NCBI GenBank assembly: GCA_017634595.1
Contig: JAGBNC010000016.1
Location: 124,001-188,000 of the forward strand
Direction of reading: 5' to 3'
Source: Bacteroidales bacterium
GTDB lineage: Bacteria > Bacteroidota > Bacteroidia > Bacteroidales > UBA932
DNA: 64,000 nt
Shown: in pieces, positions 1-64,000 of the stretch
Layout: each line of letters starts with the position of its first letter
Position numbering within the stretch: the stretch's first letter is position 1
Notes under the pieces: generated by a model
Databases searched by the model: none
Told to the model about the DNA's origin: nothing
The model's input: only the letters and a program-made list of their open reading frames with translations
Position numbers and translations under genes: made by a program

Positions 1-1466
1 GTACACGCCTCTGGGAACACCCGGTCGACCTCGGAGTGAATATCCGTGCCGGAGCTCATTACACTCAGGTTCTGGTTTATGATTTCGATCAGGACGGCAA
101 GAGTGAGATTATCCTGAAAACCGCCCCCGGATCGAAAGATGGCAAGGGGCGGTTCGTTAATATGGTAAGCGCTGCTCCTGACATCAGGCAGACCGACAAC
201 ACCAAGGATTTCAGGGATACCCGGGGAATGGTCCTTGATGGCGATGAGTTTCTGACCATATTCAGAGGCGAGGACGGAGCAGCTTTGGATACTATTTATT
301 ATCCCAATCAGCGGATTGATACCAAAATATGGGGAGATGATGCTGGTAATAGGTCGGAGAGATACACCGCCGCCGTGGCGTGGCTGGACGGGAAAAGACC
401 TTATGCCTTTCTTATGCGGGGTTATTATTGGGGAAGAAAGATTCGGACGAGGGGAAGGCAGTGCGCATGTGCGGTTACTTTTGACGGGGCTCGCCTGAAG
501 TGCCGTCATAGTTTCGACACATTTAGTTTAAGGTCTTTTACAGAACGTGGTTCTTCTTCCAGTTTTACGCCCCAAGGACGATACAAAGGTGTGAAGGGCT
601 ATCACAGGGGGAATATTAAGTATATCGGAGAGGGCAACCATAACTGCGCAGTGGCCGACGTTGACCGGGATGGACGGGAAGAGGTTCTGACGGGGGCTCT
701 TTGTTACAAGTTGAGCAGATGGAACAGGTTGAAAGTAAAATGGTGTACTTTCAGGGGTCACGGAGATGCCTTGCATATAGGAGCCTATCGTCCTCGTCAT
801 AGAGGCTACGATTTTTTTACGGTTCACGAATGCGGAAGCAAACATCCGTTTCTTGAATCTTTAAAACTGGACTATGGCTTTTCCGTTTTGGATGCCGGCA
901 CGGGCAGAACGCTTTTCCATCAAGCGTCTCCGGGCGATATGGGCAGGGGAATGATGGCTGATGTCGGCGCCGGTGGATGGTATCAGTTTTGGGGAATATC
1001 TGAAGTAGAAGGACATGAAGAGCGTGTTGAGGTCGGGCCTTTCGCCAGAACGGCCGATGGGTTTGAACCACTTGATATTCCAGGGGTTTCTACCAACTTC
1101 AGAATATTCTGGGACGGGGACTTGTACGATGAACTGCTTGACGGTGAAAACGGCGGTCCCCTGGAAGTGACATCATGGAACGGGGAAAGGATGGAAAGTA
1201 TTTTCAGGACAGAAGGTTGCGTGTCAATCAACGGGACGAAGGCCGTTCCTTGCCTGCAGGCAGATATCCTTGGTGACTGGAGGGAGGAGATTATCATGGC
1301 GCGTGAGGACAACAATGCCCTTCGGGTGTTCGTCTCGGACATTCCCACAGAATATTCATTCAAAACGCTTATGCACGATCCGGTGTATCGGGCAGGGGTT
1401 GCCGCGGAGCAGACGGCATACAATCAGCCGCCACATATCGGATTCTGTTTGAGAGAGTTGTTATGA
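1..1466 (+). CDS. Rhamnogalacturonan lyase, PL11-like, C-terminal part (5' end outside window)
   Basis: The reading frame is open from base 3 into the window edge, so this is a partial gene of about 487 visible codons. The visible protein matches the PL11 rhamnogalacturonan lyase core: the stretch DLGVNIRAGAHYTQ, calcium-binding-type D-x-D-x-DG loops (YDFDQDG, ADVDRDG), GHGDALHIG, NFRIFWDGDL, ADILGDWREE and the end motif YNQPPHIGF. PL11 enzymes cleave the rhamnose-galacturonate backbone of pectin by beta-elimination and are normally exported; the signal peptide is not visible. The stop overlaps the next start as ATGA, so the gene appears translationally coupled to glycosyltransferase genes. 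That is unusual for a catabolic lyase and suggests a role in trimming or releasing the polysaccharide made by this locus (inference). Confidence 0.85.
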   Translation, partial: TRLWEHPVDLGVNIRAGAHYTQVLVYDFDQDGKSEIILKTAPGSKDGKGRFVNMVSAAPDIRQTDNTKDFRDTRGMVLDGDEFLTIFRGEDGAALDTIYYPNQRIDTKIWGDDAGNRSERYTAAVAWLDGKRPYAFLMRGYYWGRKIRTRGRQCACAVTFDGARLKCRHSFDTFSLRSFTERGSSSSFTPQGRYKGVKGYHRGNIKYIGEGNHNCAVADVDRDGREEVLTGALCYKLSRWNRLKVKWCTFRGHGDALHIGAYRPRHRGYDFFTVHECGSKHPFLESLKLDYGFSVLDAGTGRTLFHQASPGDMGRGMMADVGAGGWYQFWGISEVEGHEERVEVGPFARTADGFEPLDIPGVSTNFRIFWDGDLYDELLDGENGGPLEVTSWNGERMESIFRTEGCVSINGTKAVPCLQADILGDWREEIIMAREDNNALRVFVSDIPTEYSFKTLMHDPVYRAGVAAEQTAYNQPPHIGFCLRELL

Positions 1467-2365
1467 TTTATTATTTTGACATACACAGGACCAGGGTATT
1501 CGGACCGATGTTCATGAAGAGCGGAGTAATACACCGCAACCAATTCCGGAGTCCTCTCATGATGCGTGCATTGTCTTTCCCGGGAATATATCGCATGCCT
1601 TCAGCACTGTTCTACTCCAGACCGAAGTTCAAGAGAGGGGACGACAAAATCATTATATTTGATACATATTCCAATGAGAGGATGGTTAATTGGCTCTGCA
1701 AGAACTGGCCGGACAAACGAATCATCTTCTGGTATTGGAACCCGGTTAACGGCTCCCGGCTTCGGGAGCAGGTGCCGGAGAGGGTGGAGTTCTGGTCCTA
1801 CTCCAAGGCGGATTGCAAACAATATGGCTTCCGGCACAATACGCAGTTCTTTTTCGACTGTCTCGCTGCAAAAGCGGAACGGTGTCGCGCCAGAAAGGAA
1901 AGGAATCCTGTTACAAAGGCGCTCTTCATAGGTCGGGATAAGGGAAGGGAAGGAGCGCTGTGTGAACTTAAAGACCAGCTCGAGATGGCCGGCGTTCGGG
2001 TGGACTTTCAGATTGTGCGGCGCCCGGAGGGCCGTTATGTAAGCATAAGAGAAAAACTCATGCCTTATTCTGCGGTCATAGATATGGTTATGGATGCGGA
2101 TATCTTGGTGGATTATAGTCTGACTCCAACCAACGGGTTGTCCCTAAGGCCTCTGGAGGCTTTGTTCTTTGGGAAGAAACTGATTACGAACAACATTGAA
2201 ATACTATCTGCGGATTTCTATTCGCCGGCAAATATTTATGTGCTCGGGCATGACAAGCGGGCGCTGAGGGAGTTTGTGGAGTGTCCGGGCAAGGAAGTGG
2301 CGCCTGAAATCCGGGACCGTTATCTGCTTTCCAACTGGCTCAGGCGTTTTGATGAGAAGTTATGA
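1463..2365 (+). CDS. Putative glycosyltransferase of the polysaccharide locus
   Basis: A 300-residue soluble protein with no signal peptide or membrane span. It begins in an ATGA overlap with the lyase gene and ends in another ATGA overlap with the next gene, so three genes are coupled. The middle contains beta-strand stretches (KIIIFDTY, RIIFWYWNP) and the C-terminal half has ALFIGRDKGREG, DILVDYS and a glycine/leucine-rich SLRPLEALFFGKKLITNN block. This resembles the nucleotide-sugar half of GT-B glycosyltransferases, where a conserved acidic residue precedes EALFFGKKL-type helices. I do not recognise a named family, and the assignment rests partly on context. Confidence 0.55.
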   Translation: MIYYFDIHRTRVFGPMFMKSGVIHRNQFRSPLMMRALSFPGIYRMPSALFYSRPKFKRGDDKIIIFDTYSNERMVNWLCKNWPDKRIIFWYWNPVNGSRLREQVPERVEFWSYSKADCKQYGFRHNTQFFFDCLAAKAERCRARKERNPVTKALFIGRDKGREGALCELKDQLEMAGVRVDFQIVRRPEGRYVSIREKLMPYSAVIDMVMDADILVDYSLTPTNGLSLRPLEALFFGKKLITNNIEILSADFYSPANIYVLGHDKRALREFVECPGKEVAPEIRDRYLLSNWLRRFDEKL

Positions 2366-3375
2366 CGGGACGGGGTTTTGAAGAGGGCTTCGAGCGGGTT
2401 CTTGCCATGGAATCGCTGGCGGAAAAGTATCGGGATGTACTTCGACGGCGGCGGCGAGCACAGGAGCGTCAGAAATATCCGTTTGTAGTACTTGTCTGGA
2501 ATTTCCTGGTCTATCGGCTGGGAAGGCTGTTGGGTAGTTCGGAGACTCGTTCCGGACTTGGTGCCGGCCGGCCCGGCGCGTCTTTGCGCCCCGAAGGGTT
2601 CCTTGCTCTTGATGCGCAGAAGGCTTCAGAGCGGAAAGATCTGTATGTCCGGGAAGAGCGGATTGCGGTATATACTTCTTTCTTCGGCGCTTATGACCAG
2701 CTGAGGGAGCCGTTGATGCATCCGGACAATATCGATTATTTCATCGTAACCGACCAGGCCGTTCCTGAAGGCAGCCTATGGAAAAGGGTTCCCCTTCAGG
2801 TAGTGCCGGACGGGCTTGCATCCGACCCCATTCTGGCTAATCGCTGGTGCAAGATGCATCCGCATCTGCTGTTCCCGGAATATGCTTTCAGTGTGTATGT
2901 GGACGCGAATATCTGGGTGCTGTCCGACCTTACGCCGCTGACCGCCGGCCTGGGGCGTTTCCCTGTGGCGATGTTCCGGCATAAGAAACGAGACTGCGTG
3001 TATGCGGAGGTGGAGGCTGCCATTAGGCAGGGGAAAGGGGCTCCGGAGGCATTGCAGGCCCATGAGGCGCTACTCCGCTCACACGGAGTCCCCACGCATT
3101 GGGGACTGCTGGAGGCCAGCGTGATAGCCCGGCGGCACCAAGATCCTGTGTGCGTTGAACTGATGGAGGCATGGTGGGAATCCTTCAGCGCAAATTCACG
3201 CCGGGATCAGATCTCGCTCATCGACTGCTTGTGGCTCAAGGGAATACAACCTTCAGCAATAGGGATATTGGGAGATAACCTCCAGCGCTGTAACCTGTTC
3301 CTGCAGATGCACCATAAGGTTGAAGGGGTGGCAGAGCCCGGGACCCTGGAGGAACTACTGGCTCTAACCAATTAG
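2362..3375 (+). CDS. DUF616-like (TOD1/MUCI70-type) glycosyltransferase
   Basis: A 337-residue protein starting in an ATGA overlap with the upstream gene. After a basic N-terminal ~90 residues there is a clear DUF616-type region: RIAVYTSFFGAYDQL, NIDYFIVTD, a cluster of W and K residues around ANRWCKMHPHLLFPEY, then YVDANIW, GLLEASVIARRH and RRDQISL. This family has a GT-A-like fold and is found in bacterial surface-polysaccharide loci and in plant wall biosynthesis. DANIW probably serves as the DxD-like metal site (inference). Its acceptor and donor sugars cannot be read from sequence. Confidence 0.75.
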   Translation: MTGRGFEEGFERVLAMESLAEKYRDVLRRRRRAQERQKYPFVVLVWNFLVYRLGRLLGSSETRSGLGAGRPGASLRPEGFLALDAQKASERKDLYVREERIAVYTSFFGAYDQLREPLMHPDNIDYFIVTDQAVPEGSLWKRVPLQVVPDGLASDPILANRWCKMHPHLLFPEYAFSVYVDANIWVLSDLTPLTAGLGRFPVAMFRHKKRDCVYAEVEAAIRQGKGAPEALQAHEALLRSHGVPTHWGLLEASVIARRHQDPVCVELMEAWWESFSANSRRDQISLIDCLWLKGIQPSAIGILGDNLQRCNLFLQMHHKVEGVAEPGTLEELLALTN

Positions 3376-3395
3376 TAAAGAGGCCGTTCTGAACC

Positions 3396-4307
3396 ATGCG
3401 CCTGTTCCTGAAACGTTTCCTTCTCTTCCTGCTCTTGCTGGCAGTATCCCTTCCTGTCTTTGACTTCCTGCTCTCCAAATTGTTACAGCAGTCATCACGT
3501 CCAAGCGTAGAGGGTTGGTATAATCTGATGTCCAAACAGATTGACGCCGACCTTGTCATCGTAGGAAGTTCCCGAGCCAAGAACCACATCGATCCGGTAA
3601 TTTTGGACTCCGTCTTGCACACAAATGCCTATAATCTTGGGATGAGTGGGACCAGATTCAACTTGCAGACAGCGCAATACGAGCTGTACCGCTCCCACAA
3701 CAAGAAGCCGGAGGTAATCGTCTTTTGCATTGATGTGTTCTCCTTGATTCCGATAGATAGAGTTGCCCAACGGGAGCAGTACTTCCCGTTTTTCTGGGAC
3801 CGGAGATTTCGAGATAAAATTTTTCCGATTATTCATTTCTCACTCGCCGAGAGATTCATCCCTCTCTACCGCTATTATCCCGGTGAGCTATTAGGTATGC
3901 TCAGGCTATATCCTAAATCCTTGCGGAAAGGTTTTTTTGCAATTGACAAGCAGTGGGATTCTCCAGAGATTAATTCCGTACTCTTCGAAAAGGAAGAACA
4001 CTTCCAGGCCCTGTTCGAACAGTTTGTTGAAGATGCGTCTAAAGAAGGCGTAAAACTGGTTTTTGTCCTGCCTCCGATGTACTACGAAAAGGCCCGGCGT
4101 ATCCGGGCGCTGGATGAGATGCTGGATTATTACACGGAAATCGGCAAAAAGGATAGCATTCCGCTGTTAAACTATTACTTCTCGGATATTTCCAAGGACA
4201 GTACCAATTTCATGGACCCCAATCACCTCAATCGGAAAGGTGCGGAGGCCTTCTCGGAAGTCCTTGCCCGCGATTTGCTGGAATGGATGGAACGTCAGCA
4301 ACACTAG
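3396..4307 (+). CDS. Membrane-anchored SGNH-like protein, likely polysaccharide O-acylation partner
   Basis: A 303-residue protein with one N-terminal membrane span (about residues 5-27, leucine-rich) and an extracytoplasmic domain. The SGNH hydrolase pattern is visible: a block-I-like serine in IVGSSRAKN (Ser58/59), an internal NLGMSG block, and the C-terminal Asp-x-x-His pair in DPNHLNRKG (Asp274, His277). Such AlgX/AlgJ/DltD-like proteins work with MBOAT acyltransferases to move acyl groups onto exported polysaccharide. The locus has an MBOAT gene at 9301, but unusually 5 kb away. The last 26 codons of this gene recur at 6427-6504 as a gene fragment, so this gene has been part of a duplication. 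Confidence 0.7.
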   Translation: MRLFLKRFLLFLLLLAVSLPVFDFLLSKLLQQSSRPSVEGWYNLMSKQIDADLVIVGSSRAKNHIDPVILDSVLHTNAYNLGMSGTRFNLQTAQYELYRSHNKKPEVIVFCIDVFSLIPIDRVAQREQYFPFFWDRRFRDKIFPIIHFSLAERFIPLYRYYPGELLGMLRLYPKSLRKGFFAIDKQWDSPEINSVLFEKEEHFQALFEQFVEDASKEGVKLVFVLPPMYYEKARRIRALDEMLDYYTEIGKKDSIPLLNYYFSDISKDSTNFMDPNHLNRKGAEAFSEVLARDLLEWMERQQH

Positions 4308-4432
4308 TAAAGCACCAAGCAGATAAATAAGAGTCAGCGAGCCGCAGTAAGACTGGCCAATCGGGCAGCGGAAATGCTGTTGCAATAGGTTTTTCTTGAA
4401 ACTACATAATTGTAAATATTCAATCAGAACGT

Positions 4433-5365
4433 ATGAAGCAAATACTTGTAGCGGGAGGAGCCGGTTTTATCGGATCTCACTTGTGTGAACGTCTTTTGGA
4501 CGAAGGGAACTCTGTCGTTTGTATTGACAATTTTTATAGCGGTAGAAGAGAGAATGTAGGCCACCTTTTAAAGAACCCGAACTTCGAATTAATCCGTCAT
4601 GACGTAACCGAACCTTACAGGGCCGAAATTGACGAAATCTATAATCTGGCTTGCCCGGCTTCGCCGGTTTATTATCAGACTGATCCTATACAAACCACCA
4701 AAACATCTTTTTTAGGAACGTTTCATCTGCTCGGCCTGGCTAAACGGACAAAGGCTAAATTGCTTCAGGCTTCAACTTCTGAAGTATATGGTGACCCTGC
4801 CATTCACCCCCAGACTGAGTCTTATTGGGGTAATGTGAATCCAATAGGAATACGTTCATGCTATGATGAAGGCAAACGTGTCGCAGAGTCTTTGTGCTTC
4901 GATTACCACAGGATTCATGGCGTAAGAATAAAAGTAGTAAGGATTTTCAATACTTATGGCCCCAGAATGTCCGAAAACGACGGACGTGTAGTGTCAAATT
5001 TCGTTGTACAGGCGCTTAAGGGCGAGGATATTACCATTTATGGAGACGGGGCTCAAACCCGTTCTTTCCAATTTGTTTCGGACCTTATTGAAGGTCTGCT
5101 GAAAATGATGGCCACCGAGGATTCGTTTACCGGCCCTGTCAATCTTGGGAATCCGGGAGAGTTCTCCATGCTGGAACTGGCGCACAAGGTGATTGAAAAA
5201 ACCGGAAGCCGCAGCCGCATTGTTTTCCAACCTCTTCCGCCAGACGACCCCAAAAAGCGCAGACCGGATATTACTCTCGCTAGGAACAAGTTAGGATGGG
5301 CTCCCTCGGTATCTTTGGATGCCGGCCTGGAACAGGTTATTCAATATTTTAGAGAAAGGCTATAG
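4433..5365 (+). CDS. UDP-glucuronate decarboxylase (UDP-xylose synthase)
   Basis: A 310-residue short-chain dehydrogenase/reductase of the extended class. It has the Rossmann motif GGAGFIGSH at residues 8-16, the STSEVYGDP block with Glu117, and the catalytic Tyr144-x3-Lys148 pair in SCYDEGKR, which is typical of UXS enzymes. FNTYGPRM and [11 protein letters not shown] are also present. The enzyme oxidises and decarboxylates UDP-glucuronate to UDP-xylose in the cytoplasm with bound NAD. Length matches single-domain bacterial UXS. It implies xylose, or a sugar derived from it, in the polysaccharide. The 125 bases before it hold no gene; they begin with sequence resembling the leader of the GT4 gene at 6521. 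Confidence 0.93.
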
Positions 5366-5456
5366 AAACATGCCCAGGCTTACGTCTTTATGCTTCAGAT
5401 TGCTTGGAATTGATATTGGAAACATACCGAAAGGCAGAATCTAATAGAGAGAGAAG

Positions 5457-6413
5457 ATGGACACTAAAATCGTTTATGTGCTTTGCAGCACAGAATCGGA
5501 TGTGTACTTTGAACAATTCCTGCTTTCGCTGACTTCGCTCGGTATTCATGATCCGGACTGTGACGTGGAAGTTGTAACTGACGGCGAAACATACCGGCGG
5601 CTTCAAGCAATGGGCGAAATATTGCCTGAAAGAGTTTCCCTGAAGTACGTAGATATACCTGAAAAAGGCCGGGACGGATTCTATAATTCAAGATGGATCA
5701 AAACCAATCTGCGGCAGATTGTCAGCGGGGACTTCCTGTATATAGACACTGATACTGTCATTGCCAGGCCCTTGTCGGGAATCGATAATATCGATGCAGA
5801 TATTGCGGCGGTAATCGACGGCAATGGGCAGTCCCGCTTTGTGGACCGGGGTGAACGGAAGAAACTCGATGATGCCGGTATGCACGGACTGGGCGAGGGC
5901 CCATACTTCAACGGCGGAGTATTTCTTGTGAGGGACACCGCGGCGTCACACGCTTTCTTTTCAACCTGGCATTCCTCATGGCAGAAGATGGTGGATGCAG
6001 GGGCCCGTCTCTATGACCAGGCATCGCTTTTCAAGACCAATCTTGAAAGCGGACAACTTATCCGCGAACTCCCCGGAGAGTGGAACGTGCAAACTTGCCA
6101 TGATGCGGCAGCGCATTATTTCAAGGAAGCAAAAGTCATTCATTATTATGCAGCATTGCACACATTTGATCAAATAATCATTGAGCACATCAAGGATAAT
6201 GGAGGCCGACTGGATGCTATTGCCCGGGACCTTGCTTCAGGCCCTTTGCGGAACGGAATTGACATTTACCGGCAAAAGTCTTTCAAGGGCAGGCTATTAT
6301 ATCCGTATTCGGAATTGCTTTATCGTCTTAAGAATCATCCGCGGCTATATCTTTCCGTTCTCCACTTTGTGAATGATTTTGCAAATATGCTGTCGCGGTT
6401 TATCCGTTTCTGA
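5457..6413 (+). CDS. GT8-like family glycosyltransferase
   Basis: A 318-residue cytoplasmic protein with a GT-A layout. The N-terminus IVYVLCSTESD begins the Rossmann-like half, YIDTDTVIARPL carries the DxD metal-binding motif near residue 98, and FNGGVFLVRD, YDQASL and VIHYYA follow in the order expected for retaining GT8-type enzymes. It would transfer a sugar from a nucleotide donor, possibly the UDP-xylose made by the neighbouring decarboxylase (inference). A purine-rich GAGAGAGAAG stretch precedes the start. The 91-base gap upstream holds only a 24-codon open frame with no recognisable relation. Confidence 0.75.
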   Translation: MDTKIVYVLCSTESDVYFEQFLLSLTSLGIHDPDCDVEVVTDGETYRRLQAMGEILPERVSLKYVDIPEKGRDGFYNSRWIKTNLRQIVSGDFLYIDTDTVIARPLSGIDNIDADIAAVIDGNGQSRFVDRGERKKLDDAGMHGLGEGPYFNGGVFLVRDTAASHAFFSTWHSSWQKMVDAGARLYDQASLFKTNLESGQLIRELPGEWNVQTCHDAAAHYFKEAKVIHYYAALHTFDQIIIEHIKDNGGRLDAIARDLASGPLRNGIDIYRQKSFKGRLLYPYSELLYRLKNHPRLYLSVLHFVNDFANMLSRFIRF

Positions 6414-6423
6414 TACAGGCCGG

Positions 6424-6504
6424 CATCATCGAAAAGGAGCAAAGGCACTCTCGGAAGTCCTCGCCCGCGATCTGCTGGAATGGATGGAACGTCAGCAACA
6501 CTAG
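6424..6504 (+). pseudogene. Fragment duplicating the 3' end of the SGNH-like gene
   Basis: Translating from about 6427 gives HRKGAKALSEVLARDLLEWM followed by ERQQH and a TAG stop. This matches the last 26 codons of the SGNH-like gene (4230-4307) at all but three or four residues. The DNA match continues past the stop (TAAAGCACC, then GCAGAT) up to the start of the GT4 gene. No start codon or upstream homology exists here, so the piece is a scar. It indicates that an SGNH-like gene once directly preceded the GT4 gene, and that the decarboxylase and GT8 genes were inserted or exchanged later. Confidence 0.8.
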
Positions 6505-6520
6505 TAAAGCACCGGAGCAG

Positions 6521-7585
6521 ATGAAAAGAAAGAGTATAATAATATTCACACTTAATTTAACTCATGGAGGCGCCCAGCGTGTAGCAGCGAGGCTGGCCAA
6601 CGCTCTTTCGGACAAATATAATGTTTTCTTCTTAACATTATCAAAAGAGCAAGACTATCCTTTATCCGGCAAGGTCAAGCATTTATCCTGGCGAGTCCCA
6701 GACATAATGCAGAAACAACCATTGGGCCGATACTCTTATACTCTTGCCAAGCTTTATGCTTTCTTATATATCTTTGGACTAAGGACAATTAAAAACACGG
6801 TAGCCACAATAAGTTTTCTGCGCGACGCGGACCAATGGAGCGTCAGGATCCCCGGCAAAGGAAAAAAGATTGTATCGGAAAGGAATAACCCTTTGGGGAA
6901 AGAACACGGGTATTTTGAGGTTGCCTGCTGGGTTTATAACAGGGCAGACAAAGTGGTTTTCCAGTCTGAAACTGTAAAAAGCCTATTCCCCGGTTCAATA
7001 CAATGCAAGGGAGTAGTAATCCCAAACCCTGTTGAGGTTCCTTTGATGGCGGGCCCGCCCAAACATGGAAAGATAGTATGCGTGGGGCGTCTGCATCCTC
7101 AGAAGAATCATGCCTTGCTGATCAGGGCTTTTGCCCGTTTTGTCATTAATCATCCCGATTATTCTTTGCACATTTATGGCGATGGAGAATTGAAGGAGGA
7201 GACCGAAAAACTCATATCGGACTTGTCGCTGGGCGGATGCGTGTTTCTTGAAGGGTTTGTGCGCGATGTACATACGGCCATTCGCGATGCCGAGTTCTTT
7301 GTGATGAGTTCTGACTACGAGGGAATGCCTAATGCCCTTCTGGAGGCAATGATGATGGGTATTCCCTGCATTTCAACGGGGTTCCTGGGCTCTGAAGAGT
7401 TCTTTGGCCAAAGCTGTTCTTGCCTTATCACACCTGTCGGTGATGAATTATCACTCAGCGACGCAATGCAGACGCTGGCTGATGATGAAAAGAAACGCAA
7501 TGAACTGGCTGCGAAAGGTGCAGAGTTTGCCAAGAAATACTCACAGGAAAACATCATTCCGCTATGGGAGAGCCTTTTGAGTTGA
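6521..7585 (+). CDS. GT4 family glycosyltransferase
   Basis: A 354-residue GT-B enzyme. The N-terminal donor-independent half begins with IIIFTLNLTHGGAQRVAARLA, the typical GGA-containing loop of GT4 proteins. The C-terminal half has VVIPNPVEV, KIVCVGRLHPQKN, LHIYGDGELKEE, FLEGFVRDV and the diagnostic E-x7-E motif in SSDYEGMPNALLEAM. It adds a sugar with retention of configuration during repeat-unit assembly at the inner membrane. The ATG follows a GGAGCAG stretch that could act as ribosome binding site. The end (IIPLWESLL) is a normal GT4 C-terminus and overlaps the following gene by 22 bases in another frame. Confidence 0.9.
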   Translation: MKRKSIIIFTLNLTHGGAQRVAARLANALSDKYNVFFLTLSKEQDYPLSGKVKHLSWRVPDIMQKQPLGRYSYTLAKLYAFLYIFGLRTIKNTVATISFLRDADQWSVRIPGKGKKIVSERNNPLGKEHGYFEVACWVYNRADKVVFQSETVKSLFPGSIQCKGVVIPNPVEVPLMAGPPKHGKIVCVGRLHPQKNHALLIRAFARFVINHPDYSLHIYGDGELKEETEKLISDLSLGGCVFLEGFVRDVHTAIRDAEFFVMSSDYEGMPNALLEAMMMGIPCISTGFLGSEEFFGQSCSCLITPVGDELSLSDAMQTLADDEKKRNELAAKGAEFAKKYSQENIIPLWESLLS

Positions 7586-9192
7586 ACCTGCCGGATGGAT
7601 GGACCAAAACCATTCTCGGCAGACCCGATGGAGGAAAGCTTACAGATTCCCAGGACAGCTTTGTCTTGTATTACAGGAGGATAGACCCGAATAGGGATAA
7701 TTTTTGTCTGCGTGCTACTTTTGAGGTTGGCAATGTAGAAGGCGTGACTTTCCAAACCGCTTATGGGCTTATAGCCGTGGACACAATAGCATCTCCGTCA
7801 GATGATTCCCGTCACCGCAATTATGCCCTTGTGGGGCGGTCCCGTACGCCAGAGGGCTTGAACTATGGCAATTTACTTAGAATAGTCAGCGGCTACTCGG
7901 ATCCAGAAGCAAGAAGGCAAAAAGAACGCAGGATTCTGGACCCCACCAGATTGTTCCCCACACAGAATCAAAAGGATGAAATAAACCAAGGTGACCGCCA
8001 CACTTTTATGCTTCGAAAGACAGACTCCGGTCTGGAGGCATCAATGAATACCTCTGAGGGATGTGAGACAGTATCCGTACCAGGCTGTGATTTTCTGCTT
8101 AAGCAGGACGGACGGTGGATCTATGTCGGAATTGCCATAGCAGGGGAAGTGGGATTGAGTATTACAGATTTTTCGTTTGAAACATCACAAGGGAAGGTCA
8201 GCCATACTCCGGAAGGTGTTTTTAAACATACTGTCCCCGATTACCCTTTCAATAGGTCGCTTGTCAAAGCATTTGCATCAGAGGATACCACAAAAACTCC
8301 AAATCTTGTGCTGAACGTTGCTCCGGACGGGCATTCCCTTATCGACGCAATCTCAAAAGCCGGCCCGGGCTCTATCATCAATCTTGCCGACGGCACTTAT
8401 TTCGAAGGCCCGATTTATATTCCGGCCACATGTTCCGCAGAGCCGGGAAGCCCCGTAACCCTTCGCGCCGAGCACCCCGGCAGAGCAATAATATGTCCTT
8501 CAGTTTCATCGCCTAAAATGCCCGCCATGACTCTCCGCGCAAGCAACTGGATATTGGACGGCCTTGTGTTCAGAGGAGCATCTTCTGCCGGATTGTTTGT
8601 GTGCGGATCAAACAATGTAATCAAGCATTGCGAGGCATGCGGGAATGCTGACACCGGTATTCTTTTGTGCTCTTTCCCTGGTGCCTCCAGGAGCGACTGG
8701 CCGTCATTCAACAGGATAGAATACTGCACCTCACATGATAACTGCGATTCAAGCCGCACTAACGCCGATGGATTCGGCGCAAAACTGTCGATAGGCAAAG
8801 GCAATGCATTCTATGACTGCAAGGCATTCCATAACATTGATGACGGATTCGATCTTTACACCAAAAGTACAATAGGCCGCATATCTCCGGTATTGCTTGA
8901 AAGGTGTGAGGCCGCGTACAATGGATGGCTTGAGGGGGAAGTACGCCCGCAAGGGCATTTTAGGGCAGGTTGCGGTTTCAAAACAGGTGGCGAGGGCGTC
9001 AAGGTACGTCATCGTATAAAACAATGCTCGGCACATGACAACGCCCGTGACGGTTTTGCTTTCAATTCCAATCCGTCATGCGTTCTATCAGGATGTAAAG
9101 CATGGAATAACGGACGGGATTTCGATTCTCTGGCAGGTTCCTGCAGGTTGATTCGGCTATTGCACTGTTGTTGCTCTCGCTTGCATCGCTGA
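7564..9192 (+). CDS. Pectate-lyase-like (PL9-type) right-handed beta-helix protein
   Basis: A 542-codon frame. Residues about 5-225 form a beta-rich N-terminal module. Residues about 245-525 form a right-handed beta-helix with PL9-like features: NADGFGAKLSIGKGNAFYDC, HNIDDGFDLYTK, GCGFKTGGEGV and DGFAFNSNPS, including the aspartates that bind calcium in PL9. PL9 enzymes cleave polygalacturonate by beta-elimination and are exported. This frame has no signal peptide, and its only early ATG lies inside the GT4 gene, so the 5' end may be lost or the start lies elsewhere. The last ~15 residues (rich in C, R and L) look out of frame. The gene may be a recombined or decaying copy. Confidence 0.7.
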   Translation: MGEPFELNLPDGWTKTILGRPDGGKLTDSQDSFVLYYRRIDPNRDNFCLRATFEVGNVEGVTFQTAYGLIAVDTIASPSDDSRHRNYALVGRSRTPEGLNYGNLLRIVSGYSDPEARRQKERRILDPTRLFPTQNQKDEINQGDRHTFMLRKTDSGLEASMNTSEGCETVSVPGCDFLLKQDGRWIYVGIAIAGEVGLSITDFSFETSQGKVSHTPEGVFKHTVPDYPFNRSLVKAFASEDTTKTPNLVLNVAPDGHSLIDAISKAGPGSIINLADGTYFEGPIYIPATCSAEPGSPVTLRAEHPGRAIICPSVSSPKMPAMTLRASNWILDGLVFRGASSAGLFVCGSNNVIKHCEACGNADTGILLCSFPGASRSDWPSFNRIEYCTSHDNCDSSRTNADGFGAKLSIGKGNAFYDCKAFHNIDDGFDLYTKSTIGRISPVLLERCEAAYNGWLEGEVRPQGHFRAGCGFKTGGEGVKVRHRIKQCSAHDNARDGFAFNSNPSCVLSGCKAWNNGRDFDSLAGSCRLIRLLHCCCSRLHR

Positions 9193-9272
9193 AGTTTTAT
9201 AATTTGGATTGTTACGCTATATTTATCCGAAGATCAAGAAAGACAGGGATTAAGATGACGAGAGTATTATGA
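9123..9272 (+). pseudogene. Possible 3' remnant of a membrane protein gene
   Basis: In the third forward frame, overlapping and continuing past the pectate-lyase stop, there are 49 open codons ending in TGA at 9272. They encode a hydrophobic stretch (SAIALLLLSLASLKFY) followed by a basic tail (IRRSRKTGIK). This is the kind of C-terminus seen in polysaccharide polymerases or flippases, neither of which is otherwise found in the visible locus. It has no start codon. The abrupt change of sense from the beta-helix frame to this one near 9123-9130 suggests a recombination junction. The length is short enough that chance cannot be excluded. Confidence 0.3.
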
Positions 9273-9300
9273 ATCAGTAAACACGCGAATCTTTGTTCTA

Positions 9301-10746
9301 ATGAGTTTCATCTCATTTACATTTCCCGCCTTTTTGGCGATTGTCTTCTGTCTGTACTGGTTCGTCTTCGGGCGTAACCTTCGCTGGCAGAATGCATTCG
9401 TCGTCTTGGCTTCCTATGTCTTCTATGGCTGGTGGGACTGGAGGTTCCTTATACTGATCGCGTTTACGACCATTTGCAGCTGGTCAAGCGGCCTGCTGAT
9501 CGGAAGATTCCGGGGCGAGCCACGGAAATCCAGGGCCGTCAGCGTGGCCAATATTGTCCTGAACCTCGGCATCCTTGCCCTTTTCAAGTATTATGACTTC
9601 TTTGCCCAATCTTTTGCCGACGTCTTCCTAGGAGGGCATTCGGATGGACTTCTCCTGCATCTGATCCTTCCGGTAGGAATCAGCTTCTATACCTTCCAGG
9701 CTCTGAGTTATTCCATCGACGTTTATAGGGGCAGGATTGAACCGGTCCCGGACGTCGTGCAGTTCTTTGCCTATGTAAGTTTCTTTCCGCAGCTGGTCGC
9801 CGGGCCTATCGAGCGTGCCACCAACCTGCTTCCGCAGTTCGGTCGGCCCAGGACCTTCGACTACTCCCAGGCCGTGGACGGCCTGAGGCAGATGCTTTGG
9901 GGCTACTTCAAGAAGATTGTTGTCGCGGATTTCTGTGCCGTTTATGTAGATGATGTTTTCGCCCATCCCCAGAGCTTCTCCGGGATGCAGCTGATTGTCG
10001 GCGCCTTTTTCTTCGCTTTCCAGATTTATGGAGATTTCTCCGGTTATTCCGATATAGCAATAGGCTCAGCAAAGCTCTTCGGCATCCGTCTGACGCAGAA
10101 TTTCCGCGTTCCTTATTTCAGCCGGAATATAGCGGAGTTCTGGCGCCGCTGGCACATCTCTCTCATGACCTGGTTCCGGGATTATTTGTATATCCCGCTG
10201 GGCGGGAACAAGGGCTCTAAGGCAAGAGTCATCCGCAATACTTTCATTGTGTTTCTTCTGAGCGGCCTCTGGCACGGAGCGGACTGGACCTACGTGGCAT
10301 GGGGAGGCTACAATGCCTTGTTGTTCCTTCCCCTGATCCTGAGTGGCAGTACGCGAAAGTTTCGGGATGACATCGCTCCGGGACGTCTATTGCCATCCTG
10401 GAAAGACTGCATTCGGATGACGCTCACATTCTTTATGGTGATGCTCGGATGGATCCTGTTCCGTTCAGACACCCTTGCCGATGCAGCTGATTTCTTCATC
10501 AGGATGTGGCAATGGGGACCTGGGGCTGGCCTTGACTTCCTGCTTTCGGGGTCCTTCCTGATCCGGATCGTCTGGATAGCGGTCTTGGTAATCGTGGAAT
10601 GGCTTAACCGTTCAGCGAGTCACGCACTGGCATTGGACGGAGTCCATTCCCGTACGGCGCGCTATGCCATATATATCATCCTCGTTGCACTGATAATGCT
10701 GCTTTCCGACAATACGGCACCTAACTTCATTTACTTCCAGTTTTAA
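9301..10746 (+). CDS. MBOAT family O-acyltransferase (AlgI-like)
   Basis: A 481-residue polytopic inner-membrane protein with about ten hydrophobic segments. It carries the MBOAT hallmarks: EFWRRWHISLMTWFRDYLYIPLGG with His285 and the invariant LSGLWHGADWT with His325, plus FFPQLVAGPIERA and GDFSGYSDIAIG. AlgI-type enzymes pass acetyl or other acyl groups across the membrane to an SGNH partner that modifies exported polysaccharide; the SGNH-like protein at 3396 is the likely partner. The 108-base gap upstream contains the possible remnant ending at 9272. The stop lies three bases from the convergent GH3 stop, with no room for a terminator between them. Confidence 0.93.
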   Translation: MSFISFTFPAFLAIVFCLYWFVFGRNLRWQNAFVVLASYVFYGWWDWRFLILIAFTTICSWSSGLLIGRFRGEPRKSRAVSVANIVLNLGILALFKYYDFFAQSFADVFLGGHSDGLLLHLILPVGISFYTFQALSYSIDVYRGRIEPVPDVVQFFAYVSFFPQLVAGPIERATNLLPQFGRPRTFDYSQAVDGLRQMLWGYFKKIVVADFCAVYVDDVFAHPQSFSGMQLIVGAFFFAFQIYGDFSGYSDIAIGSAKLFGIRLTQNFRVPYFSRNIAEFWRRWHISLMTWFRDYLYIPLGGNKGSKARVIRNTFIVFLLSGLWHGADWTYVAWGGYNALLFLPLILSGSTRKFRDDIAPGRLLPSWKDCIRMTLTFFMVMLGWILFRSDTLADAADFFIRMWQWGPGAGLDFLLSGSFLIRIVWIAVLVIVEWLNRSASHALALDGVHSRTARYAIYIILVALIMLLSDNTAPNFIYFQF

Positions 10747-10749
10747 ATC

Positions 10750-13011
10750 TTACCTGATTTCCAGGGGTAGCGAGCAACGGATGTCCTCTGAGGAGGAGCC
10801 TATAAGTACGGTCCAGGAGCCAGGGTCCACGACCCAGCGGTGAGCCTGGGCGTCGAAGCGGGAGAAAGCGCTGCGGGGTAGGGAAACCGATACCCGGGCG
10901 GTTTCTCCCGCTTTTATTGTGACTTTCTCGAAGCCGCGAAGCTCCTTTGCGGGGCGCTCCACTCCGCCAGCCGGAGGCGCAATGTACACTTGTACCACCT
11001 CGGCACCGTCATACCCTCCTGTGTTGCTGACTTTGACATCTACGGTCAATACAATTTCGCTTCCCGATTCGGTGTCGAAGTTGCCGGCACCTGTCACGGA
11101 ACTCTTGGACAGGCGTGCATCAGCATACGAGAAGCTGGTGTAGCTAAGACCATGTCCGAAGGGGAACAGGACGGGGATGTCCTTGCTTGCATACCAGCGG
11201 TAACCTACAAACACTCCTTCGTCGTAGTACTCCTGCCACCATTTCTTGCCTTCTTCCTGTATGCCGGGGTACTGGCGCTCGGTCTTGAGCGGCCCGTCGG
11301 CAACTGAGCGAGGGAAGGTGAAAGGCAGCCTGCCCGAAGGATTGACAGCCCCCGTGAGCACGTCTGCAAGGGCATGTCCGGTCTCGGAGCCGCCGTACCA
11401 TCCTTGCACTATGGCGTCAACTTTGTCGGCCCAAGGCATGGCTACCGGCGAGCCGGAAATATTCACCACTATCAGCGAAGGGACGGCCTCGGCAAGCGTC
11501 TCTATGACCTCGTCCTGGCCATAGGGGAGTACGATGTCCAGCTTGTCGGTGCTTTCGTTGTCCTGATTGGCGCTCTTGTTGAGGCCCCCTATGAACACCA
11601 CGGCGTCGGCCCTGCGTACCTTGGCCAAAGCGTCCGAGAGCAGCTGCTCAGGGCTTCTCGGGTCCGAAAGGTCCTGGCCTGTATCAACTTTGTTGTACGA
11701 AGTGGATGTGTCTCCTACGTAGGCCCTTTCCCATTCCACGGAAGCATTGGGGAATGCCTCCTGCAGCGCTTCCAGGGGCGTGATTTCGTATTTCGTCTTG
11801 AGGTTGGAGCTGCCTCCGCCCACCACCATTTTCTTGACGGCGTTTTCGCCCAGGACCACCAGCCTGCCGCCGTCGGGTACTTTCAGCGGGAGCGCCCCGC
11901 CGTTCTTGAGCAGGACGGTGCCGGCGGCTGCAATCTTGCGTGCCGCCTCATAGTGCTCCGGAGAATTGAAGCTGCCCCAGTGCGGCTCGGAGCTCATGGA
12001 TGTACGGAAAATGGTGCGCAGGATGCGGCTGGCTTTGTCGTCAAGCTCCTTGGTGCCTGCGCGCCCGTCGGAGAGGCGCTCAAGGTACGGGTCGGCGAGG
12101 TGATAGTTGCGGTAGCTGTCCGATGCGGCACCCCTCAGGCCGTTGGTCCAGGTGCCGTACTCAAGGTCGAGCCCGTTGGCAATGGCCTCGTCGGTGTCGC
12201 GGCAGCCTCCCCAGTCGCTTACCACAACCCCGTCGAAGCCCCATTCCCCCTTGAGAATGTCCAGCAGCAGGCGCTTGTTGTGGCAGTTGAATTGTCCGTT
12301 ATACAGATTGTAGGAGCCCATGACGGCCCATGCTCCGCCGTCCTTCACGGCTGCCTTGAACGCAGGCAGATATATTTCGTACAGGGTGCGGTCGTCCACC
12401 ACCGAATTGGTGGCTGTGCGGCGCGTCTCTTGATTGTTCACTGCAAAGTGTTTTACGCACGCAGCGACTCCGTTCTCCTGGACGCCGCGGACGTAGGGGA
12501 CCACCATTTGCCCGGCAAGGAACGGATCCTCGCCCATGTACTCAAAGTTGCGGCCGTTCAGCGGCGTGCGCGCTATATTGATGCCGGGGCCCAACAGTAT
12601 GTCTTTCTTCCGGTAGCGCGCTTCCTGCCCGATGGAGCGTCCGAACAGGAGGCTCATGTCGCGGTCCCAAGTGGCTGCGAGGCAGGAGAGAGCTGGAAAT
12701 GCAGTACAGGAGTCATTGGTCCATCCTGCCTGGTCCCATTCGTCCCACAGCACCTCGGGACGTATGCCGTGAGGGCCGTCGGTGCACCAGACTTCAGGTA
12801 TGCCGAGCCGTGGCACCCCGGGAGAGGAAAACTTGGACTGGGCATGTGTCATGGCCACTTTTTCCTCCGTGGTCAGGCGCGGGAGTGCGTCGGCCACGCG
12901 CTCTTCCACGCTGTAGCTCCGGTCGAGGTAAACGGGGCCGCCGGCATGGCGGACCTGTGTGGTGCAGGCGGTCAGAAGCACTGCCGCAAGTATCGGGACG
13001 TACTTTTTCAT
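10750..13011 (-). CDS. GH3 family beta-glucosidase-type lipoprotein (BglX-like)
   Basis: About 753 residues from the chosen start ATG at 13011, which overlaps the upstream epimerase stop as ATGA and gives a lipoprotein signal (MKKYVPILAAVLLTAC, lipobox Cys16). The GH3 N-terminal barrel shows DGPHGIR, ARTPLNGRNFEYMGEDP, CVKHFAVNNQE and the nucleophile in VVVSDWGG (about Asp266). The (alpha/beta) sandwich and the C-terminal fibronectin-III-like domain (EVVQVYI, KELRGFEKV) follow. Length and architecture fit BglX-type exo-beta-glycosidases, retained at the periplasm or outer membrane. The lack of a KHFPGHG motif argues against a NagZ-type hexosaminidase. It probably shares an operon with the GlcNAc 2-epimerase. 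Confidence 0.9.
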   Translation of the reverse strand: MKKYVPILAAVLLTACTTQVRHAGGPVYLDRSYSVEERVADALPRLTTEEKVAMTHAQSKFSSPGVPRLGIPEVWCTDGPHGIRPEVLWDEWDQAGWTNDSCTAFPALSCLAATWDRDMSLLFGRSIGQEARYRKKDILLGPGINIARTPLNGRNFEYMGEDPFLAGQMVVPYVRGVQENGVAACVKHFAVNNQETRRTATNSVVDDRTLYEIYLPAFKAAVKDGGAWAVMGSYNLYNGQFNCHNKRLLLDILKGEWGFDGVVVSDWGGCRDTDEAIANGLDLEYGTWTNGLRGAASDSYRNYHLADPYLERLSDGRAGTKELDDKASRILRTIFRTSMSSEPHWGSFNSPEHYEAARKIAAAGTVLLKNGGALPLKVPDGGRLVVLGENAVKKMVVGGGSSNLKTKYEITPLEALQEAFPNASVEWERAYVGDTSTSYNKVDTGQDLSDPRSPEQLLSDALAKVRRADAVVFIGGLNKSANQDNESTDKLDIVLPYGQDEVIETLAEAVPSLIVVNISGSPVAMPWADKVDAIVQGWYGGSETGHALADVLTGAVNPSGRLPFTFPRSVADGPLKTERQYPGIQEEGKKWWQEYYDEGVFVGYRWYASKDIPVLFPFGHGLSYTSFSYADARLSKSSVTGAGNFDTESGSEIVLTVDVKVSNTGGYDGAEVVQVYIAPPAGGVERPAKELRGFEKVTIKAGETARVSVSLPRSAFSRFDAQAHRWVVDPGSWTVLIGSSSEDIRCSLPLEIR

Positions 13012-14195
13012 TTCTGATTGTCTGATATTTCCTGTAGAATGCTGGATATTTGATAGAGACCTCTTGGCACGTGGAAACACCCTTTCCATTTACCGCCTTT
13101 GAGAGGCAGCAGTACCTCGCCCCTGCGGTCCAGGTAGCCGAACCACTCAGGGTAGAGAGGGTCTTTGAAATGTTTCCACAGGTAGTCGTCGAGTTTGAGG
13201 AACCACTCCAGGGCCTTTTGATTCCCCGTAAGGTGGTAGCCCTTGATCATGCATATAGCGGCTTCCAGATGTACCCACCAGAGCTTCTGGTCCCATTCCA
13301 GTTCCTGGGTGGGATGCCCCAGCCTGTCCATGAAATAGAATATTCCGCCGTACTCTTTGTCCCAGCCGTATTCTATGACGTCCAGGGCAATCTTCATGCT
13401 TTTCTCTATTATCTCCGGGCGGCCCAGGCGTGTGCCGAGGTTCATCATGAACCAAAGCGCTTCCAGGTCGTGGCCAGGGTTGACCTTGCGCCCTTCGAAG
13501 CAGTCGAGCAGGGTCCCGTCGGGAGCCAGATTCTCGACCATCACGCCAATCGACGGCTGGTAGAACACGTCGAACACCTCGTGCAGGGCTTCTTCTATGG
13601 TCTTGTCCAGCAGCGCTTTGTCGTCTATGATGGCTTCGATCTCAAGGGCCATGTTGCATATGATCATGGGGAGGGCGAAGTCCTTCATGGGACGGGTCCC
13701 GGGGTAGCCTTTTGCCCAGATCCCCTTGGGGTTGGAGCGGCGCTCAAGGATGCGCTTGAAGGTCTTCTTGGCTGCGTCCGCCCATTTGTCTTCGCCGGTG
13801 GCGATCGCCATCTGTGCAAATGCCATGCAGGCGAAGGTGTTGGAGAAAATGTTGTAGGGTTGTACCAGCGGCCTGCCGTCGCGTGTGAGCGAGAAGTAGA
13901 AATCAAAATTGCCGTCATGGCCGTGCTTCAGCAGGAACTCTGCTCCCTGACGGGCACATTCGAGCCACTCGGGATTCTTCTCCACCTTGTTGTACAACAT
14001 AGCGAACATCCACACTTCCCGTCCCTGCAGCCACACGAATTTATCTGTGTCGAAGACGCTGCCGTCGCGCTCCAGGCAGGTGAAATAACCGCCGAATTCC
14101 GTGTCCTGTGACTTTTCCAGCCAGAACGGGAGGACACTCCCGTAAAGCTCGTCTTTGTAACGTGCCGCCATTGCGGCGAAATCGATTTTCTCCAT
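13008..14195 (-). CDS. N-acylglucosamine 2-epimerase (AGE/renin-binding-protein family)
   Basis: About 395 residues from ATG 14195. It shows the animal/bacterial AGE signature in order: KFVWLQGREVWMF, LTRDGRPLVQPYNIFS, NPGHDLEALW with the catalytic-site histidine, TQELEWDQKLWWVHLEA, PLYPEWFGYLDRRGE, and GCFHVPR near the end with the second histidine. This pattern is closer to GlcNAc/ManNAc 2-epimerase than to cellobiose 2-epimerase. The enzyme interconverts ManNAc and GlcNAc in the cytoplasm, feeding GlcNAc catabolism; Bacteroides use such an epimerase in sialic-acid use. The first gene of a two-gene unit with GH3. It has a -7 box at 14215-14222 and faces an operator shared with other operons. 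Confidence 0.88.
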   Translation of the reverse strand: MEKIDFAAMAARYKDELYGSVLPFWLEKSQDTEFGGYFTCLERDGSVFDTDKFVWLQGREVWMFAMLYNKVEKNPEWLECARQGAEFLLKHGHDGNFDFYFSLTRDGRPLVQPYNIFSNTFACMAFAQMAIATGEDKWADAAKKTFKRILERRSNPKGIWAKGYPGTRPMKDFALPMIICNMALEIEAIIDDKALLDKTIEEALHEVFDVFYQPSIGVMVENLAPDGTLLDCFEGRKVNPGHDLEALWFMMNLGTRLGRPEIIEKSMKIALDVIEYGWDKEYGGIFYFMDRLGHPTQELEWDQKLWWVHLEAAICMIKGYHLTGNQKALEWFLKLDDYLWKHFKDPLYPEWFGYLDRRGEVLLPLKGGKWKGCFHVPRGLYQISSILQEISDNQK

Positions 14196-14214
14196 CTTCA
14201 ATATTTGATTTCTA

Positions 14215-14222
14215 CAAAAATA
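14215..14222 (-). promoter_or_regulatory. Putative -7 box for the epimerase-GH3 operon
   Basis: On the minus strand this reads TATTTTTG, an exact match to the Bacteroidota -7 consensus TAnnTTTG, 19 bases before the epimerase ATG. I see no convincing -33 TTG at the usual distance. The 20-bp tandem operator begins 32 bases upstream of it. Confidence 0.55.
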
Positions 14223-14247
14223 CAATAAATCTGCATAATAAAAATGT

Positions 14248-14255
14248 TAATTTTG
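14248..14255 (+). promoter_or_regulatory. Putative -7 box for the DUF4434-MFS operon
   Basis: TAATTTTG matches TAnnTTTG and lies 27 bases before the chosen ATG at 14283. Its final G is the first base of the tandem operator, so a bound regulator would cover the transcription start. An in-frame ATG at 14244 lies within this promoter and is therefore an unlikely start. Confidence 0.6.
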
Positions 14256-14274
14256 TACCATAGTACACCAAAGT
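14255..14274 (+). promoter_or_regulatory. Tandem 10-bp operator, site 1
   Basis: Reads GTACCATAGT then ACACCAAAGT, two direct repeats with a 10-base period. The same element occurs at 24036-24055 (minus, two identical units ACACCACAGT) and 46797-46816 (minus, GCACCACAGC then ACACCACAGA). All three lie at or just after a -7 box. The shared consensus is RYACCAYAGY followed by ACACCAMAGW. The GntR-family regulator encoded at 26932-27957 is the obvious candidate to bind it (inference). Confidence 0.7.
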
Positions 14275-14282
14275 TGAAGTTT

Positions 14283-15365
14283 ATGGACGACAGAAGAAGT
14301 TTCCTGAAGAAAACGGCGGCAGCCGCTGCGGCAGTGATTGGCGGACCGGCACTGCTTCAGGCTTGCGGCCCCATGGAGGGCTCCGGGGCTGAAGAAGCAT
14401 CCGGCAGCAGGCTGATAGTTCCCAAAGGAGCGGGGCTTCGCATTACCGGCACCTTCCTGGATGAAATCTCCCATGATATTCCGCACCAGAACTGGGGCGA
14501 GAAAGAGTGGGATGCCGATTTTGCCTACATGAAAGCGATAGGCATTGACACCGTGATAGATATACGCTGCGGCTATCGCAAATTCATAACTTATCCCTCT
14601 CCGTATCTGCTCGGCAAGGGCTGCTACATGCCCTCGGTGGACCTGATCGACATGTTCTGCCGCCTGGCCCAGAAGTACGGCATGACTTTCATGCTTGGCC
14701 TGTATGACAGCGGTAAGTTCTGGGATACCAGGAATATGTCCTACGAAGTAGAGGCCAACCGTTTTGTCATCGACGAGGTATGGGAACGCTACGGGAGCCG
14801 CTACAGCAGCTTCGGAGGGTGGTACCTGAGCGGTGAGATAAGCCGCGCCAACCGCAGTGCAATAGAGTCTTTCCGCAAGCTCGGCAGGCAATGCAAGGAG
14901 GTTTCGGGCGGCCTTCCTACGTTTATTTCCCCTTATATCGACGGCAAGAAAGCGGTTAAGGCTGCCGGAAGCGCCCTTACCAAGGAAGAGGCGGTGAGCG
15001 TGGAGCAGCATGAGAGGGAGTGGAATGAGATATTCGACGGGATACACGATTTCGTGGATGCCTGCGCCTTCCAGGACGGCCACATCGATTATGACGAGCT
15101 GGACGCATTCTTCAGCGTCAACAAGAAACTCGCCGACCGCTACGGGATGCAGTGCTGGACCAATGCCGAGACATTCGACCGGGACATGCCCATCAAGTTC
15201 CTGCCTATCAAGTTCGACAAGCTCCGGCTCAAGCTGGAGGCGGCTGCGCGCTGCGGCTATGACAAGGCCATCACCTTTGAGTTTTCCCATTTCATGAGCC
15301 CCCAGTCGGCATATCTTCAGGCGGGTCATTTGTATGACAGATATAAAGAATACTTTGGAATATGA
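14283..15365 (+). CDS. Tat-exported lipoprotein with DUF4434-like TIM barrel
   Basis: 360 residues from ATG 14283, chosen because it gives a clean twin-arginine signal (DRRSFLKK, then a poly-Ala segment) followed by a lipobox (LLQAC), and because the earlier ATG lies inside the promoter. The mature part looks like a DUF4434-type barrel: ITGTFLDEISHDIPHQNWG, IDTVIDIRCGYRK, FMLGLYDSG, GGWYLSGEISR, AFQDGH and CWTNAETFD. The carboxylates in SGEISR and NAETF could be catalytic (inference). The family is predicted to be hydrolase-like, but its substrate is unknown. The stop overlaps the transporter start as ATGA. Tat export implies folding, perhaps with a cofactor, before secretion. Confidence 0.72.
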   Translation: MDDRRSFLKKTAAAAAAVIGGPALLQACGPMEGSGAEEASGSRLIVPKGAGLRITGTFLDEISHDIPHQNWGEKEWDADFAYMKAIGIDTVIDIRCGYRKFITYPSPYLLGKGCYMPSVDLIDMFCRLAQKYGMTFMLGLYDSGKFWDTRNMSYEVEANRFVIDEVWERYGSRYSSFGGWYLSGEISRANRSAIESFRKLGRQCKEVSGGLPTFISPYIDGKKAVKAAGSALTKEEAVSVEQHEREWNEIFDGIHDFVDACAFQDGHIDYDELDAFFSVNKKLADRYGMQCWTNAETFDRDMPIKFLPIKFDKLRLKLEAAARCGYDKAITFEFSHFMSPQSAYLQAGHLYDRYKEYFGI

Positions 15366-16747
15366 GCAGAAAAGTTAATATGGGATACGTGGTATTCCTG
15401 TGTGTGGTGGCCGCGTTGGGCGGTATATTGTTCGGGTACGACACTGCGGTAATATCCGGCACCACTGCGATTGTCAAGCAGCAGTTCGGCCTCTCCACGG
15501 GGCTCGAAGGCTGGTATGTAGGATGCGCCCTGATAGGCTCCATCATAGGCGTGGCGGTGGCCGGTATACTGTCCGACGGCCTTGGACGCAAGAAGACCAT
15601 GCTGATATCGGCCCTGATGTTCAGCATCTCCGCCATCGGCTGCGCAGTGTGTTCCGACTTTACCCAGCTCGTGCTGTTCCGTATAATCGGCGGCTTCGGT
15701 ATAGGCGTGGTGTCCATAGTTTCTCCTATCTATATTTCCGAAGTGGCGGTGCCGGAGAAAAGGGGTACGTTGGTATCGCTGTACCAGCTTGCCATTACTA
15801 TCGGATTTCTGCTGGCGTACCTGGTCAACTATCTCATTCTCAAGGGGGCGGAGCTCGATGCGGCAGATCCGTCGCTTGTTTCGCGCATGATGAACAATGA
15901 GTACTGGCGCGGTATGCTGGGGAGCGAAACGTTCCCCGACCTGCTGTTCCTGATAGTGATATTCTTCATTCCTGAAAGTCCGCGCTGGCTCATAGTTAAG
16001 GGACGCAGTGCTGATGCTACGCGTATCTTGGAGCGCATCTACGGCTCCCCCCAGGAGGCCGCAGCCCAGCTTGAATTGACACGCGCGTCCATAGCGGGAG
16101 AGGTGAAGTCGGAGTGGAAATCCCTTCTGGAACCTGGTATTTTCAAGGCTGTGCTGATAGGCTCCGCCATTGCCATACTTGGCCAGTTCATGGGAGTTAA
16201 CGCAGTGCTGTACTACGGGCCCAAGATATTCATGGACGCAGGATTGAGCGGAGAGGGGTCGCTGCTTTCCACTGTGCTCGTCGGTGTGGTGAACATGCTC
16301 ACCACTGTCATTGCGCTGCTCATTATCGACAAGGTGGGGCGCAAGAAGCTAGTGTGGTGGGGAGTCGGCGGCATGATTGCCTGCCTGCTGATGATAGGGC
16401 TCTATTTTGCCCTGGGCACGCTTCCTACCTGGTTCCTGCTGGTGTTCTTCCTGCTTTATGTGTTCTGCACAGCCATCTCCATCAGCGCAGTAGTGTTCGT
16501 GCTCCTGAGCGAGATGTACCCCAACCGCGTACGCGGCCTGGCCATGTCTGTGGCCGGCCTTGCGCTGTGGGTGGGCACTTACCTGATAGGCCAGCTCACT
16601 CCCTGGATGCTGGAGACGCTCACGCCGGCCGGTACCTTCTTCCTGTTTGCCTTCATGTGCCTTCCATATCTCTTCATCATGTGGAAATGGGTGCCTGAGA
16701 CCACTGGCAAGAGCCTGGAAGAGATTGAGGCATATTGGAAGAAATAG
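15362..16747 (+). CDS. Sugar porter family MFS transporter
   Basis: A 461-residue protein with twelve predicted spans and the sugar-porter signatures: GGILFGYDTAVISG in helix 1, GRKKTM after helix 2, IYISEVAVPEKRG, PESPRWLI before the central loop, GRKKLVWW after helix 8 and PETTGKSLEEIE at the C-terminus. It should import a monosaccharide with protons across the inner membrane. Its start overlaps the DUF4434-like gene stop (ATGA), so the pair is co-translated under the operator at 14255. Neighbouring enzymes point to GlcNAc, ManNAc or a hexose as cargo, but this family does not reveal the substrate by sequence. It ends four bases from the convergent GH89 gene. Confidence 0.9.
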   Translation: MSRKVNMGYVVFLCVVAALGGILFGYDTAVISGTTAIVKQQFGLSTGLEGWYVGCALIGSIIGVAVAGILSDGLGRKKTMLISALMFSISAIGCAVCSDFTQLVLFRIIGGFGIGVVSIVSPIYISEVAVPEKRGTLVSLYQLAITIGFLLAYLVNYLILKGAELDAADPSLVSRMMNNEYWRGMLGSETFPDLLFLIVIFFIPESPRWLIVKGRSADATRILERIYGSPQEAAAQLELTRASIAGEVKSEWKSLLEPGIFKAVLIGSAIAILGQFMGVNAVLYYGPKIFMDAGLSGEGSLLSTVLVGVVNMLTTVIALLIIDKVGRKKLVWWGVGGMIACLLMIGLYFALGTLPTWFLLVFFLLYVFCTAISISAVVFVLLSEMYPNRVRGLAMSVAGLALWVGTYLIGQLTPWMLETLTPAGTFFLFAFMCLPYLFIMWKWVPETTGKSLEEIEAYWKK

Positions 16748-16751
16748 CGGC

Positions 16752-19589
16752 TCAGTATTCCAGCGTCAGAAGTATGGGGAAGTGATCCGACAGCAGCTCA
16801 TTTCCCTCTGTGAGAACGGCAGTGCTGATGCATCGTGCTGCGGCGCCTGACTTGAGAGCCAATATATAGTCTATGCAGCGCTCTGCGCCCTTGGTGGGGT
16901 AGGTGTAGTCGGTGCCTGATAGAAGCGTCCATTTCTCTTTAAGCAGATCCAGTACGGGGCTGTCGGGCAGGGAGTTCATGTCCCCGCAGAGCAGGACAAG
17001 CTTGCCGCTGCCGGCGTACTTTGCTGTGAACCAGTCATTGATAAGGCGCGCTTGCTCCAGCCTTGCATCTTTGCCGGTATAGTCCAGGTGGACTGATGCA
17101 AATACGCAGCTCTCCGTCTCCACCACCGCTACGCTGCGCGGCTCCGAGCCGTCGAATCGCGGCAGGGCCAATTTGTACCGGTCCTTCACCTGCTCCCGGC
17201 ATACTATTCCGTTGCCATACCCTCCGCCGGCGAAGGGGAAAGAAGAAGTGAAGTGGTGGTCCCATCCTCCTAGTGAGTCGGACAGTGCCTTGAGCTGGAA
17301 GAAATTGTGCCGGCGGTTGCAGCTGTCGAGTTCGTTGAGGGCGACAAAGCTCGCCCTTGACTTCAGAATGGCCCTGGCTACGCCGCCGGTGCTTTCGCAG
17401 TATTTGGAGAATGCACCTACGTTCCAGGTCATGACGGTGAGCTTGCGGCTTCGTAGCCACTTGTGCAGCAGGCTCTTGCATAGCTCCGGCACATTGGCTT
17501 CGGCTTCGGGCCCGTGCAGCTCCGGCGCTGAATCTACAAATCCGCGCTCCCATGCTTCCATCTTGGTGTCGAACGCTTGCTGGCTGAATTCCTTGCCTTC
17601 ATGCAGACAGGTGAGTGCATCCCGGAGGAAGATGTCCCAGCGCATGGCATAGTACTTCGATATGAGGCCGCTCCAGAGCCTGGAGGCGTAGTCATTGAGG
17701 TTCTGGGTGTAGCCCCATGTGGTCAGCAGATGCCAGGCGTTGTGACGGTAGTATTGCTTCTCCTGCTCGTCGCTGCCCATGGCTTCTGCTTCCTTAAGCC
17801 ACTTGCTCATCCTGAAAGTGGGCTCGCAGTCCGCCAGGGCGTCTATGTCGGCAAGCAGAGCGCGCATGTCCTCAGCGGTCCTCTCAGCTTCTGCTGCGTT
17901 GCCCTCTTTGAAGGCACGGGCGAAGCGGTCCCGCAGGTCGGCGAAATGATTGCCCAGGACCTGGCATCCTATTGCTACTGCGTCGAAACGCCACGTATCG
18001 CTGTCCTGGGGTGCCTCAAGCAGCGCTTCCCACGCATTTGCGAGAGCAGAGTGGGCATAAGCCGTCTGGTGATGCACCCTCCAGTCGTGCCTCCCTTCCA
18101 TGCAAGGACGGCTGCATACAAGCGCTCCCTCGGAGAAAGAACCTCTGGTGTAGATGCTGTCGGCCATGTGCTGCCAGAAGCCATGCGGGCTAGCGTGCCG
18201 GCGGTCCAGGGCCTTCAGCCATGCTTCGTCTCCAGCGCTGCCCTCCCACGCCCGCGAGAGTACGTATTCGTAGAACCAGCGGTTGATTCCGAAGCCCTCC
18301 AGCGTGCAGCCAATTCCCGATGCGCCGCCGCTGCCGAGGGCCTCGCTGATTCTTCCGCTCTCTTTGCGGAAGGGACCGGCAAGGCGCGTATTGCCTCCGA
18401 AGTTGCCAAGATAGCAGAATATGTACGGCTGCCCATAGAAGCTGTCCGTCTGTGCCCACACGGGGACGTTCTCGGTGTAGTAGTCAAGTATGGTCACTCT
18501 GCCTTGAGGGACGGCTTTCTGGTAAGCCTCGATGATCTCTTGGCTCCAGTGCTTCCTGTCATAGTAGAACATCCAGCCCATCTGCAGCCAGCGGGCGAGC
18601 GGATCGTGGGCGCTGATGCTGCCGTAGGCTTTGCGTGAGATGTCTGCGAGCGTCTCCGGGTCCCATGAAGGGGGATCCACCTCGTTGAACAGGTCGAAGC
18701 CGTATATGTGGTCGGTGCCGTATTTGCGCTCCTGAATGCTCAGGAACTGCTTCTGCAGCGCCTCGAAGAGACTGTCCTGAGGCGAGAGGAAATATGGCAT
18801 GTTATCCTTCGGGAAGCCTCCCCAGCCTTTGATACGAGTGATCTGGGCATCGGGATAACGGTTTTTGATTCCTTCGGGCACGTGTCCGTTGAATGCCGGT
18901 AGCACCGGGTGCATGCCGAGCTCGCGCTCGCGTCCAAGGATAAGTTGTTGGAGCTTCTCCTGGGAGTCTATCCATCCCTGGGGCAGGGGAGCGTCCACCC
19001 CGTCTATGTTGCACATGCGGTGCCAGGGAAGATGGGCGGGGCCTGTGAACCAGCTGCTGATTTGCTCGTCGCTTAGTCCGTTCTGCCTCCACAGCTCCTG
19101 CCACACTGCTTCCTGACCGGTGATGGCAAGCGGCATGTTGATTCCCTGCAGGGCCATCCAGTCTATGAAATGCTCCCAGTCTTCCCAGGTCCACCAGGGC
19201 ATGGTGTAGCCGAAGGTGCAGTAGTTGAGGAAGAAACGCTCGCGCACCAGGGCTCTGCCGCTCAGGGTGCTGTCCGGCAGCGGCATCACTTCGGGCAGCC
19301 GGGCAGAGTGGCTGCGCTCCCAGCTATAGTCCGCCCCGCAGCAGTCGCTCAGATATCTCCCCAGGCCGGTGGACATGGCGCTCGTACTGCTGCCCGAGAT
19401 TATGATTTTCCTGCCCCGTGTCTGGATAGAGTAGGAGTCGCAAGTGTCGGCCTTGTGCTTGAATACAATCCGCGATGCATATTCAGGGGCCACTCTGGCC
19501 GCCAGCTTCGAAACGGCTTTCTCTTCGGGATGCACGCACAGCAGCGATGCTGCAATGGTGATAGCTGTGATCAACGTGTACATAGTCAT
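16752..19589 (-). CDS. GH89 alpha-N-acetylglucosaminidase fused to an EEP (endonuclease/exonuclease/phosphatase) domain
   Basis: 945 residues with an N-terminal export signal. Residues about 20-705 are GH89 (NAGLU family): RFFLNYCTFGYTMPWWTWEDWEHFIDWMA in outline, FNEVDPPS with the predicted acid/base Glu303, and IGCTLEGFG with the predicted nucleophile Glu431. Residues about 716-945 form a complete EEP phosphodiesterase-like domain: MTWNVG (Asn723), LNELD (Glu753), SVHLDY (His834), CGDMNS (Asp870, Asn872), CIDYIL (Asp907) and LLSDHFP (Asp935, His936), so all metal and catalytic positions are kept. GH89 removes terminal alpha-GlcNAc; EEP domains cleave phosphodiesters. The fusion suggests a substrate carrying alpha-GlcNAc near a phosphate (inference). 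It has its own -7 box at 19603-19610. Confidence 0.9.
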   Translation of the reverse strand: MTMYTLITAITIAASLLCVHPEEKAVSKLAARVAPEYASRIVFKHKADTCDSYSIQTRGRKIIISGSSTSAMSTGLGRYLSDCCGADYSWERSHSARLPEVMPLPDSTLSGRALVRERFFLNYCTFGYTMPWWTWEDWEHFIDWMALQGINMPLAITGQEAVWQELWRQNGLSDEQISSWFTGPAHLPWHRMCNIDGVDAPLPQGWIDSQEKLQQLILGRERELGMHPVLPAFNGHVPEGIKNRYPDAQITRIKGWGGFPKDNMPYFLSPQDSLFEALQKQFLSIQERKYGTDHIYGFDLFNEVDPPSWDPETLADISRKAYGSISAHDPLARWLQMGWMFYYDRKHWSQEIIEAYQKAVPQGRVTILDYYTENVPVWAQTDSFYGQPYIFCYLGNFGGNTRLAGPFRKESGRISEALGSGGASGIGCTLEGFGINRWFYEYVLSRAWEGSAGDEAWLKALDRRHASPHGFWQHMADSIYTRGSFSEGALVCSRPCMEGRHDWRVHHQTAYAHSALANAWEALLEAPQDSDTWRFDAVAIGCQVLGNHFADLRDRFARAFKEGNAAEAERTAEDMRALLADIDALADCEPTFRMSKWLKEAEAMGSDEQEKQYYRHNAWHLLTTWGYTQNLNDYASRLWSGLISKYYAMRWDIFLRDALTCLHEGKEFSQQAFDTKMEAWERGFVDSAPELHGPEAEANVPELCKSLLHKWLRSRKLTVMTWNVGAFSKYCESTGGVARAILKSRASFVALNELDSCNRRHNFFQLKALSDSLGGWDHHFTSSFPFAGGGYGNGIVCREQVKDRYKLALPRFDGSEPRSVAVVETESCVFASVHLDYTGKDARLEQARLINDWFTAKYAGSGKLVLLCGDMNSLPDSPVLDLLKEKWTLLSGTDYTYPTKGAERCIDYILALKSGAAARCISTAVLTEGNELLSDHFPILLTLEY

Positions 19590-19602
19590 GATGCTTCTAA
19601 TG

Positions 19603-19610
19603 CAAATATA
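19603..19610 (-). promoter_or_regulatory. Putative -7 box for the GH89-EEP gene
   Basis: Minus strand TATATTTG matches TAnnTTTG and is 13 bases before the ATG at 19589. No copy of the tandem operator is visible here. Confidence 0.5.
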
Positions 19611-19676
19611 ACAATAATTGTCCGAAGCGTGCCATCACGATTCGGCGGCCCGTCCGGAGCCAGGCACATAAATGCT

Positions 19677-19705
19677 AAGAGGCCGACCTTCATAGTCGAC
19701 CTCTT
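19677..19705 (-). terminator. Hairpin, probable terminator of the fimbrillin-like operon
   Basis: Two 11-base arms (AAGAGGCCGAC and GTCGACCTCTT) pair around a 7-base loop with one wobble in the RNA. It lies 29 bases after the stop of the lipoprotein gene at 19734 and before the separate GH89 promoter. The following U tract on the minus strand is weak. Confidence 0.5.
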
Positions 19706-19733
19706 GGCTCTTAATATTGGACAGTCCGCCCCT

Positions 19734-21674
19734 TTAGTTAGCCGTCATCTTGAAGAGGCTTAGACCTACGTTTTGTTTGAGGCAAACCAGATAGACTCCG
19801 TCTTCTTTGACGCGGATGCAAAGATCCATTGCATTGTTGCCTGAACTGCGGACACTGGTATTATATTCTCCCTGATTCTCAGCATCTTCCTGGATAGCAG
19901 CATTGTACACTACCTTGTGATTTGTGATGATACTGCTCCATGCCTCTGTGGCATCTCCCTCCAGTATTATCAGGCGGCCGTCGTTGCCACCCACCTGGCG
20001 TGTGTATGCAACATAACGGTGTCCATTGTAGCTGAAGAACTGATAGGAGGGTACGCTTGTGTACCAGCCGCTTTCAATCACTTCGCAAACAGTGTTGGAA
20101 AGCTGGTTCCCGGTTGCACTCCACAGATTGGGTGCGCCTGCGGCAACTGATCCGTAAACAGATTTGACCTCATAGTTCCTTGCTCCCCAAATACCTGCGT
20201 CTTTATTCTCAGGGTATGTCCAGAATGCTCCGCCGGCAGAGCTTCCGTTGTCGAATCCATATCTCGACTGAACCGCCTGGTCCATACTTGGCAGGCTGCC
20301 CTTTGCCCAGCCGTTGGTCTTCCATATTCTTATGCCGTCACCGGAGAACATGGCGTCAAAATATATCATGCCCTTGCTAAGGCCTTGTCCGTCAGCGCTG
20401 TTGGTGGCACTGGCGCCCCAGAACGTGAATGTATCGCCAAGTCTTCCTGCGCCATTGATGAGTTTGATTGCCGTAGGCTCTTCCTCTATGCCGTTCTGAT
20501 ACACGTACAGATAAAGAGGGGAGCTCGACGCATCTTCTGTCATGTTGCATACGACCAGTACTGGCTCACCGCTAAGGTTCATAACCCTGGGGCAGGAGAG
20601 ATAGAAGGTGCCGGCATCCTTGACGGTGGAGGTGGGAAGCGCCTTGTAGAGGCTTCCGTCTTCTACTTTGAGAGCCCAAAGGTTCTTGGTCTTGTTTGCT
20701 TCTGCTATGTAGATGTATTCGTCGTCCATCGCTACATTGCGGTCAGAGTTGACAGCACCGCCGAAGTACTCATTCCATGAAGAATCTGCGGTGGAATACT
20801 TACCCCACAGGCGTTCTACTTTCAGAGCGGGCATCGACTTGAGTTCGCCCACCTTGCCGATAACGCCGCGCTTGACTTCCAGAGCTTTCTCGGAGACTAT
20901 TACAACGGGATCGCCGCTGGCGTGGTTGAGAGTGAAAGTTATGCCGCTTTCGAACTTGCATGGCAGGAGCACAGCGTAGTATGATTCACCCTTGACAAAT
21001 CCGCCTTCGGGAGCGCTTACTGTCACTTCTGTGGAACCCGAAAGAACGTTAGCGACAGTGGGAATCCACGCGTCACCGAATTCAACGACTACCCTTCCGG
21101 CAATAGCTTCGGATGCGTTGCCACGTATGACAACGGAGGTGACATTATCTTCGCCAATACTGAACTTTATGCCGCCGGCTACATTGAGGAATCTCATCGT
21201 AGTGGTATCAGATACGGCCACAGCGGGGAAGAGATTGCTCTCGAAAGTGCCGGCAACTGCAGTCTGTGCGCTGCGAAGCGTGAGACACACGCTACCGTCG
21301 GAGCCAACCTTGTTGTCCGATGATGAAGGGTATATACCGAAGTAGTGACGTGCCGCTGCGGGATACTCATCAAGCGAAGCGCTTCTTTCAAGATTGCCTT
21401 TGAAAGTAGCTGAAGCGGCCGGTTCGCTATTCTCTCCCACAAATTGTGCTCCGGTTTCACCGGGACCGTAGAAAAGGTCAATGGTCTCGGCGGCGCTCCA
21501 CCAGACGCTCTTGCCGTCCGGCTGAACCACGGTGCGGGTCGCTCCATCCTCGCGGGTGGCTGTAATGGTGATGTTGTCCTCCTGGACTGCCGGAACAATC
21601 TCTGCCTCCTTGTTGCAGGCTGCAAGAGCCAAAACTGCCAGCGCAAAAGCGCCGAATATATAAAGTTTCTTCAT
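19734..21674 (-). CDS. Surface lipoprotein: fimbrillin-like N-terminus plus SGBP-like C-terminal domain (paralogue A)
   Basis: About 646 residues from ATG 21674, chosen for its lipoprotein signal (lipobox ALAAC). Residues about 25-280 resemble the fimbrillin-like modules of Bacteroidales (ITATREDGATRTV, a SVWWSAAETIDLFY block, then HYFGIYPSS). Residues about 285-646 form a domain shared with the proteins at 21884 and 34251: STADSSWNEYFGG, DDEYIYIAEANKTKNLWAL, RLGDTFTFWG, RYVAYTRQVGGNDGRL and the end KQNVGLSLFKM. Its regular DEYIYI / YVAYTR strands suggest a beta-propeller-like fold (inference). A surface glycan-binding role is likely because the 34251 paralogue sits next to SusD. It follows a small-protein gene by 11 bases. 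Confidence 0.75.
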   Translation of the reverse strand: MKKLYIFGAFALAVLALAACNKEAEIVPAVQEDNITITATREDGATRTVVQPDGKSVWWSAAETIDLFYGPGETGAQFVGENSEPAASATFKGNLERSASLDEYPAAARHYFGIYPSSSDNKVGSDGSVCLTLRSAQTAVAGTFESNLFPAVAVSDTTTMRFLNVAGGIKFSIGEDNVTSVVIRGNASEAIAGRVVVEFGDAWIPTVANVLSGSTEVTVSAPEGGFVKGESYYAVLLPCKFESGITFTLNHASGDPVVIVSEKALEVKRGVIGKVGELKSMPALKVERLWGKYSTADSSWNEYFGGAVNSDRNVAMDDEYIYIAEANKTKNLWALKVEDGSLYKALPTSTVKDAGTFYLSCPRVMNLSGEPVLVVCNMTEDASSSPLYLYVYQNGIEEEPTAIKLINGAGRLGDTFTFWGASATNSADGQGLSKGMIYFDAMFSGDGIRIWKTNGWAKGSLPSMDQAVQSRYGFDNGSSAGGAFWTYPENKDAGIWGARNYEVKSVYGSVAAGAPNLWSATGNQLSNTVCEVIESGWYTSVPSYQFFSYNGHRYVAYTRQVGGNDGRLIILEGDATEAWSSIITNHKVVYNAAIQEDAENQGEYNTSVRSSGNNAMDLCIRVKEDGVYLVCLKQNVGLSLFKMTAN

Positions 21675-21685
21675 CTTGCGTCTGT

Positions 21686-21820
21686 TTAAAGGGTCCATTC
21701 TTCTTCCTCCAGACCCTCGAGTTCGCCATTGCTGGTGCTTTGGCAGATCAGGCCCGGAACATAGACATCAAACTCCGTCTGCGGAGCTTGATAGTTGAGT
21801 TTTGTGGAATAAAATTTCAT
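21686..21820 (-). CDS. Small protein of 44 residues preceding lipoprotein A
   Basis: ATG at 21820, TAA at 21686. The peptide starts MKFYSTKLNYQAPQTEFDVY and ends with an acidic tail (LEGLEEEEW). It resembles the very short Bacteroidales proteins with an N-terminal Y-x-x-P motif and an acidic C-terminus that precede fimbrillin-like or surface lipoprotein genes. Two others occur in this window (23864-24001 and 26796-26924), each directly 5' of a lipoprotein gene. There is no signal peptide, and the function is unknown. Confidence 0.65.
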   Translation of the reverse strand: MKFYSTKLNYQAPQTEFDVYVPGLICQSTSNGELEGLEEEEWTL

Positions 21821-21833
21821 ATTCTTTAATGAA

Positions 21834-21862
21834 TTCGGCGCCCGTACTGGGCGGACGCCGAA
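21834..21862 (-). terminator. Hairpin between lipoprotein genes, possible attenuator
   Basis: Arms TTCGGCG and CGCCGAA, extended by CCC/GGG around a GTACT loop with a small bulge. It lies 21 bases after the stop of the 21884 gene. There is no T tract, so read-through into the downstream small-protein and lipoprotein genes is plausible. Confidence 0.4.
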
Positions 21863-21883
21863 AGATAAAGTATCATGTATTAA

Positions 21884-23851
21884 TTATTCTGCATACATAC
21901 GGAACAATACAATTCCGACCTGTGTCCTGTTGAGTGCAATGTAGACTTCGTTACCTACCTGGAATACGGCACAATCGGCTCCTGATTTCCAAGTAGTGGC
22001 CATCCCTGCGGTGAAGGACTCGCGAACGACGGTTCCCTGGGTGTTGATAATGCTTGCCCAGTCGGCTGATGCATCACCTCTCTTGACAATCAGATCGAAT
22101 GCTTTGGTGTTGTCGGAGCGGTTGAGACACCAGATGACATATCGTTTCCCCATATACTGGAGGTAGTTGAAGCCATTACCGTTATTGTTCTCATAATTGC
22201 CCATCCAAGTTGTGAGCTTTTCAAGAGTTGCAGGATGTGCTCCTTCTTTTTTAATTGCTTCCTCAGTGGATGCGATTGTCATAAGCCTGTTGCGGTATGC
22301 TGTTCCGTCATCGTGATTTCCGCCTCTCCAACTGAACATACCTCTCGTAATCTCGCCAGGGAACGGATAGAAGGCGGCAAAATCAGTCAGATCAATGGCA
22401 AGCCTGCTGATCAAGCTTGCTGAATTTCCTTCAGTAGGAAGCTTGAAAGTTACAAAGCCGTTTCCTGTTTGTGTGCCGAATATGAGCCAGCAATCTTCAT
22501 AATTACCATATGTTGTGAAGGTGTCACCGAGTCGGCGTCCTGCACCCCACTGCTGTAGCGTGATTACTCTGGGGGCATTGTCAATACCGTTGTCCCACAC
22601 ATATAAACGGCCAGTAGAATTATTGCCCCCATCTTGGAAAAGGTTTGACGCAATCAAGACAGGGGAGCCATCATTCTTCTTGACTACACGTGCGCAGGAC
22701 AGATAAATGCTGCCATCAAAACCGGTTGATTCAACCGTCTCTGTGTTGACGAGTTTAACATTGGTTTTGTCATTGACATCAATGGCCCAAATATGCTTGG
22801 AGCCACCGAACTCGGTCACATATACATATTGTCCGTCCGTTGTGATGTTAAAATCACTTCCGGCAGCACAAGTCGCGCCACCAGCAGAAAGAGCAGATGT
22901 CCAGGCAGAGGATTCCGTGGAAAGCATTTCCCACACTTTATCAATCTTGATGTTAAATACATCTTCATCTTTAAAGGTAACTTTGACGGGAAGAATCTGA
23001 CCGGCGCCAAGTACGACCTCCTTAGGCATTGTGAGAGTCTTTTCGACGGTGCGTTTGTTGGTAACGATTGTAACGATAAGTTTGCTGTCCTGAGCAAAGG
23101 TCTGAGGGACTACACCGAAATATGCAGCCTGGCCTACGGTTGTCACTGCAAATGTGTCGGCCTCATAAATTGCGGTTACTTTTTTATAACCGGAATTTTG
23201 GTTGACGAGCCCTTCGGTGCCGGAAATCCTGAACCTGCCTACAAGATTGTTTTCTCCTTGTACGGCAACTGAGGTTGCATATTCTCCATTGAGTGCGGCT
23301 CCGGTGGTGCCATCAACGACAGTGAGTTTGATGAACGAGCCAAGGCGCTTGAATCTTACCACAGTGGGGTCCGTGCTGTAGGAGCCTTCCTCGCTGACCT
23401 CGAATGCTTCAGAAACCAGAAGGTCTGCCGCAGGGTCGAAGGATGTAAGAGAAGGATGCTGTTCATTGCTGACACGGACAGTAACGCCCTCCGCACTGGG
23501 AGCGTAGCTGGCGTTAGCTTCGTTGAAATAAGGGTAGTATGCGTAGTAAGTGCCAGCGGTCTTGACGGTTCCGGTGAAGGTCGCCCTATTCTCGGAGTCG
23601 ATGACTGCGTCGTCGGACTGGACGTTGACATTTGCTTCTCCATTGATGAAGCCGACCTTATCACCTGCGCTCCAAATGACATTTGTAGCACCGTCAAGCT
23701 GGGTCTTGGTGGCGGAAGCGTCGGCTACGATCGCTACTTTAATTCCGTCTGCATTGGGTGTTTCGATCTTTTCAATTTCCTTGGTGCAGGAAACAAAGGC
23801 GGATGCCGCAACTATTGCGGAAAGCGCAAAAATCTTTGTAATCTGTGTCAT
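21884..23851 (-). CDS. Surface lipoprotein: fimbrillin-like N-terminus plus SGBP-like C-terminal domain (paralogue C)
   Basis: About 655 residues from ATG 23851 with lipobox FVSC. The N-terminal ~290 residues are fimbrillin-like (VIWSAGDKVGFI, YYAYYPYFNEA, a VRFKRLGSFIKL strand). The C-terminal ~350 residues match paralogues A and B: LSTESSAWT, YVYVTEFGGSKHIWAIDV, IYLSCARV, GRRLGDTFTTYG and the end RTQVGIVLFRM. It is the first large gene behind the operator-bearing promoter at 24036-24070, with a small-protein gene between. A cell-surface ligand-binding role is inferred from the shared domain and from co-regulation with a SusCD operon. Confidence 0.75.
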   Translation of the reverse strand: MTQITKIFALSAIVAASAFVSCTKEIEKIETPNADGIKVAIVADASATKTQLDGATNVIWSAGDKVGFINGEANVNVQSDDAVIDSENRATFTGTVKTAGTYYAYYPYFNEANASYAPSAEGVTVRVSNEQHPSLTSFDPAADLLVSEAFEVSEEGSYSTDPTVVRFKRLGSFIKLTVVDGTTGAALNGEYATSVAVQGENNLVGRFRISGTEGLVNQNSGYKKVTAIYEADTFAVTTVGQAAYFGVVPQTFAQDSKLIVTIVTNKRTVEKTLTMPKEVVLGAGQILPVKVTFKDEDVFNIKIDKVWEMLSTESSAWTSALSAGGATCAAGSDFNITTDGQYVYVTEFGGSKHIWAIDVNDKTNVKLVNTETVESTGFDGSIYLSCARVVKKNDGSPVLIASNLFQDGGNNSTGRLYVWDNGIDNAPRVITLQQWGAGRRLGDTFTTYGNYEDCWLIFGTQTGNGFVTFKLPTEGNSASLISRLAIDLTDFAAFYPFPGEITRGMFSWRGGNHDDGTAYRNRLMTIASTEEAIKKEGAHPATLEKLTTWMGNYENNNGNGFNYLQYMGKRYVIWCLNRSDNTKAFDLIVKRGDASADWASIINTQGTVVRESFTAGMATTWKSGADCAVFQVGNEVYIALNRTQVGIVLFRMYAE

Positions 23852-23863
23852 AGCCAAAAGGAA

Positions 23864-24001
23864 TTAGAAAGAAAGTTCATCAAGCTCGTCGAGCTCTTTT
23901 CCGGCCTTGCCGGGATCACCGAATGAACCGCTGAGGATAGCGGATGAAAACCGCACCAGCCTTATGGTAAGGTCAGGGGTTTGATAATAACTTTTTGCCA
24001 T
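23864..24001 (-). CDS. Small protein of 45 residues preceding lipoprotein C
   Basis: ATG at 24001, TAA at 23864. The peptide starts MAKSYYQTPDLTIRLVRFSS and ends GKELDELDELSF. It shows the Y-Y-Q-x-P-D-L start and acidic end of the same tiny-protein type as those at 21686 and 26796. It is the first gene after the operator promoter, and the lipoprotein ATG follows 12 bases after its stop. It is likely a genuine leader gene of the operon; its function is unknown. Confidence 0.65.
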   Translation of the reverse strand: MAKSYYQTPDLTIRLVRFSSAILSGSFGDPGKAGKELDELDELSF

Positions 24002-24035
24002 TGTATTAATTAATCTAGTTGTTTGCAATTTGTTA

Positions 24036-24055
24036 ACTGTGGTGTACTGTGGTGT
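24036..24055 (-). promoter_or_regulatory. Tandem 10-bp operator, site 2 (perfect repeat)
   Basis: On the minus strand this is two identical units of ACACCACAGT. It lies 7 bases downstream of the -7 box at 24063-24070, covering the expected start of transcription. It is the clearest of the three operator copies. Confidence 0.75.
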
Positions 24056-24062
24056 GTTGCTG

Positions 24063-24070
24063 CAAAGTTA
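24063..24070 (-). promoter_or_regulatory. -7 box of the fimbrillin-like lipoprotein operon
   Basis: Minus strand TAACTTTG matches TAnnTTTG. A TTG lies 20 bases upstream, giving the full Bacteroidota -33/-7 layout. The leader to the small-protein ATG at 24001 is about 55 bases and AT-rich. Confidence 0.65.
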
Positions 24071-24132
24071 CGTATTTAATTACAAATAACCAAATTATCA
24101 ACTTCAATTTAAGCAGATTGTCTTGATGATGA

Positions 24133-24387
24133 TTACCGCTCCCGGGCCCGATTGAAGGTTTTCGTGCTGCTGCGGGCCTGGTTTTGCCGTTTTCGTGCTG
24201 CGTCGGGCCTTGGCCCGACTTCGCCCTGGTTGGCAAGTTTAACTGAGGTAATTTCAAGGTGGGGCAGTATAGCGTCGATAAGGCGCAGAAACAGGTCTTC
24301 GTTACCGCGTTTCCCGAAGACAAGGGCAAATGCGTAGTCAAGCCGCAAGTCGATGAAGACATTGCCTTCGGAGATGTTGAGAGGCAA
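24133..24387 (-). pseudogene. Truncated Rpn/PD-(D/E)XK-type transposase remnant
   Basis: An open frame of 84 codons with a TTG start, beginning one base past the stop of the phosphodiester glycosidase-like gene. Residues about 10-45 (VFIDLRLDYAFALVFGKRGN then EDLFLRLIDAILPHLEI) look like the start of Rpn-family recombination-promoting nucleases, whose proteins begin with a similar D-x-AFKK-x-FG block. The nuclease domain is missing. The remainder is low-complexity and encoded by a degenerate duplication (GTTTTCGTGCTGC at 24158 and 24189). It is probably a relic of a mobile or toxin-like element. Confidence 0.4.
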
Positions 24388-24388
24388 G

Positions 24389-26809
24389 CTACCTTTCGAA
24401 AAACCCTATGCTTGACTTGACATCACGGGAAGAGTAGCTAGTGATCAGCTTTCCGGTGCCGCGCACCTGCATCTGGGTGGAGAGGCCACCGTCGAGGTTC
24501 ATGGCATAATTGCAGCCCAGCCCCTTCATGAGACGGGCCAGATTGGTAAGCGTTATGTTGCTTGAAATGGCAACCAGATAGACTTTGCCGGTAGCAGAAT
24601 TATATCCTATCGCCGTGCGCTGGCGCGAAGAACCGTAGATATTGCCGGAAGTAGTCTCCCAGAGCTCATAGTTGGTGTAATACACTCCGGTCCGTATTTT
24701 ATCTTCCGATACGCACACTTTGCCGTCGTAGAGCAGCATGGGGCCGGTGGACAGGGCTTCGACCGGGGTCCAGTTGCGCTTGGGTCCGGGGCCGGCAGAT
24801 GCGCTGACCTGAGGATACACTGCGGAGCCCGCAGGTATGGGACGGTCGAAGAAGTAAGGGGTGCCGCCAATCAGCGAGCACCAGTATGCTCCCGGTTCTC
24901 CCGAAGCATCTACCCCCAGTATTGCCCTTGTAATGGGCTGCCAGGTAGTGGTGTATGTGTTGCTGTAGCCGCGGCAGGCCGAGATGCCGTCGTCGGAAGA
25001 ATTGTTGTAGCGCAAAGCTCCGCCGGTGTAGCTGAGTCCTATGTTTCCTTGCGAGCCGAAAATCTGTCCGTTGATCAGCACTAGGGCTCCGCTGGATGAG
25101 AGCTGACTGGCCAGTGACACGGCGCTGGCCCTGCCCATGGGATTGTTGTTGACCCCTAACCTTATGCCTGATGAGGCTGAGCACACTGCCTCGGCACAGT
25201 AGCCTTTGTAAGAGCCCCCGGCGGTGATTGACGATATCGTGACGAGGCTCGACGGCGAAGATAAGGCCGTCTTGCTGACCGACAGCGCCGAAGGCTGCTC
25301 GGTCAGAGTAAGAGTCTGCACGGGGCTGTACACATAGTTGCCGGCGGCATTGTCGAAGCAGTAAGCGCGCAGGTAGCATGGCTGTCCGACCCGCAGCGGC
25401 GCGTTGGGGATGCACTGGCTGAACTGGACCGTGCCCGTGCTGCCAATCACCGGGCCGGGCAGCTTGCCATCTGCACCTACGGCACCGCAGGTGGGTGCGG
25501 AGTTGGTATAGCTGAATATGATTCCGTGCTCGGCTGCAGTAGAAGACAGCCCGCTTATCTTGTAGTTTACCACGAAGTTGTAGTAGTTGGCGGCAGCACT
25601 ATCTATGCTCACGCTCATGTTGCTTACGGCGGCGTTGATGGTGATGTCTTCAAGCCATGTGATAGGGGAGTCGCCGTAGCCGGCCTCTCCAGTGCACGCG
25701 GCGCTTACTCCGAGGTCGTAGGTGCGTCCTGTGACAAGCCCTTCGAAGGTGTAGGAGAAGCTCCCGTACTGTCCGGAGCCCGTGTCAAGAGTCCCGACCT
25801 GGGTACCCTCGCCCATCGAAGCAGCATCGCGAATGTACAGCTTGTACGTATCGCGCTTGCCGGAGCCGCAGGAGAAGCTAATCTTTGCGGATGTGCTTGA
25901 TACCTGGCCGCCGGAAGCGATGACCGGAGCTATCAGTTCTGTGCCGCTCTCGTTCTGCGGCCTGTCGTTGACCACGGCCCAGTTCTTCTCGACGAGGCGT
26001 ACAATCGAATTCCGCTTAAGCTCAAGGGCTTTGCTGGAGTAGTAGCGGTTGTACATCTGGTCTGTGAAGAATGTGACAATGAAGCCCTTGCTGTAATTGC
26101 CCGGATATACAGAGGCGTAGAATCGCTTGCCTATGCTCTTCTGGGGGACGCTTACCTCGACATAGTTCTTGGAGGATGTGGTGGCAGACACTGTGGGAGC
26201 GCCTGCGTTGTAGCTGATGTTGGCGGGGCCTGTCATGGCCACCGAGCCGTCGCGGCTCTCGATCCTTACCTTAGTGACCCAGTCTCCCGGCACAAGGAAG
26301 GACAGCAGCGCTCCGGCGTTCTTGAAATGAAGGATATTGTTGGCATCGGCCGCCTCGGTATCGACCCGCGCCACCGACAGGGCGGCAGCAGGGTCGTAGC
26401 TGTCCTGGACCCCCGTCTGCACAGTGGGAAGGCTTGCAAGCAGCGTCCCGGAAGTTGATACTAGGCGGGATGCAGTAGAGGCAGGGTACAAGGCGTAGTA
26501 ATAACCATTTGCACTCTCGTGACTGAGCCCGGTAAAAGTGGCCACGGTGCCGTCGCTTTCGGTAGAAGCTACTTTGAAAGTCTCACCTGCCTCTCCCGTG
26601 CGGGCGAATATGGTGACTTCGTCGGAGCTGCTCCAGTGGATACTGAAGTCGCTGCCGAGGCTGGTCTTGGTGGCCTCTGAGCCACCCTCCTGGACGCCGG
26701 TGAAAGACATGCTGATCAGCCCGTCCGGCAGGCTCTTAATACCCTCGGTGCTCAGAGGTGTGCATGCGCACAAGGCGCAGGCGAAAATAAGTCTTCTAAA
26801 AGCCATCAT
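24389..26809 (-). CDS. Lipoprotein with phosphodiester glycosidase (NAGPA/DUF2233-like) domain
   Basis: About 806 residues from ATG 26809, with a lipobox in CALCAC. The N-terminal ~270 residues are fimbrillin-like (HWSSSDEVTIFAR, YYALYPAST). The middle ~300-520 region has fibronectin-III-like repeats. The C-terminal ~250 residues form a phosphodiester glycosidase-type domain: GALVLINGQIFGSQG, RAILGVDASGE, GPMLLYDGK, TAIGYNSATGKVYLV and the diagnostic MNLDGGLSTQM. The mammalian homologue (uncovering enzyme) removes GlcNAc from GlcNAc-alpha-1-phospho-6-mannose. A surface enzyme that releases GlcNAc from phosphodiester-linked glycans is inferred. The start overlaps the small-protein gene before it, suggesting coupling; it is probably co-transcribed with the GntR gene. 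Confidence 0.8.
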   Translation of the reverse strand: MMAFRRLIFACALCACTPLSTEGIKSLPDGLISMSFTGVQEGGSEATKTSLGSDFSIHWSSSDEVTIFARTGEAGETFKVASTESDGTVATFTGLSHESANGYYYALYPASTASRLVSTSGTLLASLPTVQTGVQDSYDPAAALSVARVDTEAADANNILHFKNAGALLSFLVPGDWVTKVRIESRDGSVAMTGPANISYNAGAPTVSATTSSKNYVEVSVPQKSIGKRFYASVYPGNYSKGFIVTFFTDQMYNRYYSSKALELKRNSIVRLVEKNWAVVNDRPQNESGTELIAPVIASGGQVSSTSAKISFSCGSGKRDTYKLYIRDAASMGEGTQVGTLDTGSGQYGSFSYTFEGLVTGRTYDLGVSAACTGEAGYGDSPITWLEDITINAAVSNMSVSIDSAAANYYNFVVNYKISGLSSTAAEHGIIFSYTNSAPTCGAVGADGKLPGPVIGSTGTVQFSQCIPNAPLRVGQPCYLRAYCFDNAAGNYVYSPVQTLTLTEQPSALSVSKTALSSPSSLVTISSITAGGSYKGYCAEAVCSASSGIRLGVNNNPMGRASAVSLASQLSSSGALVLINGQIFGSQGNIGLSYTGGALRYNNSSDDGISACRGYSNTYTTTWQPITRAILGVDASGEPGAYWCSLIGGTPYFFDRPIPAGSAVYPQVSASAGPGPKRNWTPVEALSTGPMLLYDGKVCVSEDKIRTGVYYTNYELWETTSGNIYGSSRQRTAIGYNSATGKVYLVAISSNITLTNLARLMKGLGCNYAMNLDGGLSTQMQVRGTGKLITSYSSRDVKSSIGFFER

Positions 26810-26924
26810 ACACAAGTGGATCGTCATAAGGTTCGCCTGTTGCGCTGGCGGCGATCACCGACCAGCATATCAATTCGCAGATGCTAAGATCTGGGGCTTT
26901 ATAAGAAGCCGGAGCAGAAATCAT
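26796..26924 (-). CDS. Small protein of 42 residues preceding the phosphodiester glycosidase gene
   Basis: ATG at 26924, 7 bases after the GntR gene stop; TAG at 26796, inside the start of the next gene. It reads MISAPASYKAPDLSICELIC, then a hydrophobic-to-acidic tail (GEPYDDPLVYDGF). The Y-K-A-P-D-L start parallels YQTPDL and YQAPQT in the two other small proteins. The 14-base overlap with the lipoprotein gene suggests translational coupling. Function unknown. Confidence 0.6.
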   Translation of the reverse strand: MISAPASYKAPDLSICELICWSVIAASATGEPYDDPLVYDGF

Positions 26925-26931
26925 AATAACG

Positions 26932-27957
26932 TCAATAAGTATTGCGATGTATCATTTTGAATGGACAGTGTACTTTCTGCGGCTCGCGCGAAAGAATCAT
27001 GTCAGCGGCAAGACATCCCATCTGCTGGAAGTCGGTGGATACGGTTGTGAGTCCTCCGAGTATCAGTTCGTTCATATCATACTCGTTGTAAGAGATGATT
27101 TTGACATCTGTACCAATTTGTAGCCCGGCCTTTTGAATGTTGCGTGACAGGGTCACGAGGCCGGCGTCGAGCTGGGAGTTGAGGACGAGGAATATATCCC
27201 CTTTGCTTACCGATTCGGGCGCCGAGGTCAGGAACTCAGCTTCAACCCCTTTGTCGGCAGCGAATTGCTCCACTCCCTTGCAGATGCACTTCCCGTACAG
27301 CGATGAGGGCAGGGTGATGACGCGCAGGCGGGAATCCTTGCCGCTCTCGACCCATCCCTCGGAAAGGCCGGAATAGATGTCGTGATCGAAGTCTTGATAC
27401 ACGGCCCCGAAGTTGCCTGAATAGCCCGGCTGCAGGCGGTCGAGCATGATGAGCTTGCGGTTGGGGATGCGCGACAACTGCTTAAAGGCTTTGTCTTGAG
27501 TGGCCTCGTCAAGCGGGAAATGTGGGGTAACTACGTAATAGTCAAAGTTGTCCAAATAGTTGTTGAGATAGAACTCCAGCAATTCTACGCTCTGGTTGTG
27601 GTTGACTATGGTTATCTCCGCTTCGTTGCCGAGGCGACCGGAGAATGAGTTGAACAAGATCTGCTTATATACCGACAGCTTGTCGAATATAACAAGGACC
27701 TGCGGCCTGGCGCTGTCATTCTTGTCGGCGACATAGAAGCCTTTGCCTTGCTTTGGGACAATTATTCCTTTTGAGGTGAGGATGTTATATGCTTTCTTGA
27801 CAGTTTCCCTTGAAATACTGTTGGAGTCGGCCAGATCGTTCATCGACGGCAGATGCTCCCCTGAACCCAGGGTCCCATCGTGGAACGAACGTTCGACTTG
27901 CTGAACCAACTGCTTGTAAATCGGTTCTTTGCTTGCTTGGTCAATTCTGATAGTCAT
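26932..27957 (-). CDS. GntR-family transcriptional regulator with sugar-binding (LacI-like) domain
   Basis: 341 residues. Residues 1-75 are a GntR winged helix: PIYKQLVQQVERSF, LGSGEHLPSMNDLADSNSISRETVKKAYNIL, GIIVPKQGKGFYV. The rest is a periplasmic-binding-protein/LacI-type effector domain (VLVIFDKLSVYKQILF, DVKIISYNEYDM, LTTVSTDFQQMG, ADMILSREP). This architecture is that of AraR and the Bacteroides fucose repressor FucR: sugar-responsive repressors. It lies between two operons of the region, and three nearby promoters carry a common tandem operator, so it is the best candidate to control them in response to a sugar released from the target glycan (inference). Confidence 0.85.
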   Translation of the reverse strand: MTIRIDQASKEPIYKQLVQQVERSFHDGTLGSGEHLPSMNDLADSNSISRETVKKAYNILTSKGIIVPKQGKGFYVADKNDSARPQVLVIFDKLSVYKQILFNSFSGRLGNEAEITIVNHNQSVELLEFYLNNYLDNFDYYVVTPHFPLDEATQDKAFKQLSRIPNRKLIMLDRLQPGYSGNFGAVYQDFDHDIYSGLSEGWVESGKDSRLRVITLPSSLYGKCICKGVEQFAADKGVEAEFLTSAPESVSKGDIFLVLNSQLDAGLVTLSRNIQKAGLQIGTDVKIISYNEYDMNELILGGLTTVSTDFQQMGCLAADMILSREPQKVHCPFKMIHRNTY

Positions 27958-27963
27958 AATCTA

Positions 27964-27971
27964 CAAAGATA
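27964..27971 (-). promoter_or_regulatory. Putative -7 box of the GntR gene
   Basis: Minus strand TATCTTTG matches TAnnTTTG, 6 bases before the ATG at 27957, in the 26-base gap after the GH20 stop. This would give the regulator its own promoter with a very short leader. No tandem operator is present. Confidence 0.5.
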
Positions 27972-27983
27972 GCAAAAAACTGG

Positions 27984-29495
27984 CTATTCGTCATCAACGA
28001 TTATCGGCACTCCTTCCGGAGGGAAACGCTGCATGCCGGAGCGTGCAAGCTCGGATTCGGTGTCCATGTCAAAGGGGTGGTAGCCCTTCTCGCGCCATAC
28101 GTCCAGCAGTTTGCGCGCCCTTTTGCGGAAGCCCTTGTACTCTTTGCGCGCAGCCGGAGTCCAGGCGGTCTCGGCGCTTGCAAAGAGCCGGGGGTAGAGC
28201 ATGTACTCTGCGTGCTCGGGATTGGGTATGAATTCGCACCACAGATTGGCCTGCACGCCGCGCACCAGCGATTCGTCCATTCCGGGGGCCACGGGTTCAT
28301 ATCCATAGGTGAAGCGCAGCGATACGAGCTGGCCGCATGCCGGGGGCTCCTTGCGTATAAGGTCTTGATAATAGTCGAAATAGCAGTGCGAGTTGGGCGA
28401 CATCACCACTTCATGCCCAGCTTTGGATGCGTTGATGCCCCCCGTGATGCCTCTCCAGCTTTGGATGACGGCATCTTGCGGCACGCCGGTCTCAAGTATC
28501 TCGTCCCAGCCGATAATGCGGCGCCCGCGGCTTCGCACCATCTTCTCGACACGGCGTATCAGATAACCCTGAAGCTGCTTTACATCGGTATAGCCCTCTT
28601 CCTCCATACGCGCCCTGCATGCCGGACAGTCGTGCCATGTCTTCATGCCGGCCTCGTCGCCTCCTATGTGTATGAATGGCGAGGGGAAAATGTCCATGAC
28701 TTCATTGAGCACGCTCTCCAGAAGTGCATAAGTGGCTTCCGAGCCCGGACAGAGGTCCCAGGCTCCGGTGCAGCGCCTCCCGTCCGGTGTGGTGCACAAT
28801 ACTTCCGGATAGGCATAGCCTACTTCCATGCTGTGCCCCGGCATTTCTATCTCGGGTATGACGGTAATGAATCGCTCTGCGGCGTAAGCCACAATCTCGC
28901 GCAGTTCGGCCTTTGAATAGTATCCGCCGCTCGCTTCAGGATTGTCCTTGGTGGAGAATTTATAACCTCCCCGCTCCCATGCGAAGTAGTCCCAGCCTAT
29001 GCGCCATGCCGTTTTAGCCGTGAGATCGGGATAGGTCTCTGACTCGATGCGCCAGCCGGCCGAATCGTCAAGGTGCAGGTGAAGCACATTGAGTTTGAGG
29101 AGGGCCATGGCGTCGATCTGCTTCTTGATGAAGCCGACACCCTTGAAACTCCGGGATTCGTCGAGCATCAGCCCCCGGTGGGCGAAGCGCGGGTAGTCGA
29201 ATATGACTCCGCAGGGCACGCTTCCCGTAGCTTGCATTTGCTCAATGCTCTTCCTGGCGCGGAACAGCCCTTCAGGAGTAAGCGCCTCAATCCGTATTCT
29301 CCTCGGACTGATGCTTATGCGGTAAGCTTCCTTGCGGGCAAAGTCGGGAAGCCCTGCGGCGGCTTTGCGGAGCGCTCTCCCGTTCATCCTTACAGTCGTC
29401 CTGCCGTGGGTGAATTCTCCTTCCCCCGGAGTATATTCGACCGGAGCCGGGATGAGGTTCAGCATGGCTGAAAGAATAAGAAGCAGGAAGGTCAT
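27984..29495 (-). CDS. GH20 beta-N-acetylhexosaminidase
   Basis: 503 residues with a short export signal. GH20 features: the N-terminal GH20b-like domain, RFAHRGLMLDESRSF at the barrel start, NVLHLHLDDSAGWRIE, VIPEIEMPGH, HIGGDE with the catalytic Asp280-Glu281 pair, IIGWDEIL, and FASAETAWTP at the end. It removes terminal beta-linked GlcNAc or GalNAc using substrate-assisted catalysis. It is the last gene of the ten-gene minus-strand operon and starts in an ATGA overlap with the gene before it. Confidence 0.93.
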   Translation of the reverse strand: MTFLLLILSAMLNLIPAPVEYTPGEGEFTHGRTTVRMNGRALRKAAAGLPDFARKEAYRISISPRRIRIEALTPEGLFRARKSIEQMQATGSVPCGVIFDYPRFAHRGLMLDESRSFKGVGFIKKQIDAMALLKLNVLHLHLDDSAGWRIESETYPDLTAKTAWRIGWDYFAWERGGYKFSTKDNPEASGGYYSKAELREIVAYAAERFITVIPEIEMPGHSMEVGYAYPEVLCTTPDGRRCTGAWDLCPGSEATYALLESVLNEVMDIFPSPFIHIGGDEAGMKTWHDCPACRARMEEEGYTDVKQLQGYLIRRVEKMVRSRGRRIIGWDEILETGVPQDAVIQSWRGITGGINASKAGHEVVMSPNSHCYFDYYQDLIRKEPPACGQLVSLRFTYGYEPVAPGMDESLVRGVQANLWCEFIPNPEHAEYMLYPRLFASAETAWTPAARKEYKGFRKRARKLLDVWREKGYHPFDMDTESELARSGMQRFPPEGVPIIVDDE

Positions 29496-32400
29496 AGAGC
29501 TTCGAATACTAGTACTGCAAGTCCGTTCTGCTTAAGTGTCACAGTGTTACCGCTGACATTGGCATCCCCTATTGTGCGGCTTGAGCTAAGTTTGTATCCA
29601 GGCGCTTCGATATTACCCTTGCGGCTGCCTTCTCCTGTGTAAACAGCGACTACTGCCATGCGCCCCTGAGAGCTGTAGCTACGTGCCGTGATGTCCGGCT
29701 CCGAACAAGTGAAGCCGTCGGTGGCAGAGTACCGGCCTTCCAGAAGCAGCTCGGGGAATTCGTGCCTTATTGCATTGACCCGGGCCAGATAATCCTGATA
29801 CACAGGCGTCTGGTCAATGAGTCCGCGGCAGCGGAATACTTCAATATCGTTTCTCAGGCCTTTGAGCAGGGTGTTGCCCACCCGGCGTGGGACGTCGTTG
29901 TCGTCACGCACGCAGCGGTCGCTCCAGACCACCTCCGGGAAGGTGTAGCGGAACCACTCCGGGAAGCTCTCGGGAAGAGCGGTGAACTCTACAATGTGCA
30001 CGAAGTCGCAGAAGCGGCTGGTGCAGTCGGAGAGCCATTCGGTGCCCAGGGCGAACTCGGGATTACGCGCCTTGATATGGTCGCGGATTTCCTGCAGGGC
30101 GTCGGCCTTGTACCGCCCGGTGAATATGTCCTGCACCGGATATTCGCCGCTCAGATCCCAGTTTGGGAATTCTTCGGCCACACCCAGCTGGTCGTAGAAC
30201 ACTGCGTCGGCACCGTAGTCCATTGCCCTGTCGGCCCAGCGTATCAGCTGGTCGCGCCATTCGCGCTTGCTCATGTCGGCTATGACGAAGGTACGGGAGT
30301 CATAATAGCCCAAGGTGGTGCCTTCGCCGGTAAACTTGTAGTGCTCAGTGAATTCGCGGCCTGTGTTGTCCTTGTTGGCCACGCGTGAGCCGCCTCCTGT
30401 GCGGTAGAAATCGCTTTCCACGTCGATCAGGCGGCCGTTGTAGTAGAGCAGCAGCCGGCCTCCACGCTCTCGGTAAGCAGCAATGGCTTCCTTCCAGGCT
30501 GTATCGCCTCCCTGAGTGTCATCAATGGTATAGTTGGGATAGCCATTGTCCATGCCTTCTTTCCACCAGCCAAATGCCAGCACCGCATTGCATCCTACGC
30601 TCTCTCCCACATCTGCGATATGACCCGGGAGGTCGGTGTATTTGTGCAGGTATTCTCCGTACTGATGCTTGAAGATGATGCGCTGCCAGCCGGTCATGTC
30701 CTGTACCCACTGCGGCACGGGGGCATGGTGCCACCATGTGTCGGCCCAGCGGCGGTAAATGCGGGATGTAGTTCTCCAGTCGCCCTTGTAAGGGATTATC
30801 ACTGAGGCGTCGTTGCTCCAGCTGCCTCCGTACATGACGTTGGGATAGCGGTAGAATCCAGCCTCGAGTCTGTTGAAGTCATCGGTAACGTGACCGATAG
30901 GGTCTTGCGGGTAAGCCCGCAATCCATGCCAGGTCTGCTGAAGGGAGTAGTCATGCGAGCCGAAGTACAATCCGTGTTCCGTGCCGGTGAAAGCGAAACA
31001 GTTGGAGGCTGCGTTGCGGGGGTACTGAAGGTCGTACTGCCGGAACTTCTGAGCCGGGGTCATATACAGCGCGCGGGTATCTACGTTGGCGATCTTACCC
31101 ACGGGGTCGTCGAATATCTGGCCTCCGGTGTGGGTGGTCAGCAGCTTGTAGCCTTCCGGTAACTTCAAGTCACCGAGCAGCGGGTACTGGAGCTCGCGTA
31201 TGATGCTGTGCGGCTCGTGGTTATCCACTTCAGCCCCAAAGTGCACTACGCTTCCCTCTGTCCACACTTTCAGGTGCAGCTCGAAAGCCTTCCCCGACAG
31301 GGTGTTGTAGTCGAGGCGTATGGTGTCGCCCGTCCGTGTCACTTCAGGAGTGCAGTCAGCTCCGCAGATTTCTATTTCCTTGCGCTCCGGAGTGTTGTAG
31401 TACAGTCGCCACAGCGGCGCTCCGCCCGCATAGTTGCGTCCGTCCATGCAGAGTTTCTGCAGGCGCCCTGTGTCGTCTATTTCTATCTCGGTGGTCTCAA
31501 GTTCGCCCCTGTTACCCAGCACGAAGCGGCACAGCTCGTCGTACAGCGCCCGGTCCTGCGGGAGCGTCGATTGAGCCAGCTGCGTGAGAGCGTTTGATCC
31601 TGAGTATAAGGCGATTGAGCGTGCGCCATAGAAGCCTGCGTCTTTGAACTCCTGCATATAATGGCGTACGCGGTCCTGCAATGCAGGCACGTCGTCAGAG
31701 TTGAAAGTGAGCCTGCCATCTCCGTCAGGTCCCATGATGCCCGGCTTCATCTCGGCGGCAACTGAGGAGTACTCGAATTCCAGCTCCATGCCGCTCATGT
31801 CCGCGGAGCGTATGGCGTCGATGGTCTTGCTGAACGGGTGCCGCTCTCCTGCCTTGTGGTCCCAGTACCAGTTGGGCTGCATCCACGCCTGGTCGAATCC
31901 GAGTTCTTTCCAATGCTTGTAGCCCGGAGCCATGTGGTAGGGAATCCAGTACAGGCCCTGCCCCTGCTCGTGGGCATATTCGGAAATAGCGGGAATAATA
32001 GTCTCCCAGCGCTTGTACTGGCAGTTGAGGGGCTCGTCGTAGGGCAGGTGCAAGTCTTCCGAAGTGGTGTAGAAGCCCGCCAGCTCAAGATACTTGCAGT
32101 CAAGGCTCTTGAAGCGAGAACGCACTTCATCCATGTACCAGCGGTAAGCCTTAAGCTGGTCGTCCACAGAGGAGAAATCAAGTCCGTCGCCCCAGTATGT
32201 GGTAGATGAAGACTTGTCGGCAAAATTCTCCAGCATGATGGCGTCGGGGATGCCGATTATAACGCGCCGCTTGTTTGCAGGTGCGCCGATGCGTGCCGCC
32301 ACTGCTCCGCAGGCCTTGTCAAGCTCCGCCACTCCTCCTTCGGGGCCCAGCCACAGACCAAGCTGGTACTCCCATACCTCTTTGTCGGCCGATATGCCTT

Positions 32401-32668
32401 GCGGGGCCAGTGCAAGGTTCTTGTGGTGCACCCAGTCCGACCCTTCAATGAAAAGGAACGCTCCGAACAGCCAATGTTCGCTGCCGTCGGGAGCCTTCCA
32501 GCTGACATGCGGGGCAAATCTTCCTGCGTCCCAAGAATGGGGCTCGCGGTGCCAGTAGCCGACCAGGTCCAGGTCGGTAATAGGCTCCGGGCCTGCTGTG
32601 GGCTGCTGCGCGACCTGACAGGCGCAGAGTAGCGCCAGACAAACTGATAGTATAGCTTTGCGCATCAT
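29492..32668 (-). CDS. Two-domain lipoprotein: DUF4855-like plus C-terminal TIM-barrel glycosidase-like domain
   Basis: 1058 residues, lipobox LLCAC. Residues about 30-390 are a DUF4855-like domain clearly paralogous to the next protein upstream (DLDLVGYWHREP, HWLFGAFLFIEG, YWIPYHMAPGYK, AWMQPNWYWDH, MELEFEYS, RSIALYSGS). Residues about 400-1058 start with a beta-sandwich (WRLYYNTPERKEI) and then a barrel with SVGCNAVLAFGWWKEG, GGRLLLYYNGRLID, YGADAVFYDQLG and GTEWLSDC, ending in a C-terminal beta domain. This resembles DUF6259-type barrels, predicted glycoside hydrolases; candidate acids are in FYDQLG and GTEWLS. Activity is unproven. ATGA overlaps at both ends tie it to its neighbours. Confidence 0.7.
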   Translation of the reverse strand: MMRKAILSVCLALLCACQVAQQPTAGPEPITDLDLVGYWHREPHSWDAGRFAPHVSWKAPDGSEHWLFGAFLFIEGSDWVHHKNLALAPQGISADKEVWEYQLGLWLGPEGGVAELDKACGAVAARIGAPANKRRVIIGIPDAIMLENFADKSSSTTYWGDGLDFSSVDDQLKAYRWYMDEVRSRFKSLDCKYLELAGFYTTSEDLHLPYDEPLNCQYKRWETIIPAISEYAHEQGQGLYWIPYHMAPGYKHWKELGFDQAWMQPNWYWDHKAGERHPFSKTIDAIRSADMSGMELEFEYSSVAAEMKPGIMGPDGDGRLTFNSDDVPALQDRVRHYMQEFKDAGFYGARSIALYSGSNALTQLAQSTLPQDRALYDELCRFVLGNRGELETTEIEIDDTGRLQKLCMDGRNYAGGAPLWRLYYNTPERKEIEICGADCTPEVTRTGDTIRLDYNTLSGKAFELHLKVWTEGSVVHFGAEVDNHEPHSIIRELQYPLLGDLKLPEGYKLLTTHTGGQIFDDPVGKIANVDTRALYMTPAQKFRQYDLQYPRNAASNCFAFTGTEHGLYFGSHDYSLQQTWHGLRAYPQDPIGHVTDDFNRLEAGFYRYPNVMYGGSWSNDASVIIPYKGDWRTTSRIYRRWADTWWHHAPVPQWVQDMTGWQRIIFKHQYGEYLHKYTDLPGHIADVGESVGCNAVLAFGWWKEGMDNGYPNYTIDDTQGGDTAWKEAIAAYRERGGRLLLYYNGRLIDVESDFYRTGGGSRVANKDNTGREFTEHYKFTGEGTTLGYYDSRTFVIADMSKREWRDQLIRWADRAMDYGADAVFYDQLGVAEEFPNWDLSGEYPVQDIFTGRYKADALQEIRDHIKARNPEFALGTEWLSDCTSRFCDFVHIVEFTALPESFPEWFRYTFPEVVWSDRCVRDDNDVPRRVGNTLLKGLRNDIEVFRCRGLIDQTPVYQDYLARVNAIRHEFPELLLEGRYSATDGFTCSEPDITARSYSSQGRMAVVAVYTGEGSRKGNIEAPGYKLSSSRTIGDANVSGNTVTLKQNGLAVLVFEAL

Positions 32669-34251
32669 TTTTTAAGCGGAGATTCGATTATGAAGTGACA
32701 GAGTTTGTGATACATTTCTATGTCGTCCGGCAGTGTGGACGTAGCTAGCTGATGCATGGCGTCGGTGCCGGAATAGAGAGCAATGGAGCGGCTTCCGTAC
32801 ACCCCGCTGCTTCGCGCCCAGTCCATATAGTCCTGGAAACGTGAACGATACATGGCTGCGGACTGGGCTCCGTTGACGGCTTCTACCATGGAGTATTCGA
32901 ATTCCAGCTCCAGACCCATCTTGTACTTGTTGATCTCTGCGAAGGTCTTGCCCATGTCGAGCGAGGCGGCATCAGAGTCGTTGTGCCAGTACCAGTTGGG
33001 CTGCATGTAGGCTATATCTATCCCGAAGCTATCCCATGTCTTGTAGCCTTCGGCCAGGTGGTAAGGAATCCAGTACAGGCCTTCGTTGCACGCATGAAGG
33101 TAGTCCGCCAGGGCCGGCCACAACTCGTCGTACTGCTTGTATTCGGCCCTCCAGGTGGTGCTGAGCACTTCCGGGAGTATGTAAAAGCCCAGCAGCTCTA
33201 TGTTTTCATAGCCCTTGCGGGCAAATGCCGCACGGGTCTCGTCTATGAACCAGAGGCAGGCTTTAATCCTGTCTTGAAGTTTTGAAAAGTCGAGCGTGCT
33301 ACCGTCAAGCTTGCCCCAGTAGGTGGTATTGCCGGCGGCAGGATTCTTCACGGAAGCGATGTAGTTTTCGAAGTAGATAGGCTCCGGCAGGGCCATTATC
33401 ACGTAGCGCTTGTGAGGCGGAGGGCCTATGCGGGCGGCAGTCTCCCTTATGCATGCGTCCAGGGCCGTTAGCTGCCCGTCAGCGAATGTGGGCGGGGGCG
33501 TGACCATGCGTCCTGTGTACCAGCGTCCGAATGTAGTACTGCCGTTACCCCAGAAGCTTTCCTGCTGGGGGAAAGTGCCTCCGTCGAACCAAAAATCAAG
33601 CAGTTGCTGCCACAATTCTTTCGGAGCGGACGGAACTGACGATTCGGTGAGCACGTAAGTGTGGCCCTGACTGCCGTATATGCCTGTCTGCTGGCCTTCT
33701 ATCAGCAGGAAACTGTCAAACAGCCAGTGCTCCTTGCCGTTTTCGTCGGTGTAGCTCACGTGACTGCTCCAGCGCTCCTTGTCCCATCCCAAGGGCATCC
33801 TGTGCGAACTCGGGCCGGGGATAAGTGTCATGTCGGCTGGGCAAGGAACCCCGGTCCTGGCGCTCTCCCACGGATAGAAATCTTGAGGCCCGGCTGCAGA
33901 GGAGAAACGGAGTTCCTGCAGCTTGCTTTCTTCGCCCTCAGGTCCTATGGCCCGTGCTGCAAAGATGTAGTCTTTGTTAGGCTTGAGGCCTGTCACCGTC
34001 ATCTCCAGGCGAGTGTTGGCCGTGGTCCCGGTCTGGAGAGTATCATGCAGCTCCGGGGAGCCCGAGGATGAATATCCCCAGGCTATCCGGGCGGCGTCGA
34101 TGCATGTAAATTCCACTCTTGCCTGCCATGCCGAGACTTCCAGGAGGCTCACTCGCAGGGCGGGATCGGCCTTCTGTACAGGCACGGGCTCCCTGCCGCA
34201 GGCGCCTAGCAGCGGAATCAGCAACAGCAGTGAATGGAATAACTTCCGCAT
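32665..34251 (-). CDS. DUF4855-like lipoprotein with N-terminal fibronectin-III-like domain
   Basis: 528 residues, lipobox LLGAC. Residues about 30-120 are fibronectin-III-like (RVSLLEVSAWQARVEF, GLKPNKDYIFAARAIG). Residues about 140-525 are the DUF4855-like domain shared with the downstream gene: WSSHVSYTDENGKEHWLFDS in outline, HKRYVIMALPEPIYFEN, LLGFYILPEVLS, YWIPYHLAEGYK, YMQPNWYWHND, MGLELEFEYS and RSIALYSGTDAM. Conserved aromatic and acidic residues and the alternating strand pattern suggest a barrel that binds sugar. It may be an enzyme or a binding protein; no biochemical role is known to me. The ATG shares one base with the previous stop. Confidence 0.7.
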   Translation of the reverse strand: MRKLFHSLLLLIPLLGACGREPVPVQKADPALRVSLLEVSAWQARVEFTCIDAARIAWGYSSSGSPELHDTLQTGTTANTRLEMTVTGLKPNKDYIFAARAIGPEGEESKLQELRFSSAAGPQDFYPWESARTGVPCPADMTLIPGPSSHRMPLGWDKERWSSHVSYTDENGKEHWLFDSFLLIEGQQTGIYGSQGHTYVLTESSVPSAPKELWQQLLDFWFDGGTFPQQESFWGNGSTTFGRWYTGRMVTPPPTFADGQLTALDACIRETAARIGPPPHKRYVIMALPEPIYFENYIASVKNPAAGNTTYWGKLDGSTLDFSKLQDRIKACLWFIDETRAAFARKGYENIELLGFYILPEVLSTTWRAEYKQYDELWPALADYLHACNEGLYWIPYHLAEGYKTWDSFGIDIAYMQPNWYWHNDSDAASLDMGKTFAEINKYKMGLELEFEYSMVEAVNGAQSAAMYRSRFQDYMDWARSSGVYGSRSIALYSGTDAMHQLATSTLPDDIEMYHKLCHFIIESPLKK

Positions 34252-36254
34252 CAGTTAACACTCATTTTAAACAACGAAAGGCCAACGTTCTGCTTGACCA
34301 CAGCGATATACATATCTCCTCCTATCTCTCTGGCGCATAGGTCCATACCGTTGTGGGTCGAAGCCTTGGGCGAGGCTTCCACCTCGCCTTCACCCTCGAA
34401 ATCGTTCTGGATGGCGGCATGGTAGATGACATTGCGCTTGGTGACAATGCTCTCCCAGGTGTCGGTGGCTGCTCCTTCGAGCACGAACAAGCGTCCGTCA
34501 TTTCCATCTACCTGGCGAGTGTATGCCACGTAGCGCTTGCCGGCGAACTCGATGTACTGGAATGCGCAGTTCTCAAAGTAACCGTCAAGCTGGGTCGATG
34601 TGGTCTCGTTGCCTCCGATTGCACTCCAGCTGTCGGACTGGAACTGTACCGAATAGGAATTGACCTTGTTACGCACGCCGTACATGCCGGCATTCTTGTT
34701 GTCCGGGAATGGCCAGTATGCTGCAGCTCCGCCGCCTACATCGGGCATCTCGAAGCGTCCCTGCAGCGAGTTGCTGCCGGCTACGCGCCCTTCCTGCTTG
34801 AAGGTAAGCAGGGCAGTGGCATTTTCGAAATCCTTCATGTAGAACATGCCTTTCTGCACGGTACCCCAGAATGTCCAGGTATCGCCCAGGCGGCGGTCCA
34901 TCCATATATTGAATGTCACGGGCGAAGGATCGGCGGCTATGCCGTTGGAGTAGAAGTACATCATGAGCTTCTGCCCTGTGGCCAGGTTGGACACCACGAG
35001 TATGTCCTTGCCGTCGTTGAGGTTAGGGTCTTCGTTGCGGAGCACCCTGGGGCAGGTGAGATAGATGTCGGCAAGACCGGTAGATTCAACCGTACCTACA
35101 GGAAGCTTCTTGACATTCTCCGGGTTATGCAGGTCGATGGCCCAGAGGTTCTTGGTAGAGTTGAATTCGGCAATGTAGATATAGTCATCGTCCATGGCGA
35201 GGTTGCGGTCCGACCCGGCGCTGCCTCCGAAGTATCCGTTCCAAGAAGCCTCGGCGGTGGAGTAACGTCCCCATTCGCGTGTGATCACCACGCTTCCTGT
35301 GGCTTTGACATAGTGGATGCGCAGGTAGGTGACCATGTTGCCGTAGTCAAGCCCCTTGAGGCTGAAGTCTTCGCCCCTGAAGCTTGCTTTCATGTGCTCG
35401 GAATCTACTTTAAGAGGCACCACATAGTCGGGGAACTCCTGCAGTTTGCCGCTTCCGTCAAGCAGCAGGGCCTTGTTGATCTCGGCTTTGTAGGATGCGC
35501 TCTTGCCCCCTTCGGGGATGCTGACATTGTCGGCAAGCAGCTTCACGAGCCCGTCCGGGGCCTGCACTGCAGGCTCTTCGGCACTGGCGTTGTAAGCGGG
35601 AATGAGCGAATTGTCAATGGCTACGGGGAAATCCATTCCCACGTCCTTGATGGCGTTGGTGCACTCGAGGTCCATAGTGATGGTCTCGGTGAGCGAAGGC
35701 ACGCGTCCATTGTCGTCCGGCTCCACGTTGCGCTTGCTTACAGAACGGAGAAGCAATGCCTGTGTGACCGAAAGGGAAGAACGTAATATGCGCACTATCA
35801 CCATGTTCCTGTCGGGATTGACCTTTACCTTATCGTCGGAAGATGAGATGGTGAGCGGAATGACCATGTCGTCACGGCCGCCTATCAGTTCTGCTAGCTG
35901 CACGGCGTCCCAGCTCAGCGAGACAGTTTTGACCACATCTTCTGTCTCATAGCTGAGCGAGCTGTCGGAAATGCTGTAGGCGCTCTGAGGCAGGGCTTCA
36001 TAGGAAGTGTTGTTCGCCTTGTTGTAGGCATCCAGCAGCGAAGCGTCGGAAGAAATGCTCACCGATGCGGCGCTGAGCCCTTTGCCGTTCTTGGCTATGC
36101 CCACAGGGCAGCTGCCGGTATGCACGGAGGTCACGATGACCGGCTCCTTGGCGGTGATACCGAAGGAGTCGTCCACCATGTCCTTGTTCCTGTCGTCTTT
36201 CATGCAGCCGCACAGGGCTGCGGTGAAAAGGAGGGCTAATGTAATCTTTTTCAT
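34251..36254 (-). CDS. SGBP-like lipoprotein with DUF1735-like N-terminus (paralogue B)
   Basis: About 667 residues from ATG 36254, lipobox ALCGC. Residues about 30-300 contain one or two DUF1735-type modules (ASLLDAYNKANNTSYEALPQ and MVIPLTISSSDDKVKVNPDR in outline), common in Bacteroidales surface glycan-binding proteins. The C-terminal ~370 residues match paralogues A and C: STAEASWNGYFGG, DDDYIYIAEFNSTKNLWAIDL, RRLGDTWTFWG, YVAYTRQVDGNDGRL and KQNVGLSLFKM. It lies directly after SusD, the usual place for a surface glycan-binding protein, so it should capture the polysaccharide at the outer membrane. Confidence 0.8.
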   Translation of the reverse strand: MKKITLALLFTAALCGCMKDDRNKDMVDDSFGITAKEPVIVTSVHTGSCPVGIAKNGKGLSAASVSISSDASLLDAYNKANNTSYEALPQSAYSISDSSLSYETEDVVKTVSLSWDAVQLAELIGGRDDMVIPLTISSSDDKVKVNPDRNMVIVRILRSSLSVTQALLLRSVSKRNVEPDDNGRVPSLTETITMDLECTNAIKDVGMDFPVAIDNSLIPAYNASAEEPAVQAPDGLVKLLADNVSIPEGGKSASYKAEINKALLLDGSGKLQEFPDYVVPLKVDSEHMKASFRGEDFSLKGLDYGNMVTYLRIHYVKATGSVVITREWGRYSTAEASWNGYFGGSAGSDRNLAMDDDYIYIAEFNSTKNLWAIDLHNPENVKKLPVGTVESTGLADIYLTCPRVLRNEDPNLNDGKDILVVSNLATGQKLMMYFYSNGIAADPSPVTFNIWMDRRLGDTWTFWGTVQKGMFYMKDFENATALLTFKQEGRVAGSNSLQGRFEMPDVGGGAAAYWPFPDNKNAGMYGVRNKVNSYSVQFQSDSWSAIGGNETTSTQLDGYFENCAFQYIEFAGKRYVAYTRQVDGNDGRLFVLEGAATDTWESIVTKRNVIYHAAIQNDFEGEGEVEASPKASTHNGMDLCAREIGGDMYIAVVKQNVGLSLFKMSVN

Positions 36255-36273
36255 AATCATGCGCGTTTTGCGG

Positions 36274-38304
36274 CTACCAGCCCGGATTGCGTGTAAAGTT
36301 AGTCATTTCGGCCAATTGATCGCTGCCGAAAGGGAAAAGATAGTCACGTGTCGTGAACACGGAGCGCCCGCCTATGTAGTCGTCTTTGACTCTGGTGTAA
36401 GAGTCTTCGTAGTTGTCGGCTGTTACGTGGAGGGTCCAGTTCTCGGTGTTGTACTCTTCGAGAGCGAGCATGCGGCGCATAGCGTCGTAGTGCCTCTGAC
36501 CTTCGAAGGCGAACTCGCACATTTTCTCCTCAAGAATCATCCAGCGCAGCCATTCCTTGCCGCTGCGGGATACTTCGCCTATGGTGGATATGCCGTCGGC
36601 ATTGTCGAAATCGATCTCCGGATAGGCTTCCCTGAGGCCGCAGAGCCCGGCGCGAGCCCGCACCAGGTCGATGTAGCGTATGGCTTCGGATGCATTGCGG
36701 GCTGTCATCTCATTGCAGGCCTCTGCATAAGTAAGGTACACTTCGGCGAGGCGGAATGCGGGGTAGATGTAACGCATGCTCTGATAGTCGGCGGTGAGGT
36801 CCTTAAGCGGGTTGCCTGCCTTGTAAAGGCGCCTCCACACATAACCTACGCGGTTGCAGGCGTCGGTGGGAGAGTAGGGCGACGTGGCCTCGGGCGAATT
36901 GTAGCAGGTAAAGCGTACGGGGCCGCCGCTGTTGGTGACGGAAGAAGGCCACCAGAAGCCGTTGGGAACGAAGTTGCAGTAGTACCTGGCATCGCGTCCA
37001 ACCGTGGTAGCGTGAGCCTTGAAGGGTTTGGCCCACTGGGGATCGACGTCAATGACCTGTTGGTAGTTTTCGACCCATCCGCTTACGTCGTAGCCCGCCT
37101 CTTTGCAGACCGGATCGACTATGGGGCGTGAGTAGTCAGGCATGCCGGAGCTCTTCTCATAGCCGAGCACGGGGTAGCGTCCGTTGTCCCACATGGGATA
37201 GGCGTCGACGAGCTTGAGCGAAGGAGAGTTGAGGGAATAGCCGGCGAGCGCTATTTTGCCGCCAGAAGGGGCAGCATAGGCAATGTCGCAGCCTCCGCCC
37301 AGTGACTCGTCGCCCCAGGAGCGATACCACCAGCCCCAGATAATCTCGGTATTGGTGTCCCAGCCTTTGAACCAGGTGTCCTGATACGAGGCGGCTGCAT
37401 TCTGGAAGGCGCTCTTGGCAGGATCGCTCTCTACCGCCAGGCTGTAGCGCCCCATGTTGATAAGCTGCAGTGCGGATTTTGCTACATCGTCCCACTTCGA
37501 TGCGTCGTAGTCGGGGAAGAGCTTCTCGCCCCTGATATTGGTGAGGGAAGAATAAATGCCGCTGCCGTTCTGCCCGTTGTAGAGGGGTGAGGCGGCATAG
37601 AGCAGCACTCTTGTCTTGAGCGCCAGGGCTGCTCCCTTGGTGACACGGCCCTTGTTGGAAGCCAGGCTCAGGCCTAAGCCTTCGTCGTTCACTTCGGTAT
37701 GCAGGTCTTCCAGGGCTTTGTCAAGCTCGTCGATGATGAAACTGATGTTCTGGTCGACTGTGTTACGGTCCAGAGTGGAGGGATCCACTTTCTGGTCGGC
37801 AGCCTGGTCGCCCCAGATAATCACCGGACCGTAGTGGCGGAAGAGCACGAAGTAGTAATATGCCCTCAGGAATCTGGCCTCGCCCTTCATCTGCTTCACC
37901 AGTTCGGGGGAGTCCTCCTTGTCCATGTCAACATTGTCGAGGAAAGTGGTGCACTCATTGATGGCCACGTAGTAGCGCTTCCAGAAGTTGGCGTTGCTCT
38001 CACCTGAAGTGTTGTCGGAGCCGTATTCGCCCCTGCGTACTTTGTACCAGTAGGTCTCGTACTGGCTCTTGGCGTTGAGCGACTCATCGCTGCGCAGCAC
38101 CACTCCGCCCTCGTAGTTGCGGGTGTTCTCTTCGCGGGGAATATAGGCGTACAGATGCGCCAGGTAGCGTTTGACTGTGGAAGAACGGCTCATGGTATCT
38201 TCCAGGGTAGCCTGGTCCTTCAGGTTGATGTCGAAGAAGGAGTCGCAGGCGGCCGCCAGACAGACGGTTGCAAGAACTGCTAAGGTTTTGTATATCTTTT
38301 TCAT
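36274..38304 (-). CDS. susD: SusD/RagB-family outer-membrane lipoprotein
   Basis: 676 residues, lipobox LAAAC. It shows the SusD pattern: an N-terminal SusD-like domain with CDSFFDINLKDQATLEDTMS, tetratricopeptide-type helices (MKGEARFLRAYYYFVLFRHYGPV), TKGAALALKTRVLLYAASP, RLAEVYLTYAEACNEM, IDLVRARAGL, and a C-terminal RHYDAMRRM block. It caps the SusC barrel and binds the glycan. At 676 residues it is long for the family, pointing to extra binding loops. Thirteen bases separate it from SusC. Confidence 0.93.
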   Translation of the reverse strand: MKKIYKTLAVLATVCLAAACDSFFDINLKDQATLEDTMSRSSTVKRYLAHLYAYIPREENTRNYEGGVVLRSDESLNAKSQYETYWYKVRRGEYGSDNTSGESNANFWKRYYVAINECTTFLDNVDMDKEDSPELVKQMKGEARFLRAYYYFVLFRHYGPVIIWGDQAADQKVDPSTLDRNTVDQNISFIIDELDKALEDLHTEVNDEGLGLSLASNKGRVTKGAALALKTRVLLYAASPLYNGQNGSGIYSSLTNIRGEKLFPDYDASKWDDVAKSALQLINMGRYSLAVESDPAKSAFQNAAASYQDTWFKGWDTNTEIIWGWWYRSWGDESLGGGCDIAYAAPSGGKIALAGYSLNSPSLKLVDAYPMWDNGRYPVLGYEKSSGMPDYSRPIVDPVCKEAGYDVSGWVENYQQVIDVDPQWAKPFKAHATTVGRDARYYCNFVPNGFWWPSSVTNSGGPVRFTCYNSPEATSPYSPTDACNRVGYVWRRLYKAGNPLKDLTADYQSMRYIYPAFRLAEVYLTYAEACNEMTARNASEAIRYIDLVRARAGLCGLREAYPEIDFDNADGISTIGEVSRSGKEWLRWMILEEKMCEFAFEGQRHYDAMRRMLALEEYNTENWTLHVTADNYEDSYTRVKDDYIGGRSVFTTRDYLFPFGSDQLAEMTNFTRNPGW

Positions 38305-38316
38305 ACGCTCTGTCTT

Positions 38317-41300
38317 TTAGAAGTTTAGATTGAGTCCGAGGCTGACGTTGCGAGTCAGCGGATAGACATTGCCGTATGCTGATTCAAGCTCGGGGTCCCA
38401 GAGCTTGAACGCTGAGAATGTAAGGAGGTTGACTCCCTGCAGGTACACGCGTACTGTAGAGATGCCGGCCTTCTTGGTGAGGGTCTTCGGCAGGGTGTAG
38501 CCGAGTTCTGCGTTCTTCAGACGCAGGAAACTCATGTCTTTCTGCCAGAATGTGGATGCAATCTGGTTGTTGGCAGGCACTTCCACCGAGAAGCGGGGGT
38601 AAGGTGCATCAGACCGGTGGGTGACGGACCAGCTGCGCTCGGCCACGTCGGCGAATATCTGGCCCTGGATGAGCACGTTGGTGGCCGCGCCGCCGTAGAG
38701 GTTGTAGCCTCCGATGATGCGTGTCACGTGAGCCATGCCGCTGAAGAATACGCTGGCGTCGAAGCCTTTCCAGCCCAGGCTGAGGCCGAAGCCGTAGTTG
38801 ATTTCAGGTATTGACGTGTAGCCGATGGCCACCTTGTCGAAGTCGTTCACTATTCCGTCGCCGTTGATGTCGCGGTACTTGATGTCGCCGGGCACCAGTG
38901 TGCGTCCGTACTGGCTATGCCAAGAGTCTATCTCGTCCTGGTCCATGAACAGGCCTTCGGCAATGAGTCCGCGCTGCTGGTTATTGGCAAAGCCGGCAGT
39001 GTTCTGGTACTTCCATACCTGGTCGGGCTTGTCGTCGTATACCCTGCGGTTGCGGTTGAATGTGTAGTTGCCGCGCGCTGACAGCGAGAGGCCGTTGTCG
39101 AACAGCCAGTCGAACTGTCCCGACAGGTCGAAGCCCTGGTTAAGCATCTCGCCAATATTGGTGTACTGGGTCTTACGCAGGCCCACGGCGCTTGGAAGGC
39201 TTTTTCTTTCAATGAAGATGCCGCTGCGGTAGTCGTTGAAGTAGTCGAACTGGAACTTGAGGTGGTCCCTGAAAAGGTTGAGTTCCACACCCACGTTGCG
39301 CTTGAGGGCTTCTTCCCATACGATATCGGGATTGCCTATCTCACCCGTTGCAACGCCGGTCACGTACGAAGGCTGCTTCTCGCCCCAGGAGAATCCGCCG
39401 ATTCCGGTGATGTCCATGGTGGTGTTGTAGCCGAAACGGCGTCCGCCGCCTATCTGGTCGTTGCCGACCTTACCGATTGATGCTTTGAACTTCAGCAGGC
39501 TGATGGTGTTCTTGATGGGCTCCCAGAAGTTCTCGTTGGATACAATCCATCCGAGGGCCGCGGAAGGGAAGAATCCGAAGCGGTGCCCCGGCGAGAAGTT
39601 CTCGCTTCCGTTGTAACCGAAGTTGAACTCGGCAAAGTAACGGTCGAGGTAACTGTAGGTCGCCCTGCCGGCCACGCCCATGCTCTTGCGCGGGAATGTC
39701 TCCCAGTATTCGAATCCCGGGTGCGTGTTCTCGCGGTTGCGTATGTAGTATAGGAACATGGCGCTTACCCTGTGGGCGCTGCCGAACGTGCGTTCATAAT
39801 TGGCTGATGCCTCAAGATTGAGGATGGTATAGCCGCTCTGGTTGGACGAGCTTACGTTGATGTAGCCGGCAGTATTGTTCTGAGGCACATACACATAGTC
39901 CTTGGCTTCGTCGTCCCAGGCCTTGTAGTACACCCTCGGAAGTATTCCGTTGGTGACCGAAGATGCAGTGCGTGCATCCCAAGAAAGCTGGACCTTGGCG
40001 GTAAGGCCCTCGGTGATGATCTCCGAGAAGTCCTGCGTCAGGGCTACGGTGGACTGTGCATTCTGGGTGTCGATGGTGGCGTAACCCATGTTGTTGATCA
40101 TGTTGTACGGGTTGGAGCCGACCTCGGGATTGGACAGGGTGCCGTCGGAGAACACTTTAGGGAAGCCGATGGGCGTGATCTGCATCACGTAGTTGTAGAT
40201 GTTTGACAAGGCGGTACCGGGCTGGTTCTTCTTGGTGAACTGGGTGCTGAGGTCCATTCCCAGAGTAGTGGACGGGGTGATGTTGATGTCCACGTTGGTG
40301 CGGAAGTTGAACCTGCTGTAGTTCATCTGGGAATTGTAGCGGTCGTTGCGCTCCACGTTGAAGATACCGTCCTCGAAGTAATACGAGCCGCCGGCATAGT
40401 AGCGAATGTTCTTCGTACCTCCGGTCACGTTGACGTTGGCCTTGGTGGTCATGGCCTGCTCCTTGAATATCTCATGGATCCAGTCCACGTTGGGATACAG
40501 GTCAGGATCTTCGCCCGACAGGTACATGCGGCGGGCGTAGTCATCGATGGTGCCGGGCTGCATGGTGTTGAGGTAATCGATGAACTGCTCTGCGCTGGCC
40601 ATTTTGGGAAGCTGCGTGGGCGAAGTGATGCCGGATTCAAACTTCACGCACACCTTAGGCTTGGATTCGGCGCCTCGCTTGGTGGTGATGAGCACTATGC
40701 CGTTGGCTCCGCGTACGCCGTAGAGCGCCGTAGCCGTGGCGTCTTTAAGGATAGAGAAGGAGGCAATGTCTTCCACATCCACGAGGTCCATCGAGCGTTC
40801 CACGCCGTCCACGAGAATGAGCGGCGTAGCATTGGCTCCGAAGGTGTTGACACCGCGAATCCAGAATTCGGCGCTTGATCCGGGCTCGCCTGTATGCTGC
40901 ACGGCCACGACGCCTGCCAGTTTGCCTGCAAGTCCGGTGGAGAGCTGGCCGATTGGAGCCTGGAGCTGGCCTGCGTCTATGGTAGTGATGGATCCTATGA
41001 CGGAAGCTTTTTTCTGGGTTCCATAAGCCACCTTTACAACTCCTTCAAGTTCGTTTGCTTGGGGTACAAGCTTGATAATCAGCTCTTTCTGATCTGTTAC
41101 TGTAATCTCTTCGTCGGCATAGCCAAGGAAGGATACTACAAGCACCTCTCCGCTTTTGGCTTTGATAGTGAAGCGGCCGTCCAGGTCGGTCATTGCGCCG
41201 CCTGTTCCGCCCTTGTGCTGGACGTAAGCCCCCGGAACTCCAAGGTCTGTCTCGTCCAGTACAACACCGCTGATTTCCCTGGTCTGGCCGGATGCGGGAA

Positions 41301-41364
41301 TGTTTATCCCCATGCCAATCAGGGCTATAAGAGCGGCAGTGCCTAGTCGTTTGAGAATTGTCAT
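38317..41364 (-). CDS. susC: SusC/RagA-family TonB-dependent outer-membrane transporter
   Basis: 1015 residues with an export signal (AALIALIGMGINIPASGQ). The order is a carboxypeptidase-D-like domain (ISGVVLDETDLGVPGAYVQ, GRFTIKAKSGEVLVVSFLGY), a plug (VAYGTQKKASVIGSI, GEPGSSAEFWIRGVNTFG, LILVDGVERS, SILKDATATALYGVRGANGI) and a beta-barrel ending in NVSLGLNLNF with a terminal Phe. It imports oligosaccharide into the periplasm using TonB energy. It lies six bases after the ROK kinase gene, so transport and catabolism are transcribed together. Confidence 0.95.
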   Translation of the reverse strand: MTILKRLGTAALIALIGMGINIPASGQTREISGVVLDETDLGVPGAYVQHKGGTGGAMTDLDGRFTIKAKSGEVLVVSFLGYADEEITVTDQKELIIKLVPQANELEGVVKVAYGTQKKASVIGSITTIDAGQLQAPIGQLSTGLAGKLAGVVAVQHTGEPGSSAEFWIRGVNTFGANATPLILVDGVERSMDLVDVEDIASFSILKDATATALYGVRGANGIVLITTKRGAESKPKVCVKFESGITSPTQLPKMASAEQFIDYLNTMQPGTIDDYARRMYLSGEDPDLYPNVDWIHEIFKEQAMTTKANVNVTGGTKNIRYYAGGSYYFEDGIFNVERNDRYNSQMNYSRFNFRTNVDINITPSTTLGMDLSTQFTKKNQPGTALSNIYNYVMQITPIGFPKVFSDGTLSNPEVGSNPYNMINNMGYATIDTQNAQSTVALTQDFSEIITEGLTAKVQLSWDARTASSVTNGILPRVYYKAWDDEAKDYVYVPQNNTAGYINVSSSNQSGYTILNLEASANYERTFGSAHRVSAMFLYYIRNRENTHPGFEYWETFPRKSMGVAGRATYSYLDRYFAEFNFGYNGSENFSPGHRFGFFPSAALGWIVSNENFWEPIKNTISLLKFKASIGKVGNDQIGGGRRFGYNTTMDITGIGGFSWGEKQPSYVTGVATGEIGNPDIVWEEALKRNVGVELNLFRDHLKFQFDYFNDYRSGIFIERKSLPSAVGLRKTQYTNIGEMLNQGFDLSGQFDWLFDNGLSLSARGNYTFNRNRRVYDDKPDQVWKYQNTAGFANNQQRGLIAEGLFMDQDEIDSWHSQYGRTLVPGDIKYRDINGDGIVNDFDKVAIGYTSIPEINYGFGLSLGWKGFDASVFFSGMAHVTRIIGGYNLYGGAATNVLIQGQIFADVAERSWSVTHRSDAPYPRFSVEVPANNQIASTFWQKDMSFLRLKNAELGYTLPKTLTKKAGISTVRVYLQGVNLLTFSAFKLWDPELESAYGNVYPLTRNVSLGLNLNF

Positions 41365-41369
41365 ATTAT

Positions 41370-42179
41370 TTAGTTTGTGATGGTGTTTTTCTGAAATAAA
41401 CTGAGCAGGCCTTCGTAAACGGCCCCTTGAGGTGCCGCTTCCATGCGCAGGCCGGGAAGCTTTGCTTTCAGCGGCTCTTCGAACAGGCTCATGGATTTGG
41501 AAATCTGTCCGCCGAACAATATAGTGTCGAGCTTGAGCTCGGCGCAGACTTGACCCAGGACTTCGCCGAGGCAGCGCCCCATGCCTGTAAATGTATTGCG
41601 GGCCAAGATGTCGCCATCCTGTGCTCTTTGGGCTATTTCTCTGGCACTAAGGGAGTTGTTTCCTCCGAGGCGGCCGTAAGCCAGCCTTATGCCCCTGGCC
41701 GAGACTATGTCTTCCGCTATTCCTTCTCCGTAAGGCTTGTCCCACAAGCTCACGGCAGGAGATCCGTTCGGGCCAAACTGCACCTTGCCCTTGATGGCGG
41801 CGGAGAAGCCCAGCCCAGTGCCGAGAGTGACCAGCGCTGTATTGTGCTCCTGAAGCCCGAGCATCTGCACAGCCCCCAGCAGGGGAGCATTTACGTCGTG
41901 CATGAATTTGAGTTGTGTGCAATCTGCTATTCCGGCAAGCTCCCGGAAACTCTTGCCGTACACCGATGCGAATTTGTGGCGCATCAAGAATATGCCATGC
42001 TCGTAGTCGAACGGCCCCGGTATGGCCACGCCTATGGCCTCAGCTTCACCAGCGGTGGCTTGGCGCAGGGCGCCGGCAATCTCTTCCGCACTCCCTGCCG
42101 AAGGCATGGGGATGCAGAGACCGTCGGAGCGTTTGATAAATGTGCCTCCGATGTCAAGCAGGATCATTCTCGAATCCAT
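41370..42179 (-). CDS. ROK-family sugar kinase
   Basis: 269 residues with the ROK ATP-binding motif LDIGGTFIK near the N-terminus, GVAIPGPFDYEHG, the catalytic-Asp region FMHDVNAPLLG, and ALVTLGTGLGFSAAIKG. The C-x-C-x-G-C zinc motif usual in ROK kinases is absent, and the HxxGH-type block is not clear, so it is a divergent member. It probably phosphorylates the hexose or ketose produced by the adjacent isomerase (inference). It overlaps the phosphomannose-isomerase-like gene by 26 bases. Confidence 0.8.
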   Translation of the reverse strand: MDSRMILLDIGGTFIKRSDGLCIPMPSAGSAEEIAGALRQATAGEAEAIGVAIPGPFDYEHGIFLMRHKFASVYGKSFRELAGIADCTQLKFMHDVNAPLLGAVQMLGLQEHNTALVTLGTGLGFSAAIKGKVQFGPNGSPAVSLWDKPYGEGIAEDIVSARGIRLAYGRLGGNNSLSAREIAQRAQDGDILARNTFTGMGRCLGEVLGQVCAELKLDTILFGGQISKSMSLFEEPLKAKLPGLRMEAAPQGAVYEGLLSLFQKNTITN

Positions 42180-44025
42180 CTCTCAGACATGTCTTGTGTA
42201 TGCGTATCGGCTCTTTGCCGAGGTTTTCAATCACATATTTGCCCATCGATGCGGGGACGCATGCAATCTCCATGAAGTCAAGGTCGAAGAAGCGCTCGGG
42301 ATGCTCTGCGCTGCGGATGCGCACGTGGTCGCCGTCCACCAGGGTCAGCACGTGGAACTTCTCGCCCTTGGTGTCCTGTTCGCAATGCTGGTCGAATTCC
42401 AGACGACGTAGCGAGATGTACATCTGCGGGTTCTCGCCCAGTATGAATTCTTTCCACCCTTCGCCCTCGCAGTCAAGACGTGGCTGCTGCACTATGTAAT
42501 CTTTGCTCTGCGGGTCGTGTATTACCGAGGTGCGGCGCTCCTGGTTGACGTTGAGCTCTCCGAGATGAGTGTGGATGGGCCTCTGCTTGCCGTCGAAGTC
42601 GAGCCTGAGGTAGTCGTACATCTTGTAAGTATAGGAGCCTATCGTCAGCGAACCTATCTCCAGAATTACCTGGTTGCGGCCGCTGGAATGGATGGTCCCG
42701 GCGGGAAGCATCACCTGCAGGCCCGGCCTGGACTCCTCATAGCTCACATACTTCATGTAGTCGCAGGGCTTGTGCTCCGTGTCCGCCGCTTCTATTTCCT
42801 TGAAGAAAGCGGGGATGTCGGCGTCGTCGCGGAAGCCTATAAAGGTCTTGGCCTCATGACCGGTGATCACTACGTAGTAGCTCTCGTCCTGACGCCCGAA
42901 CTCATTGTAATTCTCAACGTTGAACTTGCCTCCGGAGTGGCACTGAATGCTCATGTTGCCGGTGGAGTGGTAGGAGTCGTCCCAGTTGAAGCGTATGGGG
43001 AAATAGCCCTTGTACTTGCGCACACATTTGTCGCCCATAAGGCTCACGCCTTCTTTATGGACGAACGAGCAGTAGTTGATGTCCAGCTTCTCGCTGCCCG
43101 CTTCGACCAGCACGCTGACCTCCATCGGGATGAAATCGAATACCCATGCGGCGTTGCGCATCTTCTCCGGCAGATGGCGCTTCTCTTTCATGTAGGAGCC
43201 GCCCCATACGCCTTCCAGATAGCAGGGCTTGGCCCTGAACGGATACTTAACCAGCTGGGCGCAGATGTCGCTGAACGCGCTGAAAGGCATCATTTGCAGA
43301 TTGGCCCTGTCGTTGTCGAGGAAGTACCAGTCGAGTGCGTTCCCTGCGAAGAGTTCCTTTCGGAGTTGCACTGCATTCTCAAAGTCGCAGTAGTAGCAGC
43401 GCCTGATGGTGCGGTTGATGATGCCCGTGTGCTTTTTGCCAAGGTTGGCATATTCTCCGGCCCTGATACGGAGCATGGAGTTCATGGGGGTTATGTCAAA
43501 CCAGCACTTCACATCGTACAGGCTGCGGAATGCTTCTGCAAGGCAGCCGTATCCGTACACCACGACTATGCGTCCGGCGGCTTTGTGAGTGGAAAGTTCT
43601 TTCCGGAATGCTTCCGCCTTTGCTTCATCTGTGAGACCTGCGTAACCTCCGTGGTAAACCTTGCCGTAGAGCAGCGTGGGGTCTATTTTGGTGTCCCAGA
43701 TGAGCAGAGGGTCGATGATGGCGTCTATCTCCGCTCCGCTCTTGAGCGTGGCTGAGTTGAAGTCCAAGGTCTCGAGCTGCAGGCCGAGCAGGTCGCACTC
43801 TCTTGACATAAGGTTGATCAAGAGGTCCCATTTGGCGGTGGTGTAACCGTCCAAGGCGACTATCACGCCGTCCTTGCGGGCCGCTTGTGAGAGCGAGGCG
43901 ACGAACTTTTTGGCTACGTTGGGCGTGCCGGCGCCAACTATTGATTTTACTGTCCCTTCCGAGAGCTCAGGCCTGTTCACGGGCTTGGGGTCGTGATAAG
44001 GGAAGGGGTTGTACATGAAGCTCAT
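42154..44025 (-). CDS. Type I phosphomannose-isomerase-like protein with degenerate kinase-like N-terminal domain
   Basis: 623 residues in two parts. Residues about 30-235 resemble a uridine-kinase-like P-loop domain, but the loop (DGYTTAKW, residues 59-66) lacks the GxxGxGKS/T motif, so kinase activity is doubtful. Residues about 260-620 are a cupin fold with the type I phosphomannose isomerase set: SIQCHSGG (Gln361, His363), DESYYVV (Glu381) and LPAGTIHSSG (His446). It would interconvert an aldose- and a ketose-phosphate, classically mannose-6-P and fructose-6-P. Context (isomerase, ROK kinase, MFS) places it in cytoplasmic catabolism of the imported sugar. Confidence 0.72.
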   Translation of the reverse strand: MSFMYNPFPYHDPKPVNRPELSEGTVKSIVGAGTPNVAKKFVASLSQAARKDGVIVALDGYTTAKWDLLINLMSRECDLLGLQLETLDFNSATLKSGAEIDAIIDPLLIWDTKIDPTLLYGKVYHGGYAGLTDEAKAEAFRKELSTHKAAGRIVVVYGYGCLAEAFRSLYDVKCWFDITPMNSMLRIRAGEYANLGKKHTGIINRTIRRCYYCDFENAVQLRKELFAGNALDWYFLDNDRANLQMMPFSAFSDICAQLVKYPFRAKPCYLEGVWGGSYMKEKRHLPEKMRNAAWVFDFIPMEVSVLVEAGSEKLDINYCSFVHKEGVSLMGDKCVRKYKGYFPIRFNWDDSYHSTGNMSIQCHSGGKFNVENYNEFGRQDESYYVVITGHEAKTFIGFRDDADIPAFFKEIEAADTEHKPCDYMKYVSYEESRPGLQVMLPAGTIHSSGRNQVILEIGSLTIGSYTYKMYDYLRLDFDGKQRPIHTHLGELNVNQERRTSVIHDPQSKDYIVQQPRLDCEGEGWKEFILGENPQMYISLRRLEFDQHCEQDTKGEKFHVLTLVDGDHVRIRSAEHPERFFDLDFMEIACVPASMGKYVIENLGKEPIRIHKTCLRDGFENDPA

Positions 44026-44032
44026 AACTTAT

Positions 44033-45472
44033 CTATCTAATGTCGTAAAATTCAAATCCCATGATTTCGGCAAATGCCTTCAGCTGCGGCCTGCAGTCGC
44101 CATCGACAACTGCGAAATGCTGCGTCGTTCCTATGTTCAGTACTTTCTCGAACAGTTCCTTCACAGGGACCACCGGTTTGAAGATGGTATGTGTGTAGGT
44201 AGCGAGAATCTGGGTGCCGGGCAGGCTCTCCGCCTGGAATGTGACAAGCTTGTAGCGGCCGTCTTCTTCGAATATTCCGGCCACGGTCTTCATGCCGGGG
44301 CTTATGCGGTACCATGCGAACGGGGCTCCGGCGTACTTCCAGCTGGTCTTGGCAAAGCGTACGTCGCGGGCTATTACCACGTTCTGCTGCCAGGCAGGGT
44401 CGTTGTGGTCGTTGGGACCGGCGTGGCCTCCTGCGAAGGTGCCGAAGTCGTCTTCGATGTGGAAAGGTTCGATGAAGTTGACATGCTTGCCTGTGAGGAG
44501 CTTGAGGACGTAAGTGGCCAGGCCTGCGCCTATGTCGGCCTCGGGCACCAGGACGCTCACATTGTCGTTGAACCACTGCGGATAGAATCCGGCGCGGCAT
44601 CCTGCCGTACGGAAAGTGGCCTGGTCAATGTCGTTGTACACGAAGCAGTCGATGTCGTTCTTCTGGGCCATCTTCTTAATGGCGAGTGATGCCTTGACGC
44701 AGCCTATGAACTTGTCGTACTCTACGTCTTCCATCATGCGGTACTTGGAGGTGAGCTCATCTGCGTAAGCCTTCACTTCTTCGTCGCTAAGGGCGTCTAT
44801 CTCAGCACCGTAGTCGCTGTATGGCAGGTAATGTATCTCCGGCCCGATCTTGTTGAACAGGTCGTAGTTGTCAATGTAGGTGCTCCACATTGCCTCGTTC
44901 ATGTTTGCCATAAGTCCAACGTTTGAATTACGCAGTATGGCGCGTGCCCGGGCGGCTTCGGAATATACCTTTAGCTTCTCGGTAATCTGCTCCCTTGTGC
45001 CCATGACGGTGAGGACATTGTGCCTTGGCACTCTCTTTATGCTTCCGGAGGCTTCCAGCGAGCCGACCAGCGTCCCTGCACACAGGTAGTCGATGAAATC
45101 GTCCTCGTCGATCGAGGTCTCGAAACTCATCCTGGACTTGGCTACATTGCAGAATATGATGGGGATGTCGGGGCAGTCGCGGAGGAACCTTATCCACGCG
45201 AAATCTTCGCTCCATGACAGGAACTCGGCGTAGATGAAATCTACTTTGGAGTTATAGAACAGGTCCATTGCGCGCTTGGCGTCTTCTTTCTCATAGATTA
45301 TTCCCGGATCGGTTATGTCAAGGAATCCAAGCGTGCCTTTGATTTCCTCCACTGCTTTGAGCTTGCGCTCATGGTATGTTCCTCTCTTCGGTCCGCTCAA
45401 ATTCTTGAACCGTGGTGAAGCTATGAGCAGGAGACCCGCCCGAGCTTTCCGTTGTTTATCTGTTGCTTTCAT
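44033..45472 (-). CDS. L-fucose/L-arabinose isomerase-like protein
   Basis: 479 residues, cytoplasmic. It has the fold signature of fucose/arabinose isomerases: an N-terminal domain with FLDITDPGIIYEKEDAKRA and VDFIYAEFLSWSED, a middle domain (VGLMANMNEAMW, YDKFIGCVKASLAIKKMA, DIDCFVYNDIDQATF) and a C-terminal domain (EPFHIEDDFGTFAGGHAGP, RDVRFAKTSWKYAGAPFAWYRISPGMK). Metal-binding candidates are in DVEYDKF and HIEDDF. Members interconvert aldoses and ketoses; the exact sugar is not deducible. Its ATG shares one base with the MFS stop (TAATG). Confidence 0.75.
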   Translation of the reverse strand: MKATDKQRKARAGLLLIASPRFKNLSGPKRGTYHERKLKAVEEIKGTLGFLDITDPGIIYEKEDAKRAMDLFYNSKVDFIYAEFLSWSEDFAWIRFLRDCPDIPIIFCNVAKSRMSFETSIDEDDFIDYLCAGTLVGSLEASGSIKRVPRHNVLTVMGTREQITEKLKVYSEAARARAILRNSNVGLMANMNEAMWSTYIDNYDLFNKIGPEIHYLPYSDYGAEIDALSDEEVKAYADELTSKYRMMEDVEYDKFIGCVKASLAIKKMAQKNDIDCFVYNDIDQATFRTAGCRAGFYPQWFNDNVSVLVPEADIGAGLATYVLKLLTGKHVNFIEPFHIEDDFGTFAGGHAGPNDHNDPAWQQNVVIARDVRFAKTSWKYAGAPFAWYRISPGMKTVAGIFEEDGRYKLVTFQAESLPGTQILATYTHTIFKPVVPVKELFEKVLNIGTTQHFAVVDGDCRPQLKAFAEIMGFEFYDIR

Positions 45473-46797
45473 TATTTGTTGTAGATTTTTGAATAATCTT
45501 TGTTGTAGTGCTTATAGCTTACCCAGAGACATGCTATCCCGCATATCAGCCATATGGCGCCGAGTATGGGGAAGGTGGCGTTGAGGCTGCCCGTGGCTTC
45601 CTTGATGAGGGCGAGGATGTAGGGAGCGGTGGCTCCGACAGCGAATCCGGTCATGATCATGGCGCTTGAGCAGGATGCGTGCAGGTGTTCGGGGGTCACA
45701 TCGTATAGGGCTGCGTAGATGTTGGCGTCGAAGAATGCCCTGAAAAAGCCCCATCCGGCAAAGCACAAGTACAAGATCCAGAGGCTCCCGGCGCTGCCCA
45801 TGAAGGGAAGGAATATGGCTCCGAGTATCAGTCCGGCTCCCTGGATCACCATCCTGAGGCGTGGACTCCGGGCTGCCCATTTGTCGGAGAGCGAACCAGC
45901 CAGAAGCACTCCGGCGAATGCTGCTACGTATGTCCAGAGCATTGAATTGAGGCCGGCCTGGGCACCTGTCTGCCCGAAGTTCTCTTGAAGGAAGGTGGGG
46001 ACCCAGGTCATGTAGCCGGTGATTACGAAGATGAACCCGCAGAAGCCTATGGTGACCATGAGGGCTGTGGGAGTGGTAAATACTGTCTTGAATCCGTCGA
46101 GCAGGCCTGGCTTCCCTTGGGCAGGAGCCTGCCCTTGGACGGCCCCGAGGCGACTTTGGCCCTTACGAACAGGAGCCCCGGGGCCGCCCGAGGACTGGTC
46201 CTGCCCCTCTGCAGCTGCGGCCGGTGCATCCTTGAGCCGCAGTGCCATGACCAGCGCCCATATTACGCCGGCGCCGCCGAAGATATAGAAGGCGTACTGC
46301 CACCCCAGATGGTCTCCGATGTAGCCGGCAAGCCATCCTGCAAGGATGACACCCACATAATATGATGTCTGGTGTATGGACATGGCGCGGGCCCTCGTGT
46401 CGGTGTGGTACTGGCCCAGCAGGGAGTAGTTGGCCGGCCCGAAGAACGCCTCTCCGCCGCCTGTGGCCACCGACCTGGTAAGTATCAGCATGAACACACC
46501 GTTTGCCAGACCGGTAAACATGGTGGCTATGCTCCAGAACAATATGCTCAAGGTGGTTACCCATTTACGGCTGAAGCGGTCTCCGACCCACCCTCCGATG
46601 GGTACCATCAGCGCGTAGAAGAGGTTGAAAAACACTGCTATAAGGCTGATGGAGGTGTCCGTGAGCGAGAGGCTGTCACGTATGAGGGGCAGGACGGAAT
46701 TGAACACCTGACGGTCTCCTTGGTTGAGCAGATAAGCTACCCATAGGAGAGCCAGGACTTCCCACTTGTAATACTTTGAAAAACGTTTCATTTTCAT
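45472..46797 (-). CDS. MFS transporter (ACS/hexuronate-type), first gene of the large operon
   Basis: About 441 residues from ATG 46797 (a second in-frame ATG is at 46791). Twelve spans are predicted. Features: GDRQVFNSVLPLIRDSL in helix 1, GGWVGDRFSRKW in the 2-3 loop, GGGEAFFGPANYSLLGQYH, and a long Gly/Pro/Gln-rich central loop (about residues 200-230) unusual for the group. It imports a monosaccharide or sugar acid across the inner membrane. The 5' leader is very short because the tandem operator and -7 box abut the start codon, so repressor binding would block initiation of the whole operon. Confidence 0.85.
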   Translation of the reverse strand: MKMKRFSKYYKWEVLALLWVAYLLNQGDRQVFNSVLPLIRDSLSLTDTSISLIAVFFNLFYALMVPIGGWVGDRFSRKWVTTLSILFWSIATMFTGLANGVFMLILTRSVATGGGEAFFGPANYSLLGQYHTDTRARAMSIHQTSYYVGVILAGWLAGYIGDHLGWQYAFYIFGGAGVIWALVMALRLKDAPAAAAEGQDQSSGGPGAPVRKGQSRLGAVQGQAPAQGKPGLLDGFKTVFTTPTALMVTIGFCGFIFVITGYMTWVPTFLQENFGQTGAQAGLNSMLWTYVAAFAGVLLAGSLSDKWAARSPRLRMVIQGAGLILGAIFLPFMGSAGSLWILYLCFAGWGFFRAFFDANIYAALYDVTPEHLHASCSSAMIMTGFAVGATAPYILALIKEATGSLNATFPILGAIWLICGIACLWVSYKHYNKDYSKIYNK

Positions 46798-46816
46798 CTG
46801 TGGTGTGCTGTGGTGC
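46797..46816 (-). promoter_or_regulatory. Tandem 10-bp operator, site 3
   Basis: Minus strand GCACCACAGC then ACACCACAGA. Its first G is the last base of the -7 box at 46816-46823 (TAATTTTG), the same placement as at 14255. The opposite-strand promoter for the mutarotase-like gene has its -7 box 31 bases away. Confidence 0.72.
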
Positions 46817-46823
46817 AAAATTA
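46816..46823 (-). promoter_or_regulatory. -7 box of the ten-gene operon
   Basis: TAATTTTG on the minus strand, matching TAnnTTTG, directly joined to the tandem operator and about 19 bases from the MFS ATG. No clear -33 TTG is visible in the AT-rich upstream sequence. Confidence 0.6.
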
Positions 46824-46847
46824 TAAAAAATAATTGAAAAAGTTTGT

Positions 46848-46855
46848 TAATTTTG
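46848..46855 (+). promoter_or_regulatory. -7 box of the mutarotase-GH127 operon
   Basis: TAATTTTG on the plus strand, 8 bases before the ATG at 46864. It is divergent from the ten-gene operon promoter. Confidence 0.55.
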
Positions 46856-46863
46856 CGCTAGTT

Positions 46864-47709
46864 ATGATAAGTCTGGCAGATAAATCCCTTGATTTGCTTC
46901 TGCATGCACCAGAGGACGGCTTTTACTGCGGCACGAGGTTCGACCGTTCGGGCGTCTTCGGAAGCGCCTTGTGGCGCGGTGTGCAGATGGCCGGCCAGTG
47001 GTATGAGAAATATGACCCCTGTGCTCACGATGCGGTACAGGGGCCTGCAGAGGAATTCTCCCCCGTAGGCTTTGAAGAGGCACGGGCGGGGGATACCTTC
47101 ATCAAACCCGGGGTCGGCCGGCTGATCCGTCCCGACGATGCTCCGTACGACCGTTTCCGTCTGTACGAGATTTCCGACCCGGGGGCTTGGAGCACTGACT
47201 GCCGCCCATCGTCAGTGGTCTTCCGCCACATCCTGTCCGGAGTGTACGATTATTCCAAGGAGATTGTGCTGCTCGGCTCCTCCTGCTTTGAGATAAGGCA
47301 CAGTCTGGCGGCTTTGGGCCCTCAGCTCACGTGCGAAGTGTATAACCATAACTTCTGGACCTTCGGCCGCTTGGCTGTCGGCCCTTCCCGCCGTATCGAT
47401 TTCCCCTTCACTCCGGAAGGACATTGGCGTTCAGTCTATGACAGCGTGCGCTTCACCGGGGCCGGAGTGCGCTTTTCGCGTGCGCTTAATGCATGGGAGA
47501 GCGTGTACAGCGGCGATATCCACAAGGCGTCAGGAGACGGCATGCCATACGATATGTTCATATCTGACAATGGCGTCCGGGTCCATATAGAAGGCGACCT
47601 GCCCGTCACCCGCACCGTGCTTTGGGCGAACCACCGCATTGCTTGCCTTGAACCTTATAATACCATTCAAACCCCCGTCCGTTGGACAATACGTTATACT
47701 TATGATTAA
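46864..47709 (+). CDS. Aldose-epimerase-like (galactose mutarotase-fold) protein
   Basis: 281 residues from ATG 46864, chosen because it follows a -7 box and the upstream codons lie inside the promoter. There is no export signal. The beta-rich sequence (GFYCGTRFDRSGVFGSALWRG in outline, LTCEVYNHNFWTFG, DFPFTPEGHW, VRWTIRYTYD) recalls the mutarotase fold, including a conserved H in YNHNFW and a C-terminal acidic strand. A cytoplasmic anomer-interconverting role for the imported sugar is plausible but not proven. Its last codons overlap the GH127 start by 8 bases. Confidence 0.5.
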   Translation: MISLADKSLDLLLHAPEDGFYCGTRFDRSGVFGSALWRGVQMAGQWYEKYDPCAHDAVQGPAEEFSPVGFEEARAGDTFIKPGVGRLIRPDDAPYDRFRLYEISDPGAWSTDCRPSSVVFRHILSGVYDYSKEIVLLGSSCFEIRHSLAALGPQLTCEVYNHNFWTFGRLAVGPSRRIDFPFTPEGHWRSVYDSVRFTGAGVRFSRALNAWESVYSGDIHKASGDGMPYDMFISDNGVRVHIEGDLPVTRTVLWANHRIACLEPYNTIQTPVRWTIRYTYD

Positions 47710-49678
47710 GAAACTGCTTATAGTATTATCGTTCCTGCTGCCGCTTTCCGCCGCTGCGCAGGTGTTTAACCGTGAGCCTCTTGCCGGAGGCGACTATGCT
47801 GCCCTCCCGCTTGGTGCCGTCAAGGCAGAGGGCTGGCTGCGAGACCAGCTGCAGCGTCAGGCCGCAGGTGCCACTGGACAGTGGGACCTGATGTATCCCG
47901 AAGTAGTGGGTGACAACAACGCCTGGATAGGCGGCGACGGGGATACCTGGGAGCGAGGGCCCTACTGGATAGACGGTCTGCTCCCTCTGGCCTACTTGCT
48001 TGATGACAAGGTACTTATCGCCAAGGCCGGCAAGTGGGTGGAGGCTATGCTCACTTCCGCAACACCAGAAGGATATTTCGGCAACGGAACCGACCACCCT
48101 TATGTGGAGGGGCTCCAGAGGGGTAAGTCACATGACTGGTGGCCCAAGATGGTGGCCCTCAAAATACTTCAGCAGTACTACGAAGCTACTCAGGACCCGC
48201 GGGTGCTCGATGTCCTTGACGGCTATTTCCGTTATCAGCTCAAAACACTTCCCGACAAGCCGCTTGGACATTGGTCATTCTGGGCCGAGTGGCGTGCCGC
48301 CGATAACCTTCAGGTGATATACTGGCTGTACAACATAACCGGCGGGCAGCACCTTCTGAAGCTTGCGGAACTCATTCACTCTCAAGCGGTAGATTTTACT
48401 TCGATGTTCTGGGACGGCGGCGTTTTCCGCACCCAGAATTCGATTCACTGCGTCAATCTCGCTCAAGGCTTCAAGACCCCTCTCGTATGGTGGCAGCAGT
48501 CGCATTCCGACCGTGACCTTCAGGCCCCGGAAAAGGCGCTGGAGGCTATACGTACGACCATAGGCTTCCCCATGGGACTGTGGGCCGGCGATGAGTTGCT
48601 CCACTTCGGAGAGCCTACCAGGGGATCGGAGCTGTGTACTGCTGTGGAGATGATGTATTCTCTCGAAGAGATGCTCAAGATCAGCGGCAATCCCGCATGG
48701 GCGGATCTTCTGGAAAGGGTGGCTTTCAATGCCCTTCCTACCCAGGCTTCCGACGATTATCTCACTCACCAGTATTTTCAGCAGGTCAACCAGATAGCAT
48801 GCACCGTGAACCGTCGCAACTTCGTCACTGAGCACTATGGCACCGACAATGTGTTCGGGCTCCTCAACGGATACCCCTGCTGTGCCTGCAACATGCATCA
48901 GGGCTGGCCCAAATTCACCCGTAACCTATGGTACGCCACACGCGACGGCGGTCTGGCGGCGTTTATTTACGCGCCGTGCACTGTGTCCACCGAGGTCTCG
49001 GGCAAGAAAGTCACTTTGGTGGAAGATACATTCTATCCTTTCGACGGCAAGGTCACAGTCACTGTGAAACTGGAGCGGAAATGCTCCAAGCTTCGCCTGC
49101 CTCTGGAATTCCGGGTCCCTTCCTGGTGCAAGGAGGCTGTGGCAGAGTATAAGGGTGGATCGGTCAGGGCTGAGGGAGGCACCATGCTCAAGATAGACGA
49201 CAAGTGGAAGGACGGTGACCGTATTACCCTGAGTTTTCCGATGGAAATAAGTACCTCCAAGTGGTACGACGGCGCTACGGTGGTGGAGCGCGGACCGCTG
49301 GTGTATGCCCTCAAGATGCAGGAGACCTGGACCAGGAAAGAGTTTACCGGCGCCGATTCAGCCAAATACGGACCGTATTATTATGAGGTGACATCCAACT
49401 CCCGGTGGAACTTCGGTTTCCGCCGTTCCGACATGCAGTTCAGCGTGATGGAAGAGCGTCCCTACGACGGTTCATGGCCCTGGACTGTCGACAATGCTCC
49501 CGTGACATTGAAGGCCAAAGCAGTAGTCCTGCCCGACTGGAAGGAGTACAACGGCTCAGCAGGTCCCATCGCCTACTTCACTGAAGACGGCAAGGACACA
49601 AGCGAAACCGCCTGGATAGAACTCATTCCATACGGTTGTACAACGCTCCGTATAGCCGAGTTTCCTACCAGGCGGTAG
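47702..49678 (+). CDS. GH127-family (DUF1680) beta-L-arabinofuranosidase-like enzyme
   Basis: 658 residues from ATG 47702, giving an export signal (KKLLIVLSFLLPLSAAAQ). The (alpha/alpha)6 barrel has GPYWIDGLLPLAYLLDD, HWSFWAEWRAADN, GSELCTAVEMMYSLEEML with Glu310 and Cys312, and GYPCCACNMHQGWPKF with Cys393/Cys394; together these match the zinc site and cysteine nucleophile of GH127/GH146. C-terminal beta domains follow (VERGPLVYALK). Family members remove beta-L-arabinofuranose, though some act on other sugars. Overlap with the mutarotase-like gene shows coexpression. Confidence 0.83.
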   Translation: MIKKLLIVLSFLLPLSAAAQVFNREPLAGGDYAALPLGAVKAEGWLRDQLQRQAAGATGQWDLMYPEVVGDNNAWIGGDGDTWERGPYWIDGLLPLAYLLDDKVLIAKAGKWVEAMLTSATPEGYFGNGTDHPYVEGLQRGKSHDWWPKMVALKILQQYYEATQDPRVLDVLDGYFRYQLKTLPDKPLGHWSFWAEWRAADNLQVIYWLYNITGGQHLLKLAELIHSQAVDFTSMFWDGGVFRTQNSIHCVNLAQGFKTPLVWWQQSHSDRDLQAPEKALEAIRTTIGFPMGLWAGDELLHFGEPTRGSELCTAVEMMYSLEEMLKISGNPAWADLLERVAFNALPTQASDDYLTHQYFQQVNQIACTVNRRNFVTEHYGTDNVFGLLNGYPCCACNMHQGWPKFTRNLWYATRDGGLAAFIYAPCTVSTEVSGKKVTLVEDTFYPFDGKVTVTVKLERKCSKLRLPLEFRVPSWCKEAVAEYKGGSVRAEGGTMLKIDDKWKDGDRITLSFPMEISTSKWYDGATVVERGPLVYALKMQETWTRKEFTGADSAKYGPYYYEVTSNSRWNFGFRRSDMQFSVMEERPYDGSWPWTVDNAPVTLKAKAVVLPDWKEYNGSAGPIAYFTEDGKDTSETAWIELIPYGCTTLRIAEFPTRR

Positions 49679-49696
49679 CAGTGGCTGTGTAAGACT

Positions 49697-50557
49697 TTAT
49701 CTGTCGAAGTTCCTGGATGCGAAGGGAAGCGCCATCCTAAGAGCTGTGTGCCAGTATTCCTGCACGTGGCCGCCGTCGCGGACGCGGAATTCGCATTTGA
49801 TTTTGGCCGCTTTCATCTTGCGGTGGAAGTCCTCATTGAGTTCCAGCAGTTTGTCATCGTCTCCGCAGTCGATGAACCAGGCGACGGTACGCAGTTTGTC
49901 AATTGTGGCCTCGTCTGCATTGTCAAGGAAGTCGAGAGCCGAATGTTCGCATACGGACTGGCAAACTATGTAAAGCTTGTCGCCGACTTTCTGGTTGCGT
50001 CCCACCTCGTTCATCTTGTTGTCCAGCCAGGCGCTCATGGCGTAGCAGCTGGAGAACATGTCGGGATGCCTCTGGGCATATACGGTGCTTCCGCCGCCGC
50101 CCATCGACAGGCCCATTATGGCTCGGTGTCCCTTGTCGCCCGTTATCCGGTACTTGGTCTCGACCCAGGGCAGAAACTCCTTGAAGAAGAAGTCTTCGTA
50201 GTTCCATCCCGGCATGTTGAAATAGCCGTTCTGTACGTTGCGCGCATCGGGATGGCCGGCGTTAGGCATGATGATGACCATGGGCACTGCCTCTCCTGAG
50301 GCTATGAATTCGTCGGCCACGCCTTTCATGCGGAGCTGGTCAACCCAGTTGGCGTATGTGCCATACAACCCATGAAGCAGATAGACTACAGGATAAGTCC
50401 TGTCCGACTGTTCAAAACCGCTGGGGAGGTACACGTTGAACTTTACCTGGGCACCCAGGATCTCGCTGCGGAGGCTGTCTGTGACAACCCTACCCGCATT
50501 AACACGAACTGCCGGCAGAGCCAGCAGTACGAGTAAAACACAGAAGAAACGTTTCAT
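49697..50557 (-). CDS. CE1/esterase-D-type secreted esterase
   Basis: 286 residues from ATG 50557, chosen for its signal peptide (MKRFFCVLLVLLALP) and for lying 2 bases after the upstream stop. The alpha/beta-hydrolase core has YPVVYLLHGLYG (oxyanion region), MPNAGHPDARNV, the nucleophile Ser151 in IMGLSMGGGGS, an acid in FIDCGDDDKL and a histidine in DGGHVQEYWH. Family members hydrolyse feruloyl or acetyl esters on plant glycans, or small acyl esters. It ends 18 bases from the convergent GH127 stop. Confidence 0.85.
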   Translation of the reverse strand: MKRFFCVLLVLLALPAVRVNAGRVVTDSLRSEILGAQVKFNVYLPSGFEQSDRTYPVVYLLHGLYGTYANWVDQLRMKGVADEFIASGEAVPMVIIMPNAGHPDARNVQNGYFNMPGWNYEDFFFKEFLPWVETKYRITGDKGHRAIMGLSMGGGGSTVYAQRHPDMFSSCYAMSAWLDNKMNEVGRNQKVGDKLYIVCQSVCEHSALDFLDNADEATIDKLRTVAWFIDCGDDDKLLELNEDFHRKMKAAKIKCEFRVRDGGHVQEYWHTALRMALPFASRNFDR

Positions 50558-50559
50558 AT

Positions 50560-51471
50560 TTATTTGCGATACTTCATTTCGAACAGTCCGTCCTGTCCCT
50601 GGACCAGGAAACGCTTGCACTTGAAGTGTGCCAGGTCTTCCAACTCGCCGGTGGTGCCGAGGCTCATATCCAGCACTTCCACTGGACGCTTGTTCTTGAG
50701 GTCCCATACGAAGAGGTAACTGGGATATTCGGGGGTGCCGAGTCCGGTGGGCATCATGAGCTTGCCTTTCCAAATGCAGAGGCCCTGGCCTATGGTTGCG
50801 TATGCGAGACCATTGTCTTCAACGGTGTAGGTCTCGATGATGTCGTCATTGGTGAATACCACATCACCCTCTGAAATCTTGGGCAGGCGGAACTTTATCA
50901 CGCGGTGCTTGTTGCCTTGTACGTCTTTGTCCTTGGTGGTGTTGCCAAAGCCGTACAGGTACTTGTGCTGACGGTCAACTACCCACTGGAGAGCATAGCC
51001 GAACAGACCGTCGGTATCTTCAAAGTGTATGGTCTGTACGAGCTGGGAACTCTGGAATCCGGGGAGTATGCGCTCCACGAAGAGCACGTCCTTGCGTCCC
51101 TGGTAGGGCTGTTTGTGGCACTGGCTCACATATATGACGGGCATGGGGTCCTTGCGGTCTGCTTTCTCCACGCCGAAAGAGCATACGTTGGAGTGGTTTA
51201 CCGGATCATGGGTGGCGAGGTTGAATTTACCGAGCTTCTCCAGTCGGTCTTTGCCGTCGTATTTCCATACTGTAGCTACTCCGGTGTGCTGAAGGCTTAC
51301 TACATAGTTCTTGTAGCAGTCCATGCCTTGGTAGTTGGCTTTCTCGTAACGTGTAATGTGCCTGTTGGCGAAACTGTCTGTACTCAGCGGTACCGACACG
51401 AAGCCTTTGTTCTGTGCGGACAGACCAAAGCTAAGAGCCAGACCGGCAACGATCAATAAGAATCTTTTCAT
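50560..51471 (-). CDS. Secreted protein of unknown function, beta-propeller-like
   Basis: 303 residues with a signal peptide ending SAQ-N. No known family is recognised. The sequence alternates short strands and turns typical of a beta-propeller: NYVVSLQHTGVATVWKYDG, MPVIYVSQCHK, ALQWVVDRQHKYLYGFGN, GLAYATIGQGLCIWKGKLMM, YLFVWDLKNK, RFLVQGQDGLFEM. Neighbours (an exported nucleoside hydrolase and an esterase) suggest a binding or scavenging role outside the cytoplasm. A large inverted repeat lies upstream and might reduce read-through from the nucleoside-hydrolase gene. Confidence 0.55.
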   Translation of the reverse strand: MKRFLLIVAGLALSFGLSAQNKGFVSVPLSTDSFANRHITRYEKANYQGMDCYKNYVVSLQHTGVATVWKYDGKDRLEKLGKFNLATHDPVNHSNVCSFGVEKADRKDPMPVIYVSQCHKQPYQGRKDVLFVERILPGFQSSQLVQTIHFEDTDGLFGYALQWVVDRQHKYLYGFGNTTKDKDVQGNKHRVIKFRLPKISEGDVVFTNDDIIETYTVEDNGLAYATIGQGLCIWKGKLMMPTGLGTPEYPSYLFVWDLKNKRPVEVLDMSLGTTGELEDLAHFKCKRFLVQGQDGLFEMKYRK

Positions 51472-51486
51472 AGACTAATTATTTCT

Positions 51487-51556
51487 GCATCCTTGACTAT
51501 CCCCCAGGGGCCATAAAACATGGGGAAAAGGCCCCCTGGGGGATAGTCAAGGATGC
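51487..51556. repeat. Large near-perfect inverted repeat (26-27 bp arms)
   Basis: The left arm 51487-51512 and right arm 51530-51556 are complementary over their full length (core CCTTGACTATCCCCCAGGGG), apart from one extra base in the right arm, around a 17-base loop. Such a stem is far longer than a normal intrinsic terminator. It sits between the stop of the nucleoside-hydrolase gene and the start of the unknown secreted gene on the same strand. It may be a strong terminator, an mRNA-processing signal, or a palindromic mobile repeat (REP/MITE-like). Confidence 0.9.
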
Positions 51557-51569
51557 TTATGTAAACGGA

Positions 51570-52931
51570 TTAATGCTGGATTGCCATCAGGCGGAGGTAC
51601 TTGAGGATAGTGTCGCACCACTCCTGGTCACCGGGGAATTGGTAACGGGCGTTGCCCTTGGGGTCGGGAGTAAAGATGGTCTCTCCCTTTGGAGTCAGCT
51701 CCACCCAGCCGCGCTCGGACAAGGTATAGAGGTCGTCACCCTCAACAGCATTGATGACGGCAAGCGGATCCCACATCTTCTGACCGGTATCGCACTGGAT
51801 ATTCTGGTAAACCCACTTGATGGGGTGGATGTCCGTCCAATTCATGTCGGAGATTACAAGCTCGGGATAATAGTTGAGAGGATCGCCTACTTCGCCGGGC
51901 GAGAAGATGATGTCAACCTCCTTGGGCCAGAGTTCGAAGAACTTGAGCGAGAAGTCAATTGCCTGGGTGAAGTTGTAGTCGGGCTCCACGGCCTCACCGA
52001 ATACTCCGCCCATAGTATAGATGGCGTTCACCTTGCTGCGCACCAGCTCTACTCCGTTGAGGGGAGAATACTCGTCCGGACCGGACTGGAGCAGGCGGGA
52101 GAGGGAAGTGACGAAACCTACAGAGGCAATGGTCACGCTGTGGTCGGGCTGCTCGCTGAGGAGCTTGCGGTACAGTTTGTATCCCTCGGGATATTCGTCC
52201 TTGCTCTTGTAGCTCTGCTTGAACATGGGATCTGAATCCTCGGTGCGGGCGTATGCCACGTTGTGATAGGGGATAAATACCTTCGGATCCTTGATGCCGG
52301 CCCTCTCAAGCCCAACGGGTATGTCGGGGTAGCCGTAGAAGTTGTTCATGATGTCCACGGCATCGGCATTGGCCGCGCCCATGCGGTCCACCACCACTCC
52401 GAGGAGCGTGCAACGCTTCATGTCCATGTAGCGGTACAGCAGCATGAGTGCGAAGAGGTCGTCGGTCGAAGAACCCATGTCGCAGTCAAATATGATGCGG
52501 CAGTCTCTCTGCTCGTAGTTGGATTTGACGTTGATACCCTTGGCCACATCGTACACTGTATGCTGGCCGTTGGCGCGTGCAAATGCCACTGCGGCTGCGA
52601 GGCTGTCTTCAGGGAAGCAGCGTGTGGAGTCGAAATAGTACTTTCCGTTCTCGGGATTGTACCATCCGCCCACGAGTCCGTTGTGGGCCCTTGCGTGCTT
52701 TACCACTGCTGGTATGCTCTTCTTGTCGAAACTGTTCTGGGTATCGATATACGACACCATGATGCCCTTGGTGGGCTGCTGCAGGGTGTTAATGTCGAGG
52801 GTAAATCCATCGGGATACATTTGTCCCATGGCCCAGATGACATTGTAAAGCTCTTTGTCGGTAATCTTGTTCTGCGCGGAGGCGGCCACGCCGAGGCACA
52901 GAACGGCGATGGTTAACAATACCTTGCGCAT
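51570..52931 (-). CDS. Exported inosine/uridine-preferring nucleoside hydrolase-like protein
   Basis: 453 residues with a signal peptide (LTIAVLCLGVAASAQ). Residues about 30-140 are an unassigned N-terminal region. Residues about 145-440 are nucleoside-hydrolase-like: IIFDCDMGSSTDDLFALMLLYRY (the calcium-binding Asp cluster, with a two-residue insertion against the usual DxDxGxDD), VGFVTSLSRLLQSG, YTMGGVFG and MWDPLAVINAVEG near the end, with the Asp that completes the metal site. It would split nucleosides or related N-glycosides in the periplasm. It begins 3 bases after the EF-P stop, so the genes are probably co-transcribed. Confidence 0.8.
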   Translation of the reverse strand: MRKVLLTIAVLCLGVAASAQNKITDKELYNVIWAMGQMYPDGFTLDINTLQQPTKGIMVSYIDTQNSFDKKSIPAVVKHARAHNGLVGGWYNPENGKYYFDSTRCFPEDSLAAAVAFARANGQHTVYDVAKGINVKSNYEQRDCRIIFDCDMGSSTDDLFALMLLYRYMDMKRCTLLGVVVDRMGAANADAVDIMNNFYGYPDIPVGLERAGIKDPKVFIPYHNVAYARTEDSDPMFKQSYKSKDEYPEGYKLYRKLLSEQPDHSVTIASVGFVTSLSRLLQSGPDEYSPLNGVELVRSKVNAIYTMGGVFGEAVEPDYNFTQAIDFSLKFFELWPKEVDIIFSPGEVGDPLNYYPELVISDMNWTDIHPIKWVYQNIQCDTGQKMWDPLAVINAVEGDDLYTLSERGWVELTPKGETIFTPDPKGNARYQFPGDQEWCDTILKYLRLMAIQH

Positions 52932-52934
52932 GAC

Positions 52935-53498
52935 TTATACTCTTTGTCCGTAGGAGCGGTCGCTGGTGTTGACGGTAATCTTGTCGCCCTGCTCGATGAA
53001 GAGAGGAACCATGATCTTGGCGCCGGTCTCGAGGGTGACTTCCTTGAGAGCGGAAGTGGAAGCGGTGTTGCCCTTCACTGCGGGCTCGCTGTATGTGACT
53101 TCAAGTGTAACGTATGTAGGAAGCTCGCAGGTGAGGCACTTCTCTTCGCCTACCACGAACATCATCTCCACATGCTGTCCTTCTTTCATGAGGTCGGCAT
53201 TCTCAACCACGTCCTTGGGGAGAAGAATCTGCTCATAGGTCTCTTCGTGCATGAAGTTGAAACCGTCTTCCTCGGCATAGAGGAACTGATAGGGACGGCG
53301 TTCCACTTCGATAGTCTCGATCTTGGCGCCTGCGGTGAAGGTGTTCTCCAGGATGCGGCCGTTCTCGAGATTGCGGAGTTTGGTTTTCACGAAAGCGGGA
53401 CCCTTGCCGGGCTTGACGTGCTGGAACCAAACAATCATACACGGTTTGTCGTTGAATTTCAGGTAAAGACCATTCTTAAAATCTGCTGTTGTTGCCAT
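52935..53498 (-). CDS. efp: Elongation factor P
   Basis: 187 residues. Three beta-barrel (KOW/OB) domains are readable: ADFKNGLYLKFNDKPC and VKPGKGPAF (Lys32 at the loop that reaches the peptidyl-transferase centre), ETIEVERRPYQFLYAEEDGFNFM, and the C-terminal domain AVKGNTASTSALKEVTLETG in outline, then DKITVNTSDRSY. EF-P relieves stalling at polyproline stretches. Length is standard. It is unusual here in being followed within 3 bases by an exported catabolic enzyme gene; I see no promoter between them. Confidence 0.97.
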   Translation of the reverse strand: MATTADFKNGLYLKFNDKPCMIVWFQHVKPGKGPAFVKTKLRNLENGRILENTFTAGAKIETIEVERRPYQFLYAEEDGFNFMHEETYEQILLPKDVVENADLMKEGQHVEMMFVVGEEKCLTCELPTYVTLEVTYSEPAVKGNTASTSALKEVTLETGAKIMVPLFIEQGDKITVNTSDRSYGQRV

Positions 53499-53554
53499 AT
53501 AAATATTATTTAGTGTTAATCGAACAATCCTGCGAATATACTGAATCGCTGGAA

Positions 53555-55513
53555 TTAATGCAAATTTTCGATAAACTTCAAAATAGTACTATAGTACAAC
53601 ATCTGGTTGTCAAATCCTTTGTAGCCGTGGCCTTGGCCCTTCATGACAAGGAACTCCACGGGGGAGCCCTGGCTCTTGAGGGCATCGTATAGCATCTGCG
53701 ATCCGCCTATGTCCACACGGTCGTCATGGTCGCCGTGAATCAGCAGCATGGGGCCGCTTATCTTGTCCACGTGGCTTATGGGGGAGCGGTCCATCAGCTT
53801 GTCCCTCTCGGTCACTGGGTCGCCTGCTTCAAGGTAGTCCCAGTCGGGTATGTTCGAGTGATAGTGCTCCCATATTATGTCGCAGAAACCTGCTACGGCC
53901 ACTCCGAATCCGAAGGGGAATGAGGCTTGAGTGCCGTTGACCTCTCCCGGGAAAGTCATGAGGCGCATAGTTTCATATCCTCCGTGGCTCATGCCGAAGC
54001 ATCCCACTCTTTCCGGGGGTATATTAAGCATCTGGGATACGTAGCGGGCGCAATATATCATGTCTATGGTCTCGTTGCCTCCCAGGTCGTGGTCGTTGAG
54101 GGCCGCGAAGTCCCTGCCGAAGCCGCTCGAGCCCCTGGGCGATGCGCTCAGCACGTACATGCCTGCCGCTGTAAAAATCTGGTGCTCAATGTCGTAGGCG
54201 TTATCCCCGCCGTAAAACGACATGACCATAAGCCTTGCCTTGTCGGCCGGAAGCGGGTTGTCCGGAACCATAAGGTATGCATGAAGCATACGGGTGGAGT
54301 CGGTGGCGGGATCGATGTCGAATGTGGGGATGGACAACTTCTGAGCCCGGGATGCAATCATCGATTCCTTGGTGCTTTGGGGAAGATCCACAATGACTTT
54401 CTGCTCAAGATGGTTATCAGAATAACTAAGTTCCCAAATCTGGAAAAGCAAATCTGTGGCTCCTGCGGTAAAATACAATTTATTTCCGCAGCTGGTTTGG
54501 AAGTTGAGGGTTACAGGATAATAGCTTTGCGTGAGTTCTTTTCCGTCAGGGCTCAAAATACGCACAACGGAGCCTTCGGGGCTTGTGGATACGGCGGCGA
54601 GCAGTTTCTGCTGACCGTCGGTAATCCATTTGGCGTTAATGTCGGCCTTGTAGTCGGTAATCTGACGGGTCACTCCATTGGAACGGTTGTAGCAATACAG
54701 GTTGGCGTATCCTGTCTGGTCCGAAAGGAAATATGCCTCGTCCTCTGAATACCAGGGCGATACCACGGCGCAACCGCTCAGGCTCGCTTCCAGGGTAGGG
54801 TCGGTAATCACCGTGTAGCTTCCGCTCCCGAAGTCAAGATATGCCAGGTTGGTGTGAGTGCGGTTGACGTTCTTGAGTACCGTCAATATGGCGCCGCTGT
54901 TGTCGGGGCTGAACGACACTTCCGACCATGTCATACGGAATTCCGGTATGTCTTCGCACACCAGGCTGTCCTGACCAGTGGCAAGGTCCAGAATATGGAA
55001 CTCGTCCACATGATCGTTCTCGCTCTGGGATGTACGGGCTATGTAGCCGATGAGGCTCTTGTCGTCGTTGAAGCTCCATCCGTAAATATATGGCACATCG
55101 GTGAAGCATTTCATCTGCCCGCTCTTGGGATCAAGACGGTACAGGTCGATTTTCTCATCGTTGGCCTTGTCGCCTATCCAGTACAGGCAGGAGTCTTTGT
55201 CGTTCCACTGCGGGTGCCAGAAATTCTTTGCCGACCAATCTTCATTCGATATGACCTTACCTTTCGATAAGTCGGTACTCTCTGCCAAGTCCAGCATGAG
55301 CATGGGGTTGCCCCCGGTTTGACGCACATAGAACAGCTTGCTGCCGTCGTCCGACAGGTGGAACCCCCAGGTCGAATATGGAAACCCGTTCAGAAAGGCT
55401 CCCACATCCACTTTACGTCCTTCAAAGGTCACTATTCCTTGCTCATAGGAGCAAGAATTGAAAGAGAATGCTGCCATTATCAGCAGCATTCCCGATATAA
55501 ACAATCTTCTCAT
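53555..55513 (-). CDS. S9-family prolyl-oligopeptidase-type lipoprotein
   Basis: 652 residues, lipobox FNSC. The N-terminal ~390 residues form a beta-propeller (repeats with NFWHPQWNDKDSCLYWIGD, WYSEDEAYFLSDQTGYANLY in outline). The C-terminal ~250 residues are an alpha/beta hydrolase with the S9 triad: Ser in GCFGMSHGGYE, Asp in HGDHDDRVDI and His in GQGHGYKGF. It would hydrolyse peptides at the outer membrane or in the periplasm. It directly follows SusD (stop and start adjacent), so this SusCD system may import peptides (inference). The 56 bases before the EF-P gene contain no clear terminator. Confidence 0.88.
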   Translation of the reverse strand: MRRLFISGMLLIMAAFSFNSCSYEQGIVTFEGRKVDVGAFLNGFPYSTWGFHLSDDGSKLFYVRQTGGNPMLMLDLAESTDLSKGKVISNEDWSAKNFWHPQWNDKDSCLYWIGDKANDEKIDLYRLDPKSGQMKCFTDVPYIYGWSFNDDKSLIGYIARTSQSENDHVDEFHILDLATGQDSLVCEDIPEFRMTWSEVSFSPDNSGAILTVLKNVNRTHTNLAYLDFGSGSYTVITDPTLEASLSGCAVVSPWYSEDEAYFLSDQTGYANLYCYNRSNGVTRQITDYKADINAKWITDGQQKLLAAVSTSPEGSVVRILSPDGKELTQSYYPVTLNFQTSCGNKLYFTAGATDLLFQIWELSYSDNHLEQKVIVDLPQSTKESMIASRAQKLSIPTFDIDPATDSTRMLHAYLMVPDNPLPADKARLMVMSFYGGDNAYDIEHQIFTAAGMYVLSASPRGSSGFGRDFAALNDHDLGGNETIDMIYCARYVSQMLNIPPERVGCFGMSHGGYETMRLMTFPGEVNGTQASFPFGFGVAVAGFCDIIWEHYHSNIPDWDYLEAGDPVTERDKLMDRSPISHVDKISGPMLLIHGDHDDRVDIGGSQMLYDALKSQGSPVEFLVMKGQGHGYKGFDNQMLYYSTILKFIENLH

Positions 55514-57025
55514 TTATTTCCTCCAATATTCGTTTTGGTCGGCGGAAGTGAGAGCTTTGTTGTAAAGCATCTCAATCTGCGGTATGGGGAGCATGAATCG
55601 CGGGCTGTCGGCAGGAAGGCTCTTGACGCTGGCCCAGTGCTCTGCATCTACGGTGCGATCAAGCGGCTGGTGCAGACGTTTGATGTCTTGAAGCCTGAAG
55701 CCCTCGCCGTACAACTCCTTGCGGCGCTCGTAATAAATGTTGTCGTAAGTGGCGGCGGTTGGACTGGCTCCACGGGCAGTCTGGAGGGCGTTCAGCGGTC
55801 CGGCGGCATCGCCTCCCAAATGAGCTTCACACTCGGCTTTGATAAGGTATGCCTCCGCTATACGTGCCAAAGGGAAGTCGGCATCGCCGATGTACAAGTC
55901 CCTGTGGCTGAACTTGCTGGTGAACCATCCGTCAGCGGCGTAGAAATAGAAGGGGAAGAGCTTGCGGCAGTCGCTGTCTTCAAATGAGTCGCGGAAGCGT
56001 TTGGTCCAGCGCACGGTGCTGTATCCGTACAGAGGCTCTTCGAAATAGTTGCTTTCCTGAGGCGTGTCCAGATATTCGATGTCGGCCGGATTGGCCTTGC
56101 CGGTAGCGTCCATATTCACAGCGCTTTTGGCCAGATAGTAGAACGAGGGGATTGACGCGTAGTAGTTGGACGTGGTCTGGTTGAAATTGTAGTACATCAG
56201 CCACTCCACGTTTGGATTCATGAAACCGGACTGATAGTCTGTCTGGCTCATGAGGTTGCTGCCGTCAAAGAGGTTTGATGCTGCTTCACTTGCGTACTTT
56301 GCAGCATTTGAGTAGTCGGCCATGTCAAGATAGGCGCGGGCCATGAACAATGCGCAGCTCTTCGGTGTGAAATAAGCGGCATTGTCGGGGCTGCAGTGCT
56401 CCCTGCCGTAGTCCAAATCTTTGATAATCTGCTCGTAGCAGTCCTTGAGACTGCTGCGCCCGATGGGCTCTGATGAGGCGTCCGCCGGTGAGGTGCGCAG
56501 GATTATTCCTGGACCGTCAGGATTGATTGTATATGTAGGAGCAAAGAGACGGGAGAGCCTCAGGAACATGAAGCCCCTTAGGGCATGCGCCTGGCCAAGT
56601 AGATTCTCCTTGCCGCTTTCTTCGGGCATGTCGGTTACATAGGCAATGATATTGTTGGCTGCGTCAATGCCTTTGTAGTCGTACTGCCAGATGTAGTTGG
56701 AATATCCGAACCACCAAGGGTCGTCTTCAGGTACCTGTGAATATGTATATGAGTACAGGTTCCAGTTGTATGTGTCTATGCCGTAGTTGCCGCTTGTCAT
56801 AAGGGCGTCCTCTCCCATGACCTCCGACATGATGACCTGCAGGGAATTGGTAAGATAGTACCCTATCCACCCTATGCCTCCGTTCAGGGCAGTCTGCGCC
56901 GACTCCACGCTTGAGAATATCTGGACATCGGACACAGCGTTGGACGGAACCGGATTCAAGGTCTCCTTGGAGCAAGATGAAAGCCCCGCCAGAGCCAGGA
57001 ATGCTATGTATATTGTTTTTTTCAT
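55514..57025 (-). CDS. SusD/RagB-family lipoprotein
   Basis: 503 residues, lipobox LSSC. SusD features: KETLNPVPSNAVSDVQIFSS, ALNGGIGWIGYYL, LGQAHALRGFMFLRLSRLFAPTY, SCALFMARAYLDMADY and a C-terminal RRKELYGEGFRLQDIKRL block. It partners the adjacent SusC. Association with an S9 peptidase and no glycoside hydrolase suggests a RagB-like peptide-binding role. Confidence 0.92.
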   Translation of the reverse strand: MKKTIYIAFLALAGLSSCSKETLNPVPSNAVSDVQIFSSVESAQTALNGGIGWIGYYLTNSLQVIMSEVMGEDALMTSGNYGIDTYNWNLYSYTYSQVPEDDPWWFGYSNYIWQYDYKGIDAANNIIAYVTDMPEESGKENLLGQAHALRGFMFLRLSRLFAPTYTINPDGPGIILRTSPADASSEPIGRSSLKDCYEQIIKDLDYGREHCSPDNAAYFTPKSCALFMARAYLDMADYSNAAKYASEAASNLFDGSNLMSQTDYQSGFMNPNVEWLMYYNFNQTTSNYYASIPSFYYLAKSAVNMDATGKANPADIEYLDTPQESNYFEEPLYGYSTVRWTKRFRDSFEDSDCRKLFPFYFYAADGWFTSKFSHRDLYIGDADFPLARIAEAYLIKAECEAHLGGDAAGPLNALQTARGASPTAATYDNIYYERRKELYGEGFRLQDIKRLHQPLDRTVDAEHWASVKSLPADSPRFMLPIPQIEMLYNKALTSADQNEYWRK

Positions 57026-57037
57026 AATCCGATTGTT

Positions 57038-60000
57038 TTAGAAAGTTATGTTCACACCCAAAGTGTAAGTACGGCTCAGCGGAATGTAGTTCGCGTAGGC
57101 GTCGTATCCTCCGATACCGAATATGTCTATATCGTCGTAACCCTTGTAGTTTTTATCGGCAAAGACTGTGAAGAGGTTGTCGGCGTTGATGTAGAACCTT
57201 ACCGCCGACACAATGTCTGACTTCATGAGCAGCCGCCTCGGCAGGCTGTAGGAGAGATTGACATTCTTGAGTTTGATATATGTCGCGTCGTACAGAAAAC
57301 GAGTGCTCGGGGAGTTGCTCTGGTTGTCATTCAAGTTGTAGAACTTGGGCACGTCGGTGCTGGTGTTGGAGGGGGTCCAGGCATTGAGTTCGTCAATATT
57401 GATGTTTTTGCCCGAATTATTGCCCTCGTGCATCATGTTGGCGTACAGACTGTCATAGAATTTGCCGCCCAGATTGTAGTAGAACATGAAAGACAAGTTG
57501 ATGCCCCTCCATGACAGGTTGTTGGAAAGCGAGCCGAATCCCCATGGAGTGGCGCGGCCCTGAGTCTCATAATCGGCAAGGGAATAATTGTTGGTAGTGC
57601 CGTCGCCGAGCTTCCACAGGGGGTCACCGTTGGCGGGGTCTACACCTGCCCATGTGGGCATATAGAATTCATATTGGCTCTCTCCCACCTTCCAGATTTT
57701 CTTGGTGTCTCCCATGATGATGTCGTCATCGCCGGCGAGGTCAAGAATCTTGTCGGAGTTGTATGAGAAGTTGAAATCCAGGTCCCACACAAAATCTTTG
57801 GTCTGAACCGGTGTGGCGTTGATGGCAAATTCTACGCCTCTGTTCCTGACCTTGGCAAGGTTCATCATCACGCTGGTGATTCCGTACGATCCCGGCAGGG
57901 GAAATTCATACAGGAGGGCGTCGGAGGTCTTGTTGAAGAACTCCACTGAGCCGCTGATCCTGTTCTTTATGAATCCGAAGTCGATGCCTATATTGAGCAT
58001 TTTCTGCTTCTCCCATCCCAGCTCTGGATTTGAGAGGCTGGTGTGCCCGAGGCCCGAGTTATATCCATATTGGTAGGTGTCGCTTGCTGTCCACAAGCCA
58101 AGGGATTGATAGCGGTCCAGGCCGGCGTTGTTGCCGGAAGTACCGTAGCTGACGCGCAATTTCAAGTCGCTGATAGCATCAACGTCCTTAAGGAAATCTT
58201 CCTGTTTGATACGCCACGATGCGCCGACGCTGAAGAAGTTACCCCATTTGTTGTCGGCTCCGAACACGGAACTGCCGTCCCGGCGGAAGGATGCTGAGGC
58301 AAAATACTTCTCCATATAACTGTATTCCGCGTGCCCCAGCCAAGATATTAATGCCGCCTGGGTGTACCAGGACGTGATTGACTGTGGTTTATTGGCACCG
58401 GCAAGTTCGGTCAGGAAGTCGAATGCGAAGCCTGTGGCAGTGCCGTCGAAGCGGCTTATTTTGCTCTGCCAGTATTCATAACCGGCCATGGCGGACACAT
58501 TGTGTTTGTCGGCAAAGGTCCGGTTGAAATTCAAGGTGGTGGTGCTTGTGAACATCAAGTCGCTGGTCTGTGTCCTTCCGCCGCGGCCGCCGTAGGCCGG
58601 GCCGTCACCGTGGTACTTGTTCCAATAAAAAATATCGTACACGGAGACATAGTCGGGAGAGAATGTGGTTCTGGCTGTCAGTCCGTCCATGAACTTTACC
58701 TCTGCGTAAAATGATGCAAGCAAGCGTGCCGTATTGGCCTGGTTGGTGTTCATCAGGGGTATTGCCACGGGGTTGAAATCCTTGGATGCCGGATTAGTCC
58801 AGTTGAACTGTTTCTCTCCATTCTCGTCCAGGACGTATGCACCGTTGGAGTCAACCTTATATACAGGCACAGCATTGGGGAAAGAGAGCGCATTGTAGAG
58901 CGGGGAAGCTCCTGCGCTTTGCGAGACCTCGGAATTCTGTGTGGCATATGAGAACACTACATTCACCCCGCCTTTGAGCCAGGGTTTGATGCTGGCGTCA
59001 ATATTGGCCTTACCAGAGTAGCGAGTGTAGCGGGCCGTGGGTGTGGTGCCAGTCTGGTCGAAGTAACCGGCCGAGAAGAAGTAATTAAACTTGTCGGTGC
59101 CGCCCGAGTAGCTGACGTTGTAGTCCTGGGAATAACCTCGTTTCATCACTTCGCTCTGCCAGTCGGTGTCAATGATGTTTTTGGCCCCAGGCACCAGATT
59201 GCCGTTGGCATCGAACGGGACCGCCGTGTTGAACGGGTTCCATGACAGGGTGCCCTGAGCCTGCTCGTTGGCCCAGATGTGATCTTTGCCTTCGCTGGCA
59301 GCAGTCTCCAAATAGCTCTGGTATATCAACTTATAATATTCAGTAGAATTGGCCATCCGGTACTGTGTGGGCACTGCGGACACTCCTGCTGCGGCACTGA
59401 AGTTCACATGACCCTGACCCGCTTTACCGCTCTTGGTGGTGATAATTACCACTCCGTTGGCGGCGCGGGACCCGTAAAGCGAAGCCGCGGCAGCATCTTT
59501 CAGCACGGTTATGGATTCAATGTCCTGAGGATTGATGCTGGACAGGATGCTGGTAGTAGTGTGGGCGTCTTCGGCATTCTTGGAGTAAGCCGTGTTGGTG
59601 GTTGCCACTCCGTCAATCACGTAAAGCGGCTCCGATGAAGCATTGAGCGAGCCGGTACCACGGATGCGGAATGTACTTGCTGCTCCAGGTTGACCGGAGG
59701 CAGTAGAAACCTGAAGCCCGGGGATTTTGCCCTGCAGGACCTGCTCTACGGAGGAAACCGGCTTCTGAGAAAGTTCTTCCGCCCTGACCATGGAGGCCGA
59801 ACCTGAATAGGACGATTTCTTGGCGGTACCGTATGCCACGACAATGGTCTCGTCAAGGAACTCGGAACTCTGGGTCATCTCTACGTTGATGGTGTGCTTG
59901 CCTTGAACGGGGATCTGCACAGTCTCGTAGCCGATGGATGAGAATATCAGCACTCCGTCTGAAGGAGCATTGATGGAGAAGTTGCCGTCATAATCTGATA

Positions 60001-60160
60001 TGACACCGTTGGCGGTGCCACTCAGAACTACGGCGGCCGACGGAACCGCATCGCCAGTCTGGGCGTCGGTGATTTTGCCTTTTACAGTAATGTTCTGGGC
60101 CCAGATGGAAGCGGGAACCAACAACAATACCAAAGACAAAAGAAGCCTAGTTTTTTCCAT
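57038..60160 (-). CDS. SusC/RagA-family TonB-dependent transporter
   Basis: 1040 residues with signal peptide (LVPASIWAQ). A carboxypeptidase-D-like domain (VKGKITDAQTGDAVPSAAVV), then IVVAYGTAKKSSYSGSASMV, the plug (GQPGAASTFRIRGTGSLN, LYVIDGVATTN, TVLKDAAAASLYGSRAANGV) and the barrel ending YTLGVNITF. It is likely a peptide or peptidoglycan-fragment importer given the downstream S9 peptidase (inference). The 110-base leader before it has no convincing -7 box but contains the arms GGATAG and CTATCC around 60195-60220. Confidence 0.95.
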   Translation of the reverse strand: MEKTRLLLSLVLLLVPASIWAQNITVKGKITDAQTGDAVPSAAVVLSGTANGVISDYDGNFSINAPSDGVLIFSSIGYETVQIPVQGKHTINVEMTQSSEFLDETIVVAYGTAKKSSYSGSASMVRAEELSQKPVSSVEQVLQGKIPGLQVSTASGQPGAASTFRIRGTGSLNASSEPLYVIDGVATTNTAYSKNAEDAHTTTSILSSINPQDIESITVLKDAAAASLYGSRAANGVVIITTKSGKAGQGHVNFSAAAGVSAVPTQYRMANSTEYYKLIYQSYLETAASEGKDHIWANEQAQGTLSWNPFNTAVPFDANGNLVPGAKNIIDTDWQSEVMKRGYSQDYNVSYSGGTDKFNYFFSAGYFDQTGTTPTARYTRYSGKANIDASIKPWLKGGVNVVFSYATQNSEVSQSAGASPLYNALSFPNAVPVYKVDSNGAYVLDENGEKQFNWTNPASKDFNPVAIPLMNTNQANTARLLASFYAEVKFMDGLTARTTFSPDYVSVYDIFYWNKYHGDGPAYGGRGGRTQTSDLMFTSTTTLNFNRTFADKHNVSAMAGYEYWQSKISRFDGTATGFAFDFLTELAGANKPQSITSWYTQAALISWLGHAEYSYMEKYFASASFRRDGSSVFGADNKWGNFFSVGASWRIKQEDFLKDVDAISDLKLRVSYGTSGNNAGLDRYQSLGLWTASDTYQYGYNSGLGHTSLSNPELGWEKQKMLNIGIDFGFIKNRISGSVEFFNKTSDALLYEFPLPGSYGITSVMMNLAKVRNRGVEFAINATPVQTKDFVWDLDFNFSYNSDKILDLAGDDDIIMGDTKKIWKVGESQYEFYMPTWAGVDPANGDPLWKLGDGTTNNYSLADYETQGRATPWGFGSLSNNLSWRGINLSFMFYYNLGGKFYDSLYANMMHEGNNSGKNINIDELNAWTPSNTSTDVPKFYNLNDNQSNSPSTRFLYDATYIKLKNVNLSYSLPRRLLMKSDIVSAVRFYINADNLFTVFADKNYKGYDDIDIFGIGGYDAYANYIPLSRTYTLGVNITF

Positions 60161-60270
60161 AAGCTTTTTTGAATTTAATTAAACTAAAATGTGGATAGGA
60201 TTATATACACTACTATCCGCCTGGAGCTAACCTTCTCCTGACGGCCTCTGCACAAAAACAGTGAATTAAA

Positions 60271-61140
60271 TTAAAAAAGCAAATTAATTATGTGATTTGC
60301 AATAAGTTCAAGCAGCCATTTCGGGGTCGATGTGGCTCCGCACACACCGGCCGAAGCAGCATCCCGGAACCATTCTGCCTGCAAATCCTGCGGGCCTCCG
60401 ATGAGGTGGGTGCGGGGGTTGATGCTCTTGCACCACTGGTAAAGGACTTTGCCGTTGGAGCTGGAACTGCCTGATACAAACACTATTACGTCATGCCTTG
60501 ATGCAAACTCGGCAAGCTGCTTGTGACGTGATGCTACCTGGGCGCAAATACTGTGGTGTACAGTAAGTTTGTCTCCGGCAAGGGCTTGCAGTTTTTCTTC
60601 CAGTTCCGAAAATTTCTCCGGGCTCATGGTTGTCTGGGAGAAAAGTTCCAGCGGCTTGTCAAGGTCTATGGCTCCCGACTTCAGCAGTGTGTCCAGCGAA
60701 GCGGCATCTTCAACCACTATGGCCCTTCCTTTTGCGCGTCCCACCAAGCCAAGCACTTCCGGATGGCCTATCTTTCCAAATATCAGTACCTGGGCGCGCC
60801 CGGCTGCTTCTTCTACCCTGGCCTGCAGGCGAAGCACCACGGGACAGGTGCAGTCTATGAGCCCGATACCGAGTTCCTTAAGCCTGCTGTAAGTGGCCGG
60901 CGGCTCACCGTGTGCGCGGATAAGCACCGTGTCGCCGGGGCCGAGAATCCCAAGCCCTTCGGCATCAGTCACCTTCAGACCCCTCTCTTCGAGCCTTGAG
61001 AGCTCTGATTCGTTATGGACAATGGCGCCGAGCGACCACAACGGGCCCTTACCGGCGGCAAGAAAACCTTCCGCCGTACTGATGGCCCGTATCACTCCGC
61101 CACAGAAACCGGAGTGAGGGTCGATGGCGACCTTTATCAT
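60271..61140 (-). CDS. ispH: 4-hydroxy-3-methylbut-2-enyl diphosphate reductase
   Basis: 289 residues from ATG 61140. The three cysteines that bind the iron-sulfur cluster are Cys13 (GFCGGV), Cys97 or Cys99 (IDCTCPVV) and Cys199 (HHSICAQV), and SGSSSSNGKVLYQWC matches the substrate-binding Ser-x-Asn motif. It makes IPP and DMAPP in the last MEP-pathway step. The start overlaps the cmk stop as ATGA; the pair is probably one operon. Confidence 0.95.
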   Translation of the reverse strand: MIKVAIDPHSGFCGGVIRAISTAEGFLAAGKGPLWSLGAIVHNESELSRLEERGLKVTDAEGLGILGPGDTVLIRAHGEPPATYSRLKELGIGLIDCTCPVVLRLQARVEEAAGRAQVLIFGKIGHPEVLGLVGRAKGRAIVVEDAASLDTLLKSGAIDLDKPLELFSQTTMSPEKFSELEEKLQALAGDKLTVHHSICAQVASRHKQLAEFASRHDVIVFVSGSSSSNGKVLYQWCKSINPRTHLIGGPQDLQAEWFRDAASAGVCGATSTPKWLLELIANHIINLLF

Positions 61141-61820
61141 AGTATGCCGAACTTGCCCTGGATGAGACCTTGTACCCAAGCCAGTTCTTCTTCGAAGCTC
61201 ATATCTGAGTTGTCCAGCTCGAAGGCGTCCTCTGCGCGGCGCAGGGGGGCAGTCTCGCGGTGCGAGTCGATGTAGTCGCGCTCGCGCAGGTTCTTCACCA
61301 CCTCTTCGAGCAGCGGGCTTTCGCCCTTGGACACCAGCTCGTCGTAGCGGCGCCGTGCCCTGACCTCCTCGCTCGCTGTCATGAATATCTTCAGCTGAGC
61401 CTCGGGAAACACTGCCGTACCTATGTCGCGCCCGTCCATGACGATGCGCCCGCGGCGTCCGAATTCGTGCAGCTTTTCATCCACCCACTCGCGTACGTAG
61501 GGGACTGCCGCCACCGGACTCACCTGCGAGCTCACTTCCATCGAACGGATCTGCTGTTCAATGCAGCGGGGCCCCATGCAGAGCTTGCCTTCGGCGTCGA
61601 AATGGAGCTCCAAGCCCTTCAGTGCCTCTTTGAGCGAAGGGTCTATGATGCTGATACGGTTGATGAGCCCTTCTTCCTGGGCGAAAAGCGTCACGCCCCG
61701 GTACAAGGCGCCGGAGTCAAGGTAAAGGAAACTGAACTTGCGGGCTATTTTTTTTGCCAGCGTACTCTTGCCAGTAGATGAGTAGCCGTCTATTGCAATA
61801 ATAATGTCAGGAATCTTCAT
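61137..61820 (-). CDS. cmk: Cytidylate kinase
   Basis: 227 residues from ATG 61820 (upstream in-frame codons enter the divergent gene). The P-loop is IAIDGYSSTGKSTLAKK (residues about 6-22), followed by LYLDSGALYRGVTLFA, RIVMDGRDIGTAVFPEA, and KIFMTASEEVRARRRYDEL. It phosphorylates CMP and dCMP. A -7 box TACATTTG lies at 61828-61835 on the minus strand. Confidence 0.95.
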   Translation of the reverse strand: MKIPDIIIAIDGYSSTGKSTLAKKIARKFSFLYLDSGALYRGVTLFAQEEGLINRISIIDPSLKEALKGLELHFDAEGKLCMGPRCIEQQIRSMEVSSQVSPVAAVPYVREWVDEKLHEFGRRGRIVMDGRDIGTAVFPEAQLKIFMTASEEVRARRRYDELVSKGESPLLEEVVKNLRERDYIDSHRETAPLRRAEDAFELDNSDMSFEEELAWVQGLIQGKFGIL

Positions 61821-61827
61821 ATCAGCA

Positions 61828-61835
61828 CAAATGTA
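61828..61835 (-). promoter_or_regulatory. Putative -7 box of cmk-ispH
   Basis: Minus strand TACATTTG, matching TAnnTTTG, 7 bases before the cmk ATG. The divergent response-regulator gene starts 25 bases further on. Confidence 0.5.
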
Positions 61836-61859
61836 GAAAAAAATAACGATATTTGCCGT

Positions 61860-63011
61860 ATGAAGATTCTGATTATTGATGACGAGCGGAGCATCCGCAA
61901 CTCGCTCGGTGAAATTCTTTCCGACGAAGGCTATTCCGTGGATACTGCGGAAAATGGCTCCGAGGGCCTTGAGAAGGCGTTGAAGGCTCATTACGACATT
62001 ATTTTCTGCGACATCAAGATGCCCGGCATGGACGGAGTGGAGGTGCTTGAGAAACTGGTTTCCGAGGGCACCGAAAGCGCCGTTGTCATGATATCAGGGC
62101 ACGGTGATATTGATACCGCCGTGGAGTGCATCAAGAAAGGAGCCTTCGACTTTATCCAGAAGCCGCTGGATCTCAACCGCATACTCATCACTATCAAGAA
62201 TGCCACCGACAAGACCAAGCTCGTGACCCAGAACAAGTCGCTTAAGAAGAAAGTGTTCGGCGGGGAGCGCATGGTGGGCGAGTCAGCGGCGATCTGCGCG
62301 GTGCGCGAGATGATAGAAAAGGTGGCGCCCACTCCCGCCAGAGTGCTTATCACCGGTGGCAACGGCTCCGGCAAGGAGCTGGTAGCCCGCAGCCTTCACG
62401 CTCTCAGCGACAGAGCCTCACAGCCTTACATCGAAGTCAACTGCGCCGCTATCCCCTCGGAGCTTATAGAGAGCGAGCTCTTCGGACACGAGAAGGGCTC
62501 TTTCACATCCGCTATCAAGCAGCACAAGGGAAAGTTCGAACAGGCCGACGGAGGGACTCTGTTCCTCGATGAAATAGGTGACATGTCGCTCGCCGCCCAG
62601 GCCAAGGTGCTGCGCGTGCTGCAGGAGAACAAACTGTCGCGCGTAGGCAGCGACGCTGATATAAAAGTGGATGTGAGGGTCATTGCGGCCACCAACAAGG
62701 ACCTTCGTGCCGAAATCGACAAAGGCAATTTCCGCGAGGATTTGTATCACCGTCTGAGCGTTATCGTGATCAGAGTGCCGGGACTTGACGAGCGCAAGGA
62801 GGATATTCCTCTGCTGGTGGATTATTTCGTGGAGCGTATCTGCACCGAGACGGCGATGCCCCGCAAGGCGTTCAGCCCGGAGGCGGTGAAGATGCTGCAG
62901 GAGCGCAGCTGGAAGGGAAATATCAGGGAGCTGCGCAACGTAGTGGAGCGCCTGCTCATCCTGGGTGACGACGTAATCTCAGCCGCCAACGTACGCTCAT
63001 ACGTACTCTAG
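61860..63011 (+). CDS. NtrC-type response regulator lacking a DNA-binding domain
   Basis: 383 residues. The receiver domain has Asp7/Asp8, the phosphorylation site Asp51 (IIFCDIKMPG) and Lys101 (FIQKPLD). The AAA+ domain has Walker A GGNGSGKE (166-173), Walker B GGTLFLDEI, and REDLYHRLSV. The sigma54-contact loop is GSFTSA (213-218) instead of GAFTGA, and the protein ends right after the AAA+ lid (NIRELRNVVERLLI, then 20 residues) with no Fis-type helix-turn-helix. It therefore may not be a normal sigma54 activator. It overlaps the convergent DUF4783-like gene by four bases. Confidence 0.88.
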   Translation: MKILIIDDERSIRNSLGEILSDEGYSVDTAENGSEGLEKALKAHYDIIFCDIKMPGMDGVEVLEKLVSEGTESAVVMISGHGDIDTAVECIKKGAFDFIQKPLDLNRILITIKNATDKTKLVTQNKSLKKKVFGGERMVGESAAICAVREMIEKVAPTPARVLITGGNGSGKELVARSLHALSDRASQPYIEVNCAAIPSELIESELFGHEKGSFTSAIKQHKGKFEQADGGTLFLDEIGDMSLAAQAKVLRVLQENKLSRVGSDADIKVDVRVIAATNKDLRAEIDKGNFREDLYHRLSVIVIRVPGLDERKEDIPLLVDYFVERICTETAMPRKAFSPEAVKMLQERSWKGNIRELRNVVERLLILGDDVISAANVRSYVL

Positions 63012-63451
63012 AGGCGTTCGATTTTTAGCTGCTGTATTTTGTAGCGTTTGTCCTTGCAGCTCAGGAAGATAGTGACGTTGAACGTCTCTCCTCCGGCCTT
63101 GAGGGTGCCGAGGGCGTATTTCATGTTGGCCCGGCCGGCGGTGTGCGTTATGTTGAAGCTCCGGGGAGTGTAATTGTCGAAGAAGGTCTTAACAATCTGC
63201 CGGGCCTGAGCGCGGCTGGCGTCGCTCTCCTTGGCCAGAACTGCGATTTCAAGATTGTCGGCAAACCAGGCGGACAAGGCCTCTGCATTGCCGGCAGCAA
63301 TATATTTGCTGATTGGTACGAACACATCGTCACCTCCTTCGGGCACGGTGACTGTTGCCGGCTTGGATACCGGTTGCAGCAAATAATTCTGGGCCGAAGC
63401 CAGCGGCCCGGCAAGCAGCAGAGCTAAAACAGCAATGGGCAATATTTTCAT
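63008..63451 (-). CDS. DUF4783-like exported protein
   Basis: 147 residues with a clear signal peptide (IAVLALLLAGPLASA-Q). The mature part is an NTF2/SnoaL-like alpha+beta fold: ISKYIAAGNAEALSAWFADNLEI, QARQIVKTFFDNY, SFNITHTAG, MKYALGTLKAGGETFNVTIFL and YKIQQLKIER at the end. This matches DUF4783, a small family common in Bacteroidota and of unknown role. Probably periplasmic. Confidence 0.75.
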   Translation of the reverse strand: MKILPIAVLALLLAGPLASAQNYLLQPVSKPATVTVPEGGDDVFVPISKYIAAGNAEALSAWFADNLEIAVLAKESDASRAQARQIVKTFFDNYTPRSFNITHTAGRANMKYALGTLKAGGETFNVTIFLSCKDKRYKIQQLKIERL

Positions 63452-63488
63452 ACCGCTTTTTTTCTTTGCAAATATTAAGCCAGTTTGC

Positions 63489-63496
63489 TATTTTTG
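63489..63496 (+). promoter_or_regulatory. -7 box of rlmH
   Basis: TATTTTTG matches TAnnTTTG 6 bases before the ATG at 63503, with a TTTG 20 bases upstream as -33. Confidence 0.6.
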
Positions 63497-63502
63497 CAGA
63501 CG

Positions 63503-63973
63503 ATGCGAATGACCCTGCTCACAATGGGAAAGACCGACATCCGCTGGGTTGCCGAAGGTCTGGAAATGTATAGCTCCAGGCTCACTCATTATGTGCCTTT
63601 CAGCGTGAAGGAACTGCCCGAACTCAAAGGCGTAGGCGCCTTGAGCCACGATCAGGTCAAGCAGAAAGAGGCCGAAGTGCTGCTGAAGGCCGTCAAGCCG
63701 TCGGATATGGTGGTACTCCTTGACGAACATGGCGAGCAGTTCAGTTCGCTGGAGTTTGCCGCCCGTGTGGGGAAATGGCTTCAGGCGGGGCGCGATATAG
63801 TATTCATCATTGGCGGGGCCTATGGATTTGCCCCCGCGGTGTATCAGCGCAGCCAGGCCAAGATATCGCTATCGCGCATGACTTGCTCGCATCAGCTTGT
63901 GAGAACGGTTTTTGCAGAGCAGTTGTACCGTGCTTTTACCATCTTGAAAGGGGAGCCGTATCATAATGAATAG
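63503..63973 (+). CDS. rlmH: 23S rRNA pseudouridine-1915 N3-methyltransferase
   Basis: 156 residues from ATG 63503. SPOUT-class RlmH signatures are present: LLTMGKTDIRWVAEGLEMY, VVLLDEHGEQFSSLEFA, VFIIGGAYGFAPAV (the SAM-binding trefoil knot), ISLSRMTCSHQLVRTVFAEQLYRA in outline and the C-terminal LKGEPYHNE. It methylates the large-subunit rRNA at helix 69. Length is standard. Confidence 0.96.
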   Translation: MRMTLLTMGKTDIRWVAEGLEMYSSRLTHYVPFSVKELPELKGVGALSHDQVKQKEAEVLLKAVKPSDMVVLLDEHGEQFSSLEFAARVGKWLQAGRDIVFIIGGAYGFAPAVYQRSQAKISLSRMTCSHQLVRTVFAEQLYRAFTILKGEPYHNE

Positions 63974-64000
63974 AAAGTGGTTCATACGCGATGCTCTCTG
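63966..64000 (+). CDS. Start of an unidentified gene running off the window
   Basis: An ATG at 63966 overlaps the rlmH stop; the frame (MNRKWFIRDAL) stays open to the end. Only eleven residues are visible, so no family can be named. Confidence 0.35.
   Translation, partial: MNRKWFIRDAL

Follow-up and report, generated by a model that had tools for sequence, protein, structure and literature searches.

The window, a 64,000-nucleotide stretch of DNA from a Bacteroidales bacterium, holds three promoters, each with a TAnnTTTG -7 box and a 20-bp site made of two head-to-tail 10-bp units. The boxes, the sites (operators) and the genes behind them are as follows.

14248..14255, plus strand: TAnnTTTG -7 box of promoter 1, TAATTTTG
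14255..14274, plus strand: operator 1, direct 10-bp units GTACCATAGT and ACACCAAAGT, the weakest of the three
14283..15365, plus strand: DUF4434 protein (PF14488, Pfam), first gene after operator 1
15362..16747, plus strand: MFS sugar transporter (PF00083, Pfam), overlapping the DUF4434 gene
24063..24070, minus strand: TAnnTTTG -7 box of promoter 2, TAACTTTG
24036..24055, minus strand: operator 2, two identical units, each ACACCACAGT
21884..23857, minus strand: lipoprotein-like gene after operator 2, with no Pfam family ("fimbrillin-like" in the sequence-only reading that preceded this work)
19734..21698, minus strand: second gene on that strand, whose product shares 27% identity with the 21884 product over the matched stretch
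46816..46823, minus strand: TAnnTTTG -7 box of promoter 3, TAATTTTG
46797..46816, minus strand: operator 3, units GCACCACAGC and ACACCACAGA
45472..46785, minus strand: MFS transporter, first operon gene after operator 3
44033..45472, minus strand: protein weakly similar to L-arabinose isomerase (E 1.2e-5 in NCBIfam, far under the model cutoff; Pfam below cutoff)
42154..44025, minus strand: unnamed protein with a weak similarity of residues 262-486 to mannose-6-phosphate isomerase 1qwr (E 2.5e-4)
41370..42179, minus strand: ROK-family protein, probable sugar kinase
38317..41364, minus strand: SusC-type TonB-dependent receptor
36274..38304, minus strand: SusD-type protein
34251..36260, minus strand: protein with a BT_3987-like N-terminal domain
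32665..34251, minus strand: DUF4855 protein
29492..32668, minus strand: DUF4855/DUF6259 protein
27984..29495, minus strand: GH20 glycosidase
26932..27957, minus strand: GntR-LacI regulator, gntR (PF00392 and PF13377), eleventh packed gene after operator 3

The sequence-only reading had placed the three sites at these coordinates, each with a TAnnTTTG box; sequences and positions were verified, and the box was present at all three. The sites are best explained as one operator type, 20 bp long and built of two 10-bp units in the same orientation. Box and unit 1 overlap by one base at sites 1 and 3, where the G of TTTG opens unit 1, and at site 2 they are seven bases apart. Promoter 2 has a TTTG 20 bp upstream of its box (24094-24091), and a short ORF (23864-24028) lies between operator 2 and the lipoprotein-like gene. 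An in-frame ATG begins at the last base of operator 3. Operator 1 carries one mismatch to the pattern, with cores ACCATA and ACCAAA where the others have ACCACA. The operon behind operator 3, earlier described as a ten-gene PUL operon, comprises eleven closely spaced genes when gntR is counted. Since gntR is the eleventh gene behind operator 3, autoregulation is predicted.

We searched the whole genome (2,593,413 bases in 36 contigs) with CACCANAGNNCACCANAG. At ≤1 mismatch only the three sites matched, all within 33 kb of the 2.59-Mb genome, and the reversed-pattern control gave 0 matches. At ≤2 mismatches there were 13 matches compared to 9 for the reversed control, which indicates that the weaker matches are near chance level; a 3-mismatch search of the window alone found 5 against 6.0 expected, which is not significant. 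The operator signal is in the matches with 0-1 mismatch. The genome scan thus turned up no further site of equal quality, and the proposed local regulon stands in the sense that one site type occurs at several promoters of one locus and, at ≤1 mismatch, nowhere else in the genome. A single unit was also seen at 60550, inside a stretch matched as a LytB protein (60271-61179), and was disregarded.

The regulator, a protein of 341 aa, combines an N-terminal GntR winged helix (PF00392, E 2.7e-13) with a C-terminal LacI/GalR-type periplasmic-binding sensor domain (PF13377, 28.6 bits against a cutoff of 26.5). On its own it matches the AraR DNA-binding domain 4egy with E 8.4e-5, and a profile of its relatives matches both 4egy (3.4e-10) and the AraR sensor domain 3tb6 (3.3e-4). 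The best NCBIfam score of the DNA-binding part was to PdxR (63.9 bits, where the model cutoff is 320), and no Pfam match to an aminotransferase-like C-terminal domain was found in the regulator at E 0.001.

Conservation of the site was examined across the genus. In a set of 151 genus genomes, a search at ≤1 mismatch matched 54, but the reversed control also gave many matches, and a stricter pattern was therefore adopted. This pattern was designed from sites in these first 151 genomes and does not match site 1; the set of 151 and the full set of 400 both include the genome of the window. The strict tandem occurred at 116 sites in 68 of the 400 genomes, compared to 1 site for the reversed control, so that the comparison of orthologous promoters proposed in the sequence-only reading found the operator conserved. 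These counts, with the uniqueness of the sites in their own genome, led us to reject a chance origin.

Co-occurrence across the genus was counted for the GntR regulator, which is encoded in 103 of the 400 genomes. It was present in 64/68 site genomes compared to 39/332 others (Fisher p 1.5e-41, with the 400 genomes treated as independent and no correction for relatedness) and, in the 249 genomes outside the pattern design, in 41/43 site genomes (p 1.8e-27); related genomes are non-independent, and both p values are therefore inflated. Where a site shared a contig with gntR, it lay within 25 kb of the gene in 77 of 79 cases and within 300 bp in 21; the remaining 37 of the 116 strict sites were on contigs without gntR. 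Both results support the earlier choice of the 26932 protein as candidate regulator. Of the four site genomes without the regulator, three (G128, G207 and G336) are 57-76% complete and one (G017) is 95% complete, the site in the latter lying 4.3 kb from a contig end. Conversely, 39 of the 103 regulator genomes lacked the strict pattern; 14 of these were inspected, and 12 carry a tandem with 1-2 mismatches behind TTTG, with no tandem seen in the other two (L097 and L107).

Targets were compared in 40 regions outside the window (L075-L114), a biased sample for target counts as the regions were chosen for sites or gntR. The tandem preceded MFS orthologues, the most frequent target there, in 15/40 regions, gntR orthologues in 5/40, NAGLU orthologues in 3/40, an intact DUF4434 gene in 1/40 (L114) and a shortened DUF4434 copy in 1/40 (L076). 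The two DUF4434 tandems have two mismatches to the strict pattern, and the L076 protein match is fragmentary (residues 1-11, 40-80 and 244-357). In L103 the operator has diverged to CATCACAGTACATCACAG, with both units changed alike. Relative to the promoter, 30 of 50 distinct genus sites begin directly after TTTG and 10 follow it at 5-8 bases; in 8, TTTG is absent within 12 bases. Information content across these 50 sites (duplicates removed; site 1 together with sites that differ from a pattern at no more than one base) declines outside the two units, the selecting pattern itself inflating conservation inside the cores.

A motif-free test, scoring two 9-mers at least 8/9 alike in the 250 bp upstream of gntR, was applied to homologous regulators. 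Within the order, 9 of 29 homologues showed period 10, with 0-1 at other periods and 0 in the coding control. Among Bacteroidota loci, 79 were used of the best 80 from at least 589 confirmed candidates (L206 starts too near an edge and was omitted; the 80 include two metagenome bins titled otherwise, L171 as Chlorobiota and L221 as Rhizobium). Period 10 occurred upstream of gntR in 35/79, compared to 0-2 at other periods from 6 to 20, 0/79 in coding controls and 0/76 far upstream; 40 Markov shuffles gave a mean of 1.05 loci with period 10 and a maximum of 4. The 8/9 threshold was not reached in 44/79 phylum loci and 20/29 order loci, and direct repeats also scored at periods 21 (5/79) and 22 (10/79). 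When 184 regions upstream of genes other than gntR at these loci were scored, period 10 gave 15 matches and the other periods 0-9. In 12 of these 15 the match is again the ACCAGT-type tandem, in front of a neighbouring gene, and we therefore read them as further targets and do not regard the 184 regions as a clean control. Nor is the tandem confined to this locus, since its period is found again at homologous regulators. Where homologues with the same GntR plus LacI-type domain plan carry such a tandem, the units differ in sequence and the 10-bp period is the same. On balance we favour the view that Bacteroidota GntR-LacI regulators as a class read head-to-tail operators one turn (10 bp) apart, with unit sequence varying and period and tandem order fixed.

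A regulator of another class that uses direct repeats might read the sites instead, with GntR a mere neighbour; candidates are AraC-type proteins, among them hybrid two-component systems (HTCS), and SusR-like and DeoR-type proteins. Direct-repeat motifs controlling PULs, as here, are predicted for HTCS and SusR-like regulators of Bacteroides thetaiotaomicron (available text of PMC3878776), and the accessible part of PMC3870299 gives RhaR, a DeoR-family protein, two predicted direct repeats, imperfect and with a period of 10-11 bp, in a sugar regulon, the same period as here. However, HTCS and SusR are of other protein families, their repeats lying on average 21 bp (HTCS) or 67 or 77 bp (SusR) apart rather than one turn, and RhaR likewise differs in family from GntR. 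AraC-type domains (PF12833) gave 18 matches in the genome, all of them outside the window and just one on its contig (C13:30038, ~108 kb from site 1), and the single DeoR-type match in the genome (PF08220) is on contig C6, with none in the window or near the sites. Set beside the 64/68 site genomes with GntR, the 21 sites close to gntR and the period-10 tandems that distant GntR-LacI homologues have at their own genes, these results make such a regulator unlikely.

If the operator were in truth a degenerate palindrome around the GTAC junction, it would be a conventional GntR site with an accidental repetition. The junction resembles the GT..AC core in the consensus of GntR sites and shows partial conservation (T 72%, A 78%, C 80% in the 50 sites), homologues L128 and L141 have inverted ACTGGT..ACCAGT elements, and inverted repeats at centre distances of 16-19 are in slight excess upstream of gntR (3-6/79, compared to 1 in coding sequence and 0-4 in sequence far upstream). 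Yet no inverted spacing approached the direct period-10 signal; the highest inverted count upstream was 9, at distance 5, compared to 14 in coding sequence. The pattern used to gather the conservation profile holds the cores fixed, so that the profile cannot alone decide the matter, but a junction palindrome leaves the repetition of two full units unexplained, and we consider it very improbable. That the repeats act in RNA, as transcript 5' ends to which a protein or small RNA binds, is scarcely credible: most sites do lie directly behind the -7 box and hence near or in the leader, but the gntR promoters of L087 and L091 have a TATCTTTG box downstream of the site, which would put the site outside the transcript from that promoter, the repeat at site 3 adjoins the start codon and its unit 1 would fall at or before the start, and the linked protein has a DNA-binding domain.

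We believe it very likely that the three sites are read by the GntR-LacI hybrid regulator (26932-27957), as one dimer that represses until released by a sugar; we infer binding, geometry, inducer and repression, the sugar-released repression from the targets and the sensor domain. One dimer would occupy each site, its two winged helices contacting one unit apiece in like orientation at a distance of one helical turn. Since the units are parallel and head-to-tail, one DNA-binding domain would have to be rotated with respect to the twofold axis of the LacI-type sensor dimer. Spacing reportedly sets the relative orientation of AraR monomers (so the title of Jain & Nair 2013), which may be a precedent for such a rotation. 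From its place over or next to the -7 box and start site, the bound repressor would exclude RNA polymerase. A sugar derived from the PUL substrate would bind the sensor domain and release the repressor, jointly inducing glycan capture (SusCD, lipoproteins), uptake by the two MFS transporters and sugar processing, along with the repressor's own gene.

Three sugar-scavenging promoters thus share a doubled 10-letter switch, which the comparison across hundreds of related genomes ties to one probable sugar-sensing repressor with head-to-tail sites in place of the usual mirror-image kind. This names a probable PUL switch whose repressor is encoded inside the operon that it is predicted to control. 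Many Bacteroidota sugar regulators are still without an assigned operator; in B. thetaiotaomicron, motifs are predicted for 16/36 hybrid two-component systems (available text of PMC3878776). A fixed architecture, with two like 10-bp units near TAnnTTTG beside a GntR-LacI gene, would make regulons readable from sequence, uncultured species included. If the class-wide reading holds, it would amount to a phylum-wide regulatory code for PULs and, judging by galK and galT neighbours, for the galactose pathway, with a symmetric sensor dimer holding two DNA-binding domains in parallel orientation. The tandem also offers a direct test, in that a presumably symmetric repressor dimer faces a non-symmetric site.

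The sequence-only reading had called direct-repeat operators unusual for GntR proteins. Unusual they are, but not unprecedented, as they are already known for other GntR proteins, in the MocR subfamily and for NagQ, FarR and NanR (accessible parts of PMC4494728 and PMC5320631). In MocR-type regulators (PdxR, GabR, TauR), the winged helix reads direct repeats (available text of PMC5320631). The direct-repeat operator found here is frequent in that subfamily and not exclusive to it; MocR proteins have an aminotransferase-like domain whereas the window regulator has a LacI-type sensor, so that it would work like MocR without being a member. NagQ, FarR and NanR are listed as FadR/HutC-subfamily regulators with direct-repeat sites, and their units (TGGTATT, TGTATTAWTT and TGGTATAW) differ from those of the window (available part of PMC4494728). 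In a literature search of openly readable main texts, we recognised no description of 10-bp tandem operators for Bacteroidota GntR-LacI regulators; an earlier one is possible. GntR-family sugar regulators of the phylum include FucR (BT1272) and ManR (BT2103) of B. thetaiotaomicron (Table 2 of PMC3878776, in its accessible part) and AusR of the flavobacterium Zobellia galactanivorans, a repressor of an alginate PUL released by oligosaccharide effectors and, like the window regulator, a GntR-family protein of a Bacteroidota PUL (available text of PMC8286568). AraR of Bacillus subtilis has, as here, a GntR DNA-binding domain, a LacI/GalR-type sensor and sugar-catabolic targets. Its boxes are described as palindromic (accessible text of PMC4218819), whereas the operators of the window are direct 10-bp tandems; because of this direct tandem, we describe the regulator as sharing the AraR architecture and do not file it as AraR.

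The sequence-only reading had described three 20-bp sites at TAnnTTTG boxes, each built from a direct pair of 10-bp units. All three were found as written, and the observation is confirmed. The sites and the putative regulator gene are:

14255-14274, forward strand: site 1, before the DUF4434-MFS operon
24036-24055, reverse strand: site 2, before the lipoprotein-like operon
46797-46816, reverse strand: site 3, before the PUL operon
26932-27957, reverse strand: gntR, encoding a 341-aa protein with a GntR winged helix and a LacI-type sensor

When up to two mismatches to CACCANAGNNCACCANAG were allowed, a scan of the 2.59-Mb assembly (36 contigs), in which the window occupies positions 124001-188000 of contig C13, returned 13 places, compared to 9 with the reversed pattern as control. 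At 0–1 mismatch, the only matches were sites 1–3 and the control gave none. These counts indicate that the three sites are special in the genome and the weaker look-alikes are not; the genome-wide scan suggested by the earlier reading thus found nothing else of equal quality.

An initial search of 151 genus genomes detected recurrent CACCACAG pairs, frequently adjoining gntR. Since the reversed control also matched many times, we used a strict test with the exact pattern YACCACAGNRYACCACAS and its reversed control in 400 genus genomes, including the window's own. The pattern occurred 116 times in 68 of the 400 genomes and the control once, which bears out the expected conservation in relatives. 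The regulator (E ≤1e-70) was present in 103 genomes: 64 had both site and regulator, 4 the site alone, 39 the regulator alone and 293 neither (Fisher p = 1.5e-41, uncorrected for relatedness). Among the 249 genomes unseen at pattern design, 41 of 43 with a site carried the regulator, compared to 65/249 overall (p = 1.8e-27). Of the 116 sites, 79 shared a contig with gntR; the distance was at most 25 kb for 77 of these and at most 300 bp for 21. Three of the four site genomes without the regulator were 57–76% complete; the fourth, G017, was 95% complete, with its site 4.3 kb from a contig end. Regions from 14 of the 39 regulator-only genomes were inspected: one (G051) had a one-mismatch site, 11 had a two-mismatch tandem behind TTTG, and two (L097 and L107) had no tandem. 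Within the genus, the diverged operator of L103 had units that still match each other (CATCACAGTACATCACAG), and those of L099, L100 and L104 had two units unlike each other.

Relative to TTTG, 30 of 50 distinct genus sites lay directly behind, 10 at 5–8 bases and 2 at 10–11, and 8 had no TTTG within 12 bases; the full TAnnTTTG accompanied 38 of the 42 with TTTG. Conservation dropped beyond the second unit, with 0.8–1.1 bits at unit boundaries including the junction and 1.5–2.0 bits in the cores, which the search pattern itself favours. In the gntR promoters of L087 and L091 the TATCTTTG box instead follows the site, which speaks for a putative action on DNA rather than RNA. Separately, L101 (18749-18808) has one tandem operator on each strand, the two separated by 42 bp; a TATATTTG box precedes each of them, so that the promoters face each other.

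In 40 fetched regions, a tandem preceded an orthologue of the MFS transporter gene at the head of the PUL operon in 15, gntR itself in 5, the NAGLU orthologue in 3 and the DUF4434 gene in one (L114), where the site has two mismatches. The window's own DUF4434 site is the weakest of the three. In L076 (4413-5000), a two-mismatch tandem lies ahead of a shortened DUF4434 copy, matched only in separate segments (residues 1–11, 40–80 and 244–357). In the series of closely packed genes behind site 3, the window's gntR stands eleventh, the next same-strand gene beginning about 100 bp beyond; because of this placement the regulator should repress its own synthesis. The stretch from operator 2 to the lipoprotein-like gene holds a short ORF (23864-24028), with 54 codons from TTG or 45 from the ATG nearest the operator.

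Homologues from the order's other families, 28–36% identical, had other units in the same tandem layout, such as CCTACCAGTACCAACCAGT (L133), CATAACAGTACATAACAGT (L120, downstream side) and CAGCACAGAACAGCACAGA (L140). Without presupposing any motif, we scored upstream regions, period by period, for a pair of 9-mers agreeing at 8 or more of their 9 positions. Among 29 order homologues, two of which (L115 and L116) are 49% identical, period 10 appeared in 9 and other periods in 0–1. Among 79 named loci from the best 80 of 589 candidates, nearly all Bacteroidota (Prolixibacteraceae, Flavobacteriaceae and others), period 10 appeared in 35, other periods from 6 to 20 in 0–2, and periods 21 and 22 in 5 and 10; for these loci, coding sequence gave 0/79, far upstream sequence 0/76 and shuffled upstream regions a mean of 1.05 loci (maximum 4), and inverted repeats exceeded controls no more than slightly, at centre distances 16–19. 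Upstream of gntR in L128, L139 and L141, what appears to be the same half-site is inverted (ACTGG..CCAGT), replacing or mixed with the tandem.

We examined the genes downstream at five phylum loci, where gntR adjoins galactokinase in three (L145, L166, L172) and galactose-1-phosphate uridylyltransferase (GalT) in two (L152, L156), and clear ACCAGT-type tandems precede these genes in four, L172 being less clear. Because of these neighbours and their own tandems, this branch probably represents a galactose regulator that is widespread across Bacteroidota.

Together, the comparative data support the interpretation that the GntR-LacI regulator reads the tandem sites. Two other candidates were rejected: the genome's single DeoR-type match sits on another contig, and none of 18 AraC-type matches falls within the window. 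One regulator dimer would occupy each 20-bp site, its two winged helices parallel and one helical turn apart; the bound dimer may block the promoter and repress it, and a sugar would free the repressor from the operator. The PUL operon encodes a ROK protein, a GH20 enzyme and two proteins resembling sugar isomerases (42154-45472), which have no Pfam family above cutoff and weak likeness to arabinose isomerase and, in part, mannose-6-phosphate isomerase; NAGLU and NAGPA-type genes lie close by. From these genes it is only a reasonable guess that a GlcNAc-bearing glycan yields the inducer, as an amino sugar or a related product. The NAGLU protein (16752-19589) combines all three alpha-N-acetylglucosaminidase domains with a C-terminal endonuclease/exonuclease/phosphatase domain, and 24389-26827 encodes a NAGPA-type phosphodiester glycosidase; the pair hints that the substrate is a GlcNAc-phosphodiester glycan.

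A profile that combined the window protein with 37 relatives matched the DNA-binding (4egy) and sensor (3tb6) domains of B. subtilis AraR; for the DNA-binding part, MocR-type PdxR scored highest in NCBIfam, far under cutoff. Direct repeats are frequent for MocR regulators, ascribed to head-to-tail dimers (PMC5320631), occur in isolated cases for other GntR proteins (PMC4494728), and have a 10–11 bp period for DeoR-family RhaR regulators (PMC3870299). In the open literature searched, we found no description of AraR-like architecture with one-turn direct repeats. AraR shares the two-domain architecture, but its boxes are described as palindromes (PMC4218819), whereas the window operators are one-turn direct repeats. 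What is new is an operator arrangement for an already known protein architecture, moderate in kind and broad in reach.
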